Shown: piece by piece, positions 1-64,000 of the stretch
How the letters are laid out: each line of letters opens with the position of its first letter
Numbering within the stretch: the first letter of the stretch is position 1
From: an uncultured Eubacteriales bacterium
Lineage (GTDB): Bacteria; Bacillota; Clostridia; Christensenellales; Aristaeellaceae
Reading direction: 5' to 3'
DNA length: 64,000 nucleotides
Assembly: GCA_900315315.1 (NCBI GenBank)
Contig: OMYT01000020.1
Coordinates: 26,057-90,056, forward strand
Program-made: the position numbers and the translations under genes
Notes under the pieces: model-generated
The model's database searches: none
What the model saw: only the letters and a program-made list of their open reading frames with translations
Told to the model about the DNA's origin: nothing

Positions 1-802
1 ATCCCTGGTTCCCCTTCGTAAACGCGTAGTCGTAGAAGAGGTACACCAGCGACTGGGTCTTCTTCAGTGCGACGTTGGTTTTGTCCATGACCATGAACAT
101 CAGGTCGAACACGGTCAGTGCGCCGATCAGGCGGGTCTGCACAATGAAGAAGGTCGTCGGGCTCAGCAGCGGTACCGTGATCTTGAAGAACTGCTTGATG
201 CCGGTCGCGCCGTCGATGGCCGCTGCTTCATAGTAGTCGCCGGGAATCTCCTGCAGGCCGGAAATAAACAGCACCATGTTATAACCGATGACCGACCAGA
301 CGCCGATCACGCCGATGGAGATCCAGGCAATGTTCGGGTCGGAGATCCAGGCGATATTCGTATGGAAAATATTGTTCAGCAGGCCGAACTGCTGGTTATA
401 CAGCCACCGCCACACCATGGCAACCGCCGCGGGGGCGCAGACCATGGGCAGGAAGAAGATGGTGCGGAAGAATGACGTGCCCTTGAGCTTCCTGTTGAGG
501 AACACCGCCAGTACAAGTGCGATGCACACACCGAAGGGAACCTCGATGAGCGCATACTTGACCGTGTTCCAGAGGGACTGCCAGATCTCCGCGGACCCGA
601 ACACCTTCTCATAGTTCGCCAGGCCGACCCACTTGTTTCCCATGCCGAAGTCACCGGTCTTGTAGAAAGACTGGATCACCGTATCGATCGCGGGCCAGTA
701 GTTCAGAACGAGCAGTCCGATAATCGTGGGCAGAATAAAACACCATGCCCACTTTGCCTCGTTCTTGGCCGCGGCAGTCATTTTCTTGCGGGGTTTTGCC
801 AT
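1..802 (-). CDS. Carbohydrate ABC transporter permease (MalF/UgpA type), 3' end cut by window edge
   Basis: Inner-membrane permease of a CUT1-type sugar importer. The reading frame opens at an ATG at 802 with a strong GAGGAGG-type ribosome site and runs off the left edge, so at least 267 residues are present and the C-terminus is missing. The N-terminus has a basic start (MAKPRKKMTAAAKNE) followed by a hydrophobic segment. Near the edge an EAA loop is clear (EAAAIDGATG...ITVPLLSP), the contact site for the ATPase. It follows the binding protein at 880-2163 by 77 bases on the same strand, so the two form one operon; a second permease would be expected just outside the window. The substrate cannot be read from the sequence. 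Confidence 0.9.
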   Translation of the reverse strand, partial: MAKPRKKMTAAAKNEAKWAWCFILPTIIGLLVLNYWPAIDTVIQSFYKTGDFGMGNKWVGLANYEKVFGSAEIWQSLWNTVKYALIEVPFGVCIALVLAVFLNRKLKGTSFFRTIFFLPMVCAPAAVAMVWRWLYNQQFGLLNNIFHTNIAWISDPNIAWISIGVIGVWSVIGYNMVLFISGLQEIPGDYYEAAAIDGATGIKQFFKITVPLLSPTTFFIVQTRLIGALTVFDLMFMVMDKTNVALKKTQSLVYLFYDYAFTKGNQG

Positions 803-879
803 GTTACCCCTCCTCGTAAAAATTCAGGAATCCCTCCCCGCGAAAAGCGGGGAGGGCGTATGAGTGAATGATCGCTGAA

Positions 880-2163
880 TTATTCAGCCGCGATTGCTTC
901 TTCGATAATCCTCTGAGCATTGTCGCAGGCCGTCGCCATCAGCTCGGCGTTGCTCGGATCCTGCCATGCATCCAGGAAGCCGCCCTGCTGCTGCAGCGCA
1001 TCTTCCCAGACCACCGTGTTGCGGGTGTAGGGACGGAAGTACAGGTTGAAGGATTCAGCCTTGGTGAAAGCGGAAACGTCCATGCCCGGGAACGCATTGG
1101 CGAATTCATCGGAAATGCCCTTGATGCCGGCCATCGTGACGCCCAGTTCAGCCTGCTTCTTCTGTGCGGCTTCGCTGCAGAAGTACTCGATCAGGCTCGC
1201 GCATTCGTCGGGATGCTGGGTGTTGTAGGCAGCAGCCCAGCCCAGTCCGTTGTAGCAGCTCCAGCGCTCGCCGTCGTCGCACTGGCCGTTGCCGTTCAAG
1301 TCAGCATAGGGCAGGGAGGCCCAATAGTAATCAGCATGGCTCTCAGCGGTGTAGAAGGAATTGATCATCCAGGAACCCTGTGTGATCATACCGACCTTGT
1401 TGGACTGGAACAGGGAGTCGGTGCCGGTCTCGGCAACCACGGTCTGCGGAGCGCCGACCGTCAGCAGCGTGCGGACCATTTCCATACCGGCCTTGCCGGC
1501 GTCGGAGCCGATCGTGGTGCCCTTGTGGTCTTCGGTGATGACCTGTGCGCCGTAATCATACACCAGGTTGTACCAACCGTCCTGGTTGTTGGAGGTGTTC
1601 AGCGCATAGCCGTAAACGTCGCCGCCGGACTTTTCGGTGATCTGCTTGGCAGCTTCATACATATCCTGCCAGGTCCAGTCATCCGTGGGATAAGCCACTT
1701 CGTACTTGTCGAAGATCGCCTTGTTGTACAGCAGTGCGATCGTGTCATGATCCTTCGGCAGAGCGAAGATCTTTCCGTCGCTGCGGGTATACAACTCGGT
1801 GATGCCTTCGTAGTACTGGCTCATGTCGATGCCGTCTTTCTCAACATAAGGAGTGAGGTCGAGCAACAGATCATTTTCCATGTACATCTGCACGGTGTTG
1901 GAATGGCACCAGAACACATCGGGCAGCTCACCGCCCCGGGCGCCCGCTTCCAGCAGCGTCCAGTAGTTGTTCCAGTCAACGACTTCGATCTTGACCGGGA
2001 TGCCGGAAATCGCGGTCCAGTCATCGGCGATCTCCTGCAGGCCCTTCTGCTGGTTGGAGTCCCAAATGTTCACGTTGATGGTGAAGTCTGCGGCGTTGGC
2101 AGAGGTCACCACCAGGGCCATCATCATGGCCAGGGCAAGTACGACAGACAGAATACGTTTCAT
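880..2163 (-). CDS. Extracellular sugar-binding protein of ABC transporter (SBP family 1)
   Basis: Solute-binding protein of about 427 residues, the usual size for family 1 oligosaccharide binders. The ATG at 2163 is preferred over an upstream in-frame start because it follows GGGAGGATGAAACC and begins a typical signal peptide (MKRILSVVLALAMMMALV...SANA-AD). There is no cysteine at the cleavage site, so it is not a standard lipoprotein, which is unusual for a Gram-positive binding protein; the other sugar-binding proteins here are the same. The mature part has family landmarks such as DVFWCHSN, ALPKDHDTIALLYNKAIF and a C-terminal segment rich in polar and aromatic residues. It is first in the operon with the permease at 1-802. 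A substrate cannot be assigned. Confidence 0.93.
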   Translation of the reverse strand: MKRILSVVLALAMMMALVVTSANAADFTINVNIWDSNQQKGLQEIADDWTAISGIPVKIEVVDWNNYWTLLEAGARGGELPDVFWCHSNTVQMYMENDLLLDLTPYVEKDGIDMSQYYEGITELYTRSDGKIFALPKDHDTIALLYNKAIFDKYEVAYPTDDWTWQDMYEAAKQITEKSGGDVYGYALNTSNNQDGWYNLVYDYGAQVITEDHKGTTIGSDAGKAGMEMVRTLLTVGAPQTVVAETGTDSLFQSNKVGMITQGSWMINSFYTAESHADYYWASLPYADLNGNGQCDDGERWSCYNGLGWAAAYNTQHPDECASLIEYFCSEAAQKKQAELGVTMAGIKGISDEFANAFPGMDVSAFTKAESFNLYFRPYTRNTVVWEDALQQQGGFLDAWQDPSNAELMATACDNAQRIIEEAIAAE

Positions 2164-2299
2164 GGTTTCATCCTCCCGTAGTTTGTTTGTTGGATTTATA
2201 ACATAAATCGCCACTGATGATTCTACTCTCGTATGGAAAAATGTTGTATAGCATTATGTCACAACAACATGGCGTTATGTTGGTTGATTAAAACATTCC

Positions 2300-2309
2300 G
2301 AAACGTTTC
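2300..2309. promoter_or_regulatory. LacI/CcpA-type operator-like palindrome
   Basis: Perfect 10-base palindrome gaaacgtttc between the divergent transporter genes. The AAACGTTT core is typical of LacI/GalR-family operators and catabolite response elements. Related sites occur at 31289-31301, 31375-31386 and 35697-35706, always next to sugar-transport or sugar-kinase genes. Confidence 0.5.
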
Positions 2310-2375
2310 CTGCCGCTTCTTCATCATGTTTTTGTTGATTTTGGCCTGTTTTTGCGTTTGTACGGACATTTTTCT

Positions 2376-2404
2376 TTGATCCAATCTAAACATCAAGTTA
2401 TCAT
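2376..2404 (+). promoter_or_regulatory. Putative sigma-A promoter for the MsmK-type ATPase gene
   Basis: TTGATC at 2376-2381, a 17-base spacer, then TATCAT at 2399-2404. This would give a leader of about 230 bases before the ATG at 2644. AT-rich sequence just downstream could hold other start sites, so the exact promoter is uncertain. Confidence 0.45.
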
Positions 2405-2643
2405 TCTGCCATATTCTGATAACATTATATCATATTCATTTGCCATCTGAACACATAAAATGTATATAAGTATATTTGGCGCAGTTTCACTCCACTCTAT
2501 GGGCTGCGCAAAGAAAAAAGGAGGTATGTCCCGGCCGCGTGGCTCGCGGTGCGGCAGTGTGGAGACCTGTCGTAATGCGTCACGCCCCCTTGCGGGCGGA
2601 TGCGAGGCAGATGCGGGTGGGCCGCTTTGCCAGAGCTGAGAGT

Positions 2644-3792
2644 ATGTCCGATGTCGTAATCAAAGGCCTTAAAAAAATCTATGACAACAAAGTTACCGCC
2701 GTCCATGATGTGAATCTTCATATTAAGGACAAGGAGTTCATCGTGCTGGTCGGTCCCTCCGGCTGCGGAAAGTCTACCACCCTGCGCATGGTCGCCGGGC
2801 TGGAGGATATCTCCGAGGGCGAGCTGTACATCGACGGCGCCCTGATGAATGACATCGCCCCGAAGGACCGCGATATTGCCATGGTCTTCCAGAACTACGC
2901 GCTCTATCCCCATATGTCCGTCTACGAGAATATGGCTTTCGCGCTGAAGCTCAAGAAGACCCCCAAGCCCCAGATCGACAAAAAGGTGCAGGAAGTCGCC
3001 GAGATTCTGGACATTACCTCGTACCTCACCCGTAAGCCAAAGGCCCTCTCCGGCGGTCAGCGTCAGCGCGTGGCCATCGGCCGCGCCATGGTCCGCGATC
3101 CCAAAGTGTTCCTGATGGACGAGCCGCTCTCCAACCTGGATGCCAAGCTGCGCAACCAGATGCGCGCCGAAATTATCAAGCTGCGCGAGCGGATCAGCAC
3201 CACCTTCATGTATGTCACGCACGACCAGACCGAGGCCATGACCCTGGCGGACCGGATCGTGATCATGAAAGACGGCTATGTCAATCAGATCGGCACGCCG
3301 CAGGATCTGTTCAACAGGCCGGTCAATCTCTTCGTTGCCGGCTTTATCGGAACGCCGATCATGAACTTCTTTGACAACTGCAAACTTCTGCTCGAAAATG
3401 ATAAGTTCATTGCCGAAATCCGCGGCGTCAGGTTTGAGCTTGACGATTTCCAGCAGAAAGCCCTTAAATCCCGCGGGCAGAAGCCCTGTGACGTGATCTG
3501 CGGTATCCGTCCGCAGCACATCAGCGTCGGCGAAGGCGATCTCTCCGCCAAGGTTGATGTCAGCGAGCTCCTCGGTTCAGAATATAACCTCCATGCCCGT
3601 TCCGGGGATGATGAAGTGGTCATGGTCATTCCGACCATGGATCTGGACACGGATGTTTCCATGGGTTCCGAAATCAGATTCACCACCAGGCCGAAGCTGA
3701 TCCAGCTCTTCGATAAGGAAACCGGCAACAACCTCATCTGGTATGATCCGGTCTCCGCAGAAGCGCATGCTCCCGAATGCGCAAAATACTGA
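2644..3792 (+). CDS. Multiple-sugar ABC transporter ATPase (MsmK/UgpC/MalK type)
   Basis: Cytoplasmic ATPase of about 382 residues that would energise CUT1 sugar importers such as the one encoded divergently at 1-2163. From the N-terminus it shows Walker A (GPSGCGKST), Q-loop (VFQNYALYPHM), signature LSGGQRQRVAIGRA, Walker B (VFLMDEPLSNLDAKLR), H-loop (YVTHDQTEAMTLADR) and a C-terminal OB-fold regulatory domain. The frame is open 56 codons further upstream, but homologues start at the MSDVVIKGLKKIY segment and the upstream residues look unlike protein, so ATG 2644 is chosen. Its ribosome site is weak (GCTGAGAGT), and a stronger GGAGG lies far upstream. As a single unlinked ATPase it may serve several transporters. 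Confidence 0.93.
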   Translation: MSDVVIKGLKKIYDNKVTAVHDVNLHIKDKEFIVLVGPSGCGKSTTLRMVAGLEDISEGELYIDGALMNDIAPKDRDIAMVFQNYALYPHMSVYENMAFALKLKKTPKPQIDKKVQEVAEILDITSYLTRKPKALSGGQRQRVAIGRAMVRDPKVFLMDEPLSNLDAKLRNQMRAEIIKLRERISTTFMYVTHDQTEAMTLADRIVIMKDGYVNQIGTPQDLFNRPVNLFVAGFIGTPIMNFFDNCKLLLENDKFIAEIRGVRFELDDFQQKALKSRGQKPCDVICGIRPQHISVGEGDLSAKVDVSELLGSEYNLHARSGDDEVVMVIPTMDLDTDVSMGSEIRFTTRPKLIQLFDKETGNNLIWYDPVSAEAHAPECAKY

Positions 3793-3817
3793 GTTCCTCT
3801 TAACACGGTACCATTCC

Positions 3818-3844
3818 AGCCGGGCCGCAGGGCTCGGCTTTTTG
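3818..3844 (+). terminator. Rho-independent terminator after the ATPase gene
   Basis: A nine-pair stem with one G-T pair (agccgggcc / ggctcggct, loop gcag) followed by five T, starting 26 bases after the stop codon. Confidence 0.85.
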
Positions 3845-3894
3845 CACTCAGCATCTATGTCATCCACACATAATTATCCTGGAGAGTAAAGTGT

Positions 3895-4530
3895 ATGGAT
3901 CGTAAAAAAGTACGCAGAATCCTGATGGCGGTCATCGGCATGGCCCTCGCCGGGATCGCTGTCGGTTTCTTCAAACGGGCTTTCTTCGGCGTGGATCCGT
4001 TCCAGTGCTTCTGCAACGGGATCAACCAGGTCGTCCCGATCGGGTTCGGAACGCTGTATATGATCATCAACGCCGTTTTGCTGGTGATCGATTTCTTTCT
4101 GGACCGGCATTATATCGGAATCTCCACCTTTATCAATCTCTTTCTCGTCGGCTATGCCGTCGAGTTCTCGGAGAATCTGCTGGCGCGGATTTTCGGTGAT
4201 CCGGGCATACCCGGCCGGATCGCCTTCCTCGTTGTCGGCATTGTGCTCAGCTGCATCGCGGCCGCCCTGTATTATACGGCCGATCTCGGGGTTTCCGCCT
4301 ATGACGCGATCCCGCTGCATATCGCGGACAGAAAGCCCCATCTCTTCGGAAGGGTTCTTCCCTTCCGGGTCATCCGGATCATCAGCGATCTGATCTGCGT
4401 TGCCATCGGATTTGCCCTGGGCTTTATGCCGGGAATCGGGACCATCATCACCGCCCTGTTCATGGGGCCGCTGATCTCGTTCTTCAAGCGAACCCTCTCC
4501 GATCCCCTGCTGGCGAAGCCTTCCCCTTGA
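3895..4530 (+). CDS. YczE/YyaS/YitT-family membrane protein
   Basis: Predicted integral membrane protein of 211 residues with about five hydrophobic segments. The N-terminus (MDRKKVRRILMAVIGMALAGIAVG) and the repeated patterns of small residues near GVDPFQCFCNGI and DLGVSAYDAIPLHI are typical of the YitT/YczE superfamily, whose biochemical role is not well established; some members are linked to peptide or small-molecule export. Start ATG 3895 follows CCTGGAGAG at suitable spacing. It sits alone between a terminator and a convergent iron alcohol dehydrogenase. Its stop codon lies in the loop of a strong hairpin. The assignment to the family is fairly sure; the function is not known. Confidence 0.75.
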   Translation: MDRKKVRRILMAVIGMALAGIAVGFFKRAFFGVDPFQCFCNGINQVVPIGFGTLYMIINAVLLVIDFFLDRHYIGISTFINLFLVGYAVEFSENLLARIFGDPGIPGRIAFLVVGIVLSCIAAALYYTADLGVSAYDAIPLHIADRKPHLFGRVLPFRVIRIISDLICVAIGFALGFMPGIGTIITALFMGPLISFFKRTLSDPLLAKPSP

Positions 4531-4554
4531 GGGGAAAGTGCCCGCTAGCGGGCA
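4521..4554. terminator. Paired hairpins between convergent genes, likely bidirectional terminator
   Basis: Two hairpins side by side: ttcccc-ttga-ggggaa at 4521-4536, with the upstream stop codon in its loop, and the perfect 16-base palindrome tgcccgctagcgggca at 4539-4554. No long T run follows, so termination is inferred from position between convergent genes. I recall similar paired elements in other gut Bacillota, but this window has only one copy. Confidence 0.5.
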
Positions 4555-4582
4555 GATGAGAGTAATAAATTTCCTGATCCGT

Positions 4583-5734
4583 TCACTTCCCGCTCCAGGC
4601 GTTTTCGTATACCGTCACAACTTCTTCCTTCGTCGGTGTGTACAGGTTGTCCGCCATGCAGGCATCCTTCACTGCGAGTTCTGCCAGCACGCCGAAGTCC
4701 GCCGGCTGCACGCCGTTCATTTCCTTCAGTGTCCGTGGAATGCCCAGTTCCATACTCATGGTCCGAAGCTCCCGGACCAGCGTATACGGCCGCTCGTCCG
4801 GCAGAGAAAGCGCCCTGGAAATCCGCGGCATTCTTTCTCTGGCCTCAGCGCTGTGTTCCGCGTTAAACTCAACGACATAGGGGAGCAGCGTCGCGTTGCA
4901 TACGCCGTGGGGCAAATTGCTGTGGCCGCCCAAAGCATGCGCCATGGCGTGGACCATTCCGAGCCCCGCGTTGGAAAACGCCATCCCGGCTGAATACTCC
5001 GCATAGGCCATCTGCGTTCTGGCCTCTTCGTCCTGGCCGTTTCGTACAGCCCGCGGGAGCCATTTCCAGACAGTTTCCATCGCCCACAGGGCATCCCGGT
5101 CTGTCATCGGTGTGGCGTTTTTCGCCAGCAGCGCTTCGATGGCGTGCGTCAGCGCATCCAGGCCGGTGGATGCCGTCAGTTTCGGCGGCATGGACATCAT
5201 GAGTTCGATATCGTTGACCGCGATCGTGACCATACAATTCGGATCCACCATGGCCATTTTGCTGTGACGGTGCGGATCCGTAACAATATAAAAAGAAGTA
5301 CATTCGCTGCCTGTACCGGCTGTCGTGTTTACCGCCACAATCGGGATGCCCTGTCTGGCCGACTTGTTGACGCCTTCATAATCCTCCACTTTGCCGCCGT
5401 TAGCCATGACAATGCTGACCGCCTTCGCGGTATCAATCGCGCTGCCGCCGCCTACGGCAACCAGCAGGTCAATCTGCAGCATCCGGGCCGCTGTAATGCA
5501 GTCGTTGACTACATCCACCGTAGGATTCGGCTGCACCTGATAATAGACCGCATAGGACAGTCCCGCTTCTGTCAGCGCCTTTCCCACATAGTCCGCTGCG
5601 CCGGATTTGTACAGAAATCCGTCCGTCACGATCAGCGCACGGTGCAGATCCACCTTTCTCAGTTCCGGAATAAGCAATGAAACCGCGCCTTTCCCGAAAA
5701 AGCTGGTTCTGACTGAATTGACTCTGGACGGCAT
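4583..5734 (-). CDS. Iron-containing alcohol dehydrogenase
   Basis: Fe-dependent alcohol dehydrogenase of 383 residues, normal for family III. It would reduce an aldehyde to an alcohol with NADH or the reverse, regenerating NAD+. Visible motifs are the nucleotide-binding GGGSAIDTAK, the TAGTGSECT stretch, and metal-ligand region HAMAHALGGHSNLPHG with the conserved histidines. The start ATG 5734 follows AGAAGGAGAAATGCGCT. It lies at the distal end of the BMC locus but is separated from the shell genes by the divergent kinase at 5840-6730, so it has its own promoter. In BMC loci this family (PduQ, EutG) recycles the cofactor of the aldehyde dehydrogenase. No encapsulation peptide is visible at its N-terminus (MPSRVNSVRTSFFGKGAV). 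Confidence 0.92.
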   Translation of the reverse strand: MPSRVNSVRTSFFGKGAVSLLIPELRKVDLHRALIVTDGFLYKSGAADYVGKALTEAGLSYAVYYQVQPNPTVDVVNDCITAARMLQIDLLVAVGGGSAIDTAKAVSIVMANGGKVEDYEGVNKSARQGIPIVAVNTTAGTGSECTSFYIVTDPHRHSKMAMVDPNCMVTIAVNDIELMMSMPPKLTASTGLDALTHAIEALLAKNATPMTDRDALWAMETVWKWLPRAVRNGQDEEARTQMAYAEYSAGMAFSNAGLGMVHAMAHALGGHSNLPHGVCNATLLPYVVEFNAEHSAEARERMPRISRALSLPDERPYTLVRELRTMSMELGIPRTLKEMNGVQPADFGVLAELAVKDACMADNLYTPTKEEVVTVYENAWSGK

Positions 5735-5773
5735 AGCGCATTTCTCCTTCTGCGCGAAATACCTTCCGCTTCG

Positions 5774-5802
5774 TTGACTCCCGACAGATTATCTGCTACG
5801 AT
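5774..5802 (+). promoter_or_regulatory. Sigma-A promoter for the PfkB-family kinase
   Basis: TTGACT at 5774-5779, a 17-base spacer, and TACGAT at 5797-5802, about 38 bases before the start codon. It overlaps the opposing promoter for the alcohol dehydrogenase, so the two genes probably compete or are co-controlled. Confidence 0.65.
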
Positions 5803-5817
5803 ATTGTCAGAAAACAA
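5788..5817 (-). promoter_or_regulatory. Possible promoter for the iron alcohol dehydrogenase
   Basis: On the minus strand, TTGTTT (5812-5817), 18-base spacer, GATAAT (5788-5793). Weaker than the overlapping plus-strand promoter. Confidence 0.4.
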
Positions 5818-5839
5818 GCAAAACCGGAGGGATTTCTCC

Positions 5840-6730
5840 ATGAAAATCGTGAATTACGGTTCCATTAATCTTGATCATGTTTACCAGGTTGATCATATTC
5901 TTCAGCCCGGTGAAACCCTGCTGGCCCGGGAGCAGAACCTGTTTTGCGGGGGGAAGGGGCTGAATCAGTCCATCGCGCTGGCCAAAGCCGGCGCAGAAGT
6001 CTTCCACGCGGGGGTGGTCGGTGAAGACGGGGAGATTCTTCTCAATGCGCTCCGTACCGCGAATGTGGATATCCGTCACATCCGCCGCGCCGAAGGGGCC
6101 AGCGCCCACACAGTCATCCAGGTGGATCGGAACGGTCAGAACTGCATCATCGTCTTCAGCGGGGAGAACATGCATCCCTCGGAAGCGGACATCGACCGCA
6201 TCCTGGAAGACTTCGGCCCGGAAGATGCGGTACTGATGCAGAATGAGCTGTATAACACGCCTCTGATGATGCGCAAAGCTGCTGACAAAGGAATGACCAT
6301 CATTTTCAATCCTTCTCCTATCAGTCAGGAAACGCTCAGCTATCCGCTGGAATGCGTCAGCTGGTTTCTGCTGAACGAGATCGAAGGCGAAGCGCTGACC
6401 GGGGAAACCAACCCGGGAAAAATCCTTGACAGTCTGGCATCCAGGTTTCCCCGCAGCAGTGTCGTGCTGACGCTGGGTAAAAACGGAGCCTGGGCAATGG
6501 ACCAGGGACAGCGGTTCTTCCAGCCCGCCTTTGAGATCAAAGCGGTGGACACCACCGCGGCAGGCGATACCTTCACCGGTTTCTTCCTGGCCGCCGTCAG
6601 CAGTGGAATGCCGATCCCGGCAGCCCTTCGCCGCTGTGCTTTCGCTTCCTCCATTGCTGTGAGCCGGAAGGGAGCGGCGGATTCCATCCCCACTGCTGAA
6701 GAAGTTAGTTCAGCGTTTCCGGATCAATAA
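5840..6730 (+). CDS. PfkB-family carbohydrate kinase (ribokinase-like)
   Basis: Sugar or nucleoside kinase of about 296 residues that would transfer phosphate from ATP to a sugar hydroxyl. The family signatures are the N-terminal GGKGLNQSIALAKAGA (position about 37) and the C-terminal anion-hole and catalytic motif DTTAAGDTFTGFF, with Asp as base. ATG 5840 is chosen because it follows CCGGAGGGATTTCTCC and gives a normal ribokinase N-terminus (MKIVNYGSINLDHVYQV). It diverges from the alcohol dehydrogenase and converges on the BMC shell gene at 6705, overlapping it by 26 bases. The substrate could be ribose or a related pentose delivered by the neighbouring importers; that is inference. Confidence 0.9.
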   Translation: MKIVNYGSINLDHVYQVDHILQPGETLLAREQNLFCGGKGLNQSIALAKAGAEVFHAGVVGEDGEILLNALRTANVDIRHIRRAEGASAHTVIQVDRNGQNCIIVFSGENMHPSEADIDRILEDFGPEDAVLMQNELYNTPLMMRKAADKGMTIIFNPSPISQETLSYPLECVSWFLLNEIEGEALTGETNPGKILDSLASRFPRSSVVLTLGKNGAWAMDQGQRFFQPAFEIKAVDTTAAGDTFTGFFLAAVSSGMPIPAALRRCAFASSIAVSRKGAADSIPTAEEVSSAFPDQ

Positions 6731-6971
6731 TCCCGGCCACGCACAAATCGCATGGAGGCAGTTTTTGTAGATCGGTCATCATCGCGGCTTCCATTCTGCC
6801 GATCAGATAAACCGTATCTCCGATCCCGGCCTGGTGAGTCCCGTCGGACGCAATCACCAGGCCTTTTGGTTTGCCGTCTGCCAGAAGGCGGATCACCAGC
6901 AGTTTGACGCCTGTCAGCGTCGGTGTTTTGACGGTGCAGACGACGCTGCCTTCCACCCGGCCGATATTCAT
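6705..6971 (-). CDS. BMC-P pentameric shell protein (EutN/CcmL family), copy 1
   Basis: Small beta-barrel protein of 88 residues of the EutN/CcmL family, which forms pentamers capping the vertices of bacterial microcompartments. It begins at ATG 6971 after TAAAGGAGGCGGA; an upstream in-frame start lacks a site. Family features are the N-terminal MNIGRVEGSVVCTVKT (gating of the first strand), the central LLVIRLLADGKPKG and the GIGDTVYLIG loop. It is the last of four tandem BMC-P genes. Its 3' end overlaps the convergent kinase by 26 bases, so there is no room for a terminator between them. Confidence 0.9.
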   Translation of the reverse strand: MNIGRVEGSVVCTVKTPTLTGVKLLVIRLLADGKPKGLVIASDGTHQAGIGDTVYLIGRMEAAMMTDLQKLPPCDLCVAGIIDPETLN

Positions 6972-6984
6972 TCCTCCGCCTCCT

Positions 6985-7275
6985 TTAATGGCACTGAACT
7001 GTCCGGCCCTGCCAGGTATAGGAATCCACAACGCCGCAGACGGTCAGTCCGGCGATGATTTCCTTGTCCCCGGTAATCATTTTGGCTGCGCCGCCGTCAT
7101 TGTTTGTCAGGACAATATCCCCCACGCCAGCATCCGCCATATCGAGGGCCACCAGTTCCTCGCCGACAGTCCAGCCCTCAAGATTCAAATGCCGCACCTT
7201 CAGCAGCTTGTATCCCTGATAACGGCCGTATTTGATCGTGGACACCACGGTGCCCGTCACCTTCGAAAGCTTCAT
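6985..7275 (-). CDS. BMC-P pentameric shell protein (EutN/CcmL family), copy 2
   Basis: Shell vertex protein of 96 residues (MKLSKVTGTVVSTIKYGRYQG...). The motif DAGVGDIVLTNNDGGAA matches the glycine-rich loop of EutN-like proteins and VCGVVDSY the final strand. ATG 7275 overlaps the stop of copy 3 as ATGA, indicating translational coupling. It differs clearly in sequence from the other three copies, so the shell probably uses distinct pentamers and this is not a recent duplication. Confidence 0.9.
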   Translation of the reverse strand: MKLSKVTGTVVSTIKYGRYQGYKLLKVRHLNLEGWTVGEELVALDMADAGVGDIVLTNNDGGAAKMITGDKEIIAGLTVCGVVDSYTWQGRTVQCH

Positions 7276-7571
7276 ACGTCTCCTTTTGTGAACACCCGTT
7301 TTCCGAGGATGTCCACATTGTCCACAATGCCGATGATCGTCGCATCCACCGGTTTGTTGGTTGTCATTTCCGTCGCGCGGGAACTGGAGCCTCCGCACCA
7401 CATCACGATCTCTCCCTCGCCGGCGCCTACCGTATCCACGGCAATGAAGGGTGCGCCCTTCTCGCTGAATGTATCCATATCGATCGGAATGGCAACCAGA
7501 AGCTTCATGCCTTCCAGTCTGTCACATTTTCGCGTGGAAATCACGCTTCCGATCACTTTTGCCAGTTGCAC
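7272..7571 (-). CDS. BMC-P pentameric shell protein (EutN/CcmL family), copy 3
   Basis: Shell vertex protein of 99 residues (MQLAKVIGSVISTRKCDRLEGMKLLV...). GAGEGEIVMWCGGSSSRA is the typical EutN glycine and serine loop, and IIGIVDNVDILG the closing strand. Its start lies 19 bases inside the end of copy 4, and its stop overlaps the start of copy 2 by four bases, so copies 2 to 4 form a coupled block. It is closest to copy 4 among its neighbours, both having the GSSSR turn. Confidence 0.92.
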   Translation of the reverse strand: MQLAKVIGSVISTRKCDRLEGMKLLVAIPIDMDTFSEKGAPFIAVDTVGAGEGEIVMWCGGSSSRATEMTTNKPVDATIIGIVDNVDILGKRVFTKGDV

Positions 7572-7876
7572 GGATCTTCCTCCTCCGCTTTGTCATAAGT
7601 ACGCTTTCCGCGCAGATCCACAGAATCGATAATTCCGTAAATCGTGTAGTCCGAAGCGAACTGCTTCGAGGTATCCGACTGGCGGGAGGAACTGCCGTAA
7701 GCGCCAAAGACCAGGTCTCCGACCCCCGCTCCCACATCGTCAATCATGATCTGGTAATCGTCCTTCATTTCCATCGTGGAAAGATCCACGGTCTGCACAA
7801 TCAGCATCTTGGCGTTCCGAAGCTTCTCGCTTTTGTTGGAGCTGACCACATTGCCCGTTACGCGTCCCACAATCAT
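7553..7876 (-). CDS. BMC-P pentameric shell protein (EutN/CcmL family), copy 4
   Basis: Shell vertex protein of 107 residues (MIVGRVTGNVVSSNKSEKLRNAKMLIVQ...). It carries GAGVGDLVFGAYGSSSRQ and IYGIIDSVDL, both typical of EutN/CcmL. A charged C-terminal tail (DKAEEEDPCNWQK) is longer than in the other copies. The start overlaps the stop of the LacI-family regulator gene by four bases, so regulator and shell proteins are co-translated. Confidence 0.92.
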   Translation of the reverse strand: MIVGRVTGNVVSSNKSEKLRNAKMLIVQTVDLSTMEMKDDYQIMIDDVGAGVGDLVFGAYGSSSRQSDTSKQFASDYTIYGIIDSVDLRGKRTYDKAEEEDPCNWQK

Positions 7877-8898
7877 GGCTGTTCCTCCGGTACCTTTGTC
7901 AGCGCTTTTGTTGAATTCCGGATAATCAGTTTTCCGCCCAGCAGCAACTTCATGCAGGGATAATCCGGATGTCTCATCCGCCTGCGCAGGATGCTGACCG
8001 CCATCTCACCCATGGCGGAACGGGAAATCCGCATGGTCGTCAGGGCCGGCATCGTGGTCGCACTGAACGGAATATCATCGAAACCGATAATGGAGATATC
8101 CTCCGGGATGGAATATCCGGCTTCCCGGATTGCCTTGATTGCCCCGATCGCAATGGTATCATTGTCGCAGACCACTGCGCCGTGAGGAACATACTCCCCG
8201 CTCCGGATCATCCGGGCAAGATCCTCAAAAGCGCCGTCCACCGTCGGTTTGAGCAGGATCGGTTCCGGTTTTTCCAGGCCCAGACGTTCCAGCGCCGCCA
8301 GATAACCCTCATACCGTTCGTCACAGTTCCGGACCGCCCGGGAAAATTTGAAATAACCGATATCCCGGTGTCCGCATTCTGCCAGGTATTCCACCAGGCT
8401 TGCAGCCAGATTGGCATTATCCATCACCACGCAGTCCGTCCCGGGGTGATAGAGGTTCTGATCCAGCGCTACCAGCGGCACATCGATCAGATCCAGCAGG
8501 GGGAAGTCTTCTTTCGGCAGCTCTGTCGCGATCAGGATGACACCGTCCGGAGCCGCGTTCATCATATCACGGATCGTTGCGGTGGCCGTTTCCGGTTCGC
8601 AGTTGTACATCATCAGGTCATACCCGTAATGCCGGCACTCGCTTTCGATCCGGTCCACAATGGATGCAATGAATCCCTGGTTTTCCTCAAAAGCAATGCC
8701 GTGAACCCGGTATTTCAGGACCACAATTCTGAGGGGCCGTACGCTTTTCTTCCGGACAGACGGCGAATAGCCGCTTTCCTCCATCACGGAAAGAATACGC
8801 TTACGGGTTTCGTCAGAAACCCCTTTTTTGTTGTTGATCACGAGGGACACCGCGGCGGGAGAAACCCCGGCCAGTGCAGCAATCTCCCTGATGGTCAT
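7873..8898 (-). CDS. LacI-family transcriptional regulator of the BMC locus
   Basis: DNA-binding repressor or activator of 341 residues. The N-terminal helix-turn-helix (MTIREIAALAGVSPAAVSLVINN) and hinge (VSDETRKRILSVMEESGYSP) are canonical LacI, followed by a periplasmic-binding-protein-like effector domain ending in GFDDIPFSATTMPALTTMRI. ATG 8898 follows GGGGAGTGAAACAGG. It lies inside the operon, between the BMC-P genes and DhaL, so it is expected to control this operon and perhaps the divergent importer. The effector could be the imported sugar or its phosphate. Its operator is not proven; AT-rich repeated AAACAA elements lie in the promoter region at 20500-20600. Confidence 0.93.
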   Translation of the reverse strand: MTIREIAALAGVSPAAVSLVINNKKGVSDETRKRILSVMEESGYSPSVRKKSVRPLRIVVLKYRVHGIAFEENQGFIASIVDRIESECRHYGYDLMMYNCEPETATATIRDMMNAAPDGVILIATELPKEDFPLLDLIDVPLVALDQNLYHPGTDCVVMDNANLAASLVEYLAECGHRDIGYFKFSRAVRNCDERYEGYLAALERLGLEKPEPILLKPTVDGAFEDLARMIRSGEYVPHGAVVCDNDTIAIGAIKAIREAGYSIPEDISIIGFDDIPFSATTMPALTTMRISRSAMGEMAVSILRRRMRHPDYPCMKLLLGGKLIIRNSTKALTKVPEEQP

Positions 8899-8931
8899 CC
8901 TGTTTCACTCCCCTGCTTCGAATCCCCTGTG

Positions 8932-9528
8932 TTACTGTTTTCCCCGATATTCAGCATACCCCTTCATCAGCAGCGCCGCGACAGCCGCACCGGGATCCAG
9001 CAGTTCCCGCGATGCTTCGCCCCGGATCGCCATCCGGCCGTGCTTTGCCAGCATTCCTTTTGTTCCCTCAAAGGCGGACCAGGCGATCTCCGCCGTTTCC
9101 TCCGGTGTTTTCCCGGCCTTCAGTGCCTGCACCGCAGGCAGCATTCCGTCCAAAAACGTCTTTTCACCCGGCTGTGCTTTTCCGCGGTTCTGTACGCCGT
9201 CATACCAGGCTTCGAAGAAATCCGCGTCCGCCGCTTCCTCCTGTCCTTTCAGCTGTTTTCCCGCGTTCATCAGGCCGCTGGCCATCAGCGTTCCCATCGT
9301 CGAGGGAACCGCTGTCGCCATGGCTTTCCCCGCCTGATAGGCAAGCTTCCCCACGTCTGTCACGTCGCTTGCGGAAACCGCCTCAGCCGCGGCGGCAAAG
9401 CCGTCGCTCATTGTCAGGCCCAGATCGCTGTCCCCCACCACGCTGTCCAGTTCAATCAGCCATTCCTTCTTTTCGTTCATCAGCGCAGCCCAGGCGGCAA
9501 GTAAGCCTTTCAGTTCTGCTGCGTTCAT
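8932..9528 (-). CDS. dhaL: Dihydroxyacetone kinase L subunit-like protein (DhaL)
   Basis: Nucleotide-binding subunit of a dihydroxyacetone-type kinase, about 198 residues. The metal and ADP-binding signature appears as DSVVGDSDLGLTMSDGF, near GDGDHG in canonical DhaL, and the glycine-rich TAVPSTMGTLMASGL loop follows. Two close ATG codons compete; 9528 (MNAAELKG) is preferred because GGAG lies eight bases before it but only two before the first. No phosphotransfer partner DhaM is visible in the window, so ATP could be the phosphate donor, as in two-subunit kinases that act on ketoses such as erythrulose. The substrate in this locus is unknown. Confidence 0.88.
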   Translation of the reverse strand: MNAAELKGLLAAWAALMNEKKEWLIELDSVVGDSDLGLTMSDGFAAAAEAVSASDVTDVGKLAYQAGKAMATAVPSTMGTLMASGLMNAGKQLKGQEEAADADFFEAWYDGVQNRGKAQPGEKTFLDGMLPAVQALKAGKTPEETAEIAWSAFEGTKGMLAKHGRMAIRGEASRELLDPGAAVAALLMKGYAEYRGKQ

Positions 9529-9597
9529 CGTCATTTCTCCGTTCCTTCCATATATGATCCCCGGCATGGTGACCGGTGGGATAAGTCCGCTTCCTGC

Positions 9598-10614
9598 TTA
9601 CAGCTGAAACTGTTTAAAGAAAGGCGTATCGACCGGAGCCGCCAGCCAGCCCTTCAGTTCGTCATCCAGCCGCAGCAGCGAAATCGATGCGCCGGCCATT
9701 TCCATGGAAGTGGCAAACTCTCCGACATAGGTATGCCAGATGCTGATTCCCTTCCCGTCAAGGATCTGTTTGACCCGCCGGAACATCACATACTGTTCCT
9801 CCAGCGGTGTGGCGCCGAGGCCGTTGATCAGCACGGCCACTTCATCCCCGGCCTTGTAAGGAATATCGCTGAGGATCGGCTCAAGCATCTCATCCGTCAT
9901 CTCGTCTGCGGTTTTGAGCTTGCCCCGCCGGATACCCGGTTCGCCGTGGATCCCCATGCCGATCTCCATTTCGTCTTCGCCGATCTCGAAGCTGGGATGT
10001 CCGACCCGCGGCACCGTGCAGGAGCTCAGCGCCACGCCCATGGTCCGGACATTGGCGCACGCTTTTTCCGCGGCTGCCTTCACCTGATCCAGATCCCTGC
10101 CTTCCGCCGCAGCCGCGCCGGCGCATTTGTAGACAAAGAAAATCCCTGCCACGCCGCGGCGCTTGTTCGGTTCCCCTTCCGCGGAGGGGGCGGCCGAAGC
10201 GACATCCTCGCCGGCCACAACGCTCTCGACCCGGATGTCTTCTTCCATATCCGCCATTTCCGCGGCCATGTCAAAGTTGAAGATATCTCCGTTGTAGTTG
10301 CCATAAATATACAGCACGCCGGCGCCCTGGTCAATCTCCTTCGTCACCGCCAGCATCTGCTCGGCGCTCGGAGACTGGAATACGTCGCCGATGGAGCAGC
10401 CGTCCAGCATGCCCTTGCCGACATAGCCCAGAAACAGCGGAAGATGACCGGAACCTCCGCCGGTTGCGATGCCCACTTTGCCTGCCTGCTTATGCTTCGT
10501 CACAAGGCAGTGAAGATCGCCGTTCACGCACATCAGGTCGTCCGGATGGGCCGCGTAGATTCCTTCCAGCATCTCCGGAATAAAGCGTTCAGGCGTGTTG
10601 ATGATTTTCTTCAT
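9598..10614 (-). CDS. dhaK: Dihydroxyacetone kinase K subunit-like protein (DhaK)
   Basis: Substrate-binding subunit of a dihydroxyacetone or short-ketose kinase, about 338 residues. It has the glycine-rich [10 protein letters not shown] loop near residue 52 and GMGIHGEPG around residue 220, where His223 corresponds to the histidine that forms a covalent hemiaminal with the ketone. The start ATG 10614 follows GGAGGAGAAACC; an upstream in-frame start is rejected. It is directly upstream of DhaL in the operon with 69 bases between them. As DHAP is already phosphorylated after an aldolase step, this kinase probably acts on a different ketone, for example free dihydroxyacetone or a tetrulose. Confidence 0.92.
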
Positions 10615-10644
10615 GGTTTCTCCTCCGATCACAGACAGCCTTTT

Positions 10645-11067
10645 TTACAGACAACCTTTTTTGATAATGAAACACGCATAAAGAGCATTCTCGCCTGTTG
10701 CCACCGTGGCATACGCTTTCTTTGCACGGTCATAGAAATCAAAGCGCCCGATTTTTTCAAATTTGACGCCGGGCTGATGCTTCTGGCAGATTTCATCCAG
10801 TACAGCCCAGATCGGCGGGTCTCCGTCCAGACCGCCCTGCGGATCCATCACAGTCACCGGAGCGGGTACATACTGATCCAGCGGGAACAGCTGCAGAATC
10901 GCATCCAGCAGTTCCGCACCGCCATGTCCGTCACAGCGAACGCACCGCTGTCCCATGGACTGTGCCGGAAAATTGAGATCGCCGATCACCAGTTCATCCC
11001 CGTGGCCCATTTCCGCCAGGATTTTCAGCAGTTCCGGCGTCAGGAGGGGAGAAATACCCTTCAACAT
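10645..11067 (-). CDS. RbsD/FucU-family sugar mutarotase, BMC-locus copy
   Basis: Protein of 140 residues that would speed the alpha-beta anomer exchange of a sugar. The N-terminus MLKGISPLLTPELLKILAEMGHGDELVIGD carries the catalytic histidine of the family, and the end (YATVATGENALYACFIIKKG) matches FucU. It is clearly related to the second copy at 24782-25210. It lies between DhaK and the BMC-H genes with about 30 to 40 bases on each side. A C1 kinase such as the MtnK-like protein in this operon needs one anomer, which gives a reason for a mutarotase here; that link is inference. Confidence 0.9.
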   Translation of the reverse strand: MLKGISPLLTPELLKILAEMGHGDELVIGDLNFPAQSMGQRCVRCDGHGGAELLDAILQLFPLDQYVPAPVTVMDPQGGLDGDPPIWAVLDEICQKHQPGVKFEKIGRFDFYDRAKKAYATVATGENALYACFIIKKGCL

Positions 11068-11109
11068 GGATGATGCCTCCTCAGTTCGTAATAGTCGCCT
11101 GCGTCCGGT

Positions 11110-11385
11110 TTATGCCTGAGGCAGAATAGCCTCTACTTCCTCATGGGGCCTTGGAATCACATGCACGCTGACCAGTTCACCCACGCGCTTGGCCGCTGCA
11201 CCGCCCGCTTCCACGGCAGCTTTCACGGCGCCCACATCGCCCCGAACCATCACGGTTACCAGTCCGCCGCCCACGCGTTCCTTGCCGATCAGGTGTACAT
11301 TGGCCGCTTTCACCATCGCGTCCGCCGCCTCAATCGAGCCGACAAGTCCTTTTGTTTCCACCATTCCCAATGCCAGCAGTTCCAT
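11110..11385 (-). CDS. BMC-H hexameric shell protein (PduA-like), copy 1
   Basis: Shell protein of 91 residues with a single BMC domain that forms hexamers tiling the facets. It starts [30 protein letters not shown], has the lysine-edge region and the pore-loop area [19 protein letters not shown], and ends [17 protein letters not shown], all typical of PduA/EutM-type proteins. It is very similar to copy 2 upstream, at DNA as well as protein level, which indicates a tandem duplication with recent or homogenised sequence. The short C-terminus lacks extra domains. Confidence 0.97.
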
Positions 11386-11416
11386 GATTCTGATCTCCTC
11401 TCATTTCTGATTCTTC

Positions 11417-11713
11417 TTATTTTCCTTTTGTTCCTGTCGCGATCTTCGGAAGAATATCTTCCACTTCCTCATGGGGCCGCGGAATCACATGCACGCTGAT
11501 CAGTTCACCCACGCGCTTGGCCGCTGCGCCGCCCGCTTCCACGGCAGACTTCACGGCGCCGACATCGCCCCGGACCATCACGGTCACCAGTCCGCCGCCC
11601 ACATGCTCCTTGCCCACAAGATGGACGTTGGCAGCCTTCACCATCGCGTCCGCCGCCTCAATGGACCCGACCAGTCCTCTGGTCTCGATCATTCCCAATG
11701 CTTCCTGTGCCAT
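11417..11713 (-). CDS. BMC-H hexameric shell protein (PduA-like), copy 2
   Basis: Shell protein of 98 residues with one BMC domain ([30 protein letters not shown]...). It differs from copy 1 in roughly a dozen positions over the shared 88 residues and has a longer, lysine-containing tail (KIATGTKGK). Both keep the GGG pore region and the RPHEEVE helix. ATG 11713 follows GAAAGGAGAACAGAAAA. It sits directly downstream of the aldehyde dehydrogenase. No tandem-domain BMC-T gene is present anywhere in the window. Confidence 0.97.
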
Positions 11714-11772
11714 TTTTCTGTTCTCCTTTCAGTTCCCTGTTTCGTTTTAGTTTTAAATGTATGTTTGCCGCA

Positions 11773-13230
11773 TCAGCAGATGCGGAAATCACCGTAGAGT
11801 ACGCAGCGTCTCAGTCTGGTAAAAGATCGGGCGCTGGTCACACCTTCGCCAGTGGGCGTGGCGATCGTCATGGTGGTATACCCTTCTCCGTCAAATCCCA
11901 GACCGGAAAAACTCGGCGCGTTTTTGACAAAGATCGTCGTATTCATTTTCCGCGCCGCGTCGGACATATGATGGACGTTCGTGGAATAGATCATGGCTGA
12001 ATGCCTGCAGTTCTGCTCTGCCCGGTACGCCTCGGCAATCGCTTCCTCCACATTTCGGACGCGGACAATAGCCAATACCGGCATCAGCATCTCTGTCATC
12101 ACAAAAGGATGGTTCCGGTCCACTTCCGCAATCGCCAGCCGCGGGTCGCCGCTGAAAGCGACTCCCGCATCCCGCAGGATCACGCCCGCGTTCCGCCCGA
12201 CATACTTCCGGTTGATCACATGCTTCCCGTCCTTCGGAATCAGCGTGGTCCGGAGTACCCGGTCAATGTCTTCCCCGTAAATCCGGACACAGTTGCTGCG
12301 TTCCATCTCTTTCATCAGCTGGTCCGCTACGCTGTCCACCACGAAAACTTCTTTTTCGGCAATGCACAGCACGTTGTTGTCAAAGCTCGCGCCGGCTACG
12401 ATTTTCCGCGCCGCGTCTGGAATATCGGCGGTCTCGTCCACGATGACCGGAGGATTGCCAGGCCCGGCGGCGATACACTTTTTCCCGGTCTTCATGGCAA
12501 CCTTTACCACCGCTTCTCCGCCGGTCACGGAAAGCAGCGGAATATCCGGATGAGTCATGATTGCCTGGCCGGATTCCAGCGTAGGCTCCCGTACAGTTGT
12601 AATCAGTGTTCCGGGACCGCCGGCGGAAACAATTGCCTCCACAATTACCCGCATGGCTTCCTGGGAGGCGCGTTTCGCGGCGGGATGCGGATTGAATACC
12701 ACCGCGTTCCCGGCAGCAATCATGCTGATGGAATTGTTGATGATCGTTGAAGTCGGATTGGTGGATGGCGTAATGGAACCGATCACCCCGAAAGGCGCCT
12801 GTTCGATCATCATCATACCCTTGCTGCCGGTTTCACAGCGCGTGGTCAGATCCTCCAGTCCGGGAGTTTTGCGGGATACGAGCAGGTTCTTCTGGATCTT
12901 GTCCTCCACCCTGCCGTAGCCGGTTTCCTCATGGGCAATCCTGGCCAGTGGTTCTGCGTTTTCAATGCCCGCCCTCCGCATCGCTTCGATCAGGTCCGCC
13001 CGCTGGTCAAGGGTCATCTCCATCAACTGTGCCTGGGCCGCCTTGGCGTTGGCGACCGCTTCCTCCGCCGTATCGCAAAGCCAGCGTCCGGTGCCGCCTC
13101 CGGAGGCGGACGCATAGCTTCCCGTTGCCGGCACAGAAGGGCCGCCAAGATGAGAAACGTCCACTTTTCCCTCAAGACTGCGGACAATCTGATCCGTCAG
13201 CCGCTCCAGCTCTTCCTTCGTCAGTGCCAT
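11773..13230 (-). CDS. CoA-acylating aldehyde dehydrogenase with encapsulation peptide (PduP/EutE type)
   Basis: Converts an aldehyde to acyl-CoA with NAD+ and CoA inside the BMC lumen; about 485 residues. The first 20 residues (MALTKEELERLTDQIVRSLE) form an amphipathic helix like the PduP encapsulation peptide, joined by a Gly/Ser-rich linker to the catalytic domain. Landmarks are GVIGSITPSTNPT, the nucleotide region and the active-site SFDNNVLC with Cys289. ATG 13230 is chosen since the helix begins there and AAAGATGGC context follows a GAAAG site; the upstream open frame is rejected. It lies between PduL and the BMC-H genes. In a pathway with an aldolase it would take the short aldehyde product. 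Confidence 0.95.
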   Translation of the reverse strand: MALTKEELERLTDQIVRSLEGKVDVSHLGGPSVPATGSYASASGGGTGRWLCDTAEEAVANAKAAQAQLMEMTLDQRADLIEAMRRAGIENAEPLARIAHEETGYGRVEDKIQKNLLVSRKTPGLEDLTTRCETGSKGMMMIEQAPFGVIGSITPSTNPTSTIINNSISMIAAGNAVVFNPHPAAKRASQEAMRVIVEAIVSAGGPGTLITTVREPTLESGQAIMTHPDIPLLSVTGGEAVVKVAMKTGKKCIAAGPGNPPVIVDETADIPDAARKIVAGASFDNNVLCIAEKEVFVVDSVADQLMKEMERSNCVRIYGEDIDRVLRTTLIPKDGKHVINRKYVGRNAGVILRDAGVAFSGDPRLAIAEVDRNHPFVMTEMLMPVLAIVRVRNVEEAIAEAYRAEQNCRHSAMIYSTNVHHMSDAARKMNTTIFVKNAPSFSGLGFDGEGYTTMTIATPTGEGVTSARSFTRLRRCVLYGDFRIC

Positions 13231-13292
13231 CTTTCCTATCCTCTTTCTGTTTGATCTCTGTCCGGCTCCCGGTCCCTCAGCTCCGGACGTTC

Positions 13293-14189
13293 TCACTCAA
13301 TGGCTTTCACCAGATCGACGTGTTTCTCCGACGCGGCGTCCTTTGCCAGGGGCGTCAGGATCGCATCCTTTCCGTAGCGGATGACCCGGTAACCGTTCCG
13401 CGCCGCCGAAAGCACCGTTTCTTCCGTGATCAACTTCGCCTTCTCTCCGGTCACATCCAGCAGGGTATTTCGCTCCGGCGGCTTCGGAGCAGGAGACGCC
13501 TGCAAAGCCGGATACGGGCGGGAAAAGGGAACCGCCGCCTGCTCCGGTGCCTTTCCGGGAGTCAGGATCCGGCAAAGCGTACCGTCGGTCAGGCCGCAGG
13601 CGTTCGCCTCATCCCTGTCGATATGCGCTTCCAGCACATGTCCACGGCCGCACCGCACGATCACGTTGTTCAGCGTCAGCGCCCGCTCCCCTTCGACCTG
13701 CAGCGAAACCGTATCCCCGTCCTTCAGCCCGAACGCAATTCCTTCTTCCGGGGAAAGATGCAGATGCCTTGCGGCGACGATCACGCCCCGCGGGATTTCT
13801 ATGCGCCTGTCACCGTTCCGAAGGGTACACCCCGGCGAATTTTCCAGCATGCCGGACATGCGCACCGGCGCTTTCAAACCCATCCCGGCGCAATCCGTCA
13901 TGCTCAGTTCCACCTGTGTCTCCCTGCGGACCGGCCCGACAACCCGGAGCGTCACGGCGCCTTTCGGCGTTTCCAGCACAACCTTCTCATGGCAGGCATA
14001 CTGTCCCGGCTGCACCAGATCCCGCAGCTTTGTCAGCCGGTATCCCGGACCGAAAAGCCGTTCGGTATCCGCCTGGCTCAGATGGCAGTGGCGGTTGGAG
14101 GCCATCACAGGCGCGTAGGCGCGGCCGAGACGTGCCATCTCGGCCAGCACCATCCGCTGAATCACTCCGCGCAGTTCCTGTTCGTTCAT
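13293..14189 (-). CDS. pduL: PduL-type phosphate propanoyltransferase with C-terminal extension
   Basis: Phosphotransacylase that converts acyl-CoA and phosphate to acyl-phosphate and recycles CoA inside the BMC. About 298 residues, longer than the usual 210 or so. N-terminal helix (NEQELRGVIQRMVLAEMARL) resembles an encapsulation peptide. Zinc-binding HxH motifs occur in SNRHCHLS (His34, His36) and AARHLHLSPEEG, and RVVGPVRRETQVELSMTD is a family hallmark. ATG 14189 is preferred to a TTG two codons earlier because AGAGG lies six bases before the TTG-TTT-ATG. After residue 215 come a proline-rich linker and an added segment (LITEETVLSAARNG...AILTPLAKDAASEKHVDLV) like small modules seen on other BMC-associated enzymes. 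Confidence 0.93.
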   Translation of the reverse strand: MNEQELRGVIQRMVLAEMARLGRAYAPVMASNRHCHLSQADTERLFGPGYRLTKLRDLVQPGQYACHEKVVLETPKGAVTLRVVGPVRRETQVELSMTDCAGMGLKAPVRMSGMLENSPGCTLRNGDRRIEIPRGVIVAARHLHLSPEEGIAFGLKDGDTVSLQVEGERALTLNNVIVRCGRGHVLEAHIDRDEANACGLTDGTLCRILTPGKAPEQAAVPFSRPYPALQASPAPKPPERNTLLDVTGEKAKLITEETVLSAARNGYRVIRYGKDAILTPLAKDAASEKHVDLVKAIE

Positions 14190-14203
14190 AAACAACCTCT
14201 GAA

Positions 14204-15307
14204 TTAAGAATGCCTCTTCCCTTCCGCCTGTGCCTCCGCCTTTTTCCGGAAGATCTCCTTCAGGCTTTCCGTATAGGGTGGCCGTGCGATGCCGTACTCG
14301 GTGACAATCCCCGCGATCAGCTCATGATCCGCGAAATCGAAGGCCGGATTGTAGGCTTTGACGCCCTGGGGCGCCATGCGCTGTTTGTACCACATCTCGG
14401 TCACTTCTTCCTGCGGCCGCTGTTCGATTACGATATCCTCACCCTTCTCGATGCTCATATCGATGGTGGAGGTGGGGCCGAGTACATAGAAAGGAATGCC
14501 GTAATACTTCGCGAGAATCGCCACGCCGGAGGTGCCGATCTTGTTGCACGCGTCGCCGTTGGCTGCCACTCGGTCACAGCCGACAAACACCGCGTTGACC
14601 CACCCGTTCTTCATCACCTGGGACGCCATGTTGTCGCAGATGACCGTTGTGTCCACCCCGTCGGCATACAGCTCGAAGGAGGACAGCCGCGCGCCCTGCA
14701 GCAGCGGCCGGGTTTCATCGCAGAACACCCTGAAATTCATGCCCTTTTCCCGTCCCAGATGGATCGGCGCCAGGGCCGTGCCGTACTTCGAGGTAGCCAG
14801 CTGGCCGGCGTTGCAGTGGGTCAGGATGCCGTCCCCGTCCTTGATCAGCGTCAGGCCGTACTCGCCGATCATCCGGCACATCCAGACATCCTCCGCCTTG
14901 ATCTCGATGCTCTCCTGCCGCAGCAGCTCCACGATTTCCGGAATCGGTTTTTCCTTGTTGTCGATCACCACCTGCTCCATCCGGTTCAGCGCCCAGGAAA
15001 GGTTCACCGCCGTCGGACGGGAGGAGTTCAGGTATTCCTTCGCCTGATGGAAGGCTTCACAGAATTCCTCATACGTATCCGCTTTGATTTCCTTCGCCGC
15101 CAGGTAGACACCGAAGGCCGCCGCAACACCGATGGCCGGGGCCCCGCGAACCTGGAGCAGATAGATTGCCTGCCAGATATCCTTCTGGTCGGTCAAATGC
15201 AGGATCTTTACCTCGCCCGGCAGCTTGGTCTGGTCCAGGATCACCAGCGCGCCTTCCGCCTCGTCCAGCGCCACCGTTTCATAGGTCATAATGCTCTTGT
15301 CGCTCAT
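14204..15307 (-). CDS. mtnA: S-methyl-5-thioribose-1-phosphate isomerase-like protein (MtnA/DrdI type)
   Basis: Aldose-ketose isomerase of about 367 residues that turns 5-methylthioribose-1-phosphate (or 5-deoxyribose-1-phosphate) into the ribulose-1-phosphate. Diagnostic motifs are VRGAPAIGVAAAFG, the catalytic cysteine region HCNAGQLATSKYGTAL, and CDRVAANGDACNKIGTSG with the catalytic Asp. ATG 15307 follows GGAGAAGAGACA and is chosen over an upstream frame start. It lies between PduL and the MtnK-like kinase, 19 bases from the latter. None of the later methionine-salvage genes (MtnB, MtnW, MtnX, MtnD) is near, so the product probably goes to the aldolase at 19555-20439 and not to methionine. 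Confidence 0.92.
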   Translation of the reverse strand: MSDKSIMTYETVALDEAEGALVILDQTKLPGEVKILHLTDQKDIWQAIYLLQVRGAPAIGVAAAFGVYLAAKEIKADTYEEFCEAFHQAKEYLNSSRPTAVNLSWALNRMEQVVIDNKEKPIPEIVELLRQESIEIKAEDVWMCRMIGEYGLTLIKDGDGILTHCNAGQLATSKYGTALAPIHLGREKGMNFRVFCDETRPLLQGARLSSFELYADGVDTTVICDNMASQVMKNGWVNAVFVGCDRVAANGDACNKIGTSGVAILAKYYGIPFYVLGPTSTIDMSIEKGEDIVIEQRPQEEVTEMWYKQRMAPQGVKAYNPAFDFADHELIAGIVTEYGIARPPYTESLKEIFRKKAEAQAEGKRHS

Positions 15308-15326
15308 TGTCTCTTCTCCTTTTCTG

Positions 15327-16538
15327 TCAGGCTTTTTCATCTGCGCGCAGAACCGCCGCAACGAAATCCTCGCCTGTCCGGAAGCTTTCCGCGTTCATGA
15401 TATAGTCCTTGCCGCTGAGAATGTTCAGCCGTTCCGCGTGTGCCCTGGCTTCCGGATCGGCAATGGTGGTTACGTCCTTGACATTCGCCATGCCCACGGT
15501 TCTCCGGATTAGCTCCGTGCCACAGTAGGAAGCGGTATCCCGGATCACCGTGTCCAGGTACCACTCCGCGAAGCCCGGCACCTTGGCCATCGGTTCACGC
15601 GCGTTCTCCCGGAAGCAAACCATGAATTTCTCCCGGAACAGATCGATCACTTCCCGGATCGTCTTCAGGCACCAGTCGCAGAATTCCTGCGCGCCGGCAG
15701 CCCTGCCGTTATCCCAGGCGAAAATCAGGTTGGCGATTACGTTGCCCGTGTCATAGCCGATGGGACCGAAGAAGGCGAACTCGGGATCGAAGACGCGGGT
15801 GGAATCCTGTTTCACGAAAATGGATCCCGTATGCAGATCGCCATGAAGCAGCGCCTGCGCGTTATTCATAAAGTCGAATTTCAGCTTGGCCACCGCAAGG
15901 TTCAGCGCTTCGTCTTCATAAAGCTCCTTTTTCACAAAATCCGCGATCGGCGGATAGACGTTGTTGCGGTGGTTCAGGTCGTTATAGGGTTCCATCAGCA
16001 CCAGGTCCTCGGTGATCTCGCACAATTCCGGATTGATAAAGCTCTTCACCAGCGCTTTCTTTTCCTTGTGTTCCATCACCACATCCGTCGTCATCAGGAG
16101 GGTGTTAACCATGAAAGTGGAAATGTCCTCCGCGAACCGCGGAAAGGTTTCATGCCTCATCAGGGCATAGCGCATCAGCGCGTGATCCGACAGGTCTTCC
16201 ATCGTGCAGGCGCACATGACCGTATCGTAGCCGTAAATCTTCGGCACGAGCCCGGGAGCATACTTATCCTCCAGAATCAGGATCTCGCTCTCGATCCGGT
16301 TCCGGTCGGTGGACACATGCATCTCCGCCGAGATCCGCAGGGCTTCGCCCGCCTGCTTGACGATGATGCTCTTGCCGCTGACGGGATCCACCACCCGGAA
16401 CACATAATTCAGGTTTCCGTCACCGATTTCCCTGACCTCAAGCTTCGCGTCCGGCGCAAAGTAATCCGGGAATTTCGTTCTCACATACTCAGGAACCTCG
16501 TTCTCCTTCATCAGAAAATAGGTATCATACTTGGACAT
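15327..16538 (-). CDS. mtnK: 5-methylthioribose kinase-like protein (MtnK/DrdK type)
   Basis: Sugar kinase of 403 residues with an aminoglycoside-phosphotransferase-like fold; it would phosphorylate C1 of 5-methylthioribose or 5-deoxyribose with ATP. Visible landmarks are GDGNLNYVFRV (nucleotide loop), IIVKQAGE (ATP lysine), the catalytic HGDLHTGSI with the Asp base, and the metal site DPEFAFFGPIGYDTGN. ATG 16538 follows GGAAGGGAGT. It heads the pair with the MtnA-like isomerase. No SAM-responsive leader lies before it, as would be usual for mtnK in Bacillus methionine salvage, and it is placed inside a BMC operon. Confidence 0.93.
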   Translation of the reverse strand: MSKYDTYFLMKENEVPEYVRTKFPDYFAPDAKLEVREIGDGNLNYVFRVVDPVSGKSIIVKQAGEALRISAEMHVSTDRNRIESEILILEDKYAPGLVPKIYGYDTVMCACTMEDLSDHALMRYALMRHETFPRFAEDISTFMVNTLLMTTDVVMEHKEKKALVKSFINPELCEITEDLVLMEPYNDLNHRNNVYPPIADFVKKELYEDEALNLAVAKLKFDFMNNAQALLHGDLHTGSIFVKQDSTRVFDPEFAFFGPIGYDTGNVIANLIFAWDNGRAAGAQEFCDWCLKTIREVIDLFREKFMVCFRENAREPMAKVPGFAEWYLDTVIRDTASYCGTELIRRTVGMANVKDVTTIADPEARAHAERLNILSGKDYIMNAESFRTGEDFVAAVLRADEKA

Positions 16539-16625
16539 CTTCCATACTCCCTTCCTGCATTTCTTTTAACTTGCCAATTCATCCTGTATTATCAGGCCTG
16601 CCTTCCGGCAAACCGGAAAACCTCT

Positions 16626-17342
16626 TTATTTGAATTCCAGATTTCGCAGATCCCCGGGATCAATTTCCCTTAGCGCGCGCATTTCCTCCGCCGTGGGTTC
16701 CGGTGTTGTCTCCGCGGAGAAATACCGGATCGGGAACCCGGTGTTTGCCGCCACCTCATCCAGCGTATGCCCGGGATGGATACTTTTCAGAATCAGTTCC
16801 CCTTCATGCATCGTGAAACAGCACAACGGCGTGACGATATCGCTCACATGGCCCTGGGCCGTCACAAAGTCAAGCTTCTCCGTGAAGGTCCGTTTGTCGT
16901 GTTTCGTCCGCCAGAGGATTGCCCGCTTCGCCGTCGGAATCAGCACGGCGCTTCCGGCCCCGCCCGGCAGGCGGACCTTCGGCCGGCGATAATCCCCGAT
17001 CACTGATGCATTCACCCGTCCGTACTGGTCAAACTGGACCCCGCTGAGGAAGGCAACGTCCAGGCCGCCCCGCATGCTCAGGTCAAAAACCTCCTGCAGG
17101 GGCAGCGCTGCGCAGGCGGTTTCCCACAGTTCCCCGCCCGCGCTGGTATAGGCTTTCAGCTCCGGTTCCCTGGGATCCACGCCGCCCGGGATGTTCAGAT
17201 GCACGGCATTGGGAGCATGCTGCTTTTTCGCCAGCAGCACCGCAATCATCGGGATGTGGGAGGAAACGCCGTGAAATACCGTTTCCCCGTCCCGGATCAG
17301 GCGGGCCAGCGAAACCGTCATGATATCGCAGGGCCGGATCAT
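16626..17342 (-). CDS. CoA-transferase subunit B-like protein (family I)
   Basis: Beta subunit of a two-subunit CoA transferase, 238 residues, related to glutaconate and 3-oxoacid CoA-transferase B chains. Recognisable stretches are GVSSHIPMIAVLLAKKQHAPNAVHLNIPGGV, DVAFLSGVQFDQYGRVNAS, and LPGGAGSAVLIPTAKRAILW. The start overlaps the stop of subunit A by four bases (ATGA) after GGAGAAGGT. Together they would move CoA between an acyl-CoA and a free acid. In this operon that might release the acid product, for example acetate or methylthioacetate, while saving the thioester. The actual acyl groups are unknown. Confidence 0.85.
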   Translation of the reverse strand: MIRPCDIMTVSLARLIRDGETVFHGVSSHIPMIAVLLAKKQHAPNAVHLNIPGGVDPREPELKAYTSAGGELWETACAALPLQEVFDLSMRGGLDVAFLSGVQFDQYGRVNASVIGDYRRPKVRLPGGAGSAVLIPTAKRAILWRTKHDKRTFTEKLDFVTAQGHVSDIVTPLCCFTMHEGELILKSIHPGHTLDEVAANTGFPIRYFSAETTPEPTAEEMRALREIDPGDLRNLEFK

Positions 17343-18139
17343 ACCTTCTCCACCTCCCCGATCAGCTCCCGGAGCTGCACCGCGTTCTCCAGGCCGGTAT
17401 ACCGCCGGATCATCTGTTCATCCGGTTCATAGGCGCCGAAGCAACTTCCCGGGAAAGCACCCATGCGGGCGCGCACCACATGGGATACCATAAAGTGGGG
17501 CACATCCGCTTTGACCTCGTTCCGGCTGAACCATCCGTCGTCCACGATCGCCTCCGCCGTCACAATCACCCGCTTCGCGGCGCGGGTCATCAGCACATCG
17601 TCATACTTCGGGCCTTCGATCAGGGCGTTTCCGCAGGCATCCGCCTTCTGAACATGAATGACCGCCACATCGGGCCGCAATGCTTTGACCGCCGCCAGCT
17701 TTTCCCCGCCGAACGGATCCGCCACGTCCGCAAAATAGTCGTTCACCTTGCGCAGGTCCGAAATCTGCAGCCCGCGGACCGGCATGAAAGGAATGCCGTA
17801 CGCGCCGGCCCTCAGAGCGGAGATGACTGTATAGCAGGCATGCTCGTTCGCGATGACCTGTCCCGCCTGAACCGCCCGGCGGTAGTGCTGCGCCAGCCCG
17901 TACTCCGTCTCCAGGCTGATGAACCCGGCGTCCACACTGTCCAGGCATCCACCCAGCGCGAGCAGGTCTACGTCCAGCCCGCCGGCTGTTTTGATCAGCC
18001 GCAGATGCTGCTTCCGCAGGCGGATCAGTTCCAGCACCGCTTCCATCGGCGCCCGGTTCAGCGTGTTTCCGCCCAGGGCAATCAGCGCGCCGTCCTGAAC
18101 AGAAGCGGCAGCCTCCCGCATCGAGCAGAGCTTATCCAT
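17339..18139 (-). CDS. CoA-transferase subunit A-like protein (family I)
   Basis: Alpha subunit of a CoA transferase, about 266 residues. It starts MDKLCSMREAAASVQDGALIALGG at ATG 18139 after GGAAGGAATC; an upstream frame start lacks support. IALGGNTLNRAPMEAVLELIR, DVAVIHVQKADACGNALIEG and RVIVTAEAIVDDGW match glutaconate CoA-transferase A-like proteins. It forms a coupled pair with the B subunit. The gene lies 26 bases downstream of the flavoprotein gene, so it is part of the long BMC operon. Confidence 0.87.
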   Translation of the reverse strand: MDKLCSMREAAASVQDGALIALGGNTLNRAPMEAVLELIRLRKQHLRLIKTAGGLDVDLLALGGCLDSVDAGFISLETEYGLAQHYRRAVQAGQVIANEHACYTVISALRAGAYGIPFMPVRGLQISDLRKVNDYFADVADPFGGEKLAAVKALRPDVAVIHVQKADACGNALIEGPKYDDVLMTRAAKRVIVTAEAIVDDGWFSRNEVKADVPHFMVSHVVRARMGAFPGSCFGAYEPDEQMIRRYTGLENAVQLRELIGEVEKV

Positions 18140-18164
18140 GATTCCTTCCGTGTTCCTTTCCTTA

Positions 18165-19496
18165 CTATTTCGCCGCATTCGCCGCAATATGCACCGCATC
18201 CCATACCGAAGCAAACGGCGGCGCATACGCCAGATCCGTCATCCCCAGTTCCTCCGTGGTCATTCCGTTATGGATCGCCACGGCAATGATATCCGTCCTC
18301 ATCACCGCGTTTCGCTTTCCGCAGACATTGGCCCCCAGCAGTTTCCTCGTCCGGGTGTCATAGATCAGTTTGATTGTGAGCTTCACCGGATCCGGATAAT
18401 AAGCCGGATGGTCAAAAGCCGTCACCAGCTTTGTTTTGTAATCCATGCCCAACCGCCTGGCGTCCCGCTCCGTCATGCCCGTGCGGCCGAATTCCATTTC
18501 AAAGATCTTGATGGCGGCAGTCCCCAGTGCCCCGATAAACTTCGTATGCCCGCCGGCCATGTTTTCCCCGGCGATCCTGCCGCATTTGTTTGCCACCGTT
18601 CCCAGGGCGATGAACGAATCCTCCTGCATCAGCCGGTGATAAACGGTCGCGCAGTCCCCGGCTGCCCAGATATCTTCGATAGAAGTCCGCATTTCCCGGT
18701 CCACCAGGATTGCCCCGTTACGGATCATGCGGATACCCGTATCCCGGAGGAAACCCGTCGCCGGCCGCACACCGACCGCCATCACCACGATATCGCAGCT
18801 CACGTCGCCGCCGCCGGTCCTGACGGTCCGGGAACGCCCGGCTTCCTCGATGGCTGTCACAGGGCTGCGGACCATCACTTTTACGCCGTTGCGTTCCAGT
18901 TCCTGTGCCGCCAGCTCCGAAAACTCGGGCTCAAAGGTGTTCAGAATCCTGTCCCCGCCTTCAATCAGCGTTACCTGTCGTCCGAGCCGGACCAGCGCCT
19001 CCGCCATCTCCACCCCGATGTATCCGCCGCCGATAACCGCCACATGATGCACACCCTCCAGGTGGACGATCTCCCGGAGCACCAGCCCATCCTCCATGCT
19101 CCGCAGGCAGAAAACGGAAGGCAGATCCGCGCCGGGAAGCTTCGGGATCACGCTGTTGCATCCCACCGCGATCATCAGTTTGTCATAAGCATCCTCAAAC
19201 TCTCTGGCGGATTTCAGATCCCTGACCAGCACCCTTTTCGCTTCCGGATCCACCCGGAGCACCTCATGATGCAGCCGGCAGTCAATCTTCATTTCCCGGT
19301 ACTGCTCCTGCGTCCGTGCAATCAGTTTGCCGGGTTCCGTGTTAAAATCCCCGATATAATATGGAAGGCCGCATGCCCCGTAGGACAGAAACCCGCCTTT
19401 CTCATAAACGGTAATCTCCGCGTCGGGCTGCATCCGGCGAAGCTTCGAAGCCGCGGACATCCCGGCGGCTACTCCTCCGATTACAATCGCCTTCAT
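18165..19496 (-). CDS. FAD/NAD(P)-dependent oxidoreductase, CoA-disulfide reductase/NADH oxidase family
   Basis: Flavoprotein of about 443 residues. The FAD Rossmann motif GGVAAGMSAASKLRR opens the protein, and SYGACGLPYYIGD places a redox cysteine at residue 42, as in CoA-disulfide reductase and NADH oxidase. The second nucleotide fold is VAVIGGGYIGVEMAEAL and the FAD end motif is VWAAGDC-like (IWAAGDCATVYH). ATG 19496 follows GGAAGGAGAGCGGAAC. It could keep CoA reduced or dispose of electrons from the aldehyde dehydrogenase. No rhodanese domain is fused. Its presence inside a BMC operon is uncommon. Confidence 0.88.
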   Translation of the reverse strand: MKAIVIGGVAAGMSAASKLRRMQPDAEITVYEKGGFLSYGACGLPYYIGDFNTEPGKLIARTQEQYREMKIDCRLHHEVLRVDPEAKRVLVRDLKSAREFEDAYDKLMIAVGCNSVIPKLPGADLPSVFCLRSMEDGLVLREIVHLEGVHHVAVIGGGYIGVEMAEALVRLGRQVTLIEGGDRILNTFEPEFSELAAQELERNGVKVMVRSPVTAIEEAGRSRTVRTGGGDVSCDIVVMAVGVRPATGFLRDTGIRMIRNGAILVDREMRTSIEDIWAAGDCATVYHRLMQEDSFIALGTVANKCGRIAGENMAGGHTKFIGALGTAAIKIFEMEFGRTGMTERDARRLGMDYKTKLVTAFDHPAYYPDPVKLTIKLIYDTRTRKLLGANVCGKRNAVMRTDIIAVAIHNGMTTEELGMTDLAYAPPFASVWDAVHIAANAAK

Positions 19497-19540
19497 GTTC
19501 CGCTCTCCTTCCATCCCAACTTTTTACTAATCTCCAGTCA

Positions 19541-19557
19541 CTAGCCACTAGCCACTA
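19541..19557. repeat. Short tandem repeat CTAGCCA between flavoprotein and aldolase genes
   Basis: Two and a half copies of a 7-base unit (ctagcca ctagcca cta) that ends in the stop codon of the aldolase. Too short for a CRISPR or origin iteron array; function unknown. Confidence 0.6.
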
Positions 19558-20439
19558 AACGCTCCCTCCGAGCCTCGCAATCACCGCCCGCGTAATCTGC
19601 CGCAGTTCCTCCTCGCTCAGCGCGTCCGATCCGCCTGCGCAGCCGCAGGGGGAGGATCCGGATACCTGCCCGTAGGTTTTCAGGCCGCTGTCCGGGTTAG
19701 TGACAGGGCTTCCCGCCACAACGTCCACCGTATTGCTGGGTCTCGGGGCGCAGGCCGGCACCCCGCCGGAGGTGATTCCCATTTTTTCCCGCAGGCGAAT
19801 CAGCTCGCTGACCTGGTCGCAGCTCAGCACATTGGCCTTGCCGATGATGTTGCCAGTGTACATGATTACCATGGCATAATGCTCCGTGGATTCCAGCCGG
19901 TACCATGCCTCCGTCAGCGAGGTTCCCCAGGCTACCGCCCCATGGTTGGCCAACAGCAGGGCATTATAGTCCCGTACATAGGGCGCGATGGAATCCGGGA
20001 TTCCCTGGGAACCCGGCGCTTCGTAGTGAACGCAGGGAACGGTCCCCAGGTTCACCAGCGCCTCCGGATAGATGGCCCGGTCCAGGCTCATCCCCGCGAT
20101 GGCGAAGGATGTCGATATCGGCGGGTGCGCGTGACAGACTGCCATCGCGTCGCTTCTTTCCTGATAGATCCGCAGATGCATCTTCACTTCGCTGGAGGGA
20201 CCCTTCTCCCCCTGGCTGATCACGGTTCCGTCCAGCCGCATCTTGACCATCTCATCCTCGGACATGAAACCCTTCGACACGCCGGTCGGCGTCGTCATGA
20301 TGGTGTCCTCATCCACTTTGCAGGAGATGTTGCCGTCGTTGGCTGCGACGAAATTCTTCATATACATGCGCCGTCCGATCTCCACGATCATCTTCCGGGC
20401 TTCGGCGTCAGTCGGGTACCGTTTCAGTTCATTCATCAT
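19555..20439 (-). CDS. Class II aldolase (FucA/Ald2/DrdA family) with C-terminal encapsulation-type tail
   Basis: Zinc aldolase that would cleave a ketose-1-phosphate to DHAP and an aldehyde; first gene of the BMC operon. At 294 residues it exceeds the usual 215 or so. The catalytic core shows GNIS (36-39), SSE with the catalytic Glu (82-84), zinc ligands in HAHP (103-106) and NHG (165-167). From about 225 to 270 there is a Gly/Ser/Pro-rich linker with cysteines, then an amphipathic helix (SEEELRQITRAVIARLGG) of encapsulation-peptide type. The neighbouring MtnK- and MtnA-like proteins point to 5-deoxyribulose-1-phosphate or 5-methylthioribulose-1-phosphate as substrate; fuculose- or rhamnulose-1-phosphate are alternatives. 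Two adjacent ATG codons (20439, 20436) can serve as start. Confidence 0.93.
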   Translation of the reverse strand: MMNELKRYPTDAEARKMIVEIGRRMYMKNFVAANDGNISCKVDEDTIMTTPTGVSKGFMSEDEMVKMRLDGTVISQGEKGPSSEVKMHLRIYQERSDAMAVCHAHPPISTSFAIAGMSLDRAIYPEALVNLGTVPCVHYEAPGSQGIPDSIAPYVRDYNALLLANHGAVAWGTSLTEAWYRLESTEHYAMVIMYTGNIIGKANVLSCDQVSELIRLREKMGITSGGVPACAPRPSNTVDVVAGSPVTNPDSGLKTYGQVSGSSPCGCAGGSDALSEEELRQITRAVIARLGGSV

Positions 20440-20501
20440 GGTTTCATTCCTCGTTTGCGTTTTGAATTGTTGACGGTCCGGTCACAGTTTGCCACTTGTG
20501 T

Positions 20502-20530
20502 ATTGTAAACAAAACAAGCTGAACTGTCAA
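20502..20530 (-). promoter_or_regulatory. Sigma-A promoter of the BMC operon
   Basis: On the minus strand TTGACA (20525-20530), exactly 17 bases, TACAAT (20502-20507). Transcription would begin near 20495, giving a leader of about 55 bases before the aldolase start. Confidence 0.8.
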
Positions 20531-20692
20531 TAGACAAACAAGTCATTTTTATCTTTCGTTTAGTAAACAAACTGTAAAGTTTTTGTCCTGTTTGTCATTA
20601 TTTTGTGAAAAACGCTTCATTTTTTCCATTTTTGATTCTTTTCCTATTTAATGCAACTTCCGGCACAGAGATAAATATTCATAAAACATTGC

Positions 20693-20721
20693 TTGACAAA
20701 CTACTTGACATGCAGTATACT
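20693..20721 (+). promoter_or_regulatory. Sigma-A promoter of the BMC-linked importer operon
   Basis: TTGACA (20693-20698), 17 bases, TATACT (20716-20721); start site predicted near 20728, about 48 bases before the binding-protein ATG. Confidence 0.85.
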
Positions 20722-20775
20722 CTGCTTAACAAAAAAGCGGGTGTTTCCCGCGGGAACAAAATAGGAGGTTATACC

Positions 20776-21882
20776 ATGAAGAAAGTAATCGCTGTGGTCC
20801 TCGCTCTGATGCTGGCGCTGTCCATGCTGACAGCCGCAAGTGCCGAGACCGCCAACCCCGTCGCCGGCAAGAAAGTTGCGTACATCATGCTGCTTCCCTC
20901 TGCCACCATTTTCCAGATGTGGGCCAACTCCTGTCAGGACCTGTGCAAGGCCCTGGACGTAGAGTGCGACGTGCACTTCTGCGGCGGTGACTTCAACAAA
21001 TGGCAGGATACCATTTCCGCCTGCGCCGCCGCCGGCTATGACGGCATCCTCGTCAGCCACGGTAACCAGGATGGTTCCTACACCTTCCTGAAGGGCATCA
21101 CCGAGCAGTATCCGGATATGAAGATCGTCTGCTTCGATACCCAGTTCTATACCGACGGTGAGTATCAAAAGCTCCCCGGCGTCACCCAGCTGTTCCAGCA
21201 GGATAAGTCCCTGGTCACCGTTCTGCTCGACGCCATGATCGACAAGTTCGGTGAGGGCGTCCGCCTGATCAAGGTCTGGCGCGGCCCGAACTACAACAGC
21301 CCCTTCGATCGCCGTGAAGTCGGCTGGCAGGAATATGAATCCGCCGGCAAGATCAAGACCGTCGGCGAAGTACAGCCCCTGCAGGATACCCTGGATTCCG
21401 CCAACTCCGTCATGGCCGCTTATCTGCAGTCCGTCAACCGTGACGATGTGGACGGCGTCGTGGTTTACTACGATCTGTACGGCCAGGGCGTCTACAACGC
21501 CATCTCCGAAGACTCCAACTTCAACGGCGACAAAGCGCTGCCCATGGCTTCCGTTGACATTGACCAGGTCGACGTAACCAACATGCAGAATCATCCGGAA
21601 ATCTGGATGGCCGCCGGCACCACCGACTGGACCATGAACGGCGAGATCGCGATGCGCCTCCTGCTGCTCGAAATGGCCAATGAATATGACAAGATCTACG
21701 ATCCCGCCAGCCAGCAGTACGGTGTGGACGTGGTCGAAGTACCCGGCACCGCCATCATGGCAACATCCCTGAAGGACACCTCCACCGTGGAGAACCTCGG
21801 CGAGATCGCCGGCGAGACCTACGGCAACCTGAGCTATCTGAGCGTGGCTGACTGGATGCCCGCCGATCTGCTCCATAAGTAA
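20776..21882 (+). CDS. Sugar-binding protein of ABC importer (RbsB-like, periplasmic-binding family)
   Basis: Extracellular binding protein of about 368 residues. ATG 20776 follows a strong GGAGGTTATACC and opens a signal peptide (MKKVIAVVLALMLALSML...ASA-ET) without a lipobox cysteine. The mature part has VAYIMLLPSATIFQMW, a sugar-binding segment AAAGYDGILVSHGNQDG and DGVVVYYDLYGQGV, typical of the ribose/galactose-type family. It leads an importer operon divergent from the BMC operon, so its ligand is likely the BMC substrate, for instance a 5-deoxy or 5-thio pentose or a nucleoside. That is inferred from position only. Confidence 0.9.
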   Translation: MKKVIAVVLALMLALSMLTAASAETANPVAGKKVAYIMLLPSATIFQMWANSCQDLCKALDVECDVHFCGGDFNKWQDTISACAAAGYDGILVSHGNQDGSYTFLKGITEQYPDMKIVCFDTQFYTDGEYQKLPGVTQLFQQDKSLVTVLLDAMIDKFGEGVRLIKVWRGPNYNSPFDRREVGWQEYESAGKIKTVGEVQPLQDTLDSANSVMAAYLQSVNRDDVDGVVVYYDLYGQGVYNAISEDSNFNGDKALPMASVDIDQVDVTNMQNHPEIWMAAGTTDWTMNGEIAMRLLLLEMANEYDKIYDPASQQYGVDVVEVPGTAIMATSLKDTSTVENLGEIAGETYGNLSYLSVADWMPADLLHK

Positions 21883-21971
21883 TTTCTCAATCGTCATTCC
21901 TTACCGGGAGGGTCGGAGCCCTTACTCCGGCCCTCCTTTTCTTCAGAACACTGATGAGAAGAGGGGCGTCC

Positions 21972-23489
21972 ATGGAAAGAATCAAACTCGGAACCCGGAA
22001 AGTCTCCATCGAGTTTCCCGGCGTCAAAGCGCTGACGGACGTGGATTTCGAGGTGACCACCGGGGAGATCCATGCCCTGGTTGGGGCCAACGGCGCCGGA
22101 AAGTCTACCCTGATGAAGGTGCTGGCCGGCGCCAATCCGGACTATACGGGCGAAGTCTATCTGAACGGCGATACGGTTGAACTCCGTTCCACCCTGGCGG
22201 CCAAGAAGCTCGGCATCCAGATCGTGTATCAGGAAGTCGACATGGCGCTGATCCCCACGCTGTCGGTGGCGGAAAACGTCATGCTGAACGATACTGTCAT
22301 GCACGGCAAAACCATCATGAACTGGCGCAGCCTGTACAAACGGGCCGCCGAGGTTCTGCAGCGGCTGAACATTGAAGTGGATGTTCATAAGCTTGTTCAG
22401 GATCTGTCCCTGGCGCAGAAGCAGATGGTGCTGATTGCGCGGGCCATTGTCAACGAGTGCAATTTCCTGATCCTGGACGAGCCTACAGCGCCTCTTTCCG
22501 ATACGGAAACGGAGGAGCTGTTCAAGCTCGTCAAACATCTCCAGGCCACCGAGAACATCGCCATCATCTTTATCTCCCACCGGATCAACGAAATCATCCG
22601 GATCTGCGAGCGCTATACTGTCATGCGCAACGGCCGGGTCGTGGATACCACGGAGATCACGCCGCAGACTACCACCCGGGAGATCGTCGAGAAGATGCTC
22701 GGCCGGTCCTTTGAGGAAAACTTCCCGAAGGAAGTGGCGGAGATCGGCGAGATCATCTTTGAGCTCGATCATCTGTCCGGCGCGGACGGCAGGGTGAACG
22801 ATGTTTCTCTCTACGCGCGCAAGGGCGAAATCGTCGGCGTCGCAGGCTTGGTGGGTGCGGGAAAATCCGAGCTTTGTAAAACCATCTTCGGCGCCTATGA
22901 AAAGACCGGCGGCAGGGTCATCATGGGTGGCCGGGAGCTGACGATCAAAAATCCTTCCCAGGCGCTGAAAAACCGGATCGCCCTGGTGCCCGAGGAGCGC
23001 CGCAAAGAGGGCGTCCTGGTCGGCGAGACAGTCAGCTTCAACATTTCGGCTGCCTCGCTGGACAACTTCTGCACCGCTTCTTTCATCAACAAGCGAAAGA
23101 TCGATCAGTGTGCGGAGGATTATGTTCAGAAACTGGGCATCTCCACGCCATCCGTCAAGCAGTTTGTGAAAAACCTCTCCGGCGGCAACCAACAGAAAGT
23201 GGCCGTCGCGAAATGGATGGCCGCGGACTGCGATCTCTATATTTTTGATGAGCCGACCAAGGGCGTTGACGTCGGTGCGAAGCAGGATATCTTCCACCTG
23301 ATCTGCGACATCGCCAAACGCGGGAACAGCGTCATCTACGCCTCCTGCGAGAACTCCGAGCTTCTTTCTATTACCGACCGGATCTATGTGCTCTTCGACG
23401 GTCAGGTGATGGCGGAGCTGGAAACTTCAAAAACCTCGGAAGACGAGATCATGCATTACGCCGTGGGCAACCGCGCCCAATACGCTTAG
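21972..23489 (+). CDS. Double-ATPase subunit of RbsA/MglA-type sugar importer
   Basis: Energy-coupling subunit with two fused ABC domains, 505 residues, the normal length. The first has GANGAGKSTLMKVL, LSLAQKQMVLIARA, FLILDEPTAPLSDTE and an intact ISHRINEII...RYTVMRNGR segment; the second has VGAGKSELCKTIFG, LSGGNQQKVAVAKW and YIFDEPTKGVDVG. ATG 21972 is used because the preceding six-codon extension lacks a site; a GAAGAGGGG lies upstream. The first signature is SLAQKQ, the degenerate form common in this family. It is the second gene of the three-gene importer. Confidence 0.95.
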   Translation: MERIKLGTRKVSIEFPGVKALTDVDFEVTTGEIHALVGANGAGKSTLMKVLAGANPDYTGEVYLNGDTVELRSTLAAKKLGIQIVYQEVDMALIPTLSVAENVMLNDTVMHGKTIMNWRSLYKRAAEVLQRLNIEVDVHKLVQDLSLAQKQMVLIARAIVNECNFLILDEPTAPLSDTETEELFKLVKHLQATENIAIIFISHRINEIIRICERYTVMRNGRVVDTTEITPQTTTREIVEKMLGRSFEENFPKEVAEIGEIIFELDHLSGADGRVNDVSLYARKGEIVGVAGLVGAGKSELCKTIFGAYEKTGGRVIMGGRELTIKNPSQALKNRIALVPEERRKEGVLVGETVSFNISAASLDNFCTASFINKRKIDQCAEDYVQKLGISTPSVKQFVKNLSGGNQQKVAVAKWMAADCDLYIFDEPTKGVDVGAKQDIFHLICDIAKRGNSVIYASCENSELLSITDRIYVLFDGQVMAELETSKTSEDEIMHYAVGNRAQYA

Positions 23490-23504
23490 GCAGGAGGAAT
23501 CAAC

Positions 23505-24521
23505 ATGACGCAAATAACCCCCAAACCCAATATGGCTGCTATGCCGAAGCAGAAAAAAAGCGCCGGTAAAATCCTGATCGATTGGGCAGCCGTGATTACC
23601 CTGGTCGTGAGTGTGATCGCCTTCACCCTGATCAAGGGGAACCGGTTCATGTCCGCGAACAACATGATCAACATTCTCCGGGCCATGTCCATTACCACGG
23701 TCTTCGGCATCGCCGCCACGGTCACCATGGCGCCGGACGGATTTGACATGTCCGCCTGTACGCTGGCCAGCTGCTCCGCCTACGTGTTTGTCAGTATGTA
23801 CCTCTGGCACGGGCTGCCCCTTCTTGTCTGTGTCCTGATTACCATCCTGGTCACGCTTATCATGTATCAGCTGACCATGTTCCTGATTCTGGTCTGCAAG
23901 ATCCCGGACATGCTGGCCACCTGCGCTCTCATGTTCGTCCATCAGGGCCTCGGGCAATGGTATATCGGCGGCGGCGCGGTATCCACCGGCATGCGGACCC
24001 CCGCCGGCGCAGATCCCAAGCGGATTCAGCTGGGCGAGGATTTCCTGGCCATCGGCAAGGAGCCCTGGCTGATCATTATCATGCTGGCCTGTGTACTGAT
24101 TGCCTATATCTTCCTTGAGCATACCAAGCACGGCCGCTTCATTTACGCCATGGGCGGAAACAAACAGGCTGCCAAGCTTTCCGGTATAAACGTCAAAGCC
24201 TACCGGTACCTGGCCGGTATGATTACCGCGGTGTTCATCGCCATCGGCGGTATCCTGGTTTCCTCCCGCGGCAGTTCCGCGCAGGTTATGTGCTGCGATA
24301 ACTATCTGATGCAATCCCTTGCCGCGGTCTTCGTCGGCCGGACGGTCGGCGGCGCTGAAAAGCCAAACGCTTTAGGCACGATGATCGGTGCGCTGCTGGT
24401 CTCCACGCTGGAAAATGGCCTGACCATCTGCGCCGTCCCCTTCTATGTCCTTCCCGCCGTCAAAGGCGCTGTGCTGGCACTGGCACTGGTTGCTGCTTAC
24501 GCGACCAAGAAGGAACAGTAA
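23505..24521 (+). CDS. RbsC-type sugar ABC permease of the BMC-linked importer
   Basis: Membrane subunit of 338 residues with eight to ten hydrophobic segments. GGNKQAAKLSGINVKAYRYLAGMI is the family's cytoplasmic coupling region, and the GRTVGGAEKPNALGT stretch is near the usual GGTS..GG site. ATG 23505 follows GGCAGGAGGAATCAAC. Only one permease is present, so a homodimer is expected. It is followed by a strong terminator, which closes the operon. Confidence 0.93.
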   Translation: MTQITPKPNMAAMPKQKKSAGKILIDWAAVITLVVSVIAFTLIKGNRFMSANNMINILRAMSITTVFGIAATVTMAPDGFDMSACTLASCSAYVFVSMYLWHGLPLLVCVLITILVTLIMYQLTMFLILVCKIPDMLATCALMFVHQGLGQWYIGGGAVSTGMRTPAGADPKRIQLGEDFLAIGKEPWLIIIMLACVLIAYIFLEHTKHGRFIYAMGGNKQAAKLSGINVKAYRYLAGMITAVFIAIGGILVSSRGSSAQVMCCDNYLMQSLAAVFVGRTVGGAEKPNALGTMIGALLVSTLENGLTICAVPFYVLPAVKGAVLALALVAAYATKKEQ

Positions 24522-24580
24522 TCCGCATCATCTTTACGGAACGGACTTCCCTCCGTTTCCGTCTCCCCTCTTTTCTGCAA

Positions 24581-24614
24581 AGCGGGTCCGGTTCCTGACC
24601 GGCCCGCTCTTTTC
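24581..24614 (+). terminator. Rho-independent terminator after the importer operon
   Basis: Stem agcgggtccggt / accggcccgct with a short loop, followed by ctcttttctt. One unpaired or mismatched base in the stem. Confidence 0.85.
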
Positions 24615-24624
24615 TTCCCATACA

Positions 24625-24653
24625 GAAAGCCGCGCTGACCAGGCGCGGCTTTC
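24625..24653. terminator. Second perfect hairpin downstream of importer operon
   Basis: An 11-pair stem gaaagccgcgc / gcgcggctttc with loop tgaccag. It could back up termination from the left or stop transcription from the right. Confidence 0.6.
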
Positions 24654-24727
24654 CGTTAAAAGGAGGAAATATAAAGGGGTTATCCCTGAAGAACAAACTC
24701 TCATCCGGTCAAACACCCAAATATGTT

Positions 24728-24767
24728 TAGCCCGAAGGTCCAGGGCGATCGGAAAGCCCTGGTCGCA
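24728..24767 (-). repeat. Dispersed structured repeat, short form (copy G)
   Basis: Stem ccagggc / gccctgg around the invariant loop gatcggaaa (plus-strand reading), preceded by cccgaagg. It lies 15 bases beyond the FucU stop on the minus strand. Same loop as copies E and F with a different stem sequence. Confidence 0.65.
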
Positions 24768-24781
24768 CCAAAGGTGCGAAA

Positions 24782-25210
24782 TTACTTCACTACACCTTTT
24801 TTCAAAATAATATTCGCATACAGCGCCGTCTCGCCCGTGGCGATACAGGCGTAGCACTTCGCCCCGCGGGGATAAAACTCCGGCTTCTGCACAGCGATTT
24901 CCCGCAGGCCGTCCTTTTCATACTTCTTCCCGATCTCGCGGTACGTATCCCATATTTCCGGCTTGTACGGATCATTCGGAAGCACGGCCATCAGGATCGT
25001 CGGATTCTCCACATAAGGATCCAGCGGGAAGAACTTCAGGATCGCGTCCAGGATCTCGGGGATCCCGTGACCGTCCAGCCGCACACAGCGCTCCGGGCAT
25101 CCGAACTTCGGATAGTTCCCGTCGCAGATCAGCAGCTCATCCCCGTGGCCCATTTCCATCAGGATCTTCAGCAGTTCCGGGTTCAGAATAGCAGGAATGC
25201 CTTTTAACAT
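24782..25210 (-). CDS. RbsD/FucU-family sugar mutarotase, second copy
   Basis: Sugar mutarotase of about 142 residues, with MLKGIPAILNPELLKILMEMGHGDELLICD carrying the catalytic His and a C-terminal YACIATGETALYANIILKKG. ATG 25210 follows ACGGAGGAGAGAGAA. It is the last gene of the operon that starts at 29959 and is a paralogue of the BMC-locus copy at 10645-11067. Its likely role is to supply the right anomer of the imported sugar to dehydrogenase or kinase. Confidence 0.92.
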   Translation of the reverse strand: MLKGIPAILNPELLKILMEMGHGDELLICDGNYPKFGCPERCVRLDGHGIPEILDAILKFFPLDPYVENPTILMAVLPNDPYKPEIWDTYREIGKKYEKDGLREIAVQKPEFYPRGAKCYACIATGETALYANIILKKGVVK

Positions 25211-25232
25211 TTCTCTCTCCTCCGTCAAGCGA

Positions 25233-26243
25233 TTACTTTACGATCACGCCGTCTTCGTCCCACAGGTCATGCCAGGAATTGGCGCCCGGCCACAGGAACA
25301 CCTGTCCCTTGATCAGGCGGCAGTTCTTGTCCACACCCTTGAGAATCTCCATCTCAGCGTCCGTCAGCGGATCCTTCACCGTAGATTCCAGGTTGGAGAC
25401 GTACTCGTTCTCATGAATGGAGAACGGAATCGGGATCTGGCCGCGCTGTACGGCCCACTTCAGGCAGATGACAGCGGGATGCACGCCATGAGCCTTCGCC
25501 ACTTCCACCAGTTCCGGCACCTGGATGTCCGCGATGTCGTCGGGCGTCATATCCCGGTCGGGGCGGGTGGGGCTTCCGATGGGGCAGAAACCGATAGGCT
25601 GGATGCCGTGAGCCACCACGTAATCATATAATTCCGGTTGCTGGAAACAGGGATGCAGTTCCATCTCGATCACGGTGGGCTTGATCCGGCACAGCGGCAG
25701 GACCGCTTCCAGTTTCGGAATTGTCATGCTGCTCATGCCGATGTTCTTCGTCAGGCCCATGTCCACCAGGCGTTCCATCTGGCGCCAGGTGTTCATGAAC
25801 TCTTCCACGGAGAAGGGCTTGCTGTCCGGATTCCGGCTGTCACCGTCGCAGCCCGGTGCATGATAGTTCGGGAAAGGCCAGTGGACAAAGTAGAAGTCCA
25901 GATAGTCCAGGCGCAGATCCTTCAGGGTCTTTGCGCAGGAAAGCAGGACGTCTCCCTGTCCGTGCATGTCGTTCCAGACCTTGGATGTGATGAAAAGTTC
26001 TTCGCGTTTCACAACGCCTTCCTTCATCGCATCCTCAAAGACCTTGCCGATCAGGTCCTCGTTACCGTACACGGAAGCGCAGTCAAACAGCCGGTAGCCG
26101 CTGCGGATCGCTCCTGCCACCGCATTGGATACCTGTTCGGGGGTGAAGCGGTCGCTGCCAAAGGTACCCATGCCCATGCACGGGATTTCCTGACCGTTGG
26201 ACAGTTTCCGTTTCGGAACCAGTTTCGGATCAATGAATGCCAT
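25233..26243 (-). CDS. Aldo/keto reductase
   Basis: NAD(P)H-dependent aldo/keto reductase of 336 residues that would interconvert a sugar aldehyde or ketone and an alcohol. Family landmarks are GMGTFGSDRFT, GYRLFDCASVYGNEDLIG with the catalytic Asp and Tyr, TSKVWNDMHG with the Lys, and YFVHWPFPNY with the His. ATG 26243 follows CAAGGAGGAGAAGCAC. It lies between the GatD-like dehydrogenase and FucU, so polyol or deoxy-sugar reduction is likely. Confidence 0.93.
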   Translation of the reverse strand: MAFIDPKLVPKRKLSNGQEIPCMGMGTFGSDRFTPEQVSNAVAGAIRSGYRLFDCASVYGNEDLIGKVFEDAMKEGVVKREELFITSKVWNDMHGQGDVLLSCAKTLKDLRLDYLDFYFVHWPFPNYHAPGCDGDSRNPDSKPFSVEEFMNTWRQMERLVDMGLTKNIGMSSMTIPKLEAVLPLCRIKPTVIEMELHPCFQQPELYDYVVAHGIQPIGFCPIGSPTRPDRDMTPDDIADIQVPELVEVAKAHGVHPAVICLKWAVQRGQIPIPFSIHENEYVSNLESTVKDPLTDAEMEILKGVDKNCRLIKGQVFLWPGANSWHDLWDEDGVIVK

Positions 26244-26274
26244 GTGCTTCTCCTCCTTGATATTTTTTGATTTT

Positions 26275-27327
26275 TTATTTCTCTTCGTTGATCAGCATAA
26301 TCTTGCCGTGGACGTCCCGCGGATTTTTGTACAGGGCAAACGCTTCCGCTGCCTGACTGAGCGGGAACTTCCGGAAGATCATGGACGGATCGAATTTCAG
26401 CCGCCCGTCCGCAAAGCAATGGGCCGTCAGTTTCCATTCCTTTCCCGGGAACGGGGCGGAATAACTCATCCAACTGCCAGTCAGATAGAATTCTTTCCGG
26501 TTCATGTTTTCCCACTGGGCAGGAGTGAAGGTCAGGTCTGTATGAGGAGTTCCGATAAAGCACACCTTCGCCTTGTTCGCAGCCAGCTCGAAAGCCATCC
26601 GCATGGTAATCGGATTACCGGCAGTCTCCAGCACATTCTCGAAGCCTCTTCCGCTGGTCAGTGCCTTTGCTTCTTCCATGAAGCCTTCCTTCAGCGTATT
26701 CACCGTCTGATGGGCGCCCATCCGCTTTGCCAGTTCCAGCCGTCCGTCGTCGATGTCGAAGGCAACAATCTGCTTGGCCCCCAGGATCTTCGCCCACTGC
26801 AGGGTAAAGATGCCGATCGTGCCGCAGCCCAGGATCGCCACGGTCTCGCCGCCCCGGTACCGCATCTGCAGGAGTCCGTGGACCGCCACCGTGGACGGCT
26901 CAAACATCGCCGCCTGCTCATAGGGGATCGACGGATCGTATTTGATCGCGTTCGCCGCCGGGATCACCACATATTCCGCGAAACTCCCCTGCTCCCGGCT
27001 GCCGATAAAGCTGTAATGCTTGCACAGGGAGAAGTTTCCCAACTGGCAGTCCTCGCACTTCATGCACGGCACCAGCGGCGCGCCGCTGACCGTATCCCCG
27101 ACGCTGAGGTTTTCAACCCCTTCGCCGACTTCCACGATGTCGCCGCTGAATTCGTGTCCCAGCACCACCGGATAGAAGTGCGCGCCGTGATTCAGCACCC
27201 GGGGTACGTCGCTTCCGCAGATGCCCGTTGCCCGGATCCGCACCTTGACCGTCCCCGGCCTGCATACCGGCGTCTCCCAGTCTGCATAGCGGATATCTTC
27301 ATTCCCGTAAAGTACTGCCGCTTTCAT
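26275..27327 (-). CDS. Zinc-dependent alcohol dehydrogenase, galactitol-1-phosphate 5-dehydrogenase-like (GatD)
   Basis: Medium-chain dehydrogenase of about 350 residues. GICGSDVPRVLNHGAHFYPVVLGHEFSG matches GatD closely, with the catalytic zinc ligands Cys and His-Glu; the structural zinc site is CMKCEDCQLGNFSLC. The Rossmann motif is GCGTIG. It would oxidise a hexitol or its phosphate to a ketose. ATG 27327 is preferred over an upstream start because MKAAVLYGNEDIRYAD is the usual N-terminus. Repeat copy A fills the gap to the upstream kinase gene. In context it fits galactitol/tagatose catabolism. Confidence 0.9.
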   Translation of the reverse strand: MKAAVLYGNEDIRYADWETPVCRPGTVKVRIRATGICGSDVPRVLNHGAHFYPVVLGHEFSGDIVEVGEGVENLSVGDTVSGAPLVPCMKCEDCQLGNFSLCKHYSFIGSREQGSFAEYVVIPAANAIKYDPSIPYEQAAMFEPSTVAVHGLLQMRYRGGETVAILGCGTIGIFTLQWAKILGAKQIVAFDIDDGRLELAKRMGAHQTVNTLKEGFMEEAKALTSGRGFENVLETAGNPITMRMAFELAANKAKVCFIGTPHTDLTFTPAQWENMNRKEFYLTGSWMSYSAPFPGKEWKLTAHCFADGRLKFDPSMIFRKFPLSQAAEAFALYKNPRDVHGKIMLINEEK

Positions 27328-27366
27328 TTCTTTTCTGCCTTCTTTCAATTAAGCAAAAGTATTCTA

Positions 27367-27471
27367 CCCGAAGGGGGCTGGGGGGTTCGTCGCGCCCGGA
27401 AAACTGTCCGGTGGACAGTTTTCAGCAAAGAACGGGCGGCAGCCCAGGGCACTCGGAAAGCCCCCTTGTTT
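27367..27471 (-). repeat. Dispersed structured repeat, long form (copy A)
   Basis: About 105 bases just past the stop of the XylB-like gene. Three nested pairings: outer aaggggg / cccccttg, middle cgcccg / cgggcg, inner aaaactgtcc / ggacagtttt. It shares flanks and the cggaaagccccc end with copies B and C. Confidence 0.75.
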
Positions 27472-27473
27472 TC

Positions 27474-28949
27474 TTACTGCATCAGTTCTTCCAGCGCCGG
27501 ATACAGCTTTCTGTAAATCTCGTACCCGCTGTCATAAACAGCTTTCATCTCCGCGTTTGGCGTGTAAGTCTTCTTCACACTCACCGTGCGTTCCGCGGCT
27601 TCCTCGAAGCTCTGATATACTCCGGTTCCGACACCGGCCAGGATTGCCGCACCGAGGGTCGTAGCCGTATCGCTGGCCGGAACCTCAATCCCGCAGCCGG
27701 TCACGTCCGCCTTAATCTGCGTCCAGACCCGGCTGTTGGCGCTGCCGCCCATCGCCCGCAGGATACCTGCTTTCGCGCCGGCGGCCTCCGCCGTTTCCAG
27801 ATTATGCCGCAGCGCATAGGCAACGCCTTCCATGCACGCCCGGATCATCTGCCCCCGGGTCACGCCGAAGTTCAGGCCGAAGAACACGCCGCAGGCTTTC
27901 GGATTCCAGATCGGGCTGCGCTCCCCTGCCATATAGGGCAGGAAAGTCACACCGCCGCTCCCGGCCGGCGCCTGTTCCGCCAGTTCACTCATCTCCGCGA
28001 AACTGAGTTCCGGGCACATCGTCTCCCGCAGCCACTTCAGCGCCCCGCCTCCGCCGGTCGTCCCGCCCTGCAGCAGCCACTGCCCGGGCACTACATGGAA
28101 ACTGAGTATCAGCCGGGGATCCGCGGCATACTGATCGATACAGATGCTCATTCCGCCGGCCTGACCGCCCTGTTCCTGAGTCTGCCCGGGGCTGACCACG
28201 CCGGCGCCCAATGTGCCGCAGGCGGCGTCCAGTCCGCCGGCCACGACCGGCGTTCCTTCCTTCAGTCCGGTCTGCTCCGCCGCTTCCTTCGTCAGCCGGC
28301 CGATGACCTGATGGCAGTTCACGATCTCCGGCAGAAGTTTCCGCGGGATCCCCAGCGCCTCACAGGCATCATCGTCCCAGCAGCCCTTCCGCATGTCAAA
28401 ACATGCCAGTCCGTATCCCTGGGAAAGATCCTGCGTGATTTCGCCGGTCATCCGGTAAGCAATATAGCTGTTGGACTGCAGGATCTTTTCGGTCTTTTCG
28501 AACACTTCCGGCCGGTTTTTCCGGTACCAGAGAATCTTCGGCCAGGTATAACAGGGGGACACCGGATTCCCGTACAATCCGAAAAGTTTCTCCTCACCCA
28601 GGCGTTCCGCGGTCTCCCGGCAGATTGCTTCGCTCCGCGTATCTGTCCAGATCGGTGTCGGGCACAGAACGTTCCCGTTCCTGTCCAGCGCGATGGCAGA
28701 CCAGCTTTGTCCGTCGATACCGATCCCCGCAATATCCGCCGGATTGATGCCGCTCTCGCCGATCATCTCCCGGACGGCACGGCATATACCGTTCCACCAG
28801 TCTGCGGGATCCTGCTCCGCCCAACCCTTTTCGGGATAACTGACAGGATACTCGCTGCCTCCCTGGGCGATTACTTTTCCGTCCGGATCAAAAATCGCCG
28901 TCTTGCAGGAAGAGGTCCCGATATCCACGCCAAGCAAATAAGTGCTCAT
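27474..28949 (-). CDS. FGGY-family carbohydrate kinase (xylulokinase-like)
   Basis: Ketose or polyol kinase of about 491 residues. The phosphate-1 motif LLGVDIGTSSCKTAIFD opens the protein, GIGIDGQSWSAIALD carries the catalytic Asp region, and VVAGGLDAACGTLGAG and MGGSANSRVWTQIKADVTG mark the second domain, all close to XylB. ATG 28949 follows AAGGAGAATTGCAGG. It sits between the aldolase and the GatD-like dehydrogenase. Phosphorylation of tagatose or a related ketose would feed the LacC-like kinase at 35732-36664 and the aldolase at 29117-29959. The true substrate is not set by the sequence. Confidence 0.93.
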   Translation of the reverse strand: MSTYLLGVDIGTSSCKTAIFDPDGKVIAQGGSEYPVSYPEKGWAEQDPADWWNGICRAVREMIGESGINPADIAGIGIDGQSWSAIALDRNGNVLCPTPIWTDTRSEAICRETAERLGEEKLFGLYGNPVSPCYTWPKILWYRKNRPEVFEKTEKILQSNSYIAYRMTGEITQDLSQGYGLACFDMRKGCWDDDACEALGIPRKLLPEIVNCHQVIGRLTKEAAEQTGLKEGTPVVAGGLDAACGTLGAGVVSPGQTQEQGGQAGGMSICIDQYAADPRLILSFHVVPGQWLLQGGTTGGGGALKWLRETMCPELSFAEMSELAEQAPAGSGGVTFLPYMAGERSPIWNPKACGVFFGLNFGVTRGQMIRACMEGVAYALRHNLETAEAAGAKAGILRAMGGSANSRVWTQIKADVTGCGIEVPASDTATTLGAAILAGVGTGVYQSFEEAAERTVSVKKTYTPNAEMKAVYDSGYEIYRKLYPALEELMQ

Positions 28950-29018
28950 CCTGCAATTCTCCTTCATCTGATCCAAACTCCGAATTGGTCTGCTTTCACG
29001 TAAGAATACAAACATGCC

Positions 29019-29120
29019 GCCGAAGGGGTTTAGGGGGTTCGGCGCGCCCGGAGAAAGAGCCAGTGGCTCTTTCTCAGCAGAGAACGGGCGGCAGCCCCGG
29101 AAGATCGGAAATCCCTTTAT
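29019..29120 (-). repeat. Dispersed structured repeat, long form with changed inner stem (copy B)
   Basis: About 100 bases overlapping the aldolase stop. The outer and middle pairings match copies A and C, but the inner stem is gagaaagagcca / tggctctttctc, different in sequence and still perfectly paired. This is covariation evidence for a folded element. Confidence 0.75.
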
Positions 29121-29959
29121 GTTGCCTTCCCGTCGCTGCCCAGCAGCCGGATCAGCTCCCGCACCCGATCCTCAACCGCCTTGCGCCCGACGGCCAGATA
29201 TTTCTTCGGATCGAAGGCGTCCGGCTGTTCACTGATCGCCTTCTTGACGCCTGCCGTAAAGGCAATGCGCAGATCCGTCGCGTAGTTCACCTTGCAGATC
29301 CCGCGCCTGATGCATTCCCGGACCTGATCCTCCGGGACGCCTGAAGTCCCGTGAAGCACCAGCGGGATATCCACCTTGGCCCTTACCTCGCTCAGACGGT
29401 CCAGATCCAGCTTCGGCTCTCCCTTATATACCCCGTGAGCCGTTCCGATCGCTACCGCAAAGCTGCTGATCCCGGTCTTGCTGACGAAATCAGCTGCCTC
29501 ATCCGGATCGGTATACTGAGGTTTCGCTTCCATTCCGTCTTCCTTGCCGCCCACGGTACCGAGTTCGGCCTCCACCGGCAACCCGCAGACCATCGCCACG
29601 ACCCGGCGTGTAATCGTAACGTTTCCGTCAAAGGGCATTTTTGAGCCGTCAATCATCAGGGAAGTATAACCCTCCCTGGCGCATTCTTCCGCCAGTTCGT
29701 AACTGTTCCCGTGATCGAGATGAAGGGCGACCGGAACCTTCGCATCCCGCGCCAGGCGGCTCACCACGCCGGCAAAGCATTTCGGTCCCGCGTACTTCAG
29801 CGTTCCGGGGGTAGTCTGGATGATCACAGGAGCTTTCTCGGCTTCCGCAGCAGCGACAATCGCCTGTGCCATTTCCAGGTTTTCGGCATTGAACGCACCG
29901 ATGGCATAACCGCCGGCCTGCGCTTTTTTCAGCATTTCACCGGTTGTGACGAACGGCAT
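29117..29959 (-). CDS. Class II ketose-bisphosphate aldolase (GatY/KbaY/FbaA family)
   Basis: Zinc aldolase of 280 residues that splits tagatose-1,6-bisphosphate or fructose-1,6-bisphosphate into DHAP and glyceraldehyde-3-phosphate. It has the family features AIGAFNAENLEMAQAIV, zinc ligand region VALHLDHGNSYE, MIDGSKMPFDGNV, GTAHGVYKGEPKLDLDRL and LHGTSGVPEDQVRECI. ATG 29959 follows AAGAGGGATAAAAG. It is the first gene of an operon (aldolase, kinase, GatD, AKR, FucU) behind a perfect consensus promoter with an operator. The AFNAEN motif and the GatD-like neighbour favour tagatose-bisphosphate. Confidence 0.93.
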   Translation of the reverse strand: MPFVTTGEMLKKAQAGGYAIGAFNAENLEMAQAIVAAAEAEKAPVIIQTTPGTLKYAGPKCFAGVVSRLARDAKVPVALHLDHGNSYELAEECAREGYTSLMIDGSKMPFDGNVTITRRVVAMVCGLPVEAELGTVGGKEDGMEAKPQYTDPDEAADFVSKTGISSFAVAIGTAHGVYKGEPKLDLDRLSEVRAKVDIPLVLHGTSGVPEDQVRECIRRGICKVNYATDLRIAFTAGVKKAISEQPDAFDPKKYLAVGRKAVEDRVRELIRLLGSDGKAT

Positions 29960-29977
29960 CTTTTATCCCTCTTTTCT

Positions 29978-29999
29978 AAAAGCGAATCGTTTCGCTTTT
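29978..29999. promoter_or_regulatory. Operator palindrome at the aldolase operon start
   Basis: aaaagcgaa-tcgt-ttcgctttt: nine-base arms around a four-base centre. It sits right at the predicted transcription start, the usual place for a repressor. The core cgaatcgtttcg recurs at 35552-35563 beside the Rbs-type operon, so one regulator probably controls both. Confidence 0.75.
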
Positions 30000-30004
30000 G
30001 CTTC

Positions 30005-30033
30005 ATTATAAAACCTGTTTCCTTTGATGTCAA
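30005..30033 (-). promoter_or_regulatory. Perfect consensus sigma-A promoter for the aldolase operon
   Basis: Minus-strand TTGACA (30028-30033), 17-base spacer, TATAAT (30005-30010). It is covered by a 9-base inverted repeat aaacctgtt / aacaggttt at 30011-30019 and 30032-30040, a possible second regulatory site. Confidence 0.9.
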
Positions 30034-30049
30034 CAGGTTTATGTTTAGG

Positions 30050-30075
30050 CCCTGCGCCCGAAAGCAGGCGCAGGG
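30050..30075. terminator. GC-rich hairpin downstream of the sugar-binding protein gene
   Basis: Stem ccctgcgcc / ggcgcaggg with loop cgaaagca, nine perfect pairs. It is not followed by a T run on the minus strand, so it may slow or protect the transcript end more than terminate. A further pairing ggcggacg / cgtccgcc lies at about 30091-30123. Confidence 0.45.
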
Positions 30076-30159
30076 TCATGGAAGTAATGGCGGACGAAGC
30101 CGTTAACCGCCTCCGTCCGCCGGAATCAGACCTTTTTCAGTCCTGAAGGGGAATTTTCA

Positions 30160-31206
30160 TTAGTCGTACAGGTTCTGAGCGATCTCTTCGCTGTCCATGT
30201 TCTCAGCGGTATACCACTGGCAGCCGGTGTCAACATCTTCAACGGCTTCGCCGGCGGCAGCCTTGACCAGCAGGTCAACCAGGGCAGCGCCCATGGCCAC
30301 GGGAGCCTGAGTCACAGCGCCCAGGAAGACGCCGTCCTTCACGGCAGCCTTGATGACAGCGCCGGAGTCGAAGCCCACGCCGATGATCTGGCCTTCGCCG
30401 GTGCCCAGCTTCTGCAGGTTCTCGTTGGCGGTCACCATGGCCTCAGCGGAGTGCTGGTTGGAGCCGTACAGGGCGATCAGGTCAGCCTTGTTCAGCAGGT
30501 TCTGGCAGTCGATGGCGGACAGTTCCGCGGTCACCTGTGCGGGAACCAGGGTCTCGATGATGATCTTCGCATCGTCCTTGGATTCGACCTTCGCGTCGTT
30601 GATGTAGCGCTCATTGCCTTCGAGCTTCAGGGTGTATCCTTCGGCAGCAGCCAGCTCGCCGATCTTGTCGATGAAGCCCAGGCCGCGGCTCACCACGGAG
30701 TCGGACACGGCGTCCTGCGCGGAGATACCGATACGGACAGCGCCGTCAGCGGCAGCAATGCGATCCTTGATCGCCTTCCAGGTCTCTTCGGCAGCCAGCG
30801 CGCCGGCGTTGTAGTTGTTGGTGGCGGCGTTCGCCTTGATGGCGCCTTCGGGAGCACCGGGCACGCCGGAGTCAAAACCGATGATCGGGATGCCCTTGGA
30901 CTGAGCGTCCGCGATAGCATCCAGGCAGGTCTCGGTGGACAGGGCGGCCAGGCCGATCGCCTTGGGGCCTGCGTTGATGGCGGAGTTCAGCTGGCCCAGC
31001 TGCTCTTCGTATGCAGACTCGTTGGCCGGTCCGACGAAGTTGATGGTCACGCCCAGCTCGGCAGCCTTCTCTTCAGCGCCCTTGAGCACAGCCTGCCAGT
31101 ACTGATGCTGGAAGCCCTTGGAAACGATCTCGTAGTCAGCAGCCAGAGCGGCGGACGCGCCGATGACCAGTGTCAGTGCCAGGATCAGAGCCAATACCTT
31201 TTTCAT
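30160..31206 (-). CDS. RbsB-like sugar-binding protein
   Basis: Extracellular binding protein of 348 residues for a monosaccharide or polyol. The signal peptide MKKVLALILALTLVIGASAALA-AD has no lipobox. Mature landmarks are GFQHQYWQAVLKGAEEKAAELG, AIGLAALSTETCLDAIADAQSKGIPIIGFDSGV, and IIGVGFDSGAVIKAAVKDGVFLGAVTQ, as in the ribose/allose/inositol family. ATG 31206 follows TTAGGAGGTATCCCC. It comes last in the transporter operon but has its own promoter in the 178-base gap before it, so it can be made in excess, as binding proteins often are. Confidence 0.95.
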   Translation of the reverse strand: MKKVLALILALTLVIGASAALAADYEIVSKGFQHQYWQAVLKGAEEKAAELGVTINFVGPANESAYEEQLGQLNSAINAGPKAIGLAALSTETCLDAIADAQSKGIPIIGFDSGVPGAPEGAIKANAATNNYNAGALAAEETWKAIKDRIAAADGAVRIGISAQDAVSDSVVSRGLGFIDKIGELAAAEGYTLKLEGNERYINDAKVESKDDAKIIIETLVPAQVTAELSAIDCQNLLNKADLIALYGSNQHSAEAMVTANENLQKLGTGEGQIIGVGFDSGAVIKAAVKDGVFLGAVTQAPVAMGAALVDLLVKAAAGEAVEDVDTGCQWYTAENMDSEEIAQNLYD

Positions 31207-31288
31207 GGGGATACCTCCTAAAAATGTTTTTATATGTATACCGCTCTCACCAGGACGGTATTCATAACCAATTAATTCAACAAAACTG

Positions 31289-31301
31289 AAACGTTACGTT
31301 T
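31289..31301. promoter_or_regulatory. Operator-like palindrome before the sugar-binding protein gene
   Basis: aaacgt-t-acgttt, perfect arms around one base, directly downstream of the -10 box of the binding-protein promoter. LacI-family type. A related gaaacgttac lies at 35697-35706 before the LacC-like kinase. Confidence 0.6.
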
Positions 31302-31330
31302 ATATTAGCATCACTTTTTTGCTTCGTCAA
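31302..31330 (-). promoter_or_regulatory. Internal sigma-A promoter for the sugar-binding protein
   Basis: Minus-strand TTGACG (31325-31330), 17 bases, TAATAT (31302-31307), followed at once by the operator at 31289-31301. Confidence 0.75.
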
Positions 31331-31374
31331 TGGGTAAATCAATAAATATATTACTATTTCTTTAACTTTTTCGG

Positions 31375-31386
31375 GAAAACGTTTTC
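31375..31386. promoter_or_regulatory. Second palindrome in the gap before the sugar-binding protein gene
   Basis: gaaaacgttttc, a perfect 12-base palindrome overlapping the end of the upstream permease gene and lying about 45 bases before the -35 box. It may be an upstream operator allowing looping with 31289-31301. Confidence 0.4.
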
Positions 31387-32398
31387 ACTTTCTCGCCGCT
31401 CGCTTGTTCTTCAGCACGTCGATGTAGATTGCCGCGATCAGTACCAGGCCGGTGATAATCTGCTGCCAGTTCGCCTGCAGGCCGATGTAGGGCAGGCCGG
31501 TCTTCAGCAGGGACATCACAAACACGCCCAGCAGCGTCCCGATAATGCTGCCGGAACCGCCTGTCATGGAGGTGCCGCCGATAATCGCCGCACCGATGGC
31601 ATCCAATTCCAGGCCGGCTCCGGTGCCCGGCGCCACGGAAGAGGAGAAAGTCGCCGCATAGGCGATACCGGCCAGTCCGGCAAAGAAACCGGAAATGATG
31701 TAGGCCATCATCTGGTGCTTTACCACGTTCACACCGGAAAGGCGCGCCGCCTCCTTGTTGGAGCCGATGGCGATGATGTAGCGGCCGATCTTTGTCCGGT
31801 TCAGCACGATCGTCATCACAATCACGGCAATGATGACGATCCCGAAGCCGACCGGAATCAGCGTCCCCTTGTCAATGATCTTGAACAGGCTGCGGAACCA
31901 GCCGCCCTCGGAACTCCGGGAAGGCCAGGAAACCGCCAGGCCGCCGGTGATGATGGAGCCCAGGCCCCGGGTAATCAGCATCGAGCACAGCGTCGCGATG
32001 AACGGCGGCAGGTTCATGATGGAAACCATCACGCCGTTCAGCACACCGAAGCACAGGCCCAGAAGAATCGTCACAATCATGCCGACCCAGACCGGCGCGT
32101 TCAGCTGCTGAACCAGATAGCCTCCGGCCAGCGCGTAGCAGATCATGCCGGTACCGACGGACAGGTCGTTACCGCCGGAAATCAGGCAGAACGTCACGCC
32201 GATGGCCATGAAGGTAATATAGTAGGAATAATCCAGAATACTGACCAGTGTGGAATACTGGCGGAACGCGGGACTCATCAGGCAGAAGAAGACTGCCAGC
32301 AGGATCACCGCCAGCACAACGACGATCCGCTGGACGCCGATGGCCCTGACGATCGGATTGTTGGTAAAGGCATTGCCTTTTTTGCCGGTCTTTTCCAT
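31385..32398 (-). CDS. RbsC-type sugar ABC permease, copy 2
   Basis: Membrane subunit of 337 residues with about eight to ten hydrophobic segments. Typical family features are LISGGNDLSVGTGM, IAIGSNKEAARLSGVNVVKHQMMAYIISG and GAAIIGGTSMTGGSGSIIGTLLGV. ATG 32398 follows GTAAAGGAGGAAGAAGAG, 14 bases after the first permease gene. It resembles copy 1 in layout but is clearly diverged, so the transporter is probably a heterodimer of two permeases. Confidence 0.94.
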   Translation of the reverse strand: MEKTGKKGNAFTNNPIVRAIGVQRIVVVLAVILLAVFFCLMSPAFRQYSTLVSILDYSYYITFMAIGVTFCLISGGNDLSVGTGMICYALAGGYLVQQLNAPVWVGMIVTILLGLCFGVLNGVMVSIMNLPPFIATLCSMLITRGLGSIITGGLAVSWPSRSSEGGWFRSLFKIIDKGTLIPVGFGIVIIAVIVMTIVLNRTKIGRYIIAIGSNKEAARLSGVNVVKHQMMAYIISGFFAGLAGIAYAATFSSSVAPGTGAGLELDAIGAAIIGGTSMTGGSGSIIGTLLGVFVMSLLKTGLPYIGLQANWQQIITGLVLIAAIYIDVLKNKRAARK

Positions 32399-32412
32399 CT
32401 CTTCTTCCTCCT

Positions 32413-33384
32413 TTACTTTCTGCGGGCTCTGGAGCGGATATCAGCAAACACGGCCAGCGCCACGATGATGCCGGTGATGATGTACTGATAGTCCGGACGG
32501 AAGCCCATCGCCTGAATGCCAACCCGCAGGAGCGAGATGATGAATACGCCGATCACCGTGCCGCCGATGGAGGCAATACCGCCCGCCATGGAGGTACCGC
32601 CCATCACGCAGCTTGCGATGGCATTGTTATTGAATTCGTCTCCGAGGCCCGGCTGCACCTGGGTAATAACACCCACATAGGCAATCGCCGCGATACCGGC
32701 CAGGATTCCGCAGATCATATAGGCCACCGCTTCCCATTTCCGGGTATCCACGCCGGAGAGGCGAACCGCTTCCCGGTTGGACCCGATACAGAGAATATAG
32801 CGGCCGATCCGCGTTCGGTTCAGGATGATCGCACAGATAATCGCGATAATAATCAGGAGGATCAGTCCTGTCGGTATATCATTCCAGCTGATCAGGTTTT
32901 TGTACCAGCTGTTCGGATCCCCGGCCTTGGGCCAGTTGGAATTCTGCACGTGGGTAAACACGCTGCCGATGCCCTTGGCCAGCATCATCGAGGCCATCGA
33001 TGAGATGAATGACGGCAGTCCCATGTAGGAAACCAGAATGCCGTTGAAGATGCCGAAAATGCAGCCGACTACGACACACATGATCAGCGCCAGCCACAGC
33101 GGCCACCCGAAAGTCACCAGCAGGCGGCCGGCAATCAGGCCCGAGCACACCATCACCGGCCCGATCGAAAAGTCGATGCCGCCGGTGGCAATCACGAAGG
33201 TAACGCCCAGGGCCAGGAAGCCCAGGTAATCCACCATGTTCAGCACGTTCATCAGGTCGCTCTGACCGAGTATGCGCCCGCTGCCCAGGCAGAAGAGCAG
33301 GTACATCAGGATCAGCACGCCCACCAGGATAATCCGGTTAAAGCCCAGCTTTTTGATGATGGGTTTGTTCTTAAAATTCTCCAT
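32413..33384 (-). CDS. RbsC-type sugar ABC permease, copy 1
   Basis: Membrane subunit of 323 residues. Family motifs are VIATGGIDFSIGPVMV, CIGSNREAVRLSGVDTRKWEAVAYMICG and CVMGGTSMAGGIASIGGTVIGV. ATG 33384 follows AACAGGAGGAGAGC, 12 bases after the ATPase stop. It forms, with copy 2, the ATPase and the binding protein, a complete importer for a monosaccharide or polyol. Confidence 0.94.
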   Translation of the reverse strand: MENFKNKPIIKKLGFNRIILVGVLILMYLLFCLGSGRILGQSDLMNVLNMVDYLGFLALGVTFVIATGGIDFSIGPVMVCSGLIAGRLLVTFGWPLWLALIMCVVVGCIFGIFNGILVSYMGLPSFISSMASMMLAKGIGSVFTHVQNSNWPKAGDPNSWYKNLISWNDIPTGLILLIIIAIICAIILNRTRIGRYILCIGSNREAVRLSGVDTRKWEAVAYMICGILAGIAAIAYVGVITQVQPGLGDEFNNNAIASCVMGGTSMAGGIASIGGTVIGVFIISLLRVGIQAMGFRPDYQYIITGIIVALAVFADIRSRARRK

Positions 33385-33396
33385 GCTCTCCTCCTG

Positions 33397-34815
33397 TTAT
33401 CTCAGCGTCGCGGCGTGCATGATCTTTTCCTGCGTCGCTTCGGCAATATCAATCTCCGCGGTCTTCCGGCCTTCGCACATGACGATGATCCGGTCGGACA
33501 TGCGCAGGATCTCCGGCATTTCCGAGGAAATCATGATGATTGATTTGCCCTCCGCCGCCAGCTCGTTCATCAGGTGATAAATCTCCGACTTTGCGCCGAC
33601 GTCGATACCGCGGGTAGGCTCGTCAAAGATCAGGATGTCGCAGTCTTTCACCAGCCACTTGGCCACGACCACCTTCTGCTGGTTGCCGCCGGAAAGGTTC
33701 ACCACCAGCTGGTCGATGCCCGGTGTCTTGGTCTTCAGCCGGTCCACATACTTCTGCGTGATATCGGCTTCCTTCTTCTTGTCAATGAAGATGCCTTTGA
33801 CATAATTCTTCAGGCAGGCCAGCGTGGAGTTTTCGGCGATATTCTTGCCCACCACGATTCCATACCGTTTCCGGTCTTCGGACAGGTAGCCGATACCGTG
33901 CGCCACCGCGTCTTTCGGACTGTGGATTTCCACCTTTTCTCCGTTGATATAAACGTCACCGGAATCCTTCGGATCCGCGCCGAACAGGGCCCTGGCTGTC
34001 TCTGTACGCCCGGCGCCCATCAACCCGGAAAAGCCCAGGATTTCACCCTTATGCAGTTCGAAGGAGACGTCCTTCACCATCTTGCCGGCGTTCAGGTGCT
34101 CCACCTTCAGCACCACCGGCGCGTCCGACGCGACCATGGAATGGGTCTTCGGCGTTTCGTAAATCACACGGCCGACCATCATGTTGATGATGTCGTCCTT
34201 TGTACATTCCTCGGTGATGTGGGAAATGTATACGATGCCCAGCTGCTTCGCCCGCAGATCCCGGATGATCTTGAACAGCTCGTCGATCTCCGTCTCCGTC
34301 AGCGCGGCGGAAGGCTCGTCAAAGATGATGACCTTCGCTTCATGGCTGATGGCCTTGGCGATCTCACACATCTGCTGTTTGCCGACGGTGAGGTTGCCCA
34401 TCTTCTCGGCAGGGTTGATGTTGATGCCCAGCTGGTCGAAAAGTTTCTTCGCTTCTTCGTTCATGCGGGCGTCGTCAATCAGGAAGCCCTTTTTGAACTC
34501 CCGGCCGATAAAGATGTTCTGGGCAACGGTCAGATGGTTCATCATGTTCAGTTCCTGGTGAACGATGACGATACCGGCTTCCTGCGCCTCCCGGGGGTTA
34601 TGGAATTCGACTTCCTTTCCTTCATAGGTGATGGTCCCTTCATCTTTGGTATAGATGCCGGTCAGCACCTTCATCAGGGTGGATTTGCCCGCGCCGTTCT
34701 CTCCCATCAGCGCGTGTACTTCTCCCTTGCGCACCTCCAGATCCACATGATCCAGTGCATGTACGCCGGGGAAGGACTTGTCGATCCCCTTCATTGTCAG
34801 AATTACTTCGCCCAA
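33397..34815 (-). CDS. RbsA-type double ATPase with an internal deletion in domain 1
   Basis: Energy subunit of the Rbs-like importer, 472 residues against about 500 expected. It has two ABC domains: GENGAGKSTLMKVL, LTVGKQQMCEIAKA, VIIFDEPSAALTE in the first and GLMGAGRTETARALFG, LSGGNQQKVVVAKW, ILIFDEPTRGIDVG in the second. Just after the first H-loop (IVYISH, residues 194-199) the chain jumps to ITEECTKDDIINMMVGR; relatives have about 24 extra residues with the DR(I/V)TV.RDG strand. The reading frame is kept. The start is a TTG at 34815, well spaced from GGAGGAAGTGTC; homologues align from there. Confidence 0.92.
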   Translation of the reverse strand: MGEVILTMKGIDKSFPGVHALDHVDLEVRKGEVHALMGENGAGKSTLMKVLTGIYTKDEGTITYEGKEVEFHNPREAQEAGIVIVHQELNMMNHLTVAQNIFIGREFKKGFLIDDARMNEEAKKLFDQLGININPAEKMGNLTVGKQQMCEIAKAISHEAKVIIFDEPSAALTETEIDELFKIIRDLRAKQLGIVYISHITEECTKDDIINMMVGRVIYETPKTHSMVASDAPVVLKVEHLNAGKMVKDVSFELHKGEILGFSGLMGAGRTETARALFGADPKDSGDVYINGEKVEIHSPKDAVAHGIGYLSEDRKRYGIVVGKNIAENSTLACLKNYVKGIFIDKKKEADITQKYVDRLKTKTPGIDQLVVNLSGGNQQKVVVAKWLVKDCDILIFDEPTRGIDVGAKSEIYHLMNELAAEGKSIIMISSEMPEILRMSDRIIVMCEGRKTAEIDIAEATQEKIMHAATLR

Positions 34816-34857
34816 GACACTTCCTCCATTCCCTTTACAGATTCATTGATTCATTTC

Positions 34858-35391
34858 TTATGACATCCTGCTGCAGTAATCCCGGAATGCGTCTCCGGCC
34901 CAGCCTCCGGTAGCGGCAAAGGCGTCGAACACCCCGCGGTTCCATTCCTTCATCTCATTCTGCAGCCCGGTCCGCCCGGCCAGCCCTTCCGACATCTGCC
35001 AGGCATCCCGGCACATACGCTCTTTCCGGTTGTCCTCTCCCGAGGACATCAGCCCGAACAGCCTCCGGTTGTATCCGGAACTCTCGCAGGTCTTGAAATA
35101 CCTGGCCGCCGCGTTGCGGATCTCCTGATACAGTGCTTCCCGGCCGGCTTCCCCGAATTCCACCGCCCGGTCAAACCCCAGATCCTTCATCGCGGTCAGA
35201 ACCTCTTTTCGGGCGCCGTTTTTGAATACGCGGGCGGATTTGCACAGCTGTAGGAAATTCACGCACATGAAAAGCATGTAATCCACCTCGTGCGCCGGAT
35301 CCCGCGGATCCGTATGCCGCTTTTGAAACAGCAGCCGCCGGTATTCATTGGCGCCGTCATCCGGTTCCTCCGCGCAGCATGCTTCAAACAT
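34858..35391 (-). CDS. Conserved-looking protein of unknown function at the head of the Rbs-like operon
   Basis: Helical, charged soluble protein of 177 residues from ATG 35391 with many Arg, Glu and aromatic residues (EVDYMLFMCVNFLQLCKSARVFKN, AVEFGEAGREALYQEIRNAAARYFKTCESSGYNRRLFGLMS). I do not recognise a family. The frame is open for another 17 codons upstream to 35442 and reads like protein (TEYYQETEPRRRREMFEACC), following a good GAGTGAGGAGCC site, but with no ATG, GTG or TTG; the first codon there is ACG. So translation may begin at a rare ACG, or an original start was lost. It is 42 bases from the ATPase and the first gene after the promoter at 35502-35530. Confidence 0.7.
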   Translation of the reverse strand: MFEACCAEEPDDGANEYRRLLFQKRHTDPRDPAHEVDYMLFMCVNFLQLCKSARVFKNGARKEVLTAMKDLGFDRAVEFGEAGREALYQEIRNAAARYFKTCESSGYNRRLFGLMSSGEDNRKERMCRDAWQMSEGLAGRTGLQNEMKEWNRGVFDAFAATGGWAGDAFRDYCSRMS

Positions 35392-35501
35392 CTCCCGTCT
35401 GCGGCGGGGCTCCGTTTCCTGGTAATATTCTGTCCAGCCCGTGGCTCCTCACTCCCCCCGCGACCCGGTCTGTACGGTTTTTTGCGAACATTTTCAGCCG
35501 G

Positions 35502-35530
35502 ATTGTATCATATAGCAGAAAAACCGTCAA
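35502..35530 (-). promoter_or_regulatory. Sigma-A promoter of the Rbs-like transporter operon
   Basis: Minus-strand TTGACG (35525-35530), 17 bases, TACAAT (35502-35507). Confidence 0.75.
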
Positions 35531-35551
35531 TCATCTTTCAAGTCATTCAAT

Positions 35552-35563
35552 CGAATCGTTTCG
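35552..35563. promoter_or_regulatory. Operator-like site shared with the aldolase operon
   Basis: cgaatcgtttcg followed by ctttt, the same core as at 29978-29999. It lies about 22 bases upstream of the -35 box of the transporter promoter. Confidence 0.55.
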
Positions 35564-35657
35564 CTTTTTGGATTCTACCGCAATGTTCCCTTTTTTGTCA
35601 AGAAAAATTGTCCTCTCCGGATAAACATTTCCCAGTCTGTGCATTTATGTGCAAGCC

Positions 35658-35686
35658 TTGTATTTTGGAGAAATTTATGATATCAT
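35658..35686 (+). promoter_or_regulatory. Putative promoter of the LacC-like kinase
   Basis: TTGTAT (35658-35663), 17 bases, TATCAT (35681-35686), followed by the operator-like gaaacgttac at 35697-35706, right at the expected transcription start. Confidence 0.6.
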
Positions 35687-35696
35687 TCACAAAACC

Positions 35697-35706
35697 GAAA
35701 CGTTAC
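35697..35706. promoter_or_regulatory. Operator-like site at the LacC-like kinase promoter
   Basis: gaaacgttac just downstream of the -10 box; matches the half-site pattern at 31288-31297 beside the binding-protein gene. Confidence 0.5.
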
Positions 35707-35731
35707 TGTTGAAACAGGGAGGCTTGTCCGG

Positions 35732-36664
35732 ATGATCCTGACTGTCACACTCAATACATCGATCGATAAACTTTACCTGATGACCGGGATTAAACCCGAA
35801 ACGGTCATGCGGGTGAAGGAAGTGCATAACACGGCCGGCGGCAAAGGCCTGAACGTCAGCCGCGTTGCCGGAAAGCTCGGGGAAGAAATTACCGCCACCG
35901 GCTTTGTCGGCGGTTTCAACGGCAAATACCTGGAATCCCTGGTGGATAATCCCCTTGTCCGCTGTGCCTTTACCCATGTGGACGCGGAAACCCGCTCCTG
36001 CATCAACTGCTGGGACCTGTCCGACGGGAAATCCACCGAATACCTGGAGCCCGGCGCCCCGGTCACAGGTGAAGACGTGGCCCGCTTCCTGGCGGACTTT
36101 AACCGGGAGCTTGCCGGGGCCGACGTGGTCACCATCAGCGGAAGCATTCCCGAAGGCGCACCGGATGAGATATACAATGATCTGATCCGCAGTTGCCGGA
36201 AAGCCGGGGTGCCTGTTCTCGTCGACACCAGCGGAAACCGGCTGATCTCCGCCGTGAAGGAGAAACCTTCCTTTATTAAACCGAATGAGGATGAAATCGC
36301 CCAGCTGACCGGCCGTTCTTTCTCAGGCCGGGAGGAAGCTGTCCGTGCACTGATAGAACTGCATGAAAGCGGCATTCCCTATGTCGTGCTTTCCCTGGGG
36401 GCGGAAGGCGCTCTCCTCGCCTGTGACATGGGCGTCTTCCACGGCAAACCGCCGAAGATCACCCCGCGGAATACCGTCGGCTGCGGAGACAGCATGGTGG
36501 CCGGCTTTGCGGTCGGCTTTGCGCGCCATCTCTCCATGGCCGAAACCTTCCGCATGGCCCTGGCCGTTTCCGCTGCGAGCGCCCTCAGCCTCTTCACCGG
36601 CGACTTCGATCCGGCCGATTATGACCGCCTCTATCCAGAAGTTTCCATCGATAAAGTATATTAA
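35732..36664 (+). CDS. PfkB-family 1-phosphofructokinase/tagatose-6-phosphate kinase-like protein (LacC/FruK)
   Basis: Kinase of 310 residues that would add the second phosphate to a ketohexose phosphate. MILTVTLNTSIDKLYLM is the classic LacC/FruK opening, HNTAGGKGLNVSRVAGKLG is PfkB signature 1, and NTVGCGDSMVAGFAVG near the end is signature 2 with the catalytic Asp. ATG 35732 follows GGGAGGCTTGTCCGG. It diverges from the Rbs-like operon and shares operator-like sites with it. With the GatY/KbaY-type aldolase it would complete a tagatose-6-phosphate route; fructose-1-phosphate is the other common substrate. Confidence 0.92.
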   Translation: MILTVTLNTSIDKLYLMTGIKPETVMRVKEVHNTAGGKGLNVSRVAGKLGEEITATGFVGGFNGKYLESLVDNPLVRCAFTHVDAETRSCINCWDLSDGKSTEYLEPGAPVTGEDVARFLADFNRELAGADVVTISGSIPEGAPDEIYNDLIRSCRKAGVPVLVDTSGNRLISAVKEKPSFIKPNEDEIAQLTGRSFSGREEAVRALIELHESGIPYVVLSLGAEGALLACDMGVFHGKPPKITPRNTVGCGDSMVAGFAVGFARHLSMAETFRMALAVSAASALSLFTGDFDPADYDRLYPEVSIDKVY

Positions 36665-36714
36665 TCCGCCTAAATTTATCCTTTTATCATCATACAATTC
36701 ATGATATAATAGAA

Positions 36715-36720
36715 TATAGC
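36715..36720 (+). promoter_or_regulatory. Extended -10 box for the PAS-GGDEF-EAL gene
   Basis: TGATATAAT, an extended -10, with only a weak -35 (atacaa at 36692-36697). Confidence 0.55.
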
Positions 36721-36755
36721 CTACAGCTACTACAGCCAAACAGGAGAATCGTTCT

Positions 36756-38516
36756 ATGTATCAGTTTTCCGACGAATCCCGAAAAGCCTACGAATCGATG
36801 ACCGTTCCGCTCGTCATTCATCAGTTCGAGAATGAAAAGGTCGTCCCCCTCCTGGTGTCTGACGGGTTCTGTCATCTGACCGGGCTGAGCCGTCAGAGAG
36901 CCCTTGAAATGATGGGCGCCAGCACTTATTCCCGGGTTCATCCGGACGATGCGGGCAAGGTTGCCAAAGTCAGCGACGATTTTGCCCATCACCGCGGCAA
37001 TTACGATCAGCTGATCCGCTGCCGTCATGAAGACGGGTACCATCTGCTCCATGTGGTCGGTTACTGGCAGACCATGCCGGACGGGACAGAGCTGGCTTTC
37101 CTGACCTATACGGATGTTTCCGCGTCAAAAAAAGTGATTGAGGACAGTGCTCTGAAGTACCTGCTTTACCAGCAGGATCAGTTCTACAAAGATCCGCTGA
37201 CCGGCCTGCCGAACATCAACTATATGCATGAGTTTGCTGACGAACGGGTCAGCGTGATCCGCGCGGATGGAAAAACCCCTGTCCTGATCTATTCAGACGT
37301 TGTTTCCATGCAGTTCTACAACAACCAGTATGGTTTGACTGAGGGGGATGAACTCATCCTGCTCATCGCGAGCAAGCTCCAGAAGTACTTCCCGGATGCG
37401 CTGATTGCCCGCGGTGCGGATGATCATTTTGTACTTCTGGATGCCTATGTTGACGAAGCAGATCTGGCGCAACGGCTGATCGCCGTCAATAATGAAGTCA
37501 GGGAGGAAGCCTACGGCAACACCTCCGGCATCCAGGCCGGCGTCTGCGTCTTTAATCAGAATACCCAGTGCAATGACGCCGTCGACCATGCCAAAAACGC
37601 TCTCAAGCGCATCGGCAGCGACCTGAATACCATCTATAAGCTTTATTCCCAGATGGCGGACGAGCATTACTGGGGAGAACGCTATATCGTTCAGAATCTG
37701 GACCTGGCTCTGCAGGAAGGCTGGATCAAAGTCTTCTATCAGGGCATTGGCCGGGTAAAAACCGACCGGACCGCCTGTTTCGAAGCCCTGGCCCGCTGGA
37801 ACGATCCGAACCGCGGGACCATCTCTCCGGGTGAGTTCATCCCCGTGCTCGAAAAATATCATCTCCTTTATAAACTGGATCTATATATGGTGGAGCAGGT
37901 CTGCAGGGAAATTCCGCTCCGCGCGGAAGCCGGCCTCCCCCTGCTGCCGGTCTCGGTGAACTTTGCCGCCCAGGATTTCAATTACCGGGATATTCCGGAA
38001 GAAATCGAAGCCCTTTATCTCCGCTATAAGATGGATAAATATGTCTCCCGGAACTGCTTTATCGTGGAGATTACCGAGCGGGATATCGCCACCGCCTCCG
38101 AGCGCTTCCAGTCCCAGCTGCGCCGCCTGCGGGAAATGGGATACCAGCTCTGGCTCGACGATTTCGGCAGCGGCTATTCCTCTCTGAACGTTTTCAGCCG
38201 CTTTGAAATCGACCTGATCAAGTTCGACATGGCGCTGATTCAGGATCTGGATTCCCGCGGAGGCCTGAACCGGAAGATCATCAAAGCGATGATCGACATC
38301 GCCCACGGCATGCAGATCCATACCCTGGCGGAAGGAATCGAAACGCCGGAACAGCGGCAGTTCCTGCGGGATGTCGGCTGTGAACTGTGCCAGGGCTTCC
38401 TCTACCGCCGTCCTGAATCGCTGAATGCCATCCTGTTCAAAATTGCCAACGGGATGATCCACCCCTCTACAGAAACGCCGGAAGAACGCGAACAGTTCAG
38501 CCGTTTTAATTCCTGA
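36756..38516 (+). CDS. PAS - degenerate GGDEF - EAL protein, likely c-di-GMP phosphodiesterase
   Basis: Cytoplasmic signalling protein of 586 residues. Residues about 10-125 form a PAS-like sensor (SDGFCHLTGLSRQRALEMMG...SRVHPDDAGKV). A GGDEF-like domain (about 145-290) has RGADDHF where GGDEF should be, so it is unlikely to make c-di-GMP. The EAL domain (about 305-555) looks intact: FEALARW, VNFAAQDF, EITERD, LDDFGSGYSSLN, LIKFDMALI, TLAEGIET and CQGF. It should hydrolyse c-di-GMP. ATG 36756 follows AACAGGAGAATCGTTCT. It is followed by repeat copy F and an active-type diguanylate cyclase, a plausible opposing pair. Confidence 0.92.
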   Translation: MYQFSDESRKAYESMTVPLVIHQFENEKVVPLLVSDGFCHLTGLSRQRALEMMGASTYSRVHPDDAGKVAKVSDDFAHHRGNYDQLIRCRHEDGYHLLHVVGYWQTMPDGTELAFLTYTDVSASKKVIEDSALKYLLYQQDQFYKDPLTGLPNINYMHEFADERVSVIRADGKTPVLIYSDVVSMQFYNNQYGLTEGDELILLIASKLQKYFPDALIARGADDHFVLLDAYVDEADLAQRLIAVNNEVREEAYGNTSGIQAGVCVFNQNTQCNDAVDHAKNALKRIGSDLNTIYKLYSQMADEHYWGERYIVQNLDLALQEGWIKVFYQGIGRVKTDRTACFEALARWNDPNRGTISPGEFIPVLEKYHLLYKLDLYMVEQVCREIPLRAEAGLPLLPVSVNFAAQDFNYRDIPEEIEALYLRYKMDKYVSRNCFIVEITERDIATASERFQSQLRRLREMGYQLWLDDFGSGYSSLNVFSRFEIDLIKFDMALIQDLDSRGGLNRKIIKAMIDIAHGMQIHTLAEGIETPEQRQFLRDVGCELCQGFLYRRPESLNAILFKIANGMIHPSTETPEEREQFSRFNS

Positions 38517-38542
38517 AGTTTCCTCTTCAACTGACCGAAAGA

Positions 38543-38580
38543 AGCCGAAGGGGGTTGGGGGCGATCGGAAAGCCCCCAAT
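38543..38580 (+). repeat. Dispersed structured repeat, short form (copy F)
   Basis: gccgaagggggttgggggc then gatcggaaa then gcccccaa: stem ttgggggc / gcccccaa around the invariant loop. It lies between two same-strand signalling genes, ending 15 bases before the next start, so it may affect both termination and translation. Confidence 0.7.
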
Positions 38581-38595
38581 GAAAGGAGTCACACT

Positions 38596-39960
38596 GTGGA
38601 AAACCAAACCGTCAATACCGAAAAAAGCCAGAAAAAAGGGGTTCGCCTGAACCGCCTCAACGTCTGCCTGATCGTGATCGGTTTTGTCTTAACGCTGTTT
38701 ATGGTCTTCAGTATGTTCGATACGAACAAAAGCTTCAATCAGATTGTCAGCGTGACTGAAGCATATCTTGCCTCGCAGCAGACAGCCGGCATGCTGAGCA
38801 ATATTGCCAATAGCATGTCCGATGAATGCGCTGACTTCATCAAAACGGGGGTACCGGATTGTACCCATGTCTACGCCGGCCAGTTGAACGCTATCAACGC
38901 ACAGATTTCGCTCAATGAAAGCGCTAAAGCAGAAGACGAAGATGAAGATCCGTTTATGGTGAAGGCACTGGCAGCTTTCCGGGCCATGAACGAAACGGAA
39001 ATCCGGGCCATGCGCCTGATGGCCGATACCCTCCCGATGGGGATGGCGGCCTTTCCCCTCATCCTCCAGCAAACGCAGTTAAGCCCCGAAGACCAGGCGC
39101 TCACTGCTGAAGAGAAAAAGGTCCTTGCGGAAAAGCTGATCACCTCGGACGAGTACCGTCTTCATAAAGAAACCCTCACCGAAGCCGTGGATGACAGCCA
39201 CCGCGTTGCCTCTGAGCAAGGAAAAAACAGGTCCGTGCAGACCGCGGCGCATGTTAAAAATATTATGCGCCGTCAGAAACTTCTGCTGCTCCTCTTTATC
39301 GTTGTCGCAATTGTTGCCCTGCTCCTGAACCGGTTCCTGATCATCTCCCCGATCCAGCGCAGCGTGGATAAACTGGACCAGCGGAAACCGCTTCCCGTGG
39401 AAGGCAGCTACGAGGTCCGTCATCTGGCGAATGTCTATAATGAAGTACTGAAGGATAACGCCGAAAAAACAGAAGCCCTGTCCTACGCCGCCACACATGA
39501 CGCGCTCACCGGCCTGTATAACCGGGGTGAGTTTGACCGTGTCTACAGCCGTGCTGAAAATGAAAAAGTTGGCGTCATGATCGCCGATGTGGATCATTTC
39601 AAGCAATTCAATGATGAGTTCGGCCACGAGGTCGGAGACCGGGTATTGAAGGCCGTGGCAGCGAAGCTGACAGAACACTTCCGTGCTGAAGACTTTGTCG
39701 CCCGCATCGGCGGGGATGAATTCTGCATCATTATGCCCGGTACGAGCCAGGTGGATGCTCCGGTCATGATCGAGAAGATTGAGCAGATCAATCGTGAGCT
39801 TCAGGAAACCGGGGATGATCTGCCGCCCATCACCATCAGCGCCGGCTTTGCCTTCTGGGATCGGCCGAACCCCGGCGTAAGTCTCTTCCATGACGCGGAC
39901 ACAACGCTCCTTGACCTCAAAAAAACCCGGACCGTCTGCAGCGCAGCCTATCCGGGTTAA
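38596..39960 (+). CDS. Membrane-bound diguanylate cyclase (GGDEF)
   Basis: c-di-GMP synthase of 454 residues. One membrane segment near residues 22-42, an extracytoplasmic region rich in helices and acidic residues (AEDEDEDP), a second segment near 231-252, then a linker and a GGDEF domain (DALTGLYNRGEF ... ARIGGDEFCIIMPG). RAED five residues before GGDEF is an intact inhibitory I-site. The start is GTG 38596, placed nine bases after AAAGGAGTC; no ATG fits. The stop overlaps the convergent cyclase gene by four bases. Confidence 0.92.
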   Translation: MENQTVNTEKSQKKGVRLNRLNVCLIVIGFVLTLFMVFSMFDTNKSFNQIVSVTEAYLASQQTAGMLSNIANSMSDECADFIKTGVPDCTHVYAGQLNAINAQISLNESAKAEDEDEDPFMVKALAAFRAMNETEIRAMRLMADTLPMGMAAFPLILQQTQLSPEDQALTAEEKKVLAEKLITSDEYRLHKETLTEAVDDSHRVASEQGKNRSVQTAAHVKNIMRRQKLLLLLFIVVAIVALLLNRFLIISPIQRSVDKLDQRKPLPVEGSYEVRHLANVYNEVLKDNAEKTEALSYAATHDALTGLYNRGEFDRVYSRAENEKVGVMIADVDHFKQFNDEFGHEVGDRVLKAVAAKLTEHFRAEDFVARIGGDEFCIIMPGTSQVDAPVMIEKIEQINRELQETGDDLPPITISAGFAFWDRPNPGVSLFHDADTTLLDLKKTRTVCSAAYPG

Positions 39961-41033
39961 ACCACTACCTTATTTCTTCCGGAATTCTTTCCCATATATA
40001 GTTTCTCATCCGCACTCTTGAGCAGATCCTCCAGCGGAGAGTTGAAATCGCATTCCTCCACGCCGATTGTGATCGTAATGGAAAACTCATTCTCTTCAAA
40101 CTTCAGCTTCATCCGTTCCACCGCGAAGCAAAGGTCATTCATGACGACACCGGCTTCGTCAATGTTCATGCCCGGCATAAAGAAGCAGAATTCCTCGCCG
40201 CCCCAGCGGCAGACCCTGTACCGTCCGCCGGAGTGTTCCGCAAACAGCTCCGTCAGCTTCACCAGCGTATAGTCGCCGCAGTTATGCCCATAGGTATCAT
40301 TGACATTCTTGAAAAAGTCAATATCCGCAATCGCGACGGCAAAAGGCGATTCCGGCTCCGACTTGCAGTACTTTTCAATTGTTTCGATCATCGCCCTGCG
40401 GTTCGGAAGTCCGGTCAGCGGATCCGTACCCGCTTCCTTGTACAGCGTCTGATTCCGCAGCCGCAGTTCGCGCTCGGTATTCTGAATGCTTGTGCTGAAG
40501 ATGATGCACATCGCTGCCAGCATCACAAAGAATCCGACCGTATTGATCGTCTGGTAATAGGTATTCACAGCTTTGTCCATCGCATAGATCGCCGTATGCT
40601 GCAGCGACCAGCTGAACAAGACGATCCGGTAAACCAGAATGACGATAAAACAGCCGATCTTGATCAGAGGCTTCTCATAGACGTCGAAGAATATGAACAC
40701 GACCATCAGCGTCAGGAAATGCTGTACACCGCTGCTCCAGCCGAATGCGTATACGTTCCAGAAAACCCATCCGGCACAGAGCACCGCATAAACCAGCAGG
40801 TTCTCCCGCATACCGCGGTTCTTCGTTATCCAGAGTCCAAAGCCTGTCACCGCGATAAACAGAAGCGGGATCCAGATCCAGACTTCCAGAAACAGCGGAT
40901 AGAAGAAAAAGCAAACAAAAAGGTAGGCTATCAGTAGAATCTCACTGACAGTCAGCGCTTTCCGATAATAAACCGGAAGCTCCTTCCCCGATCTGGGAAC
41001 TTTCTGATGAAGAAAGCTCGAGAAAAAATCCAT
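39957..41033 (-). CDS. Diguanylate cyclase with six-helix membrane domain
   Basis: Protein of 358 residues: five or six hydrophobic segments over residues 25-180, then a GGDEF domain (DPLTGLPNRRAMIETIEKYC ... CRWGGEEFCFFMPG). The active site is GGEEF, a functional variant; the residues before it (RYRV) do not form an I-site, so product inhibition is not expected. It converges on the preceding cyclase with overlapping stop codons, leaving no space for a terminator. Promoter at 41074-41102. Confidence 0.92.
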   Translation of the reverse strand: MDFFSSFLHQKVPRSGKELPVYYRKALTVSEILLIAYLFVCFFFYPLFLEVWIWIPLLFIAVTGFGLWITKNRGMRENLLVYAVLCAGWVFWNVYAFGWSSGVQHFLTLMVVFIFFDVYEKPLIKIGCFIVILVYRIVLFSWSLQHTAIYAMDKAVNTYYQTINTVGFFVMLAAMCIIFSTSIQNTERELRLRNQTLYKEAGTDPLTGLPNRRAMIETIEKYCKSEPESPFAVAIADIDFFKNVNDTYGHNCGDYTLVKLTELFAEHSGGRYRVCRWGGEEFCFFMPGMNIDEAGVVMNDLCFAVERMKLKFEENEFSITITIGVEECDFNSPLEDLLKSADEKLYMGKNSGRNKVVV

Positions 41034-41073
41034 TGGGCCTGCCCTGCCTAACTATTTATTACATCTTCTATTT

Positions 41074-41102
41074 ATTATGCACTATTCATGTGATTTTGAC
41101 AA
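41074..41102 (-). promoter_or_regulatory. Sigma-A promoter for the membrane cyclase
   Basis: Minus-strand TTGTCA (41097-41102), 17 bases, CATAAT (41074-41079); the -35 lies within eight bases of the esterase stop codon. Confidence 0.65.
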
Positions 41103-41108
41103 GACTTT

Positions 41109-42188
41109 TTATTTGAACAGTTTCGGCAGGAAAGCCCTGATACATCTCCGCCACACCGTCCAGTCATGCCCGCCGGGGAACGTCTCCCGGGAAAGCCTGA
41201 GAGGCCGTCCTTTCAGATACTCATCATCCTTCGCGAAGCTGTCCCAGAACGGATCCTCCGTGCCCATAGCCCGGTAAAACACCCTGAAAGCCGCGTTAAA
41301 AGCTTCCGGATCATTGAGCAGCCGCAGATGCGGCTCCTCCTGTTCACTTCCCCACGGAGCCCGCAGGAATCCGCTGAACAACCCCGCATATCCGAACAGA
41401 TCCGGATGGCTCAGCGTCGTGATTGCGGTATGGAAGCTGCCCATGCTCAGGCCGGCCATCGCCCGGTGCCATTTATCTGTCATCACATGGTAATGCGTTT
41501 CGATATAAGGAATCAGGTCCCTCACCAGCACTTTCGGGAAAAGCTCCAGGTCCCGCTGCCTGGGACCGTTCCGGACCATGCCGTTCCCCATCACGATGAT
41601 CATTGCTTCCATAACGCCTTCTGCCAGCAACCGGTCGGCAATCCGGCCCACATGCCCCTGATAAACCCAGCCTGTTTCATTCTCCCCGTATCCATGCTGC
41701 AGATAAAGGACCGGATATGCTTTCTGCGGGTCATACTCCGGCGGCGTATAAATCAGGCAGATCTCATGCTTCCCGGTCACGGAAGACGGATAATAGCATC
41801 GGGTCACCGCGCCATGTTCCACGCCGTCCAGATCGTCCCAGCCGTCCATTTCCTTCACGGGAACATCCACAAAATTCATCGGCCGGCAGCATCCGTAGCC
41901 GATCGGCAGATACGGACAAAGCACATCTGCCCCGTCGATTTTCAGGAAAAAATACAGAAATCCCTTGCCGAGATCAAAGGTGCCTTCCCAGGCGCCGTCT
42001 CCCACAGCCTGCAGCGGATGAATGTTTTCAAACTGGTCGATAACAACTTCCTTCGCGTCTTTTGCAATAATCCGGAAATGTACCCGCCCGTCCGGCAGTA
42101 CATCGGCTCCCTGTTCTCCGTCCCGGTCCGGTTCTCCGTAATAGGGGTCAAAAGAAAGCGTAACATCCAGCGGCCGCTTCTTTTCCAT
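41109..42188 (-). CDS. Esterase of the CE1/esterase-D-like family with N-terminal CBM48-like domain
   Basis: Serine hydrolase of about 359 residues, similar to Fes-type and feruloyl/acetyl-xylan esterases. An N-terminal beta domain (residues about 30-115, VHFRIIAKDAKEVVIDQF...GFLYFFLKIDG) resembles the CBM48-like module of such enzymes. The hydrolase core has VLYLQHGYGENETGW, nucleophile AGLSMGSFH, and the catalytic His in FPGGHDWTVW. No signal peptide is seen, so it acts inside the cell. ATG 42188 follows AGAGGAGGAGCGGAAAA and is chosen over an upstream in-frame start. It has a strong promoter with an 18-base palindromic operator, so it is likely induced by a specific signal. Confidence 0.88.
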   Translation of the reverse strand: MEKKRPLDVTLSFDPYYGEPDRDGEQGADVLPDGRVHFRIIAKDAKEVVIDQFENIHPLQAVGDGAWEGTFDLGKGFLYFFLKIDGADVLCPYLPIGYGCCRPMNFVDVPVKEMDGWDDLDGVEHGAVTRCYYPSSVTGKHEICLIYTPPEYDPQKAYPVLYLQHGYGENETGWVYQGHVGRIADRLLAEGVMEAMIIVMGNGMVRNGPRQRDLELFPKVLVRDLIPYIETHYHVMTDKWHRAMAGLSMGSFHTAITTLSHPDLFGYAGLFSGFLRAPWGSEQEEPHLRLLNDPEAFNAAFRVFYRAMGTEDPFWDSFAKDDEYLKGRPLRLSRETFPGGHDWTVWRRCIRAFLPKLFK

Positions 42189-42224
42189 TTTTCCGCTCCT
42201 CCTCTGATTCTGTAATACGATTTG

Positions 42225-42242
42225 CTTATTTAAGTAAATAAG
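42225..42242. promoter_or_regulatory. Perfect 18-base palindromic operator before the esterase gene
   Basis: cttatttaagtaaataag is fully self-complementary and lies just downstream of the predicted transcription start. GntR- or MarR-type regulators bind such sites; no candidate regulator is adjacent. Confidence 0.7.
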
Positions 42243-42260
42243 TACGAACAACTTAAACAC

Positions 42261-42289
42261 ACTTTACCCGAAAAACCTTTATCTGTCAA
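42261..42289 (-). promoter_or_regulatory. Sigma-A promoter of the esterase gene
   Basis: Minus-strand TTGACA (42284-42289), 17 bases, TAAAGT (42261-42266). Confidence 0.75.
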
Positions 42290-42336
42290 TTCATTTCTAA
42301 ATTTTGCCGAAGATCCTTTTTTCACATATGTTTTTC

Positions 42337-42357
42337 ATGTTTTCCAAATGAAAACAT
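42337..42357. promoter_or_regulatory. Inverted repeat upstream of the HD-GYP gene
   Basis: atgttttc-caaat-gaaaacat, eight perfect pairs, about 25 bases upstream of the -10 box at 42382. It may be an activator site or a weak terminator-like hairpin. Confidence 0.4.
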
Positions 42358-42381
42358 AATCCAACACTCTTCATCCCGTGC

Positions 42382-42387
42382 TATAAT
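42382..42387 (+). promoter_or_regulatory. Extended -10 box for the HD-GYP gene
   Basis: TGCTATAAT, a perfect extended -10; the -35 region is weak. The start site would lie about 25 bases before the ATG. Confidence 0.65.
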
Positions 42388-42417
42388 ACCTCCTGAGAAA
42401 CCGGAGGATGAACTGCC

Positions 42418-44088
42418 ATGATTGACACTTATTACCTCACCGCCTTTATCATTTCTGCCATCCTGACAGGCGTCTATATGTTCGTGTGGCATAAACACTA
42501 TGACGTTCATATCACGCTTTTGTTCGCCCTGGTTCCCGTCGTGAACCTCGGTTTTCTTCTTGTCTCCCGTTCCCAAAGCCTGGAAGAGGCCATTATTGCC
42601 AACGTGATCTCTTATATCGGCGGCTGCTACCTCCAACTGATGATCATGCTGGCCGTCTTCAGCCTCTGCCATATTCATCTGAGCCGCTGGATCAAGACCG
42701 CCTTTTTTACCTTAAGCACCGTTGTTTTTCTGTCCACTCTTACCCCGGGTCGCAGCGGCCTTTTCTACAAAAGCCTTTCCTTCACCCGGGAAAATGGTCT
42801 TTCCGTCCTTCACAAGGAATACGGCCCCATGCATCATGTTTTTCTCGGTATGGTCGTACTTTATTTTGTGCTGAGCTGGAGTGCCATTTTCTATGCTCTG
42901 GCCAAGAAAAAGCAGGTATCCCGGAAGATCCTGATCCTTATGTTCCTGCCGGAGATCGTCGGCATGGTCTGCTACTTTGGCGGCCGTCTGATCCTCCCGG
43001 GCCTTGAGCTGATGCCCGCCGCCTATGTGTTCGCTCAGCTGGTCTATCTGATTATCGTGCACCGGATCGGTCTTTATGATATCACGGATACCGCGGTTGA
43101 TACCCTCGTTCAGGCGGGAGATACCGGGTTTATTACTTTTGACCTCGGTCATCATTATCTGGCCAGCAATCAAACAGCCCGCAGCGTTTTCCCCAATCTG
43201 GAGGAGATGACTGTGGATTTTTCCGTTCGCCGCTACCGTCGGATGAAAGATCAGTTCCTTCCCTGGCTCGATGCCTATGCCAGGAATCAGTCTGACAGCC
43301 GCCATCATTACAAATACGGAGATAAGACCTACGAGATCAATATCTCCTGGCTCTATAACGGCAAACGTATAAAAGGCTATGAGCTTGTCATTACCGATGA
43401 CACGCAGGATCAGAATCAGATTGAGTGGCTGGACGCGGAAGTGGAAAAAAAGACGGCTCACATCGTGGAGATGCACAACCAGCTGATCCTCGGCATGGCC
43501 ACCATGGTTGAAAGCCGGGACAACTCCACCGGCGGCCATATCAAACGCACCAGCGAGGGCGTCAAGATCCTGATCGACAGGCTGAAAAGAGACCGCAGCA
43601 GAAAGCTCGATGACGACTTCTGCAAAAACCTGATCAAAGCCGCCCCCATGCACGATCTGGGAAAGATCGCCGTGGACGACAAGATCCTCCGCAAGCCCGG
43701 CCGTTTCACCCCTGAAGAGTTTGAAAAAATGAAAGCCCACGCGCCGGAGGGCGCCCGGATTGTCCATGAAATCCTGAAAAACACCGACGACGAGGAATTC
43801 AAGGTCATTGCGGAAAACGTGGCCCACTACCATCATGAACGCTGGGACGGCACCGGTTACCCGGAAGGCCTGAAAGGAGAAGAAATCCCCCTGGAGGCAC
43901 GGATCATGGCAATTGCCGATGTCTATGACGCGCTGGTCAGCAAACGGGTTTATAAAGAAAAGATGCCCTTTGATAAAGCCAATGAAATCATTGAGAGCGG
44001 CATGGGCACCCAGTTCGATCCTTCCCTGAGCGAAGCCTACCGTACTGCCCGCCCGTACCTTGAAAACTATTACAGCGGGCTGGAATAA
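42418..44088 (+). CDS. 7TM sensor - PAS-like - HD-GYP protein, likely c-di-GMP phosphodiesterase
   Basis: Protein of 556 residues. The N-terminal 220 residues form seven hydrophobic segments like the N-terminal 7TM region of histidine kinases. A PAS-like linker follows (GFITFDLGHHYLASNQTARSVFPNL), then an HD-GYP domain (about 345-545) with GGHIKRTSEG, MHDLGKIAVDD, VAHYHHERWDGTGYP and ARIMAIADVYDAL, all metal and catalytic motifs present. It should break c-di-GMP to GMP or pGpG. ATG 42418 follows CCGGAGGATGAACTGCC. Confidence 0.94.
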   Translation: MIDTYYLTAFIISAILTGVYMFVWHKHYDVHITLLFALVPVVNLGFLLVSRSQSLEEAIIANVISYIGGCYLQLMIMLAVFSLCHIHLSRWIKTAFFTLSTVVFLSTLTPGRSGLFYKSLSFTRENGLSVLHKEYGPMHHVFLGMVVLYFVLSWSAIFYALAKKKQVSRKILILMFLPEIVGMVCYFGGRLILPGLELMPAAYVFAQLVYLIIVHRIGLYDITDTAVDTLVQAGDTGFITFDLGHHYLASNQTARSVFPNLEEMTVDFSVRRYRRMKDQFLPWLDAYARNQSDSRHHYKYGDKTYEINISWLYNGKRIKGYELVITDDTQDQNQIEWLDAEVEKKTAHIVEMHNQLILGMATMVESRDNSTGGHIKRTSEGVKILIDRLKRDRSRKLDDDFCKNLIKAAPMHDLGKIAVDDKILRKPGRFTPEEFEKMKAHAPEGARIVHEILKNTDDEEFKVIAENVAHYHHERWDGTGYPEGLKGEEIPLEARIMAIADVYDALVSKRVYKEKMPFDKANEIIESGMGTQFDPSLSEAYRTARPYLENYYSGLE

Positions 44089-44093
44089 AAAAC

Positions 44094-44122
44094 TTGACAT
44101 TTGTTCGGTACCGAATTATAAT
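44094..44122 (+). promoter_or_regulatory. Perfect consensus promoter of the MarR gene with operator in its spacer
   Basis: TTGACA (44094-44099), 17 bases, TATAAT (44117-44122). The spacer contains the palindrome ttcggtaccgaa, so a bound repressor would block RNA polymerase directly. Confidence 0.95.
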
Positions 44123-44142
44123 GCAATCATTCGGTACCGAAT
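44104..44142. promoter_or_regulatory. Two identical palindromic operators of the MarR regulator
   Basis: ttcggtaccgaa at 44104-44115 and again within attcggtaccgaat at 44129-44142, with centres 26 bases apart. One sits between -35 and -10, the other just after the start site. The repeat of a perfect palindrome next to a MarR gene makes self-repression very likely. Confidence 0.88.
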
Positions 44143-44167
44143 TTGTTTTGAAAAGGAGTGATTCTGC

Positions 44168-44719
44168 ATGGATAATGAAAAAAGAAACCTCGATTCTGAT
44201 GTGATCATTTCACATCTGAAACTGTCCAGGGCAATGCGGAGATGCCCTCCGCCCGCCAATTCCCATCCTTTCCCGCCGGCGGTTGGCCGCCTGCTGGAAT
44301 GCGCCGCCGCCAATCCCGGCGTTTCCTCCCGGGAACTGTGTGAAGCCCTCGATCTTCGCCCTTCCTCCCTGAGCGAGATCCTTGTCCGCGCTGAAAATGA
44401 CGGATTTCTCTCCCGAGCTGTGGATGAGAACGACCGCCGGGTTCAGCGTGTGTCCCTGACTGACAAAGGCAGGGCCGTCGTCGCCGAGATCGAACAGGCG
44501 CGGAACGAAGACGCAAAAAAGAAAACCTCCTGCCTCTCAGAAGAGGAGAAAGCCCTGTTCTGTTCCCTCTGCAGCCGTCTCAGCGAGCATATCGAGAAAC
44601 TGGCGCTTGACCTGCCGGAGAGCCTGATGCCTCCCCCTCCCGGGCCCGTATGTCCCGGCCCGCAGGAAGACAGGCCCGGCCGTCCTCCGCTGCCCCCCGG
44701 CGGCAGATACCGCTGCTGA
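44168..44719 (+). CDS. MarR-family transcriptional regulator with proline-rich tail
   Basis: Winged-helix regulator of 183 residues. Residues about 35-110 hold the DNA-binding domain (AAANPGVSSRELCEALDLRPSSLSEILVRAENDGFLSRAVDENDRRVQRVSLTDKG), with the D..DRR wing motif typical of MarR. The N-terminal part has RRCPPPANSHPFPP and the last 35 residues form an unusual Pro/Gly-rich tail (PPPPGPVCPGPQ). ATG 44168 follows AAAAGGAGTGATTCTGC. The gene is monocistronic, ended by a strong terminator, and no efflux gene follows as is common, so its targets lie elsewhere. Confidence 0.92.
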   Translation: MDNEKRNLDSDVIISHLKLSRAMRRCPPPANSHPFPPAVGRLLECAAANPGVSSRELCEALDLRPSSLSEILVRAENDGFLSRAVDENDRRVQRVSLTDKGRAVVAEIEQARNEDAKKKTSCLSEEEKALFCSLCSRLSEHIEKLALDLPESLMPPPPGPVCPGPQEDRPGRPPLPPGGRYRC

Positions 44720-44753
44720 AAGACCGGCGCTGGATTACGGCGCCGGTCTTTTG
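44720..44753 (+). terminator. Rho-independent terminator after the MarR gene
   Basis: Eleven perfect pairs (aagaccggcgc / gcgccggtctt, nine-base loop) followed by tttgt. The A-rich left side lets it also serve the convergent CorC gene. Confidence 0.9.
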
Positions 44754-44755
44754 TA

Positions 44756-46084
44756 TTACTGGTTTTCTTTTTCCGCTTCTTTCGTCTCGGATTCGTTCCC
44801 TTCGGGTTTCTCTTCCTCCGTTGCTTTTTCCGGTTCGTCCGGCGGGAGCGTCTCCACCTTTATCCGGATCACCCGGAATCCGTCCATTTCCATCACAGTG
44901 AACTTTCTGCCCTCCAAAGAGAACGAATCTCCCACTTCCGGCACTTTTTCAAGCTTTTCTGCAGTCCATCCTCCCACTGTATCCGCATGAAACGTGTTTT
45001 CAATGTTGATTTTTTCCAGCAGTTCCTCCAGCTGCATATTACCGTCCACCATCAGCGACCCGTCATCCTGCTCGACCACTTCTTCGCTGATCTCGTCATG
45101 CTCATCGTAAATCTCGCCCACCAATTCCTCCAGCACGTCTTCCATCGTCACGATACCGTCGGTCCCGCCGAACTCATCCAGCAGGATCACCATATGGGTC
45201 TTGGATGTACGGAACAGTTTGAGCAGATTGCTGATGGACAGGCTGGTCGGCGCAAAGACCGGTTCCTTCATGATCTTCGTGATTTCCGTGCAGCCCTCGT
45301 GGGTCATTTTATAGAAGTCTTTCTCGTTCAGGATACCGACAATGTGGTCAAGATCCTCATGATATACGGGAATCCTGGAAAACCAGGTAGACCTGAACAG
45401 CTCAGCCGCTTCCTCAGTGGTGGCGGTATCCTCAACGGCGGTCACGTCAACACGGGGCGTCATGACATCCTGTGCCGCCTGATCGTTGAACTCAATCGCG
45501 GAACGGATCAGCTTGCCTTCGTCCTCTTCGATGTCGCCCTCGGTCTGTGCCTCGTCTATGATCGTGATCAGTTCCTCTTCAATCTGGCTTTCTTCCGGCT
45601 TGGATTTCACCAGCTTGTTGAGGAACTTCCGCCACAGGGAGAACAGAAAATCCAGCGGCTTCAGCACAATCATCACCACGCGGATCACCGGGCTTACCGT
45701 CATGGCATAATTCTCCGGATGCTGCTTGGCCAGGGTCTTCGGCCCGACTTCACCGATAAAAAGCACCACAACGGTCATGAAGAGGGATGCTGCCGTTGTT
45801 GCCGCTTCTTCTTTTCCGGGCATGATCCGCGTGGTGAACAGCAGGGTGGCGATTGCCGTTCCCACGATGTTGACCACATTATTGCCGATCAGTACAGTTG
45901 TAATCAGAGAGTCATATTTTTCCAGCAGGGAAAGCGCAAGCTGCGCCCTCGCCTTCCGGGGACCTTCCACCGTCTTCAGCTTCACCCGGTTACAGGCAGA
46001 GAAAGCCGTCTCCGTCGCGGAGAAGAAGGCGGAAAGGAGAATACACAGGATCAGGGCAAGCCATAGGCCCATGAGATAATCCAT
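44756..46084 (-). CDS. CNNM/CorC-family (hemolysin C-like) membrane protein with CBS pair
   Basis: Putative Mg2+ or Co2+ transporter, about 442 residues. Order: DUF21/CNNM membrane domain with three to four helices (1-190; SATETAFSACNRVKLK, LIGNNVVNIVGTAIATLL, GEVGPKTLAKQ), a CBS pair (about 205-330; DVMTPRVDVTAV, RIPVYHEDLDHIVGILNEKD, MVILLDEFGGTDGIVTMEDVLEELVGEIYDEHD), a CorC_HlyC domain, and an acidic tail. Start is uncertain: ATG 46084 is used; AAAGGA abuts it, and ATG 46072 or an upstream GTG (46123) are alternatives. Promoter at 46139-46167. Confidence 0.92.
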   Translation of the reverse strand: MDYLMGLWLALILCILLSAFFSATETAFSACNRVKLKTVEGPRKARAQLALSLLEKYDSLITTVLIGNNVVNIVGTAIATLLFTTRIMPGKEEAATTAASLFMTVVVLFIGEVGPKTLAKQHPENYAMTVSPVIRVVMIVLKPLDFLFSLWRKFLNKLVKSKPEESQIEEELITIIDEAQTEGDIEEDEGKLIRSAIEFNDQAAQDVMTPRVDVTAVEDTATTEEAAELFRSTWFSRIPVYHEDLDHIVGILNEKDFYKMTHEGCTEITKIMKEPVFAPTSLSISNLLKLFRTSKTHMVILLDEFGGTDGIVTMEDVLEELVGEIYDEHDEISEEVVEQDDGSLMVDGNMQLEELLEKINIENTFHADTVGGWTAEKLEKVPEVGDSFSLEGRKFTVMEMDGFRVIRIKVETLPPDEPEKATEEEKPEGNESETKEAEKENQ

Positions 46085-46138
46085 TCCTTTCGAAATTGCT
46101 GACAAACAGGATTCGTTCCGCACCTGCAGAACAGCAGG

Positions 46139-46167
46139 ATTATATCATGTCACCCCTTGATTTGCAA
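46139..46167 (-). promoter_or_regulatory. Sigma-A promoter of the CorC-like gene
   Basis: Minus-strand TTGCAA (46162-46167), 17 bases, TATAAT (46139-46144) with an extended TGA. It is back to back with the promoter at 46179-46207. Confidence 0.75.
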
Positions 46168-46178
46168 CATCTTCCCGG

Positions 46179-46207
46179 TTGTGAAACTTCTCCGGATGTG
46201 GTATCAT
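46179..46207 (+). promoter_or_regulatory. Putative promoter of the ImmA/IrrE peptidase gene
   Basis: TTGTGA (46179-46184), 17 bases, TATCAT (46202-46207). Its position supports the peptidase start at 46255, not upstream. Confidence 0.55.
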
Positions 46208-46254
46208 TGATTGATTCTTATGAAGCACATGATCTCTTCCTTGAAGGAGCATTT

Positions 46255-46929
46255 ATGTTTGATCAGGGCGATCGGCCCGTCCACTATGCCTATGCGGTCT
46301 GCACAGACCTGCAGGTCAGCCGCCTGCCGGTCGATCCTTTCGTGCTGGCTCAAAGCGCCGGGATTACGCTGTATCCCCTTTCTTCCGTGATGACCGCCCC
46401 CGGTTTTTTCCCGGAAGACCTGACCCGCCGCCTGCAGATGACCTGCGCCATCACCCTGACCTATCCCGCCTTCTGTATTGTTTACCGGGATGATCTGGCC
46501 GGAAGCGGCCGTCTCCGTTTTGCTCTCGCGCATGAACTCGGCCACCTTGTCATGAATCATTACCGGGATTATCCGGACCGGATGTTCTCCGCCCTTGCGC
46601 CGGACAGTTTCCTCGAAAAGGAAGCCGATGCCTTCGCCCGGAACCTCCTTGCCCCCGTTCCCCTGGTGGATGTCATCCGCTATAACCGGCCCCGTCAGGC
46701 CCGGGCCGAGGTCTTCGGTTTTTCCCGCCGGGATTGGATTTCACGTCTGGACGCACTGGACGAGGACCGCTCCCATGTGGATGAGGACATGGCCAACACG
46801 CTGATCTGGCTCTTCCACGATTATCTGCTTGGTCGTCGCTGCGGCGCATGCGGGCATGTGTTCACGGCTGACGGAACGGATGATATCTGCCCGAACTGCG
46901 GGGCCGCCGCCCCGGACTGGGATCTGTGA
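46255..46929 (+). CDS. ImmA/IrrE-family metallopeptidase with C-terminal zinc ribbon
   Basis: Zinc peptidase of about 224 residues. The active site is ALAHELGHLVMNH (HExxH), with a downstream EKEADAFARNLLAP giving the third ligand, as in ImmA/IrrE proteins that cleave repressors. The last 35 residues hold two CxxC knuckles (CGACGHVF ... CPNCGAA), an unusual addition. ATG 46255 is favoured over 46147 because GAAGGAGC lies five bases before it and the promoter lies between. No partner XRE-type repressor gene or phage gene is next to it, so it is probably a housekeeping regulator here. Confidence 0.85.
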   Translation: MFDQGDRPVHYAYAVCTDLQVSRLPVDPFVLAQSAGITLYPLSSVMTAPGFFPEDLTRRLQMTCAITLTYPAFCIVYRDDLAGSGRLRFALAHELGHLVMNHYRDYPDRMFSALAPDSFLEKEADAFARNLLAPVPLVDVIRYNRPRQARAEVFGFSRRDWISRLDALDEDRSHVDEDMANTLIWLFHDYLLGRRCGACGHVFTADGTDDICPNCGAAAPDWDL

Positions 46930-46939
46930 TCCATGCTCC

Positions 46940-46965
46940 GGAAAAATAGCCTTCGTTATTTTTCC
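46940..46965. terminator. AT-rich hairpin after the peptidase gene
   Basis: ggaaaaata / tatttttcc around gccttcgt, 11 bases past the stop codon; could terminate in either direction. Confidence 0.55.
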
Positions 46966-46975
46966 CGCTTTGCCG

Positions 46976-47023
46976 TTTATTTCCTGAACCCCTTCCCCTA
47001 TACTGATATCGAACAATCGTTCG
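46976..47023 (+). promoter_or_regulatory. Promoter region of the nfeD-floA operon with an inverted repeat
   Basis: TTTATT (46976-46981), 17 bases, TATACT (46999-47004); then cgaac-aatc-gttcg at 47010-47023, a perfect five-base inverted repeat at the expected start site. In Bacillus the matching operon answers to an envelope-stress sigma factor; that is not visible here. Confidence 0.5.
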
Positions 47024-47039
47024 GAAAGGAGGATTCTTC

Positions 47040-47525
47040 ATGGACCCGTTTGCTCTGAATATCATTATGATTCTCTGCTTCATCGTCGGTTCCGGGCTGA
47101 TCATTCTGGAAGCCTTCATCCCCGGGTTCGGCGTTGCAGGGATCTTCGGGATCATTCTGGAGGTCGTTGCTCTCTGGGCCACCTGGAGGCTGCACGGTGT
47201 CCCCACCGCATTGATTGCCCTGCTGGCAGTGCTGATTCTGATCGGCTTTGCCATCTTCCTGTCATACCGCAGCGCAATGAACGGCCGTCTCAGCCGCAGC
47301 CCGCTGATCCTGAAGGAAACCGAAGCCGCCGATGCCGTCGCGCCGCCTGAGCAGTGGATCGGGCAGGAAGGAATTACCGTAACCTCCCTGCGCCCCGCCG
47401 GCCAGATTGATATCAACGGTGTCCGCCTGAATGCTGCCAGCAGCGGCGATTTTGTCCCGAAGGGCACCGCCGTCCTGGTGACCGGCATGGAAGGCGATCA
47501 CCTGGTCATCCGCCCCAAAGCATAA
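47040..47525 (+). CDS. NfeD-family membrane protein
   Basis: Membrane partner of flotillin, 161 residues. Two or three hydrophobic segments (IIMILCFIVGSGLIILEAFIPGFGVAGIFGIILEVVALW ... ALIALLAVLILIGFAIFLSY) precede a C-terminal OB-fold (WIGQEGITVTSLRPAGQIDINGVRLNAASSGDFVPKGTAVLVTGMEGDHLVIR) typical of NfeD. ATG 47040 follows AAAGGAGGATTCTTC. It lies 69 bases before floA, the common arrangement. It lacks the N-terminal serine protease domain of long NfeD proteins. Confidence 0.92.
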   Translation: MDPFALNIIMILCFIVGSGLIILEAFIPGFGVAGIFGIILEVVALWATWRLHGVPTALIALLAVLILIGFAIFLSYRSAMNGRLSRSPLILKETEAADAVAPPEQWIGQEGITVTSLRPAGQIDINGVRLNAASSGDFVPKGTAVLVTGMEGDHLVIRPKA

Positions 47526-47594
47526 CCCCGTGAACTCCCGGCCGGTGCGCCGGACAAAAACATCAGACCGATCATCAAAGGAGGAACATCGATT

Positions 47595-48602
47595 ATGCCG
47601 TCTGCCGTTCTGATTCCCGTCATCATTGTTGTCGTTCTCATTGCCCTGGCAATCTTTCTCCATTTCGTCCCCATGGGACTGTGGATTTCTTCCCTGGCCA
47701 GCGGCGTGCATATCCCGATCAGCGCGCTCGTCGGAATGAGAATCCGCCGTATCCAGCCCCATCGTCTGGTCTATCCGCTGATCAAGGCAAATAAGGCCGG
47801 CCTGAACCTGACCATTTCCCAGCTGGAAACCCATTATCTGGCCGGCGGTAATGTGGACAGGGTGATCAACGCCCTGATTGCTGCCCAGCGGGCGAATATC
47901 GAAATGGCTTTTGAAAAAGCCTGCGCAATCGACCTGGCAGGCCGCGATGTCTTCCAGGCCGTACAGATGAGCGTTACCCCGAAGGTCATCGAAACCCCCG
48001 TGGTCGCCGCCATCGCCAAGGACGGTATCGAACTGCGTGCCAAAGCCCGTGTGACCGTGCGCACTAATATTGAGCGCCTGGTCGGCGGCGCCGGCGAGGA
48101 AACCGTCATTGCCCGTGTCGGCGAAGGCATCGTCACCACCGTCGGCAGCGCCGAAACCCATAAGCAGGTTCTGGAGAACCCTGATCTGATCAGCCGCACC
48201 GTTCTGGACAAGGGGCTTGATGCCGGCACCGCCTATGAAATTCTTTCCATTGATATCGCGGATGTGGATGTCGGCCGCAACGTCGGCGCACAACTGCAGA
48301 TGGACCAGGCCGAGGCGGACCGCCGCATTGCCCAGGCAAAGGCGGAAGAGCGCCGCGCCATGGCTGTCGCCCGCGAACAGGAAATGAAAGCCTCCGTACA
48401 GGAGATGCGCGCCAAGGTGGTAGAGGCGGAAGCCGAAGTGCCGCGCGCTATGGCTACTGCCCTGCGTGAGGGAAAACTGGGCGTCCTGGATTACTATCAG
48501 ATGAAGAACACCATCGCCGATACCGAGATGCGTGAGTCCATCGCCAAAGCCAGTGCCCCGCAGCAGACCACTGCCGACCAGCCCCGTGCCAACAAAAAAT
48601 AA
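47595..48602 (+). CDS. floA: Flotillin-like protein FloA
   Basis: Membrane-microdomain scaffold of 335 residues. One hydrophobic N-terminal segment ([25 protein letters not shown]), then an SPFH-type domain ([83 protein letters not shown]) and a coiled coil rich in Glu/Ala ([27 protein letters not shown]). The length and the [13 protein letters not shown] stretch are diagnostic for FloA/YqfA. ATG 47595 follows AAAGGAGGAACATCGATT. Confidence 0.97.
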
Positions 48603-48619
48603 CCGAAGGGGGCCTACCT

Positions 48620-49033
48620 ATGTTTAATGCCTTTGCTCCTTTACTGGCCCTGGTCGGCATCTACTTCATCTTCGCTGTCGTTGCGAAGGCGGCCAAAAAG
48701 ACTGCGTCTGTGCAGAAAAAGGCCTCCGGCACGCCTGCGGCGTCCGCGCCGGAATCCCCTGGTCCGCAGTCTGCCGCCGAGCCGCAACTCCGCGAGATGC
48801 AGCCGACCGTCCGTATTCATAATCATGACGACTCCATTTATCAGGGCAGCATGAACGCCGTCACCGGGGAAGGATATGACCCCTGCCATGAGGAGCAGCT
48901 GTCTTCACTGACCCTGTCTGAAACGGTTGAGCCTGTGCCGGTCACAACACCCGGGCTTCAGCTGCACTGGACCGGCGATGAAATTGTCCGTGGTCTTGTG
49001 ATCAGCGAGATCCTGAAACGCAAAGGAGCCTAA
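48620..49033 (+). CDS. Small membrane-anchored protein at the end of the flotillin operon
   Basis: Protein of 137 residues with one N-terminal hydrophobic segment (FAPLLALVGIYFIFAVVAKAA), a lysine- and proline-rich linker and an acidic C-terminal part (VRIHNHDDSIYQGSMNAVTGEGYDPCHEEQLSS). I do not know the family. It follows FloA by 17 bases, with AAGGGGGCC before its ATG, so it is probably a partner of the flotillin system, in the position of the third gene of the Bacillus operon, but no homology is claimed. Confidence 0.75.
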   Translation: MFNAFAPLLALVGIYFIFAVVAKAAKKTASVQKKASGTPAASAPESPGPQSAAEPQLREMQPTVRIHNHDDSIYQGSMNAVTGEGYDPCHEEQLSSLTLSETVEPVPVTTPGLQLHWTGDEIVRGLVISEILKRKGA

Positions 49034-49037
49034 AGCA

Positions 49038-49068
49038 AACCGGAGAGTTCATCCCGAGCTCTCCGGTT
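49038..49068 (+). terminator. Terminator-like hairpin after the flotillin operon
   Basis: Ten perfect pairs aaccggagag / ctctccggtt with an 11-base loop; only a weak T-rich tail follows. Confidence 0.75.
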
Positions 49069-49124
49069 CTGCATCTCATCATTTTTCTGTTTAATTCATT
49101 TTAATTCATTCTGTATACTCATTC

Positions 49125-49163
49125 TACCGAAGGGGTAAGGGGGCGATCGGAAAGCCCCCTTAT
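49125..49163 (-). repeat. Dispersed structured repeat, short form (copy E)
   Basis: Stem aagggggc / gcccccctt-type (aagggggc with gcccccttt on the plus strand) around gatcggaaa, preceded by accgaagggg. It overlaps the stop codon of the YdcF-like gene and lies between convergent genes, so a bidirectional terminator role is plausible. Confidence 0.7.
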
Positions 49164-50050
49164 TTCTTTTTCTTCTTCAGTCCCAGCATTTCGCTCAGCT
49201 GCGTCAGCGCGATCCGATAGCCCTTCTTATAGCTCCCGCTCTCCGGTTCGATATCGTAGCAGAAATTGCCGACGATCCGCACTTTGAACCCATACAGTTT
49301 TTCATAAATGGCCGCCATGGCGTTATACAGCACCTGCGCCCACTTCTGGTGATAAGTGGAAGTCACCAGCGTGATCGAATGGATGTCGTTCTTCTTCAGG
49401 ATTGCGAAGGTGTTCTCCGCGTTGGCCAGGGTTGTCAGCGCCCGGGTATCGATCAGGATCCTCGAGCGGTCGACCTTGCCCCTGGAGACCAGAAACTGCT
49501 TCATCAGTCCGGCTTCGGTTTTATACTCCGGGTTGTTCTGTCCCGTCGCTCCGCCGGAGCAGATCAGGTATGTGTCCGGAAAGGTCTTCGCCGCTGCCGC
49601 GGCCGCCTTGCACCGGCCGATCAGCTCGTTCTGCATCTTTCCGTCTTTCAGCTGATACCCCAGCACGACAAACGCATGCTTCTCATCATAGTCAGGTTTC
49701 GTCGCAGCGAGTTCTTTCGCGTCTTCCCTTCTCCACCATATGCACAGCCGGTATCCCGGATCCAGGTAAACCGCTTTCCAGTGCTCCGCGACCGCACGGG
49801 CGATATCTCCGTCATCCGCGTTGCATGCGCTGATCTTCTCCACCAGCGCGTCGATCTTCTCCCCGTCCCCATCTGACGGGGTTTCAACAGATGCTTTCAG
49901 CTGATCCACCAGTTCGATGAACGCATCGTTTCCCGCTTCACTGACCTGATATCCCTTGACGTTTTTCTCCGCTGCCCCGGCTGTCGTACATCCGGAAATC
50001 AGCATTATTGCCGCCAGCAGCAGCAAGGCTGTCTTCCTGATTAATCTCAC
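49160..50050 (-). CDS. YdcF/SanA-family (DUF218) lipoprotein
   Basis: Protein of 296 residues with a lipoprotein signal (ALLLLAAIMLISGC), the only clear lipobox among the exported proteins here. The C-terminal part from about residue 120 is a DUF218/YdcF domain (FVVLGYQLKDGKMQNELIGRCKAAAAAAK, YLICSGGATG, RILIDTRALTTLANAENTF, ITLVTSTYHQKWA), a fold linked to envelope metabolism, exact reaction unknown. The first 113 bases overlap the 3' end of the upstream Na/Pi symporter gene in another frame; the ATG at 50050 has GAGGAAAACCCGAGTGAGATTA before it. A poly-Lys C-terminus (LKKKKK) ends the protein. Confidence 0.88.
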   Translation of the reverse strand: MRLIRKTALLLLAAIMLISGCTTAGAAEKNVKGYQVSEAGNDAFIELVDQLKASVETPSDGDGEKIDALVEKISACNADDGDIARAVAEHWKAVYLDPGYRLCIWWRREDAKELAATKPDYDEKHAFVVLGYQLKDGKMQNELIGRCKAAAAAAKTFPDTYLICSGGATGQNNPEYKTEAGLMKQFLVSRGKVDRSRILIDTRALTTLANAENTFAILKKNDIHSITLVTSTYHQKWAQVLYNAMAAIYEKLYGFKVRIVGNFCYDIEPESGSYKKGYRIALTQLSEMLGLKKKKK

Positions 50051-51839
50051 TCGGGTTTTCCTCCTGCATCTCCCAGTCTTTTCTCTTCATATATTTGATC
50101 TGGAATGCCTCATAATACTCCTGATACCGGTTGGACCGGTTCTCATGCATCGCGTCGGACAGTTCGTGCACATCCAGCGAATTGCTCATCAGGTCCACGA
50201 TCACAATCGCAATGTTGGAGCAGTGATCGCTCACACGCTCAAAGTCGGCGATCAGATCATTAAATACATACCCCTGGCTGATTGTGCACTTGCCCTTCTG
50301 GAGGCGGGCCGCATGCCGCTCCTTCATCTTCAGGCAGATCCGGTCGATAACCTGTTCCAGCGGTTCCACCCGGAGGGCGGTATCCGCGTCGTCGTTCAGG
50401 AAGCTTGAGAAGGTGATATTCAGGATCTCTGTAATCGCGTCCGTCAGGTTCTTCATTTCCTTCGCGCCTTTTTCGGAGAAGGAAATCTTCTTTTCAAACA
50501 ATTCCTGCGCCCGCTCGCCGACGTTCAGCGCATGGTCGCTGATCCTCTCCAGGTCCGTAATCGCGCGCAGATACTGGCTCACGGCCCGGTTCTGCGTATC
50601 CGTCATTTCCCGGCCCGTCAGCTTCATCAGGTAGCTGCCGATTTTGTCCTCATACCGATCAACAATTTCCTCCAGATCCCGGACCTCCGCCAGTTCCCTT
50701 TCGGAATAATTGTCAAGCAGATTGATCGCTTTTTCCATGCTCAGCTTTGCCAGCTCCGCCATCTTGTTGATGGTGATGCGGGTCTGCTCAACCGCCAGCG
50801 TCGGATAGGCCAGGAAACGTTCCTCCAGCCGGTCCATATCCCGCACCCTCTCCTCGTCCTCGGGATCCCCCGGCACCAGTTTCACCACCAGGTTTTCGAT
50901 CGCCGGAATGAACAGGGCCAGCAACGCCACCGTCGTAACCCGGAACAGGGTATTCAGCAGCGCGATGGAGAACATGTTCATGGTCTGCTCCATGAAGCTG
51001 AAGTGCAGGAAAGCGTTCAGCCCGTAGAACACAGCTGCGAACAGCACCACCCGGATGACTTCGATCACCAGATAGGAAAGCGCCGTCCGTCTGCCGTCCC
51101 GGGAGGAACCCATGCCGGAAAGCAGCACCGGTACCGAAGCGCCGATCGCGATACCCAGAATGATCGGCAAGGCAATATTAAAGGTGATCAGTCCCGTGCT
51201 GCTCAACGCCTGCAGGATACCGACAGAAGCCGATGCGCTCTGCAAAATCGCCGTGAACACGATACCGATCAGGATTCCCAGGAAGGGATTGGTAAAGCTT
51301 GTCAGAAAAGAGATGAATCCCGGATCGTCACGCAGTACGGAAACCGAACCGCTCATTAATTTCATGCCGAACATCAGCACCGCAAAACCCATCAGGATAT
51401 CCGCGATATGCTGTGTGCTCCGCTTTTTTGAGATGTGTTTCAGCAGAATCGCAACGACCGCGGTCAGCGCGCTCAGCGATTCCGTTGATAACAGTTCCAG
51501 CGCCGATGATCCGCCGCTTACGCTGGAAAGACAGATAATCCACCCGGTGATGCTCGTACCGATGACCGCGCCCATGATGATCGCGATCGCCTGTCGCAGC
51601 TTCATCATCCCCGAGTTCACAAAGCCGACCACCATGACGCTCGTCGCCGAGGAGGACTGGATCACCGCCGTGACCCCGGTACCCAGCAGAATGCCCTTCA
51701 TCGGATTGCTCGACAGCCGGTAAAGAATCAACTCCAGCTTGTTGCCGGCCACCTTTTTCAGCCCGTCGCCCATCAGCGACATGCCGTAAAGGAACATGGC
51801 CACTCCGCCCAGCAGCGTGATTACATTCAGAATACTCAT
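49938..51839 (-). CDS. Na+/phosphate symporter with PhoU-like tail (NptA/YjbB family), copy 1
   Basis: Membrane protein of about 633 residues. Two inverted Na/Pi repeats carry TAVIQSSSATSVMVVG and TAILQSASASVGILQA, the sodium and phosphate-binding QSSS motifs. After residue 340 come helical PhoU-like repeats (LEEIVDRYEDKIGSYLMKL ... ISDHALNVGERAQELF ... DFERVSDHCSNIAIVIVDL) that probably sense phosphate status. The tail after residue 590 is polar. ATG 51839 (MSILNVITLLGGVAMFLYGMSLMGDGLKK) is chosen by similarity to the second copy at 60527-62389. Promoter at 51900-51928. Confidence 0.94.
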   Translation of the reverse strand: MSILNVITLLGGVAMFLYGMSLMGDGLKKVAGNKLELILYRLSSNPMKGILLGTGVTAVIQSSSATSVMVVGFVNSGMMKLRQAIAIIMGAVIGTSITGWIICLSSVSGGSSALELLSTESLSALTAVVAILLKHISKKRSTQHIADILMGFAVLMFGMKLMSGSVSVLRDDPGFISFLTSFTNPFLGILIGIVFTAILQSASASVGILQALSSTGLITFNIALPIILGIAIGASVPVLLSGMGSSRDGRRTALSYLVIEVIRVVLFAAVFYGLNAFLHFSFMEQTMNMFSIALLNTLFRVTTVALLALFIPAIENLVVKLVPGDPEDEERVRDMDRLEERFLAYPTLAVEQTRITINKMAELAKLSMEKAINLLDNYSERELAEVRDLEEIVDRYEDKIGSYLMKLTGREMTDTQNRAVSQYLRAITDLERISDHALNVGERAQELFEKKISFSEKGAKEMKNLTDAITEILNITFSSFLNDDADTALRVEPLEQVIDRICLKMKERHAARLQKGKCTISQGYVFNDLIADFERVSDHCSNIAIVIVDLMSNSLDVHELSDAMHENRSNRYQEYYEAFQIKYMKRKDWEMQEENPSEINQEDSLAAAGGNNADFRMYDSRGSGEKRQGISGQ

Positions 51840-51899
51840 TCGTTTCCCCCGCGCGTCCCCCTGACGCACCTCATTCCTTACCCTTCCAAAGACATCCCG

Positions 51900-51928
51900 A
51901 TTCTATCATAGCCATCCCGTTACCGCAA
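51900..51928 (-). promoter_or_regulatory. Sigma-A promoter of the Na/Pi symporter gene
   Basis: Minus-strand TTGCGG (51923-51928), 17 bases, TAGAAT (51900-51905) with an extended TGA. Confidence 0.65.
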
Positions 51929-52017
51929 TACTTCCCCTTGAGTTTTGCCCGAAAAACGTTTATTCTATACCACGGTTTTTGTTTGCGTCTTCCAAAGACT
52001 CCTTTTCTCATATGATG

Positions 52018-52120
52018 GCCGAAGGGGTCTAAGGGGTTCGGCGCGCCCGGAAAACTGTCCAGTGGACAGTTTTCAGCAGAGAACAGGCGGTAGCCCAGGA
52101 AGATCGGAAAGCCCCCTTAT
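52018..52120 (+). repeat. Dispersed structured repeat, long form (copy C)
   Basis: About 103 bases: outer aagggg / cccctt, middle cgcccg / cgggcg-type (one change to caggcgg), inner aaaactgtcca-g-tggacagtttt, a perfect 11-base arm palindrome. It lies in the leader of the MATE fusion gene. Confidence 0.75.
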
Positions 52121-52147
52121 CATATATTCTAGGAGGTTTTTAATCTC

Positions 52148-53911
52148 ATGATTAAAAAACTCGTCCGTCAGATGCTGACCGCGCAGATCTTCTCCGCACT
52201 GGCCGTCTCCCTTTGCCTCCTGATCGATATCGTCATCATCGGCCGTTATCTCGGCGATGAAGCCATGGCCGCATACCAGCTGGCCAATCCGCTGCTCCTT
52301 TGTATCGGTGCCATCGGTTCTCTTCTGTCCGCCGGCGTTCAGGTGGCCTGCGGCAGATCCCTGGGTACCGGTTCCCGGAAAGAAACCAACGCGGGCTATT
52401 CCTCTGCCGTGACAGTCGCCGCGGTGGTTTCCCTCCTCTTCATGGCGGTTGTGCTGATCTTCAACCCCTTCCTGGCCCGGGCCATGGGGGCCGGGACATC
52501 CGGGTCGCTCTTTGATATGACGAAGGGTTATCTGGCCGGCTTCAGCATTGGTGCGCCCGGCTGCATGGGGGCGCTGGTACTCGTTCCCTTTCTGCAGATG
52601 GCCGGCCAGGGCAGCCTGCTCATCGCGGGCGTCCTGAGTATGACCGTCGCGGATGTCGCGTTGGATCTGCTGAACGTTCTTGTCTTTCCGAACGGGCTTT
52701 TCGGTATGGGGCAGATGTTCGGCATGGGCCTCGCTTCTTCGCTCAGCTACTACGCTGCCCTGATCATTTCCGGCGCGTATTTCCTGTCGAAGCGCTGCGT
52801 GTTCCGCTTTTCCTTCCGGGCCGTATCCCGGCGGAAAATCGTCGAGCTTTTTCGCGAAGGGCTCCCCGCCGGCGTTAATATGGCGGCCGGCGTCGTGTTC
52901 ACGCTGATCATGAACCGCATCCTGCGCAACGCCGGCGGCACCGACGCCGTGGCAGCCTTTGCTTCCATTGTGAATATCGGCAACGCGGCCAACTGTATCT
53001 CCACCGGGATCGCCGGCGTCTCCCTGACGCTCTCCGGAATTTTCTATCACGAGGAGGACCGTACCGGCCTCTGCGCCCTGCTCGGACTCCTCTGCCGTTA
53101 CGGAGCAATTCTCGGCCTGTGCGCAGGAGCCCTCATTGCTGCCCTTGCTTCGCCGCTGATCTCCCTCCTCATCCCGCATGAGGGGGCAACCCGGGACATG
53201 GCGGTTCTCGGTCTGCGCCTGTTTGCCGCCGGAATGCTCCCCTGCTGCATCAACAACGCGCTGAAAAGCACCTGGCTCGGCACCGGCCGCGTCATCCTGA
53301 CGGAGGCGGTCTCCCTTGTGGAAGGCGCCCTCTTCCCCGCCGCGGCGGCCTTCATATTCAGCCGTATTATAGGAGTCAACGGCGCCTGGCTGTACTTTGC
53401 CGCCGGCGAATGGATCACCCTTCTCTTCCTCTGCGTTCTGATCACCATCAGGACGAAGCAGCGCCCCTGGAACCGCGGCGCCGCCCTCCTGCTGAAACCG
53501 GATTTCGGTGTCACAGAAGAAAATCTGCTGGAGATGGATATCCATACCATGGAGGAAGTGACAGAGGCTTCCCGCAAAGCCGAGGACTTCTGTCTCCGTC
53601 ACGGGCAGGACGCGAAAATCAGCAATCACATCGCCCTGTGCGTCGAGGAGATGGCCGGCAACACCATCCGCCACGGTTTTGCCATGGACAATAAGCATCA
53701 TGATCTGTCCGTACGCCTGCTGCATAAGGATACAGGCCTGACCCTGCGTTTCCGGGACGACTGCGGCGCCTTTGACCCTGTACATTATATTCCGGAGGAA
53801 GGAGAAGACACGCTCGGTCTTCGTCTGGTCCTCGCCTTCGCGCAGGACGCGCGCTATACCTATGCTCTGAATCTGAATAACGTCTGCATCCGCATCGGCA
53901 ATAAATCCTGA
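52148..53911 (+). CDS. MATE-family transporter fused to a C-terminal GHKL (RsbW-like) ATPase domain
   Basis: Protein of 587 residues. Residues 1 to about 445 form 12 hydrophobic segments of a MATE-type multidrug or metabolite exporter (MLTAQIFSALAVSLCLLIDIVIIGRYLGDEAMAAYQLANPL; second half EGLPAGVNMAAGVVFTLIMNRIL). From about 460 a soluble domain resembles anti-sigma-factor kinases: ALCVEEMAGNTIRHGF (N-box), LRFRDDCGAFDP (G1-like) and GLRLVLAFAQDARYTYALNLN. Such histidine-kinase-like ATPase modules usually act in phospho-signalling. ATG 52148 follows TAGGAGGTTTTTAATCTC. The fusion couples transport with a regulatory ATPase; substrate unknown. Confidence 0.9.
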   Translation: MIKKLVRQMLTAQIFSALAVSLCLLIDIVIIGRYLGDEAMAAYQLANPLLLCIGAIGSLLSAGVQVACGRSLGTGSRKETNAGYSSAVTVAAVVSLLFMAVVLIFNPFLARAMGAGTSGSLFDMTKGYLAGFSIGAPGCMGALVLVPFLQMAGQGSLLIAGVLSMTVADVALDLLNVLVFPNGLFGMGQMFGMGLASSLSYYAALIISGAYFLSKRCVFRFSFRAVSRRKIVELFREGLPAGVNMAAGVVFTLIMNRILRNAGGTDAVAAFASIVNIGNAANCISTGIAGVSLTLSGIFYHEEDRTGLCALLGLLCRYGAILGLCAGALIAALASPLISLLIPHEGATRDMAVLGLRLFAAGMLPCCINNALKSTWLGTGRVILTEAVSLVEGALFPAAAAFIFSRIIGVNGAWLYFAAGEWITLLFLCVLITIRTKQRPWNRGAALLLKPDFGVTEENLLEMDIHTMEEVTEASRKAEDFCLRHGQDAKISNHIALCVEEMAGNTIRHGFAMDNKHHDLSVRLLHKDTGLTLRFRDDCGAFDPVHYIPEEGEDTLGLRLVLAFAQDARYTYALNLNNVCIRIGNKS

Positions 53912-53950
53912 AAGCCGGATGTATCACTTCCTTTCAGGCTAAATATCTGT

Positions 53951-53956
53951 TATAAT
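53951..53956 (+). promoter_or_regulatory. Extended -10 box for the dual binding-domain protein
   Basis: TGTTATAAT, an extended -10 box; -35 region weak. Repeat copy D lies between this promoter and the start codon. Confidence 0.55.
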
Positions 53957-53999
53957 AGAGTATTGAATACAGCCTCTTTGTATCCTTGCATTTTTGCAG

Positions 54000-54043
54000 C
54001 CGAAGGGGTTTAAGGGGTTCGGCGCGCCCGGAAAGCCCCTTTC
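54000..54043 (+). repeat. Dispersed structured repeat, intermediate form (copy D)
   Basis: gccgaaggggtttaagggg, ttcggcgcgcccgg, aaagcccctttc: the outer pairing and one half of the middle part are present, while the inner palindrome and the far arm are missing. It looks like a deletion product of the long form. Confidence 0.65.
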
Positions 54044-54061
54044 ATATGGAGGTATCCAAAG

Positions 54062-55690
54062 ATGATTAAACGTGCAGCGGTCCTGCTTCTTTGCATTGCG
54101 CTGGTAACGCTTTGCCTTTTGCCGGCGGTGGTTTCGGCCGAGGAAAGCCCCAAAGTCGTCCGCGTCGGCTGGTATGACACGCCCTTCAATTACAAGGATG
54201 CCTTCGGCCGCCGTACCGGCTACGCCTATGAGTATCAGCGGAAAATCGCCGCCTACACCGGCTGGAAATATGAATATATTGAAGGCAACTGGTCGGAACT
54301 GCTCCGGCTGCTGAAGGAAGGCAAGATCGACCTGATGAGCGACGTTTCCTACGCCGAGGACCGGACGGAGTATATGCTCTACTCCTCCATTCCCATGGGC
54401 GAGGAACTGTATTACCTCTATATTTCCCCGAATAACAAAGAAATTTCCGCCGATGATTTTTCCACCCTGAACGGGAAAAAGGTCGGCATCACCCGGGGCA
54501 GCGTCCAGCGGGGACAGTTCCTGGACTGGGCCGAAGCCCATAATGTCTCGGCCGAAATTGTGGATCTGGACGGTTCCGAGGCGGAATCGCTCGTTATGCT
54601 GAGCAAGGGGCAGATAGACGCCTTCGTCACCCTTGACACCTATGGAGATCCGAATATCGCCGTCCCGCTGTGGAAGATCGGGGGCTCCGATTTCTTCTTT
54701 GCTGTCAGCAAAAAGCGCGCCGATCTCCTGCCCGAGCTGGATATCGCCCTGAACCGGATCCAGGCCGAGAACAAGCATTATTCTGAGCAGCTCACCTCCA
54801 AATACCTGAAGAATGCCGGCACCAATCTTTACCTCACCGTGGATGAGCGGGAATGGCTCGACGCTCACGGCCCGATCCGGGTCGGTTTCCAGGATAACTA
54901 TCTGGCTTTCTGCGCCGCGGATCAGAACGGGAACCTGACCGGCGCCCTGAAGGATTATCTGGAATTTGCTTCCGGTGTCCTGCAGAATGCCTCCCCGACC
55001 TTTGAGGCCGTTGTCTATCCCACCGCCTCCGCCGCCCTGGAGGCGGTGAAAAACGGCGAGGTGGACTGTATGTTCCCTGCCAATCTGACGGACTATGACG
55101 CCGAACAGGCCGGTGTTGTTATAACGCAGCCCCTCATGTGCACCGAGATGGATGCCGTCGTGCGCGCGGCGGACAGGCAGGACTTCCTCCGCCAGAGCCA
55201 GATTCGCGTCGGCGTCAACCAGGGCAATCCCAATTATGAAATGTTCCTCCTGGATCACTTTCCCGCCTGGACCCCGGTATATTATCCGGACACTCCGTCC
55301 TGTCTCGATGCCATCGCGGCAGGGAACGCCGATACCGTCATCATCAGCAATTACCGCTTCCGGGATATCTCCCGCCAGTGCGACCGGCTGAACCTCACCA
55401 CCGTCTATACCGGGGTAAACATGGACTACTGCCTCGCCGTCCGCGAAGGCAATACGCTTCTCTATTCCATTCTGTCGAAGATTATCGGCAATGTGCCGGA
55501 ATCCACTGTTAACGCGGCTCTGACCTATTATTCCGCAGACGCCGCAAAGCCCGGGATCGGCGATTTCATTCTGGCGTATCCGATTCCCGCCGTAATCTCC
55601 GCGGTCATCGCTGTCATCCTGATCATCCTCGCCGTCCGCGGCGTCGTGGTAACAAAAAGCTCTGGGAAAAGTTCTTCCCGGAATAACTAA
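54062..55690 (+). CDS. Membrane-anchored protein with two SBP_bac_3 domains and no output domain
   Basis: Protein of 542 residues: signal or anchor (MIKRAAVLLLCIALVTLCLLPAVVSA), a first amino-acid-binding-like domain (about 30-250; VVRVGWYDTPFNYKDAFGRRTGYAYEYQRKIAAYTGW), a second (about 270-500; PIRVGFQDNYLAFCAADQNGNLTGALKDYLEFAS) and one C-terminal membrane helix (IPAVISAVIAVILIILAVRGVVV) followed by a short polar end. It is a clear paralogue of the N-terminal half of the GGDEF-EAL protein at 57354-60323 but stops 17 residues after the helix. ATG 54062 follows ATGGAGGTATCCAAAG. It may be a decoy or partner receptor; the adjacent convergent cyclase could be its output. Confidence 0.9.
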   Translation: MIKRAAVLLLCIALVTLCLLPAVVSAEESPKVVRVGWYDTPFNYKDAFGRRTGYAYEYQRKIAAYTGWKYEYIEGNWSELLRLLKEGKIDLMSDVSYAEDRTEYMLYSSIPMGEELYYLYISPNNKEISADDFSTLNGKKVGITRGSVQRGQFLDWAEAHNVSAEIVDLDGSEAESLVMLSKGQIDAFVTLDTYGDPNIAVPLWKIGGSDFFFAVSKKRADLLPELDIALNRIQAENKHYSEQLTSKYLKNAGTNLYLTVDEREWLDAHGPIRVGFQDNYLAFCAADQNGNLTGALKDYLEFASGVLQNASPTFEAVVYPTASAALEAVKNGEVDCMFPANLTDYDAEQAGVVITQPLMCTEMDAVVRAADRQDFLRQSQIRVGVNQGNPNYEMFLLDHFPAWTPVYYPDTPSCLDAIAAGNADTVIISNYRFRDISRQCDRLNLTTVYTGVNMDYCLAVREGNTLLYSILSKIIGNVPESTVNAALTYYSADAAKPGIGDFILAYPIPAVISAVIAVILIILAVRGVVVTKSSGKSSSRNN

Positions 55691-55728
55691 AAAATTAATA
55701 AGTCAGATATTCTTCCATCAGGTATTTC

Positions 55729-57354
55729 TTAGCCCATTTCCTGCTTTTTCTTTTTCTTATTGATATACATCACCTTATCGGCCCGTCTCATCGTATCCGT
55801 CACCGAATGATCCAGCGCCGGGTTGTATTCCGCAATACCGATCGCCACGCTGACTTGTTCCCACCGGTTTTCGTTTGTCTTGCAGCTTTCCGCCGAGGCC
55901 TTTTCAAAGGCCGCCACCAACTCCTCCCGGTACCGGTAATCGTCGTTTCGCAGGATCACGGCAAACTCGTCGCCGCCGATCCGGAATACCGGGCTGTGCT
56001 GGAACACCTTGCAGATCATCCGGCTTGCGGTCTTCAGATAAATATCTCCCTTGTCGTGGCCGTACAGATCATTCACGGTCTTCAGGTCGTCACAGTCAAA
56101 CACGCCGATTGCAAACTCCGGTTTTTCCTCATCGGCGTCGATCTTCGCCTGCATGTCTTCAATATAGTTCGTATATGCGCCCTTGTTCCGCACGCCCGTC
56201 AGCGCGTCCACATAGGCCCGCTTGTTCAGGTCGCTGATGTGCTCCTTCATGTGGTCCGCCATGCGCTTGAAGGTCTTGGTCAGCACGCCGACCTCGTCAT
56301 TCCCGTTGTAGTCCAGCGTGAAGTCGTAGTTGCCCTGGTCCGTCTGGATCGCAGCCTCGGTCAGCTGCTTCAGCGGCCTGGTAAAGTTCCCCATGAAGAA
56401 GTGAATCAGCAGGCCCGCCAGTACCAGCACGATCGCCGCAGCAATCAGAATCCGGTTGATCATCTTCTGCCAGTCACCCTCCGTCTCGTTCACCGGCACG
56501 GAGACATACAGCCGCATCCCGTTCGACAGTTTCAGCCATGCGGCTTCTTTATCCACCCCGTCAAAGGTGTAGTTTGTGAACGTGCTTTCGCTCATCACGC
56601 CTTCCGGCAGCACCGGTTTCTCGTCCTCTGTCAGCTGGGCCAGGTCAATCCGCGGGTGATAGAGCAGGCCGCCCTCCGCATCCGTCAGGAACGCATAGCC
56701 GTTGTTGTACAGCTTGATGCTCTGCACCTGCTCCGCCATCGTGCTGTGATCGATCTCAATGCCGATCACGCCGATAAACTGCCCCCGGTAATAAATCGGT
56801 ACATTGTAGGAGATCACCCGTACGTCGTCCAGGCTCTCCGTCAGGTACGGCGGGAGCCATACGGCGTTCCCTGTATACTTTGGCACTGTAAACCATACCA
56901 GCTTGCTTGTATCCTGCGTATCGTACTGGGTTATGTCCGTTACCTCGTGTTCCACAAAGTCTTTCCCGTCCAGATTGGTGAACCAGAAGCCTTTCACGTT
57001 GCCGCATACTTCCGGATCCAGGCGGTAATAGTAGGTCAGTACGCCGTTGGTCTTCCCGGCAATCTGGTCAAAATAATCCTTTACCCGCTCCGTATGGGCC
57101 AGCAGCTGTTCCTCCTCCAGCCCTTCCAGATCCTTTTCCGCGTAGGAAGACATTTTCTTCACGGACTTCTCAACGCTGTTGAAGTAGTAGTCGAGATTCC
57201 TTTCCCCCGTCTCGCACAGCAGCAGGAGCAGCTGGTCACTCTTCCGGTGCTCCGTGTTCCGGATGAACAGCACGCTCGTCAGCGTGACGACAACCACAGC
57301 AATCACCGTGATGATCAGGGTTATCAGCGAAATCTTCGTTCTCAGCGAGCGCAT
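55729..57354 (-). CDS. dCache - HAMP - GGDEF diguanylate cyclase
   Basis: Membrane sensor of 541 residues that makes c-di-GMP. Helix 1 near residues 8-30, an extracytoplasmic dCache sensor (about 35-300; PEVCGNVKGFWFTNLDGKDFVEHE, VISYNVPIYYRGQFIGVIGIEIDHSTM), helix 2 (about 305-325), HAMP (RPLKQLTEAAIQTDQGNYDF), and GGDEF (DALTGVRNKGAYTNYIEDM ... FRIGGDEFAVILRNDDY). No I-site precedes GGDEF. It ends in KKKKKQEMG. Its ATG shares one base with the stop codon of the upstream SBP-GGDEF-EAL gene (TAATG), so the two are translationally coupled. Confidence 0.95.
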   Translation of the reverse strand: MRSLRTKISLITLIITVIAVVVVTLTSVLFIRNTEHRKSDQLLLLLCETGERNLDYYFNSVEKSVKKMSSYAEKDLEGLEEEQLLAHTERVKDYFDQIAGKTNGVLTYYYRLDPEVCGNVKGFWFTNLDGKDFVEHEVTDITQYDTQDTSKLVWFTVPKYTGNAVWLPPYLTESLDDVRVISYNVPIYYRGQFIGVIGIEIDHSTMAEQVQSIKLYNNGYAFLTDAEGGLLYHPRIDLAQLTEDEKPVLPEGVMSESTFTNYTFDGVDKEAAWLKLSNGMRLYVSVPVNETEGDWQKMINRILIAAAIVLVLAGLLIHFFMGNFTRPLKQLTEAAIQTDQGNYDFTLDYNGNDEVGVLTKTFKRMADHMKEHISDLNKRAYVDALTGVRNKGAYTNYIEDMQAKIDADEEKPEFAIGVFDCDDLKTVNDLYGHDKGDIYLKTASRMICKVFQHSPVFRIGGDEFAVILRNDDYRYREELVAAFEKASAESCKTNENRWEQVSVAIGIAEYNPALDHSVTDTMRRADKVMYINKKKKKQEMG

Positions 57355-60323
57355 TATTCATCCTCCTTTCCCGCGGGCTGCATTTTCATGATCACCTGCT
57401 CCTCAAACTCCGCCGGCGGCAGCGGTTTTGAGAAATAGAAGCCCTGTACCAGCGGGCATCCCAGCTTCTTCAGCATCTGAAGCTGCTCTTCCGTTTCTAC
57501 GCCCTCGGCTACCACCGGAATTTTCAGACTCCTGGCAATGCCCAGGATCAGTCCCACCAGGTGGGCGTCCTTTTCGTTCTCCCCGATTCGCCGGATGAAG
57601 GCCCGGTCCATCTTCAGCACATCCACCGGCATGGCGCTGAGCATGTTCAGCGAGCTGTATCCACTGCCGAAGTCGTCCATCTCGACCACATAGCCCTTCT
57701 GCCGCAGGCCTTCCACCACCCGGATAACCTGGTCCGCGTTTCCGGTATAGGCGGATTCGGTCACCTCCAGCTTGATCGTCCCCTGTCCCAGGTCGTTGTA
57801 GGCCAGCAACCGGTCCAATGCGCTCTCCAGCGCCGGGTCAAACACGTCCACCCGGCTCAGGTTCACCGACACCGGGATCGTCACGCCGTAGACATCCCGC
57901 CACCGTGCCACCTGCCTCGCTGCCTCGGCCCATACGTACCGGTCCACCTCGCCGACCTTGCCGCTCCGCTCAAACAGCGGAATAAAATCGTTCGGCGGGA
58001 TCATTCCCAGTTCCGGATGGTTCCACCTTACCAGGGCCTCTGCGCTCACCAGCTTCGGAGGGTCGCACTGGATATCAAACTGCGGCTGGTAATGTACTTC
58101 AAATTCGTAGCTGTTCAGCGCCCTGTACAGGTCGCCCAGCAGGCGCTGCTCATAGTTCTCCCGTTCCTGCATCTTCTGATCGAAAACGATCAGGTGTTCC
58201 TTGTAGCTGTCCTTTGCCATGCTGCAAGCCGTGCGGGCCCGGTCGAACATCTGCACCGCTTCCATCCCCTGCTGCCAGGGCATCACGCCCATCCGCAGCC
58301 GGATACCCGCGGAAGGCGCCAGCTCGTCGATCTTGCCCTGCAGCCTGTCGTACAGGGGATGCCAGTCTTCCCTGTGCGGGCAGTACAGATCAAACCGGTC
58401 CGCCTCGAAGCGCCCGGCGATGCCGCCGGCCTCCTTTGCTGCCGCGTGGATCTCATTGCCCAGCGTCTTCAGCACCAGGTCGCCGAAGCCGCGCCCGTTT
58501 GTCGCGTTCACGCTGTGGAACCGGTCAATGTTCAGCACCACCGCGTCCATCTGTTTTTCCGGATGCTCCCGCTGTATGCGTCCCGCATACTCCAGGAAAT
58601 AATCCCGGTTGTACAGCCCCGTCAGTTCGTCTGTCTCCGTCGCGTGGATCAGCTTTGCGGCCCGCCTGCCCCTGCGCATGCTCCGGATCATCAGGAACAG
58701 AATCACTGCCAGGAGCGCAACGATCACGCCGATCACGATCCAGACGTTTTCCCGGATGAAATCTTCCAGGGTAGTCTTCGCGTCCTCCGTCATATAGCGG
58801 CTCAGTGCCGTATTCACCGCCGCCTCCGGCACCAGGTCCGCCACCTTCGCCAGGATGGAATACATTGCAGGCTGTCCGCTTGCCACTGCAAAGCAGTATT
58901 CCAGTTCCTTGCCCGTAGACACCGTGGTCAGTCCCAGCCGCTCGCACTCCCGGGCGATGTTGTTGTACCGGTAGCTGCTGATCAGAACGCAGTCCGCCAC
59001 GCTCTTTGCCACCGCCTGCAGGCATTCCGCCGTTGTCGGGTAGTAGACCGTCCGCCAGTTGGGGAAATAATCCTTCAGCGTGCTTTCGTAGTTCGGGTTC
59101 CCCTCGTTCACCGCAACCACGACATGCTCCCGGTCGCCGAAAAGCTGCCGGTCTTTCTGCCGCACCACCGCAAACAGATCCGTTTCCATCAGCTCAGGGG
59201 TCAGGCACAGACCCATGTCCTCCGCGTCACCCGGGCTCAGATTCGCCGGGAAAGCGCAGTCGACTTCACCCCGCTTCATGGCTTCCATAGCGGCTCCCGC
59301 GGTAGGATAGGCCTTCGGCTCAAAATTGATGTGCGCGTTCATGACGCAGTCGGCCGCGATCTCCAGATAGTCCTTCAGTGCGCCGGTCAGTTCGCCCGTC
59401 TCCGGTTCCGTCGCACAGAAGGCCAGATATTCGTCCTGGTATCCGACCCGGATCGTCCCGTGCCCGTCCAGCCATTCCTTTTCCGCCGGGGTCAGGAACG
59501 CGTTCGCTCCGCGGATCACCAGGTGCTTGTCAAACAATTCCTGGCTGTAGTACCGGTTTTCTTCCTGGATCCGGGCCAGTGCCGTATCCAGTTCGCCAAG
59601 CAGTTCAGGCTGATTTTTCGCCACCGCAAAAAAGTAGTCGCTGGCTCCGATCCGGCAGATCGGTGTCGGCCGGTCCGGCTCTCTCGCCACGCCGGCCGTA
59701 AAGCTGTCCACCGTTACATAGGCGTCCAGTTCGCCCCGCTCCAGCATTCTGAGGGATTCGTCCTCGCCGCATGTGACCTCGACCACTTCGCTCTCCACCG
59801 CGTGGGCTTCCGCCCACTCCCGGTAGAACCCGGCCTGTACGCTTCCCGCGTTCACGCCGACCTTTTTCCCGTTCAGCGTCGTATAGTCCGTCGCAGTGAT
59901 TTCCGTGTTGGTATTGGCAACAAACAGGTAGTATTCCTCCGCGCCCATCGGCAGGGAGGGGAACAGCATGACATCCGCCCGCTCCGGCGTATAGCTCACG
60001 TCACTCATCAGGTCGATCTCGCCCCTGATCAGCATCTGCAGCAGTTCGGACCAGCTGCCCTCCACGTATTCATACTTCCATCCGGTGTAAGCGGCGATCT
60101 TTATCTGATATTCGTACGCGTATCCGCTCCTGCGCCCCAGGCTGTCCGTCGAGCAGAAAGCGGACTCGTACCAGCCGACGCGCACGACCTTCTCCGCCGT
60201 CTCCGTCTCTCCGGCAGCAGCCGGCAGCAGCAACACCGTCAGCAAAAGGCACAGCAAAAGACATGCAAGCCGTCTGGCACACATGCACCGGGTTTTCCCT
60301 GTAGTTTTCGCGCAACTCATCAT
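57354..60323 (-). CDS. Dual SBP_bac_3 - TM - degenerate GGDEF - EAL sensor protein
   Basis: Large receptor of 989 residues, likely a c-di-GMP phosphodiesterase controlled by an extracellular ligand. Order: signal or anchor (to about 38), two SBP_bac_3 domains (about 45-265 and 280-510), one helix (IVIGVIVALLAVILFLMI, about 530-548), GGDEF-like domain (DELTGLYNRDYFLEYAGR) whose active site reads FEADRF, thus inactive, and an EAL domain (about 735-985) with EALVRWNHP, VNLSRVDVFD, EVTESAY, MDDFGSGYSSLN, LKMDRAFI, VVAEGVETEEQ and VQGFYFSKP, all intact. Two adjacent ATG codons (60323, 60320) follow GCGAGGAAA; the second has better spacing. Confidence 0.95.
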   Translation of the reverse strand: MMSCAKTTGKTRCMCARRLACLLLCLLLTVLLLPAAAGETETAEKVVRVGWYESAFCSTDSLGRRSGYAYEYQIKIAAYTGWKYEYVEGSWSELLQMLIRGEIDLMSDVSYTPERADVMLFPSLPMGAEEYYLFVANTNTEITATDYTTLNGKKVGVNAGSVQAGFYREWAEAHAVESEVVEVTCGEDESLRMLERGELDAYVTVDSFTAGVAREPDRPTPICRIGASDYFFAVAKNQPELLGELDTALARIQEENRYYSQELFDKHLVIRGANAFLTPAEKEWLDGHGTIRVGYQDEYLAFCATEPETGELTGALKDYLEIAADCVMNAHINFEPKAYPTAGAAMEAMKRGEVDCAFPANLSPGDAEDMGLCLTPELMETDLFAVVRQKDRQLFGDREHVVVAVNEGNPNYESTLKDYFPNWRTVYYPTTAECLQAVAKSVADCVLISSYRYNNIARECERLGLTTVSTGKELEYCFAVASGQPAMYSILAKVADLVPEAAVNTALSRYMTEDAKTTLEDFIRENVWIVIGVIVALLAVILFLMIRSMRRGRRAAKLIHATETDELTGLYNRDYFLEYAGRIQREHPEKQMDAVVLNIDRFHSVNATNGRGFGDLVLKTLGNEIHAAAKEAGGIAGRFEADRFDLYCPHREDWHPLYDRLQGKIDELAPSAGIRLRMGVMPWQQGMEAVQMFDRARTACSMAKDSYKEHLIVFDQKMQERENYEQRLLGDLYRALNSYEFEVHYQPQFDIQCDPPKLVSAEALVRWNHPELGMIPPNDFIPLFERSGKVGEVDRYVWAEAARQVARWRDVYGVTIPVSVNLSRVDVFDPALESALDRLLAYNDLGQGTIKLEVTESAYTGNADQVIRVVEGLRQKGYVVEMDDFGSGYSSLNMLSAMPVDVLKMDRAFIRRIGENEKDAHLVGLILGIARSLKIPVVAEGVETEEQLQMLKKLGCPLVQGFYFSKPLPPAEFEEQVIMKMQPAGKEDE

Positions 60324-60401
60324 TTTCCTCGCTGGGACTCCTTGTTTCGTTGGATGATGGGGTTTTCTGAGATTCTGTCGGCAATAACCGTCATCCTGAT
60401 A

Positions 60402-60407
60402 AGTATA
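60402..60407 (-). promoter_or_regulatory. Extended -10 box for the SBP-GGDEF-EAL operon
   Basis: Minus-strand TGATATACT; a possible -35 (ttttgc) lies 17 bases upstream. Start predicted about 75 bases before the coding region. Confidence 0.5.
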
Positions 60408-60526
60408 TCATAGAATGTACATTTGCAAAACCATAGATGTTGCTTTCTGAACGATTCCCGGCCACAGAATATGGATCCTCTGCCGGGCAGGCGCCGCGTT
60501 CCCCTGTCTGGCGGCTTTCCCGCTGT

Positions 60527-62389
60527 TTATTCCGCCTGCTTTGCGGCAGGATCCGGAATAAATGAAAGTTGTTCCCCGATCTCATTCCCGGCCTCGGCCC
60601 GGCGAAGCTGATCGAAGTATTTCCTGTGGGTTTCCTCCAGGATCGTCCTGTAACCGTTGTCTCCGGTCTTGTCGAGGGTTTCCAGGAAAAGGTGTTCCCT
60701 GGAGGCCAGTTCGGGATGGATGCGAACCAGCGTAGCCATTCCCGTATTGGAGCAGGTACCGGCAACCCGCTTGTATTCCGCCATCAGGTTGGAGAATATC
60801 GCATCCGCCAGAAGAGAGCATTCCCCGGCACTCATCCGGTTGAAATGGTTCCGCGTCATCTCCCCGATCAGATCATTCACCACGTGAACTTTCGGCTCGA
60901 TCGCTGATGCAGCTTCCTCGCTGCTTTCGACAAAGGCCTTTTCTGCGTCGTCCAGGAGATCATTTATCAGTTCCTGAAGAATGCCCAACTCCTTTTTGCA
61001 GGTGTCTGAAAAGCTTGTGTTGTTCACAGACAGTTTTGTTGCGATATTGGAGATATTGACCGCCTGGTCACCCAGGCGTTCAAATTCCGTGGTGACTTTA
61101 TAATATTGGTTCAGCATGGAAACATGAAGGTCGCTCTTGAGATGCGGCAGCAATTCGACCAGATAGCGGCTCAGGTGATCCGTCAGCCGGTCAATCTGCA
61201 TCTCCTCCGCATCGATGATTTCCTGCCTCGCCGGATTGTATTCTTCCAGCTGCTGCTGCGCCCGCTCAAGATTCCCCCGAGAAAGGCTGAACATCGTCTT
61301 CAGCATATTATAACAGCTTTGAAGTGCCAATGCCGGCGTGGAAAAGAACACCGGGTTCAGCGCCTTGATCAGTTCTCCGTGCGAATCTTCCTTCTCCTTC
61401 TCCTTCCGGACAATCCGGCCGCTGAGTTTTTCATAGACAGGAAGCAGCGGGAACAGGCAGATCGCACAGCCCAGATTGAAAATCGTATTTGTATTGGCGA
61501 TCATGCCGGAGTTGACAGTCTGATCCCACAGCCCGTCAAGCAGGCCGAGATGATGGATGACCGTAATCACAACCAGGACCAGAACGGTTTTGCTCAGATT
61601 AAACAGAATGTTCACAACGCCAACCCGTTTTGCTTCCCGGTTTGCACCGATGTAACATACGATAGCCGTCGTCACGCAATCGCCGAGATAAATCCCGACA
61701 ATCACAGAATAGATCGCTTTGAAAGTGAGAAAACCGCTGGCTGAAAAAGCCTGAAGGATACCGATTGTCGCGGAAGAACTCTGCAGCACAAATGCCACAC
61801 CGGCGCCGGTAAGATACCCGAGAAGCGGATTGTCCCCCAGTCCGGAAAACAGCCGTTCCACCATGCCGGATTCCTGCAGCGTCTTGACGGCACTGGTCAT
61901 ATTCAGCAAGCCCGAAAACAGAATACCGAAGCCGATGGCAATATTGCCGATGGACTTGGAATTGCGGAATAATCTGGTCATAATCAGAATAATCCCGATA
62001 ATCAGCGCGATGGGCGCAAGGGTGGACGGCTGGAAAAAGCGCAGGAAAGAAGAATCTCCCGAAGCGTTCAGATCCAGCAGGCGGATGATTTGTCCGGTAA
62101 CTGTCGTGCCGACGTTGGCCCCGATAATAATACCCAGAGACTGGCGCAGGGACAGGATACCCGCCCCCACAAGGCCGGACGTAATGACGATGGTCGCCGT
62201 GGAAGACTGAATCAGAGCGGTGATTGCAACCCCGAGCACGAAGGCTTTCAGCGCGTTATCGGTCACTTTCTCCATGACTGTCTTGAGTGTTCCCGAAGAG
62301 TTTTCCTTCAGAGAATCGCCCATCAGACGCATGCCATAGAGAAACATGGCCAGGCCGCCGAGCAATGAAAGAATATCAAAAAAATTCAT
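60527..62389 (-). CDS. Na+/phosphate symporter with PhoU-like tail (NptA/YjbB family), copy 2
   Basis: Membrane protein of 620 residues, paralogous to copy 1 at 49938-51839. QSSTATIVITSG and VLQSSSATIGILQA are the paired Na/Pi motifs; ILSLRQSLGIIIGANVGTTVTG is the usual linker. PhoU-like helices follow residue 345 (YKVTTEFERLGDQAVNISNIATKLSV; NLMAEYKRVAGTCSNTG). The second PhoU repeat has VAGTCSN where copy 1 has VSDHCSN, losing the acidic residue usually used for metal binding. ATG 62389 follows CACGGAGGCTTT, 17 bases after the cyclase gene, so the two are co-transcribed. Confidence 0.94.
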   Translation of the reverse strand: MNFFDILSLLGGLAMFLYGMRLMGDSLKENSSGTLKTVMEKVTDNALKAFVLGVAITALIQSSTATIVITSGLVGAGILSLRQSLGIIIGANVGTTVTGQIIRLLDLNASGDSSFLRFFQPSTLAPIALIIGIILIMTRLFRNSKSIGNIAIGFGILFSGLLNMTSAVKTLQESGMVERLFSGLGDNPLLGYLTGAGVAFVLQSSSATIGILQAFSASGFLTFKAIYSVIVGIYLGDCVTTAIVCYIGANREAKRVGVVNILFNLSKTVLVLVVITVIHHLGLLDGLWDQTVNSGMIANTNTIFNLGCAICLFPLLPVYEKLSGRIVRKEKEKEDSHGELIKALNPVFFSTPALALQSCYNMLKTMFSLSRGNLERAQQQLEEYNPARQEIIDAEEMQIDRLTDHLSRYLVELLPHLKSDLHVSMLNQYYKVTTEFERLGDQAVNISNIATKLSVNNTSFSDTCKKELGILQELINDLLDDAEKAFVESSEEAASAIEPKVHVVNDLIGEMTRNHFNRMSAGECSLLADAIFSNLMAEYKRVAGTCSNTGMATLVRIHPELASREHLFLETLDKTGDNGYRTILEETHRKYFDQLRRAEAGNEIGEQLSFIPDPAAKQAE

Positions 62390-62406
62390 AAAGCCTCCGT
62401 GTAATT

Positions 62407-63828
62407 CTACTCCCTCTTCAGTTCCGGATATTTACGGTAAAAATTCCCCTTGTCCCGGTACATCTGTGCGTCAGCTTCCGACATCGCATCCCGCAGATCC
62501 ATCCCGGGCTGCAGAAGGCAGCCGCCCGCGGCAAAGCTGACATTTTCAAACAGCTCGGCTTTTTTTCTGATCTCGGCAATCTTTTCCTGCAAATCCTCTT
62601 CCGTTGTATCATGCATCAGGATCAGAAACTCATCCCCGCCCGCCCGGAAGATCTCCGCGCCAACAAAAGTACTCTGCAGGACCACGGCCGCGTTCTTCAG
62701 CAGCTGATCGCCGGCGACATGGCCCAGATGATCGTTTGTGTATTTCAGCCCGTTCATATCAGCGAACACGACGCCCATATGTCCCGGAGTCCCGTCCGGG
62801 TTCCCGCAAAGCTCGGCAATCCGGTCATTCATGGCGTTCCGGTTCATCACGCCGGTCAGGACGTCTGTTTTGCTCATTGTTCTGAGCTGCTCGATAAACA
62901 GATTGTTCGCAATCTCCGACGCAACAAAATAGGTGGTCAGTTCCAGCGTGTCCCGAATATGTCCGGCTTTTTCCGCCTGGAAGTTCGCCGCATAGAGATA
63001 GCCGAGCAGCCGCCCTCTGGAGTGAAGAGGGAACAGCACCAGGCGTTCCACTCCGGCATCCGTTAAGGATTTATACCACGCCGGGTTCCGTTCCCGGATC
63101 AGTTCCATTTCCTGCTCATTGCTGATGATGAGGCAGAAACTGCCCCTGAGAGTATCCGGCCAGGTCTCAGACAACGCATAAAAATCGTCATCCATATAAT
63201 TGTCCATCCAAGGGAGAACGGACCCGTTCGCCCTGGCCTGGGCGAGTACGGAAATCTTCCGCCGGGCCTCGTCTGTAAGCAGGATGCAGCAGAATTCAGC
63301 ATCACAGATTCCCCGGATATCTTCCATCACTTCCTGCGTAATATCCTGAAACGGCTTGTCCTCCCGCAGTTTAATGCAGGTACCGATGATGTCCATCGCA
63401 GTTTCCTGGGAAATATTCAGGTTGCTCAGGTTGCCATCCTTCTTCGGAATCAGTACCTGCGTGTACGTGCAGTAACCGATATCATCCCCGCCGCTTTCCA
63501 GCGGCATCAGGTACGCCATAATATCGAAAGGATAGCGGGGCATATGTACGCAGTTATGAAGCGGCTGCTTCTGCACGGCAGCACGAAAACAGACATCCTC
63601 GAAATTCAGGTCTTTCGGGATGTAGCGCGTGTATTCGCTGTTCGGGACGAATTCCACTTTTTTCTCGCTGCCGACATCCACCGCTCCGCCGGCCAGTTCC
63701 AGGGAATCCAGGTATTTCTGATTCCCGGTCACAATGCGGACCGTCCCACAGGTCCCGTCCGGCTTTTTTTCAACGGACAGCACGCAGGTCATCGGATCAA
63801 AGTGGTCAGTAAAGGCTCTCCAGTCCAT
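62407..63828 (-). CDS. GAF-like - GGDEF diguanylate cyclase
   Basis: Soluble signalling protein of 473 residues. The first 150 residues form a region I do not recognise (MDWRAFTDHFDPMTCVLSVEKKPDG...). Residues about 160-320 resemble a GAF domain (DIRGICDAEFCCILLTDEARRKISVLAQ ... VERLVLFPLHSRGRLLGYLYAANF). The GGDEF domain (about 325-465) has DVLTGVMNRNAMNDRI, DMNGLKYTNDHLGHVAGDQLL and FRAGGDEFLILM, active by sequence; no I-site. ATG 63828 follows TTGGAGGCGGTCTT. It is the first gene of a two-gene operon with the Na/Pi symporter. Confidence 0.93.
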   Translation of the reverse strand: MDWRAFTDHFDPMTCVLSVEKKPDGTCGTVRIVTGNQKYLDSLELAGGAVDVGSEKKVEFVPNSEYTRYIPKDLNFEDVCFRAAVQKQPLHNCVHMPRYPFDIMAYLMPLESGGDDIGYCTYTQVLIPKKDGNLSNLNISQETAMDIIGTCIKLREDKPFQDITQEVMEDIRGICDAEFCCILLTDEARRKISVLAQARANGSVLPWMDNYMDDDFYALSETWPDTLRGSFCLIISNEQEMELIRERNPAWYKSLTDAGVERLVLFPLHSRGRLLGYLYAANFQAEKAGHIRDTLELTTYFVASEIANNLFIEQLRTMSKTDVLTGVMNRNAMNDRIAELCGNPDGTPGHMGVVFADMNGLKYTNDHLGHVAGDQLLKNAAVVLQSTFVGAEIFRAGGDEFLILMHDTTEEDLQEKIAEIRKKAELFENVSFAAGGCLLQPGMDLRDAMSEADAQMYRDKGNFYRKYPELKRE

Positions 63829-63877
63829 AAGACCGCCTCCAAAGCAAAGGTGATCGGTTGTCTCGCTGCACGTTTAT

Positions 63878-63906
63878 ATTATACATTCACAGCACTGTTT
63901 TGTGAA
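63878..63906 (-). promoter_or_regulatory. Sigma-A promoter for the cyclase-symporter operon
   Basis: Minus-strand TTCACA (63901-63906), 17 bases, TATAAT (63878-63883). The -35 box lies at the edge of the hairpin pair described next. Confidence 0.75.
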
Positions 63907-63952
63907 GCCTCACACGACTAAAGTCGCGTGCTTCCGGGGGTTTAGTCCCCGG
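63904..63952. mobile_element. Hairpin pair like an IS200/IS605-family end (partial, at window edge)
   Basis: gaagc...gcttc encloses cacgact / agtcgcgtg at 63904-63933, and ccgggg / tccccgg forms a second hairpin at 63934-63952. The words cgactaaagtcg resemble the subterminal hairpins of IS200/IS605 and TnpB-only elements. No transposase or TnpB coding sequence is inside the window; the element would extend beyond 64000 or is only a remnant. Confidence 0.45.
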
Positions 63953-64000
63953 ACTTCCTTTCCACCATACAGCGGGAATTCAGCCTTTGGCAGCTTACGC

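Follow-up and report, generated by a model that had tools for sequence, protein, structure and literature searches.

A predicted metabolosome for 5-deoxyribose-type sugars in an uncultured Eubacteriales bacterium

What would a bacterial microcompartment do with a kinase and an isomerase of the methylthioribose type? The question is raised by a locus of an uncultured Eubacteriales bacterium (GCA_900315315.1, contig OMYT01000020.1, positions 26,057 to 90,056; this whole stretch of 64,000 nt is the window), which encodes two BMC-H and four BMC-P shell proteins together with PduP, PduL, an MtnK-type kinase, an MtnA-type isomerase and a tailed class II aldolase, with a divergent sugar importer opposite the aldolase operon on the + strand (20605-24521). 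A sequence-only reading had named most of these genes, and profile matches recovered every one of them in its place. Beyond that list, we found DhaK/DhaL, FucU, a LacI regulator, a CoA-transferase-like pair and a CoA-disulfide reductase (Table 1), as well as an additional BMC-P gene (7272-7571) inside the range already read as shell genes (6705-7876). The true starts of the BMC-P reading frames 6985..7401 and 6705..7031 are probably internal to those frames.

Table 1. Features of the locus, in window coordinates, with the matches on which each assignment is based.
Position	Strand	Feature	Evidence
4583..5734	-	Iron-containing alcohol dehydrogenase (ADH), candidate NADH-consuming aldehyde reductase	PF00465/PF25137
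5774-6730	+	PfkB gene	
6705..7031	-	BMC-P vertex protein	PF03319 60 bits, residues 21-103
6985..7401	-	BMC-P vertex protein	PF03319 65 bits, residues 43-126
7272..7571	-	BMC-P vertex protein	PF03319 100 bits
7553..7876	-	BMC-P vertex protein	PF03319 80 bits
7873..8898	-	LacI-family regulator	PF00356, PF13377
8932..9567	-	DhaL, dihydroxyacetone kinase subunit, accessory	PF02734 107 bits
9598..10632	-	DhaK, dihydroxyacetone kinase subunit, accessory	PF02733 407 bits
10645..11067	-	FucU/RbsD-type sugar mutarotase	PF05025 142 bits
11110..11385	-	BMC-H shell protein	PF00936
11417..11713	-	BMC-H shell protein	PF00936
11773..13296	-	PduP-type CoA-acylating aldehyde dehydrogenase, encapsulation-peptide-like N-terminal helix	NF011927 637 bits, cut-off 403
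13293..14195	-	PduL phosphotransacylase, C-terminal extension	PF06130 218 bits; NF011652 225 bits, cut-off 209
14204..15361	-	MtnA/DrdI-type aldose-1-phosphate isomerase	TIGR00512 411.6 bits, cut-off 279
15327..16538	-	MtnK/DrdK-type 5-methylthioribose/5-deoxyribose kinase	TIGR01767 413.7 bits, cut-off 275
16626..17342	-	CoA-transferase-like subunit B	PF01144; PDB 5n03/5mzw
17339..18226	-	CoA-transferase-like subunit A (AibA/GctA/IpdA fold family)	PF01144; best PDB match 5mzw_A
18165..19514	-	CoA-disulfide reductase-like flavoprotein	NF007123 551 bits, cut-off 458; TIGR03385 450 bits, below cut-off 579
19555..20439	-	Class II (FucA/DrdA-fold) aldolase, C-terminal linker and terminal helix (residues 276-292) of encapsulation-peptide type	PF00596 163 bits
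20557..20569	.	Candidate operator, TGTTTACTAAAC palindrome, between aldolase and importer	Sole such site in the window at <=1 mismatch
20605..21882	+	Importer sugar-binding protein	PF13407 51 bits
21954..23489	+	Importer sugar ABC ATPase (ribose/xylose type)	PF00005, two stretches
23505..24521	+	Importer sugar ABC permease (RbsC type)	PF02653

As in metabolosomes, the locus combines two PF00936 and four PF03319 genes with PduP, PduL and an iron ADH. The ADH gene is not contiguous with the operon, because the PfkB gene intervenes between it and the shell genes; in relatives L031-L033 it lies directly 3' of the BMC-P genes, and in L250 and L251 downstream of the CoA-transferase-like pair. The kinase, the isomerase and the aldolase stand in one cluster, as in the DHAP shunt or Drd gene set, and DrdK, DrdI and DrdA represent published 5-deoxyribose salvage chemistry (PMC6079011). 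According to the available text of PMC6079011 and PMC10986504, such clusters contain an MtnK-type kinase, an MtnA-type isomerase, a class II aldolase and often a sugar transporter, and that of D. acetiphilus includes a fucose-mutarotase homologue (PMC6079011). The same text, however, describes no shell, PduP or PduL, and the word "microcompartment" occurs in it 0 times, whereas the window aldolase is tailed and shell-linked. In the literature searched (the supplement of the main BMC catalogue excepted), no paper joined a 5-deoxyribose or methylthioribose pathway to a microcompartment.

The sequence-only reading had noted that the classic signature enzymes are missing, and indeed the scanned subset of window proteins gave no match to glycyl radical enzymes, diol dehydratases or ethanolamine lyases, nor was a glycyl radical enzyme detected among the locus genes. 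The latter sets the locus apart from GRM5 (fucose/rhamnose), which has a glycyl radical enzyme and a zinc ADH but no MtnK or MtnA, although both have a tailed class II aldolase. With PVM and PVM-like loci, as far as the accessible parts of their descriptions go (PMC4207490, PMC8217296, PMC8156839), the window shares a class II aldolase as signature, PduP and PduL; it differs in having LacI rather than DeoR, in possessing MtnK and MtnA, and in the absence of lactate/malate dehydrogenase and acetate kinase from the locus. From SPU loci the window differs in its gene order, which has no PduS, no BMC-T and the BMC-P genes last; Pfam scans of the locus genes detected neither of the SPU marks, a DeoC-type PF01791 aldolase and an RpiB-type PF02502 isomerase. 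The single DeoC found in the source genome (243 aa) has no cargo-type extension.

We consider it probable that the locus specifies a metabolosome for 5-deoxy-D-ribose, possibly also for other 5-modified riboses such as methylthioribose. The sequences show which genes the locus contains and how they are conserved, that the tails are of cargo type, that the aldolase keeps its active-site residues, and on which shell backgrounds the trio sits; from these we infer the substrate, the location of each enzyme and the assembly of a shell. The importer would take up the free sugar, FucU would equilibrate its anomers, and cytosolic MtnK and MtnA would convert it to the 1-phosphate and then to the ribulose-1-phosphate (5-deoxyribulose-1-phosphate in the case of 5-deoxyribose). 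The shell-enclosed aldolase would split the latter into DHAP, which would exit to glycolysis, and, if the sugar is 5-deoxyribose, acetaldehyde. Encapsulated PduP and PduL would then carry the aldehyde via acetyl-CoA to acetyl-phosphate, from which an acetate kinase encoded elsewhere would make ATP, while some of the aldehyde could be reduced to ethanol by the iron ADH, regenerating NAD+. The source genome does encode an acetate kinase, on another contig, and an MTA/SAH nucleosidase. The earlier suggestion that the aldehyde is made and oxidised within a shell, or reduced by the iron ADH, thus gains support from the gene set and from a tail that tracks the shell, with substrate and encapsulation remaining predictions. 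As for regulation, the single TGTTTACTAAAC candidate operator counts as 2 matches, one on each strand, against 0.20 expected, at least 2 being reached in 5 of 100 shuffles; the site is aligned in relatives L034-L036 and not clear in L031-L033.

The arrangement is not due to chance, since it is repeated in all six same-genus relatives with BMC-H genes and since, of 45 genomes in the genus, the 7 that encode full-length MtnK are also the 7 with BMC-H genes. Among the six relatives, two lack DhaK/DhaL (DhaK: L031, L033) and three lack PfkB at its window position. Across the 80 named MtnK loci, 32 have shell genes, and 31 of these also have MtnA; the carriers are Bacillota and one Treponema, and include cultured strains. 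Had the kinase-isomerase pair not been conserved with the shell genes, the idea put forward from sequence would have been refuted; the co-occurrence search it called for instead found kinase, isomerase and aldolase accompanying the shell. The trio also exists without shell genes in the locus and without an aldolase tail, for example in Clostridium magnum (L127, L262), and shell-free operons of this kind, complete with importers, show it to be a unit. By sequence, the locus belongs to a family that spans several taxa and two shell backgrounds and includes accessory genes.

The predicted signature enzyme, which would produce the aldehyde, is the aldolase. It retains its invariant Glu and His residues, and the folds closest to it are those of YgbL, DrdA (6btd/6btg) and FucA. 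Over the fold, identity is 30% with DrdA and 24-25% with FucA of E. coli. In the aldolase tree, where branches are long, support for its split from GRM5-type aldolases and E. coli FucA is only 86/93, and FucA's side of the split also holds other aldolases linked to a kinase. After residue 222 follows a tail of 72 residues; in the AlphaFold model (mean pLDDT 88.2) its linker has low confidence and its terminal helix scores near 90. All 30 shell-locus aldolases carried tails of 51-104 residues, while aldolases from shell-free loci had at most 19 residues in 24 of 28 cases and 45-57 in the other 4. Independent events behind this link are few: of 3 supported independent pairs, 2 agree and 0 disagree (p 0.5). 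In addition, two Cytobacillus loci have a tailed aldolase yet a shell locus of another kind, and two tailed Lachnospiraceae aldolases come from loci without a shell gene. The helical moment does not discriminate tails, as tail-less C-ends (z 5.5) exceed the pooled type A tails (z 2.3), and 0.37 of shuffles reach the value of the window's terminal helix alone. For PduP, the N-terminal helical moment was high (z 10.1 for 19 N-termini picked by motif), and only 0.014 of shuffles reached the window value; for the PduL N-terminus, 0.75 did. We describe the aldolase extension as cargo-type, with encapsulation predicted.

The trio is found on two shell backgrounds, types A and B, and a single clade for the aldehyde dehydrogenases of A and B is rejected (p-AU 8.2e-06); the window locus is of type A. 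Type B loci have a GRM5-like shell gene order, with a PduP outside the GRM5 group. For type A, one clade with SPU-like rows is not rejected (p-AU 0.42; six SPU-labelled rows, five of them DeoC-bearing and the sixth, L039, included by label). Further likenesses to SPU (PMC8217296, PMC4207490, in the parts available) are the shell gene order that type A relatives L099, L104 and L110 have in common with DeoC-bearing Treponema loci, a PduP that is 65-66% identical in the latter, and the shared product. On the other side, no RpiB, a mark of SPU according to the accessible parts of the BMC catalogue, was seen in those Treponema loci; in 4 of 5 genomes, matches to it were located on other contigs. 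Three Treponema genomes have a tailed aldolase away from the shell plus a DeoC-bearing shell locus, which in two of them is the sole shell locus found. We assume that the Treponema DeoC proteins are active as DeoC, and acetaldehyde would be common to the DeoC and the trio pathways. The sequence-only reading had not chosen between acetaldehyde and methylthioacetaldehyde; the former, and with it 5-deoxyribose, is favoured by the connection with shell loci that carry DeoC. A possible scenario, to which we give slightly less than even chances, is that the two metabolosome backgrounds (DeoC-based SPU-like, and GRM5-like in order) each captured the DHAP shunt to yield a 5-deoxyribose-fermenting organelle with acetyl-phosphate energy capture, some Treponema being halfway, with a tailed 5-deoxyribulose-phosphate-type aldolase that feeds acetaldehyde to a DeoC compartment.

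The same genes could be read as a methylthioribose compartment, in which methylthioacetaldehyde is oxidised to methylthioacetyl-CoA and the CoA-disulfide reductase and CoA-transferase-like pair handle sulfur-containing CoA adducts. In its favour, kinase and isomerase score above the cut-offs of methylthioribose families, and DrdK takes methylthioribose and 5-deoxyribose with near-equal kcat/Km (PMC6079011, in the text available), so that the kinase family does not fix the substrate. The reductase and the pair recur on both shell backgrounds; subunit A has a conserved EHACYT motif (27 sequences), and subunit B an Asn-Ile that is invariant at a place where the solved forms of AibB differ (30 sequences). 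However, shell loci L096, L110 and L112 show neither reductase nor pair, type A PduP may form one clade with loci whose aldehyde would be acetaldehyde, and the satellite tailed aldolases of Treponema accompany such DeoC-bearing loci. On balance we find methylthioribose as the main fuel rather unlikely.

Considerably less probable is a PVM-like compartment in which the aldolase splits fuculose- or rhamnulose-1-phosphate to lactaldehyde, with MtnK and MtnA serving another purpose. The PVM pattern of aldolase, PduP and PduL and the FucU gene agree with it, and a survey assigns PVM-like gut loci a PVM-similar substrate (PMC8156839, in the part available), but the locus genes include no isomerase or kinase for fucose or rhamnose, and across taxa MtnK and MtnA occur together with the shell genes. 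Related aldolases are also found in four GRM5-like loci of Lachnospiraceae, which showed no MtnK or MtnA within the 10.8-20 kb examined; two of the four contain a glycyl radical enzyme. The last reading, that MtnK and MtnA belong to ordinary methionine salvage and happen to lie beside a compartment of other function, has a precedent in Acetobacterium woodii, where a methylthioribose kinase gene adjoining a Pdu cluster was considered to have no relation to BMC function (PMC7593272, in the portion available). We disfavour this explanation as very improbable, given the shared presence of MtnK and BMC-H in the genus, the occurrence of the trio on two shell backgrounds in two phyla, and the shell-free operons.

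If the 5-deoxyribose reading is correct, 5-deoxyribose-type sugars would be a new fuel for metabolosome-type organelles. Cells that use S-adenosylmethionine form 5'-deoxy-nucleosides, the sugars of which are excreted or salvaged, and radical SAM chemistry leaves 5-deoxyribose as a waste sugar. When equipped with the soluble pathway, E. coli was unable to ferment 5-deoxyribose, for which the authors, in the text available, blame ATP yield and/or redox balance (PMC10986504); a compartment coupling the aldolase to PduP and PduL could supply anaerobes with that ATP and contain the acetaldehyde. The proposal is testable, as there are cultured carriers, namely Lacrimispora celerecrescens, Anaerocolumna aminovalerica and Proteocatella sphenisci. 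The gut-type source bacterium and many of its relatives carry genes for such a predicted compartment, and some aldolase-type gut microcompartments thought likely to be PVM-like (fucose/rhamnose) may thereby gain a substrate.

Read from the divergent promoter, the minus strand of the window encodes the aldolase, a CoA-disulfide reductase, two CoA-transferase-like subunits, MtnK, MtnA, PduL and PduP, and then two BMC-H proteins, FucU, DhaK, DhaL, LacI and four BMC-P proteins. Beyond the BMC-P genes lie a PfkB gene on the opposite strand and an iron ADH, and a ribose-type ABC importer begins on the plus strand at the far side of the promoter. The sequence-only reading had placed shell genes, PduP, PduL, MtnK, MtnA, an aldolase and an importer in one locus, and we indeed found this gene set; MtnK and MtnA scored far above the curated cut-offs in a family profile search. 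An inverted-repeat search of the divergent promoter gave weak arms only. Genes for acetate kinase and for an MTA/SAH nucleosidase are present in the same genome. Elsewhere in the window, six GGDEF and/or EAL proteins (at 36756, 38596, 39957, 55729, 57354 and 62407; region 36756-63828) share 27 kb with two Na/Pi cotransporter-PhoU fusions (49938 and 60527).

Features of the window locus and its surroundings
Feature	Coordinates	Strand	Remarks
PfkB-family kinase	5774-6730	+	lies between the shell genes and the iron ADH; likewise in same-genus loci L034-L036, whereas L031-L033 do not have it there
PduL	13293-14195		long C-terminal extension; weak TIGR02536 match (25.7 bits, below cut-off)
CoA-transferase-like pair	16626-18226		nearest PDB matches AibA/AibB, GctAB and IpdAB
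Neighbouring second sugar locus	24782-34815		another FucU, aldo/keto reductase, zinc ADH, FGGY kinase, class II FBP-type aldolase, second sugar ABC importer

Within the genus, PF00936 shell genes occur in 7 of 45 genomes. MtnK was matched in eight, one of these matches (G013) being weak and partial (20 bits, 28%, 119 residues), and the other seven are exactly the shell carriers. The window and six same-genus relatives have the arrangement from importer to iron ADH in common, two of the relatives (L031 and L033) being without DhaK/DhaL, and the sister-genus locus L037 has the same set and, in addition, a PduS-like protein and a BMC protein of double-domain type. A named genome collection was then scanned with the kinase alignment, and 80 of 122 relatives were kept, including six same-genus genomes and one sister-genus genome. 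Shell genes were present in 32 of these 80 MtnK loci, with MtnA in 31 and, in 29, an aldolase with a tail, i.e., C-terminal residues beyond the conserved core; no aldolase was seen within the fetched stretch of the other three (L113, L117 and L132). The co-occurrence of MtnK and shell genes in relatives, which the sequence-only reading had offered as a check, is thus borne out, and the locus family is wider than its author could see. The carriers include MAGs of uncultured Clostridia and Oscillospiraceae, a single Treponema (L096), and strains of Lacrimispora celerecrescens, L. algidixylanolytica, Anaerocolumna aminovalerica, Acetanaerobacterium elongatum and Proteocatella sphenisci. The trio of kinase, isomerase and aldolase also stands in many loci with no shell gene, often together with a sugar importer (e.g., Clostridium magnum L127). 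MtnK was matched in 21 of 398 genomes sampled evenly across the phylum, the window's genome among them; surroundings were fetched for 15 of the other 20, and shell genes were found in none of the 15. No relative was found when viral contigs were scanned with MtnK. In genome G080, a distant MtnK (29%) and CoA-transferase-like pair (27-30%) lie near a different BMC locus (L043, 15416-18761).

The aldolase carries a tail that suggests encapsulation. Residues E84, H103, H105 and H166, which we take to be the base and metal ligands as in FucA, are invariant in 43 aligned aldolases. All 30 complete aldolases of shell loci, the window's included, carry a post-core tail of 51-104 residues, while in shell-free loci of at least 19.5 kb the tail measures 0-19 residues in 24 of 28 and 45-57 in the other four (Fisher p 1.6e-12, with loci treated as independent and kinship uncorrected). 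Correction for kinship gave three supported independent pairs, two agreeing and none against (p 0.5), which are too few pairs. This comparison covers loci that have a kinase row as well as a complete aldolase, leaving aside L123's second aldolase, an incomplete aldolase in L146, the duplicates L068 and L069, and five loci too short for a shell-free call (L095, L109, L118, L139 and L148, with tails of 55, 14, 26, 3 and 0); nine near-duplicate or incomplete loci were left out of the aldolase tree. A further sample of 20 Lachnospiraceae loci, the best matches, one locus already in the analysis excepted, among 104 genomes out of 299 that gave an aldolase match, showed tails of 50-99 in 9/9 loci with shell genes and, in the 11 without, 0-16 in nine and 40-45 in two (L250 of this sample is the contig of L126). 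In an AlphaFold model built from the 43 aldolases (mean pLDDT 88.2), a weakly predicted linker (<50 at 260-271) leads to a terminal helix (276-292); encapsulation peptides typically consist of such a linker and terminal helix. An earlier model from seven sequences (mean pLDDT 31) was discarded, and a helical-moment test was dropped, as tail-less C-ends also score high. Where a tailed aldolase stands in a shell-free locus, BMC matches were found elsewhere in 5/5 such genomes, versus 14/43 of the others searched. In Cytobacillus (L147 and L158) the trio aldolase is tailed, but the shell locus of the genome (L197 and L198) is of another kind, with UbiD and adenine-deaminase-like genes in L197, so we do not count these two as support. 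Clostridium magnum has a tail-less aldolase, yet shell genes of other types elsewhere in its genome, which makes the tail, rather than the mere presence of shells, the mark. Since GRM5-like aldolases are tailed as well, the tail speaks for encapsulation and not for a substrate.

The accessory genes are less easily placed. The CoA-transferase-like pair and the CoA-disulfide reductase recur together on both shell backgrounds that carry the trio (types A and B, the window being type A), and the pair is absent from the L096, L110 and L112 loci. Subunit B has an Asn-Ile invariant in 30 sequences; solved AibB forms differ there at one position, one having a cysteine, presumably the AibB active cysteine. 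CoA-transferases have their catalytic Glu at the matching position. The pair is likely an enzyme of unassigned reaction. As DhaK/DhaL, FucU and PfkB also stand next to a shell-free trio in L262, they seem linked to the pathway more than to the shell.

The equilibrium of this kind of aldol cleavage favours the condensed form (about 1e-4, PMC6079011), so that removal of the aldehyde would pull the reaction, and E. coli with the soluble pathway is reported not to ferment 5-deoxyribose (PMC10986504). In a compartment, PduP and PduL, together with acetate kinase, would yield an extra ATP for each acetaldehyde oxidised, with NADH rebalanced by the iron ADH. Among the matches listed, no paper joined microcompartments or metabolosomes to methylthioribose, 5-deoxyribose, the DHAP shunt, methylthioadenosine or mtnK/mtnA. 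The one co-mention, in PMC7593272, describes a gene for methylthioribose kinase next to a Pdu cluster and deems it unrelated to BMC function. The gut BMC pathways named in one survey are ethanolamine, propanediol, choline, fucose/rhamnose, aminopropanol/aminopropanone and xanthine (PMC6620236), and PMC8156839 credits PVM-like loci with a PVM-similar substrate. The terms thioribose, pfam01008 and CoA-transferase do not occur in the main text of the BMC catalogue (PMC8217296); some loci of this kind may be filed in its supplement under a PVM-like, MIC or other label.

Loci had been assigned to the two backgrounds, on gene order and identity, ahead of the PduP tree. In type A loci L099, L104 and L110 the order is PduL, BMC-P, PduP, PduS, a BMC protein (42-48%; double-domain in L037), BMC-H, BMC-P, BMC-H, BMC-P, identical to that of five DeoC-bearing Treponema loci; the window's order is a different one and has neither PduS nor BMC-T. 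In type B loci (Lacrimispora, Anaerocolumna and others) the shell genes are arranged as in GRM5-like loci, and no glycyl radical enzyme was found within the fetched stretches. In three Lachnospiraceae loci (L254-L256) the trio is found together with a shell resembling type A. In the PduP tree, which omits L132 and 4/7 far outgroup loci, type B forms a single clade (100/99) apart from GRM5; rows of type A and rows labelled SPU interleave without resolution. Constraining A and B together was rejected (p-AU 8.2e-06); constraining A and SPU together was not (p-AU 0.42). Labels had been fixed beforehand from gene content, and Pfam afterwards confirmed the PDU labels (3/3) and, in L210, the presence of a glycyl radical enzyme; the GRM5 label of L044 and L045 rests on gene order, and the SPU label of L039 is unconfirmed.

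The proposal that the compartment is tied to a methylthioribose/5-deoxyribose pathway is well supported by genome context. The kinase does not choose between the two sugars, since DrdK has near-equal kcat/Km on both (PMC6079011), and methylthioribose is the chief rival as physiological substrate. The shell background helps the choice, in that the possible SPU-like link of type A would favour acetaldehyde. Three Treponema loci (L095, L101 and L111) have a tailed aldolase in the trio and no shell gene within the stretch; each of their genomes has a DeoC-bearing shell locus at another site, with a PduP 65-66% identical to the window's, and in two of these genomes no other shell locus was found. 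The Treponema DeoC starts with a cargo-type helix sequence, as judged by eye, and each DeoC-bearing locus (L200-L204) has two or three DeoC-family genes. Judging from genome content, DeoC and a 5-deoxyribulose-phosphate aldolase would have acetaldehyde as their sole shared product, and SPU AldDHs are assigned to acetaldehyde in the catalogue (PMC8217296). RpiB was not found in L200-L204, so we call them DeoC-bearing or SPU-like rather than plain SPU; it lies on other contigs in 4/5 of the genomes searched. This absence, together with the failure of type B PduP to group with GRM5, slightly lowers our confidence in 5-deoxyribose and slightly raises it in methylthioribose, which we still consider an unlikely substrate given the probable tie to acetaldehyde. 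A metabolosome for 5-deoxyribose-type sugars is the best reading of the genome context, and probably the correct one. For the same two reasons we are more tentative about its origin: two separate backgrounds, one SPU-like and one with GRM5-like order, may each have captured the DHAP shunt to give a 5-deoxyribose-fermenting organelle, with some Treponema halfway.
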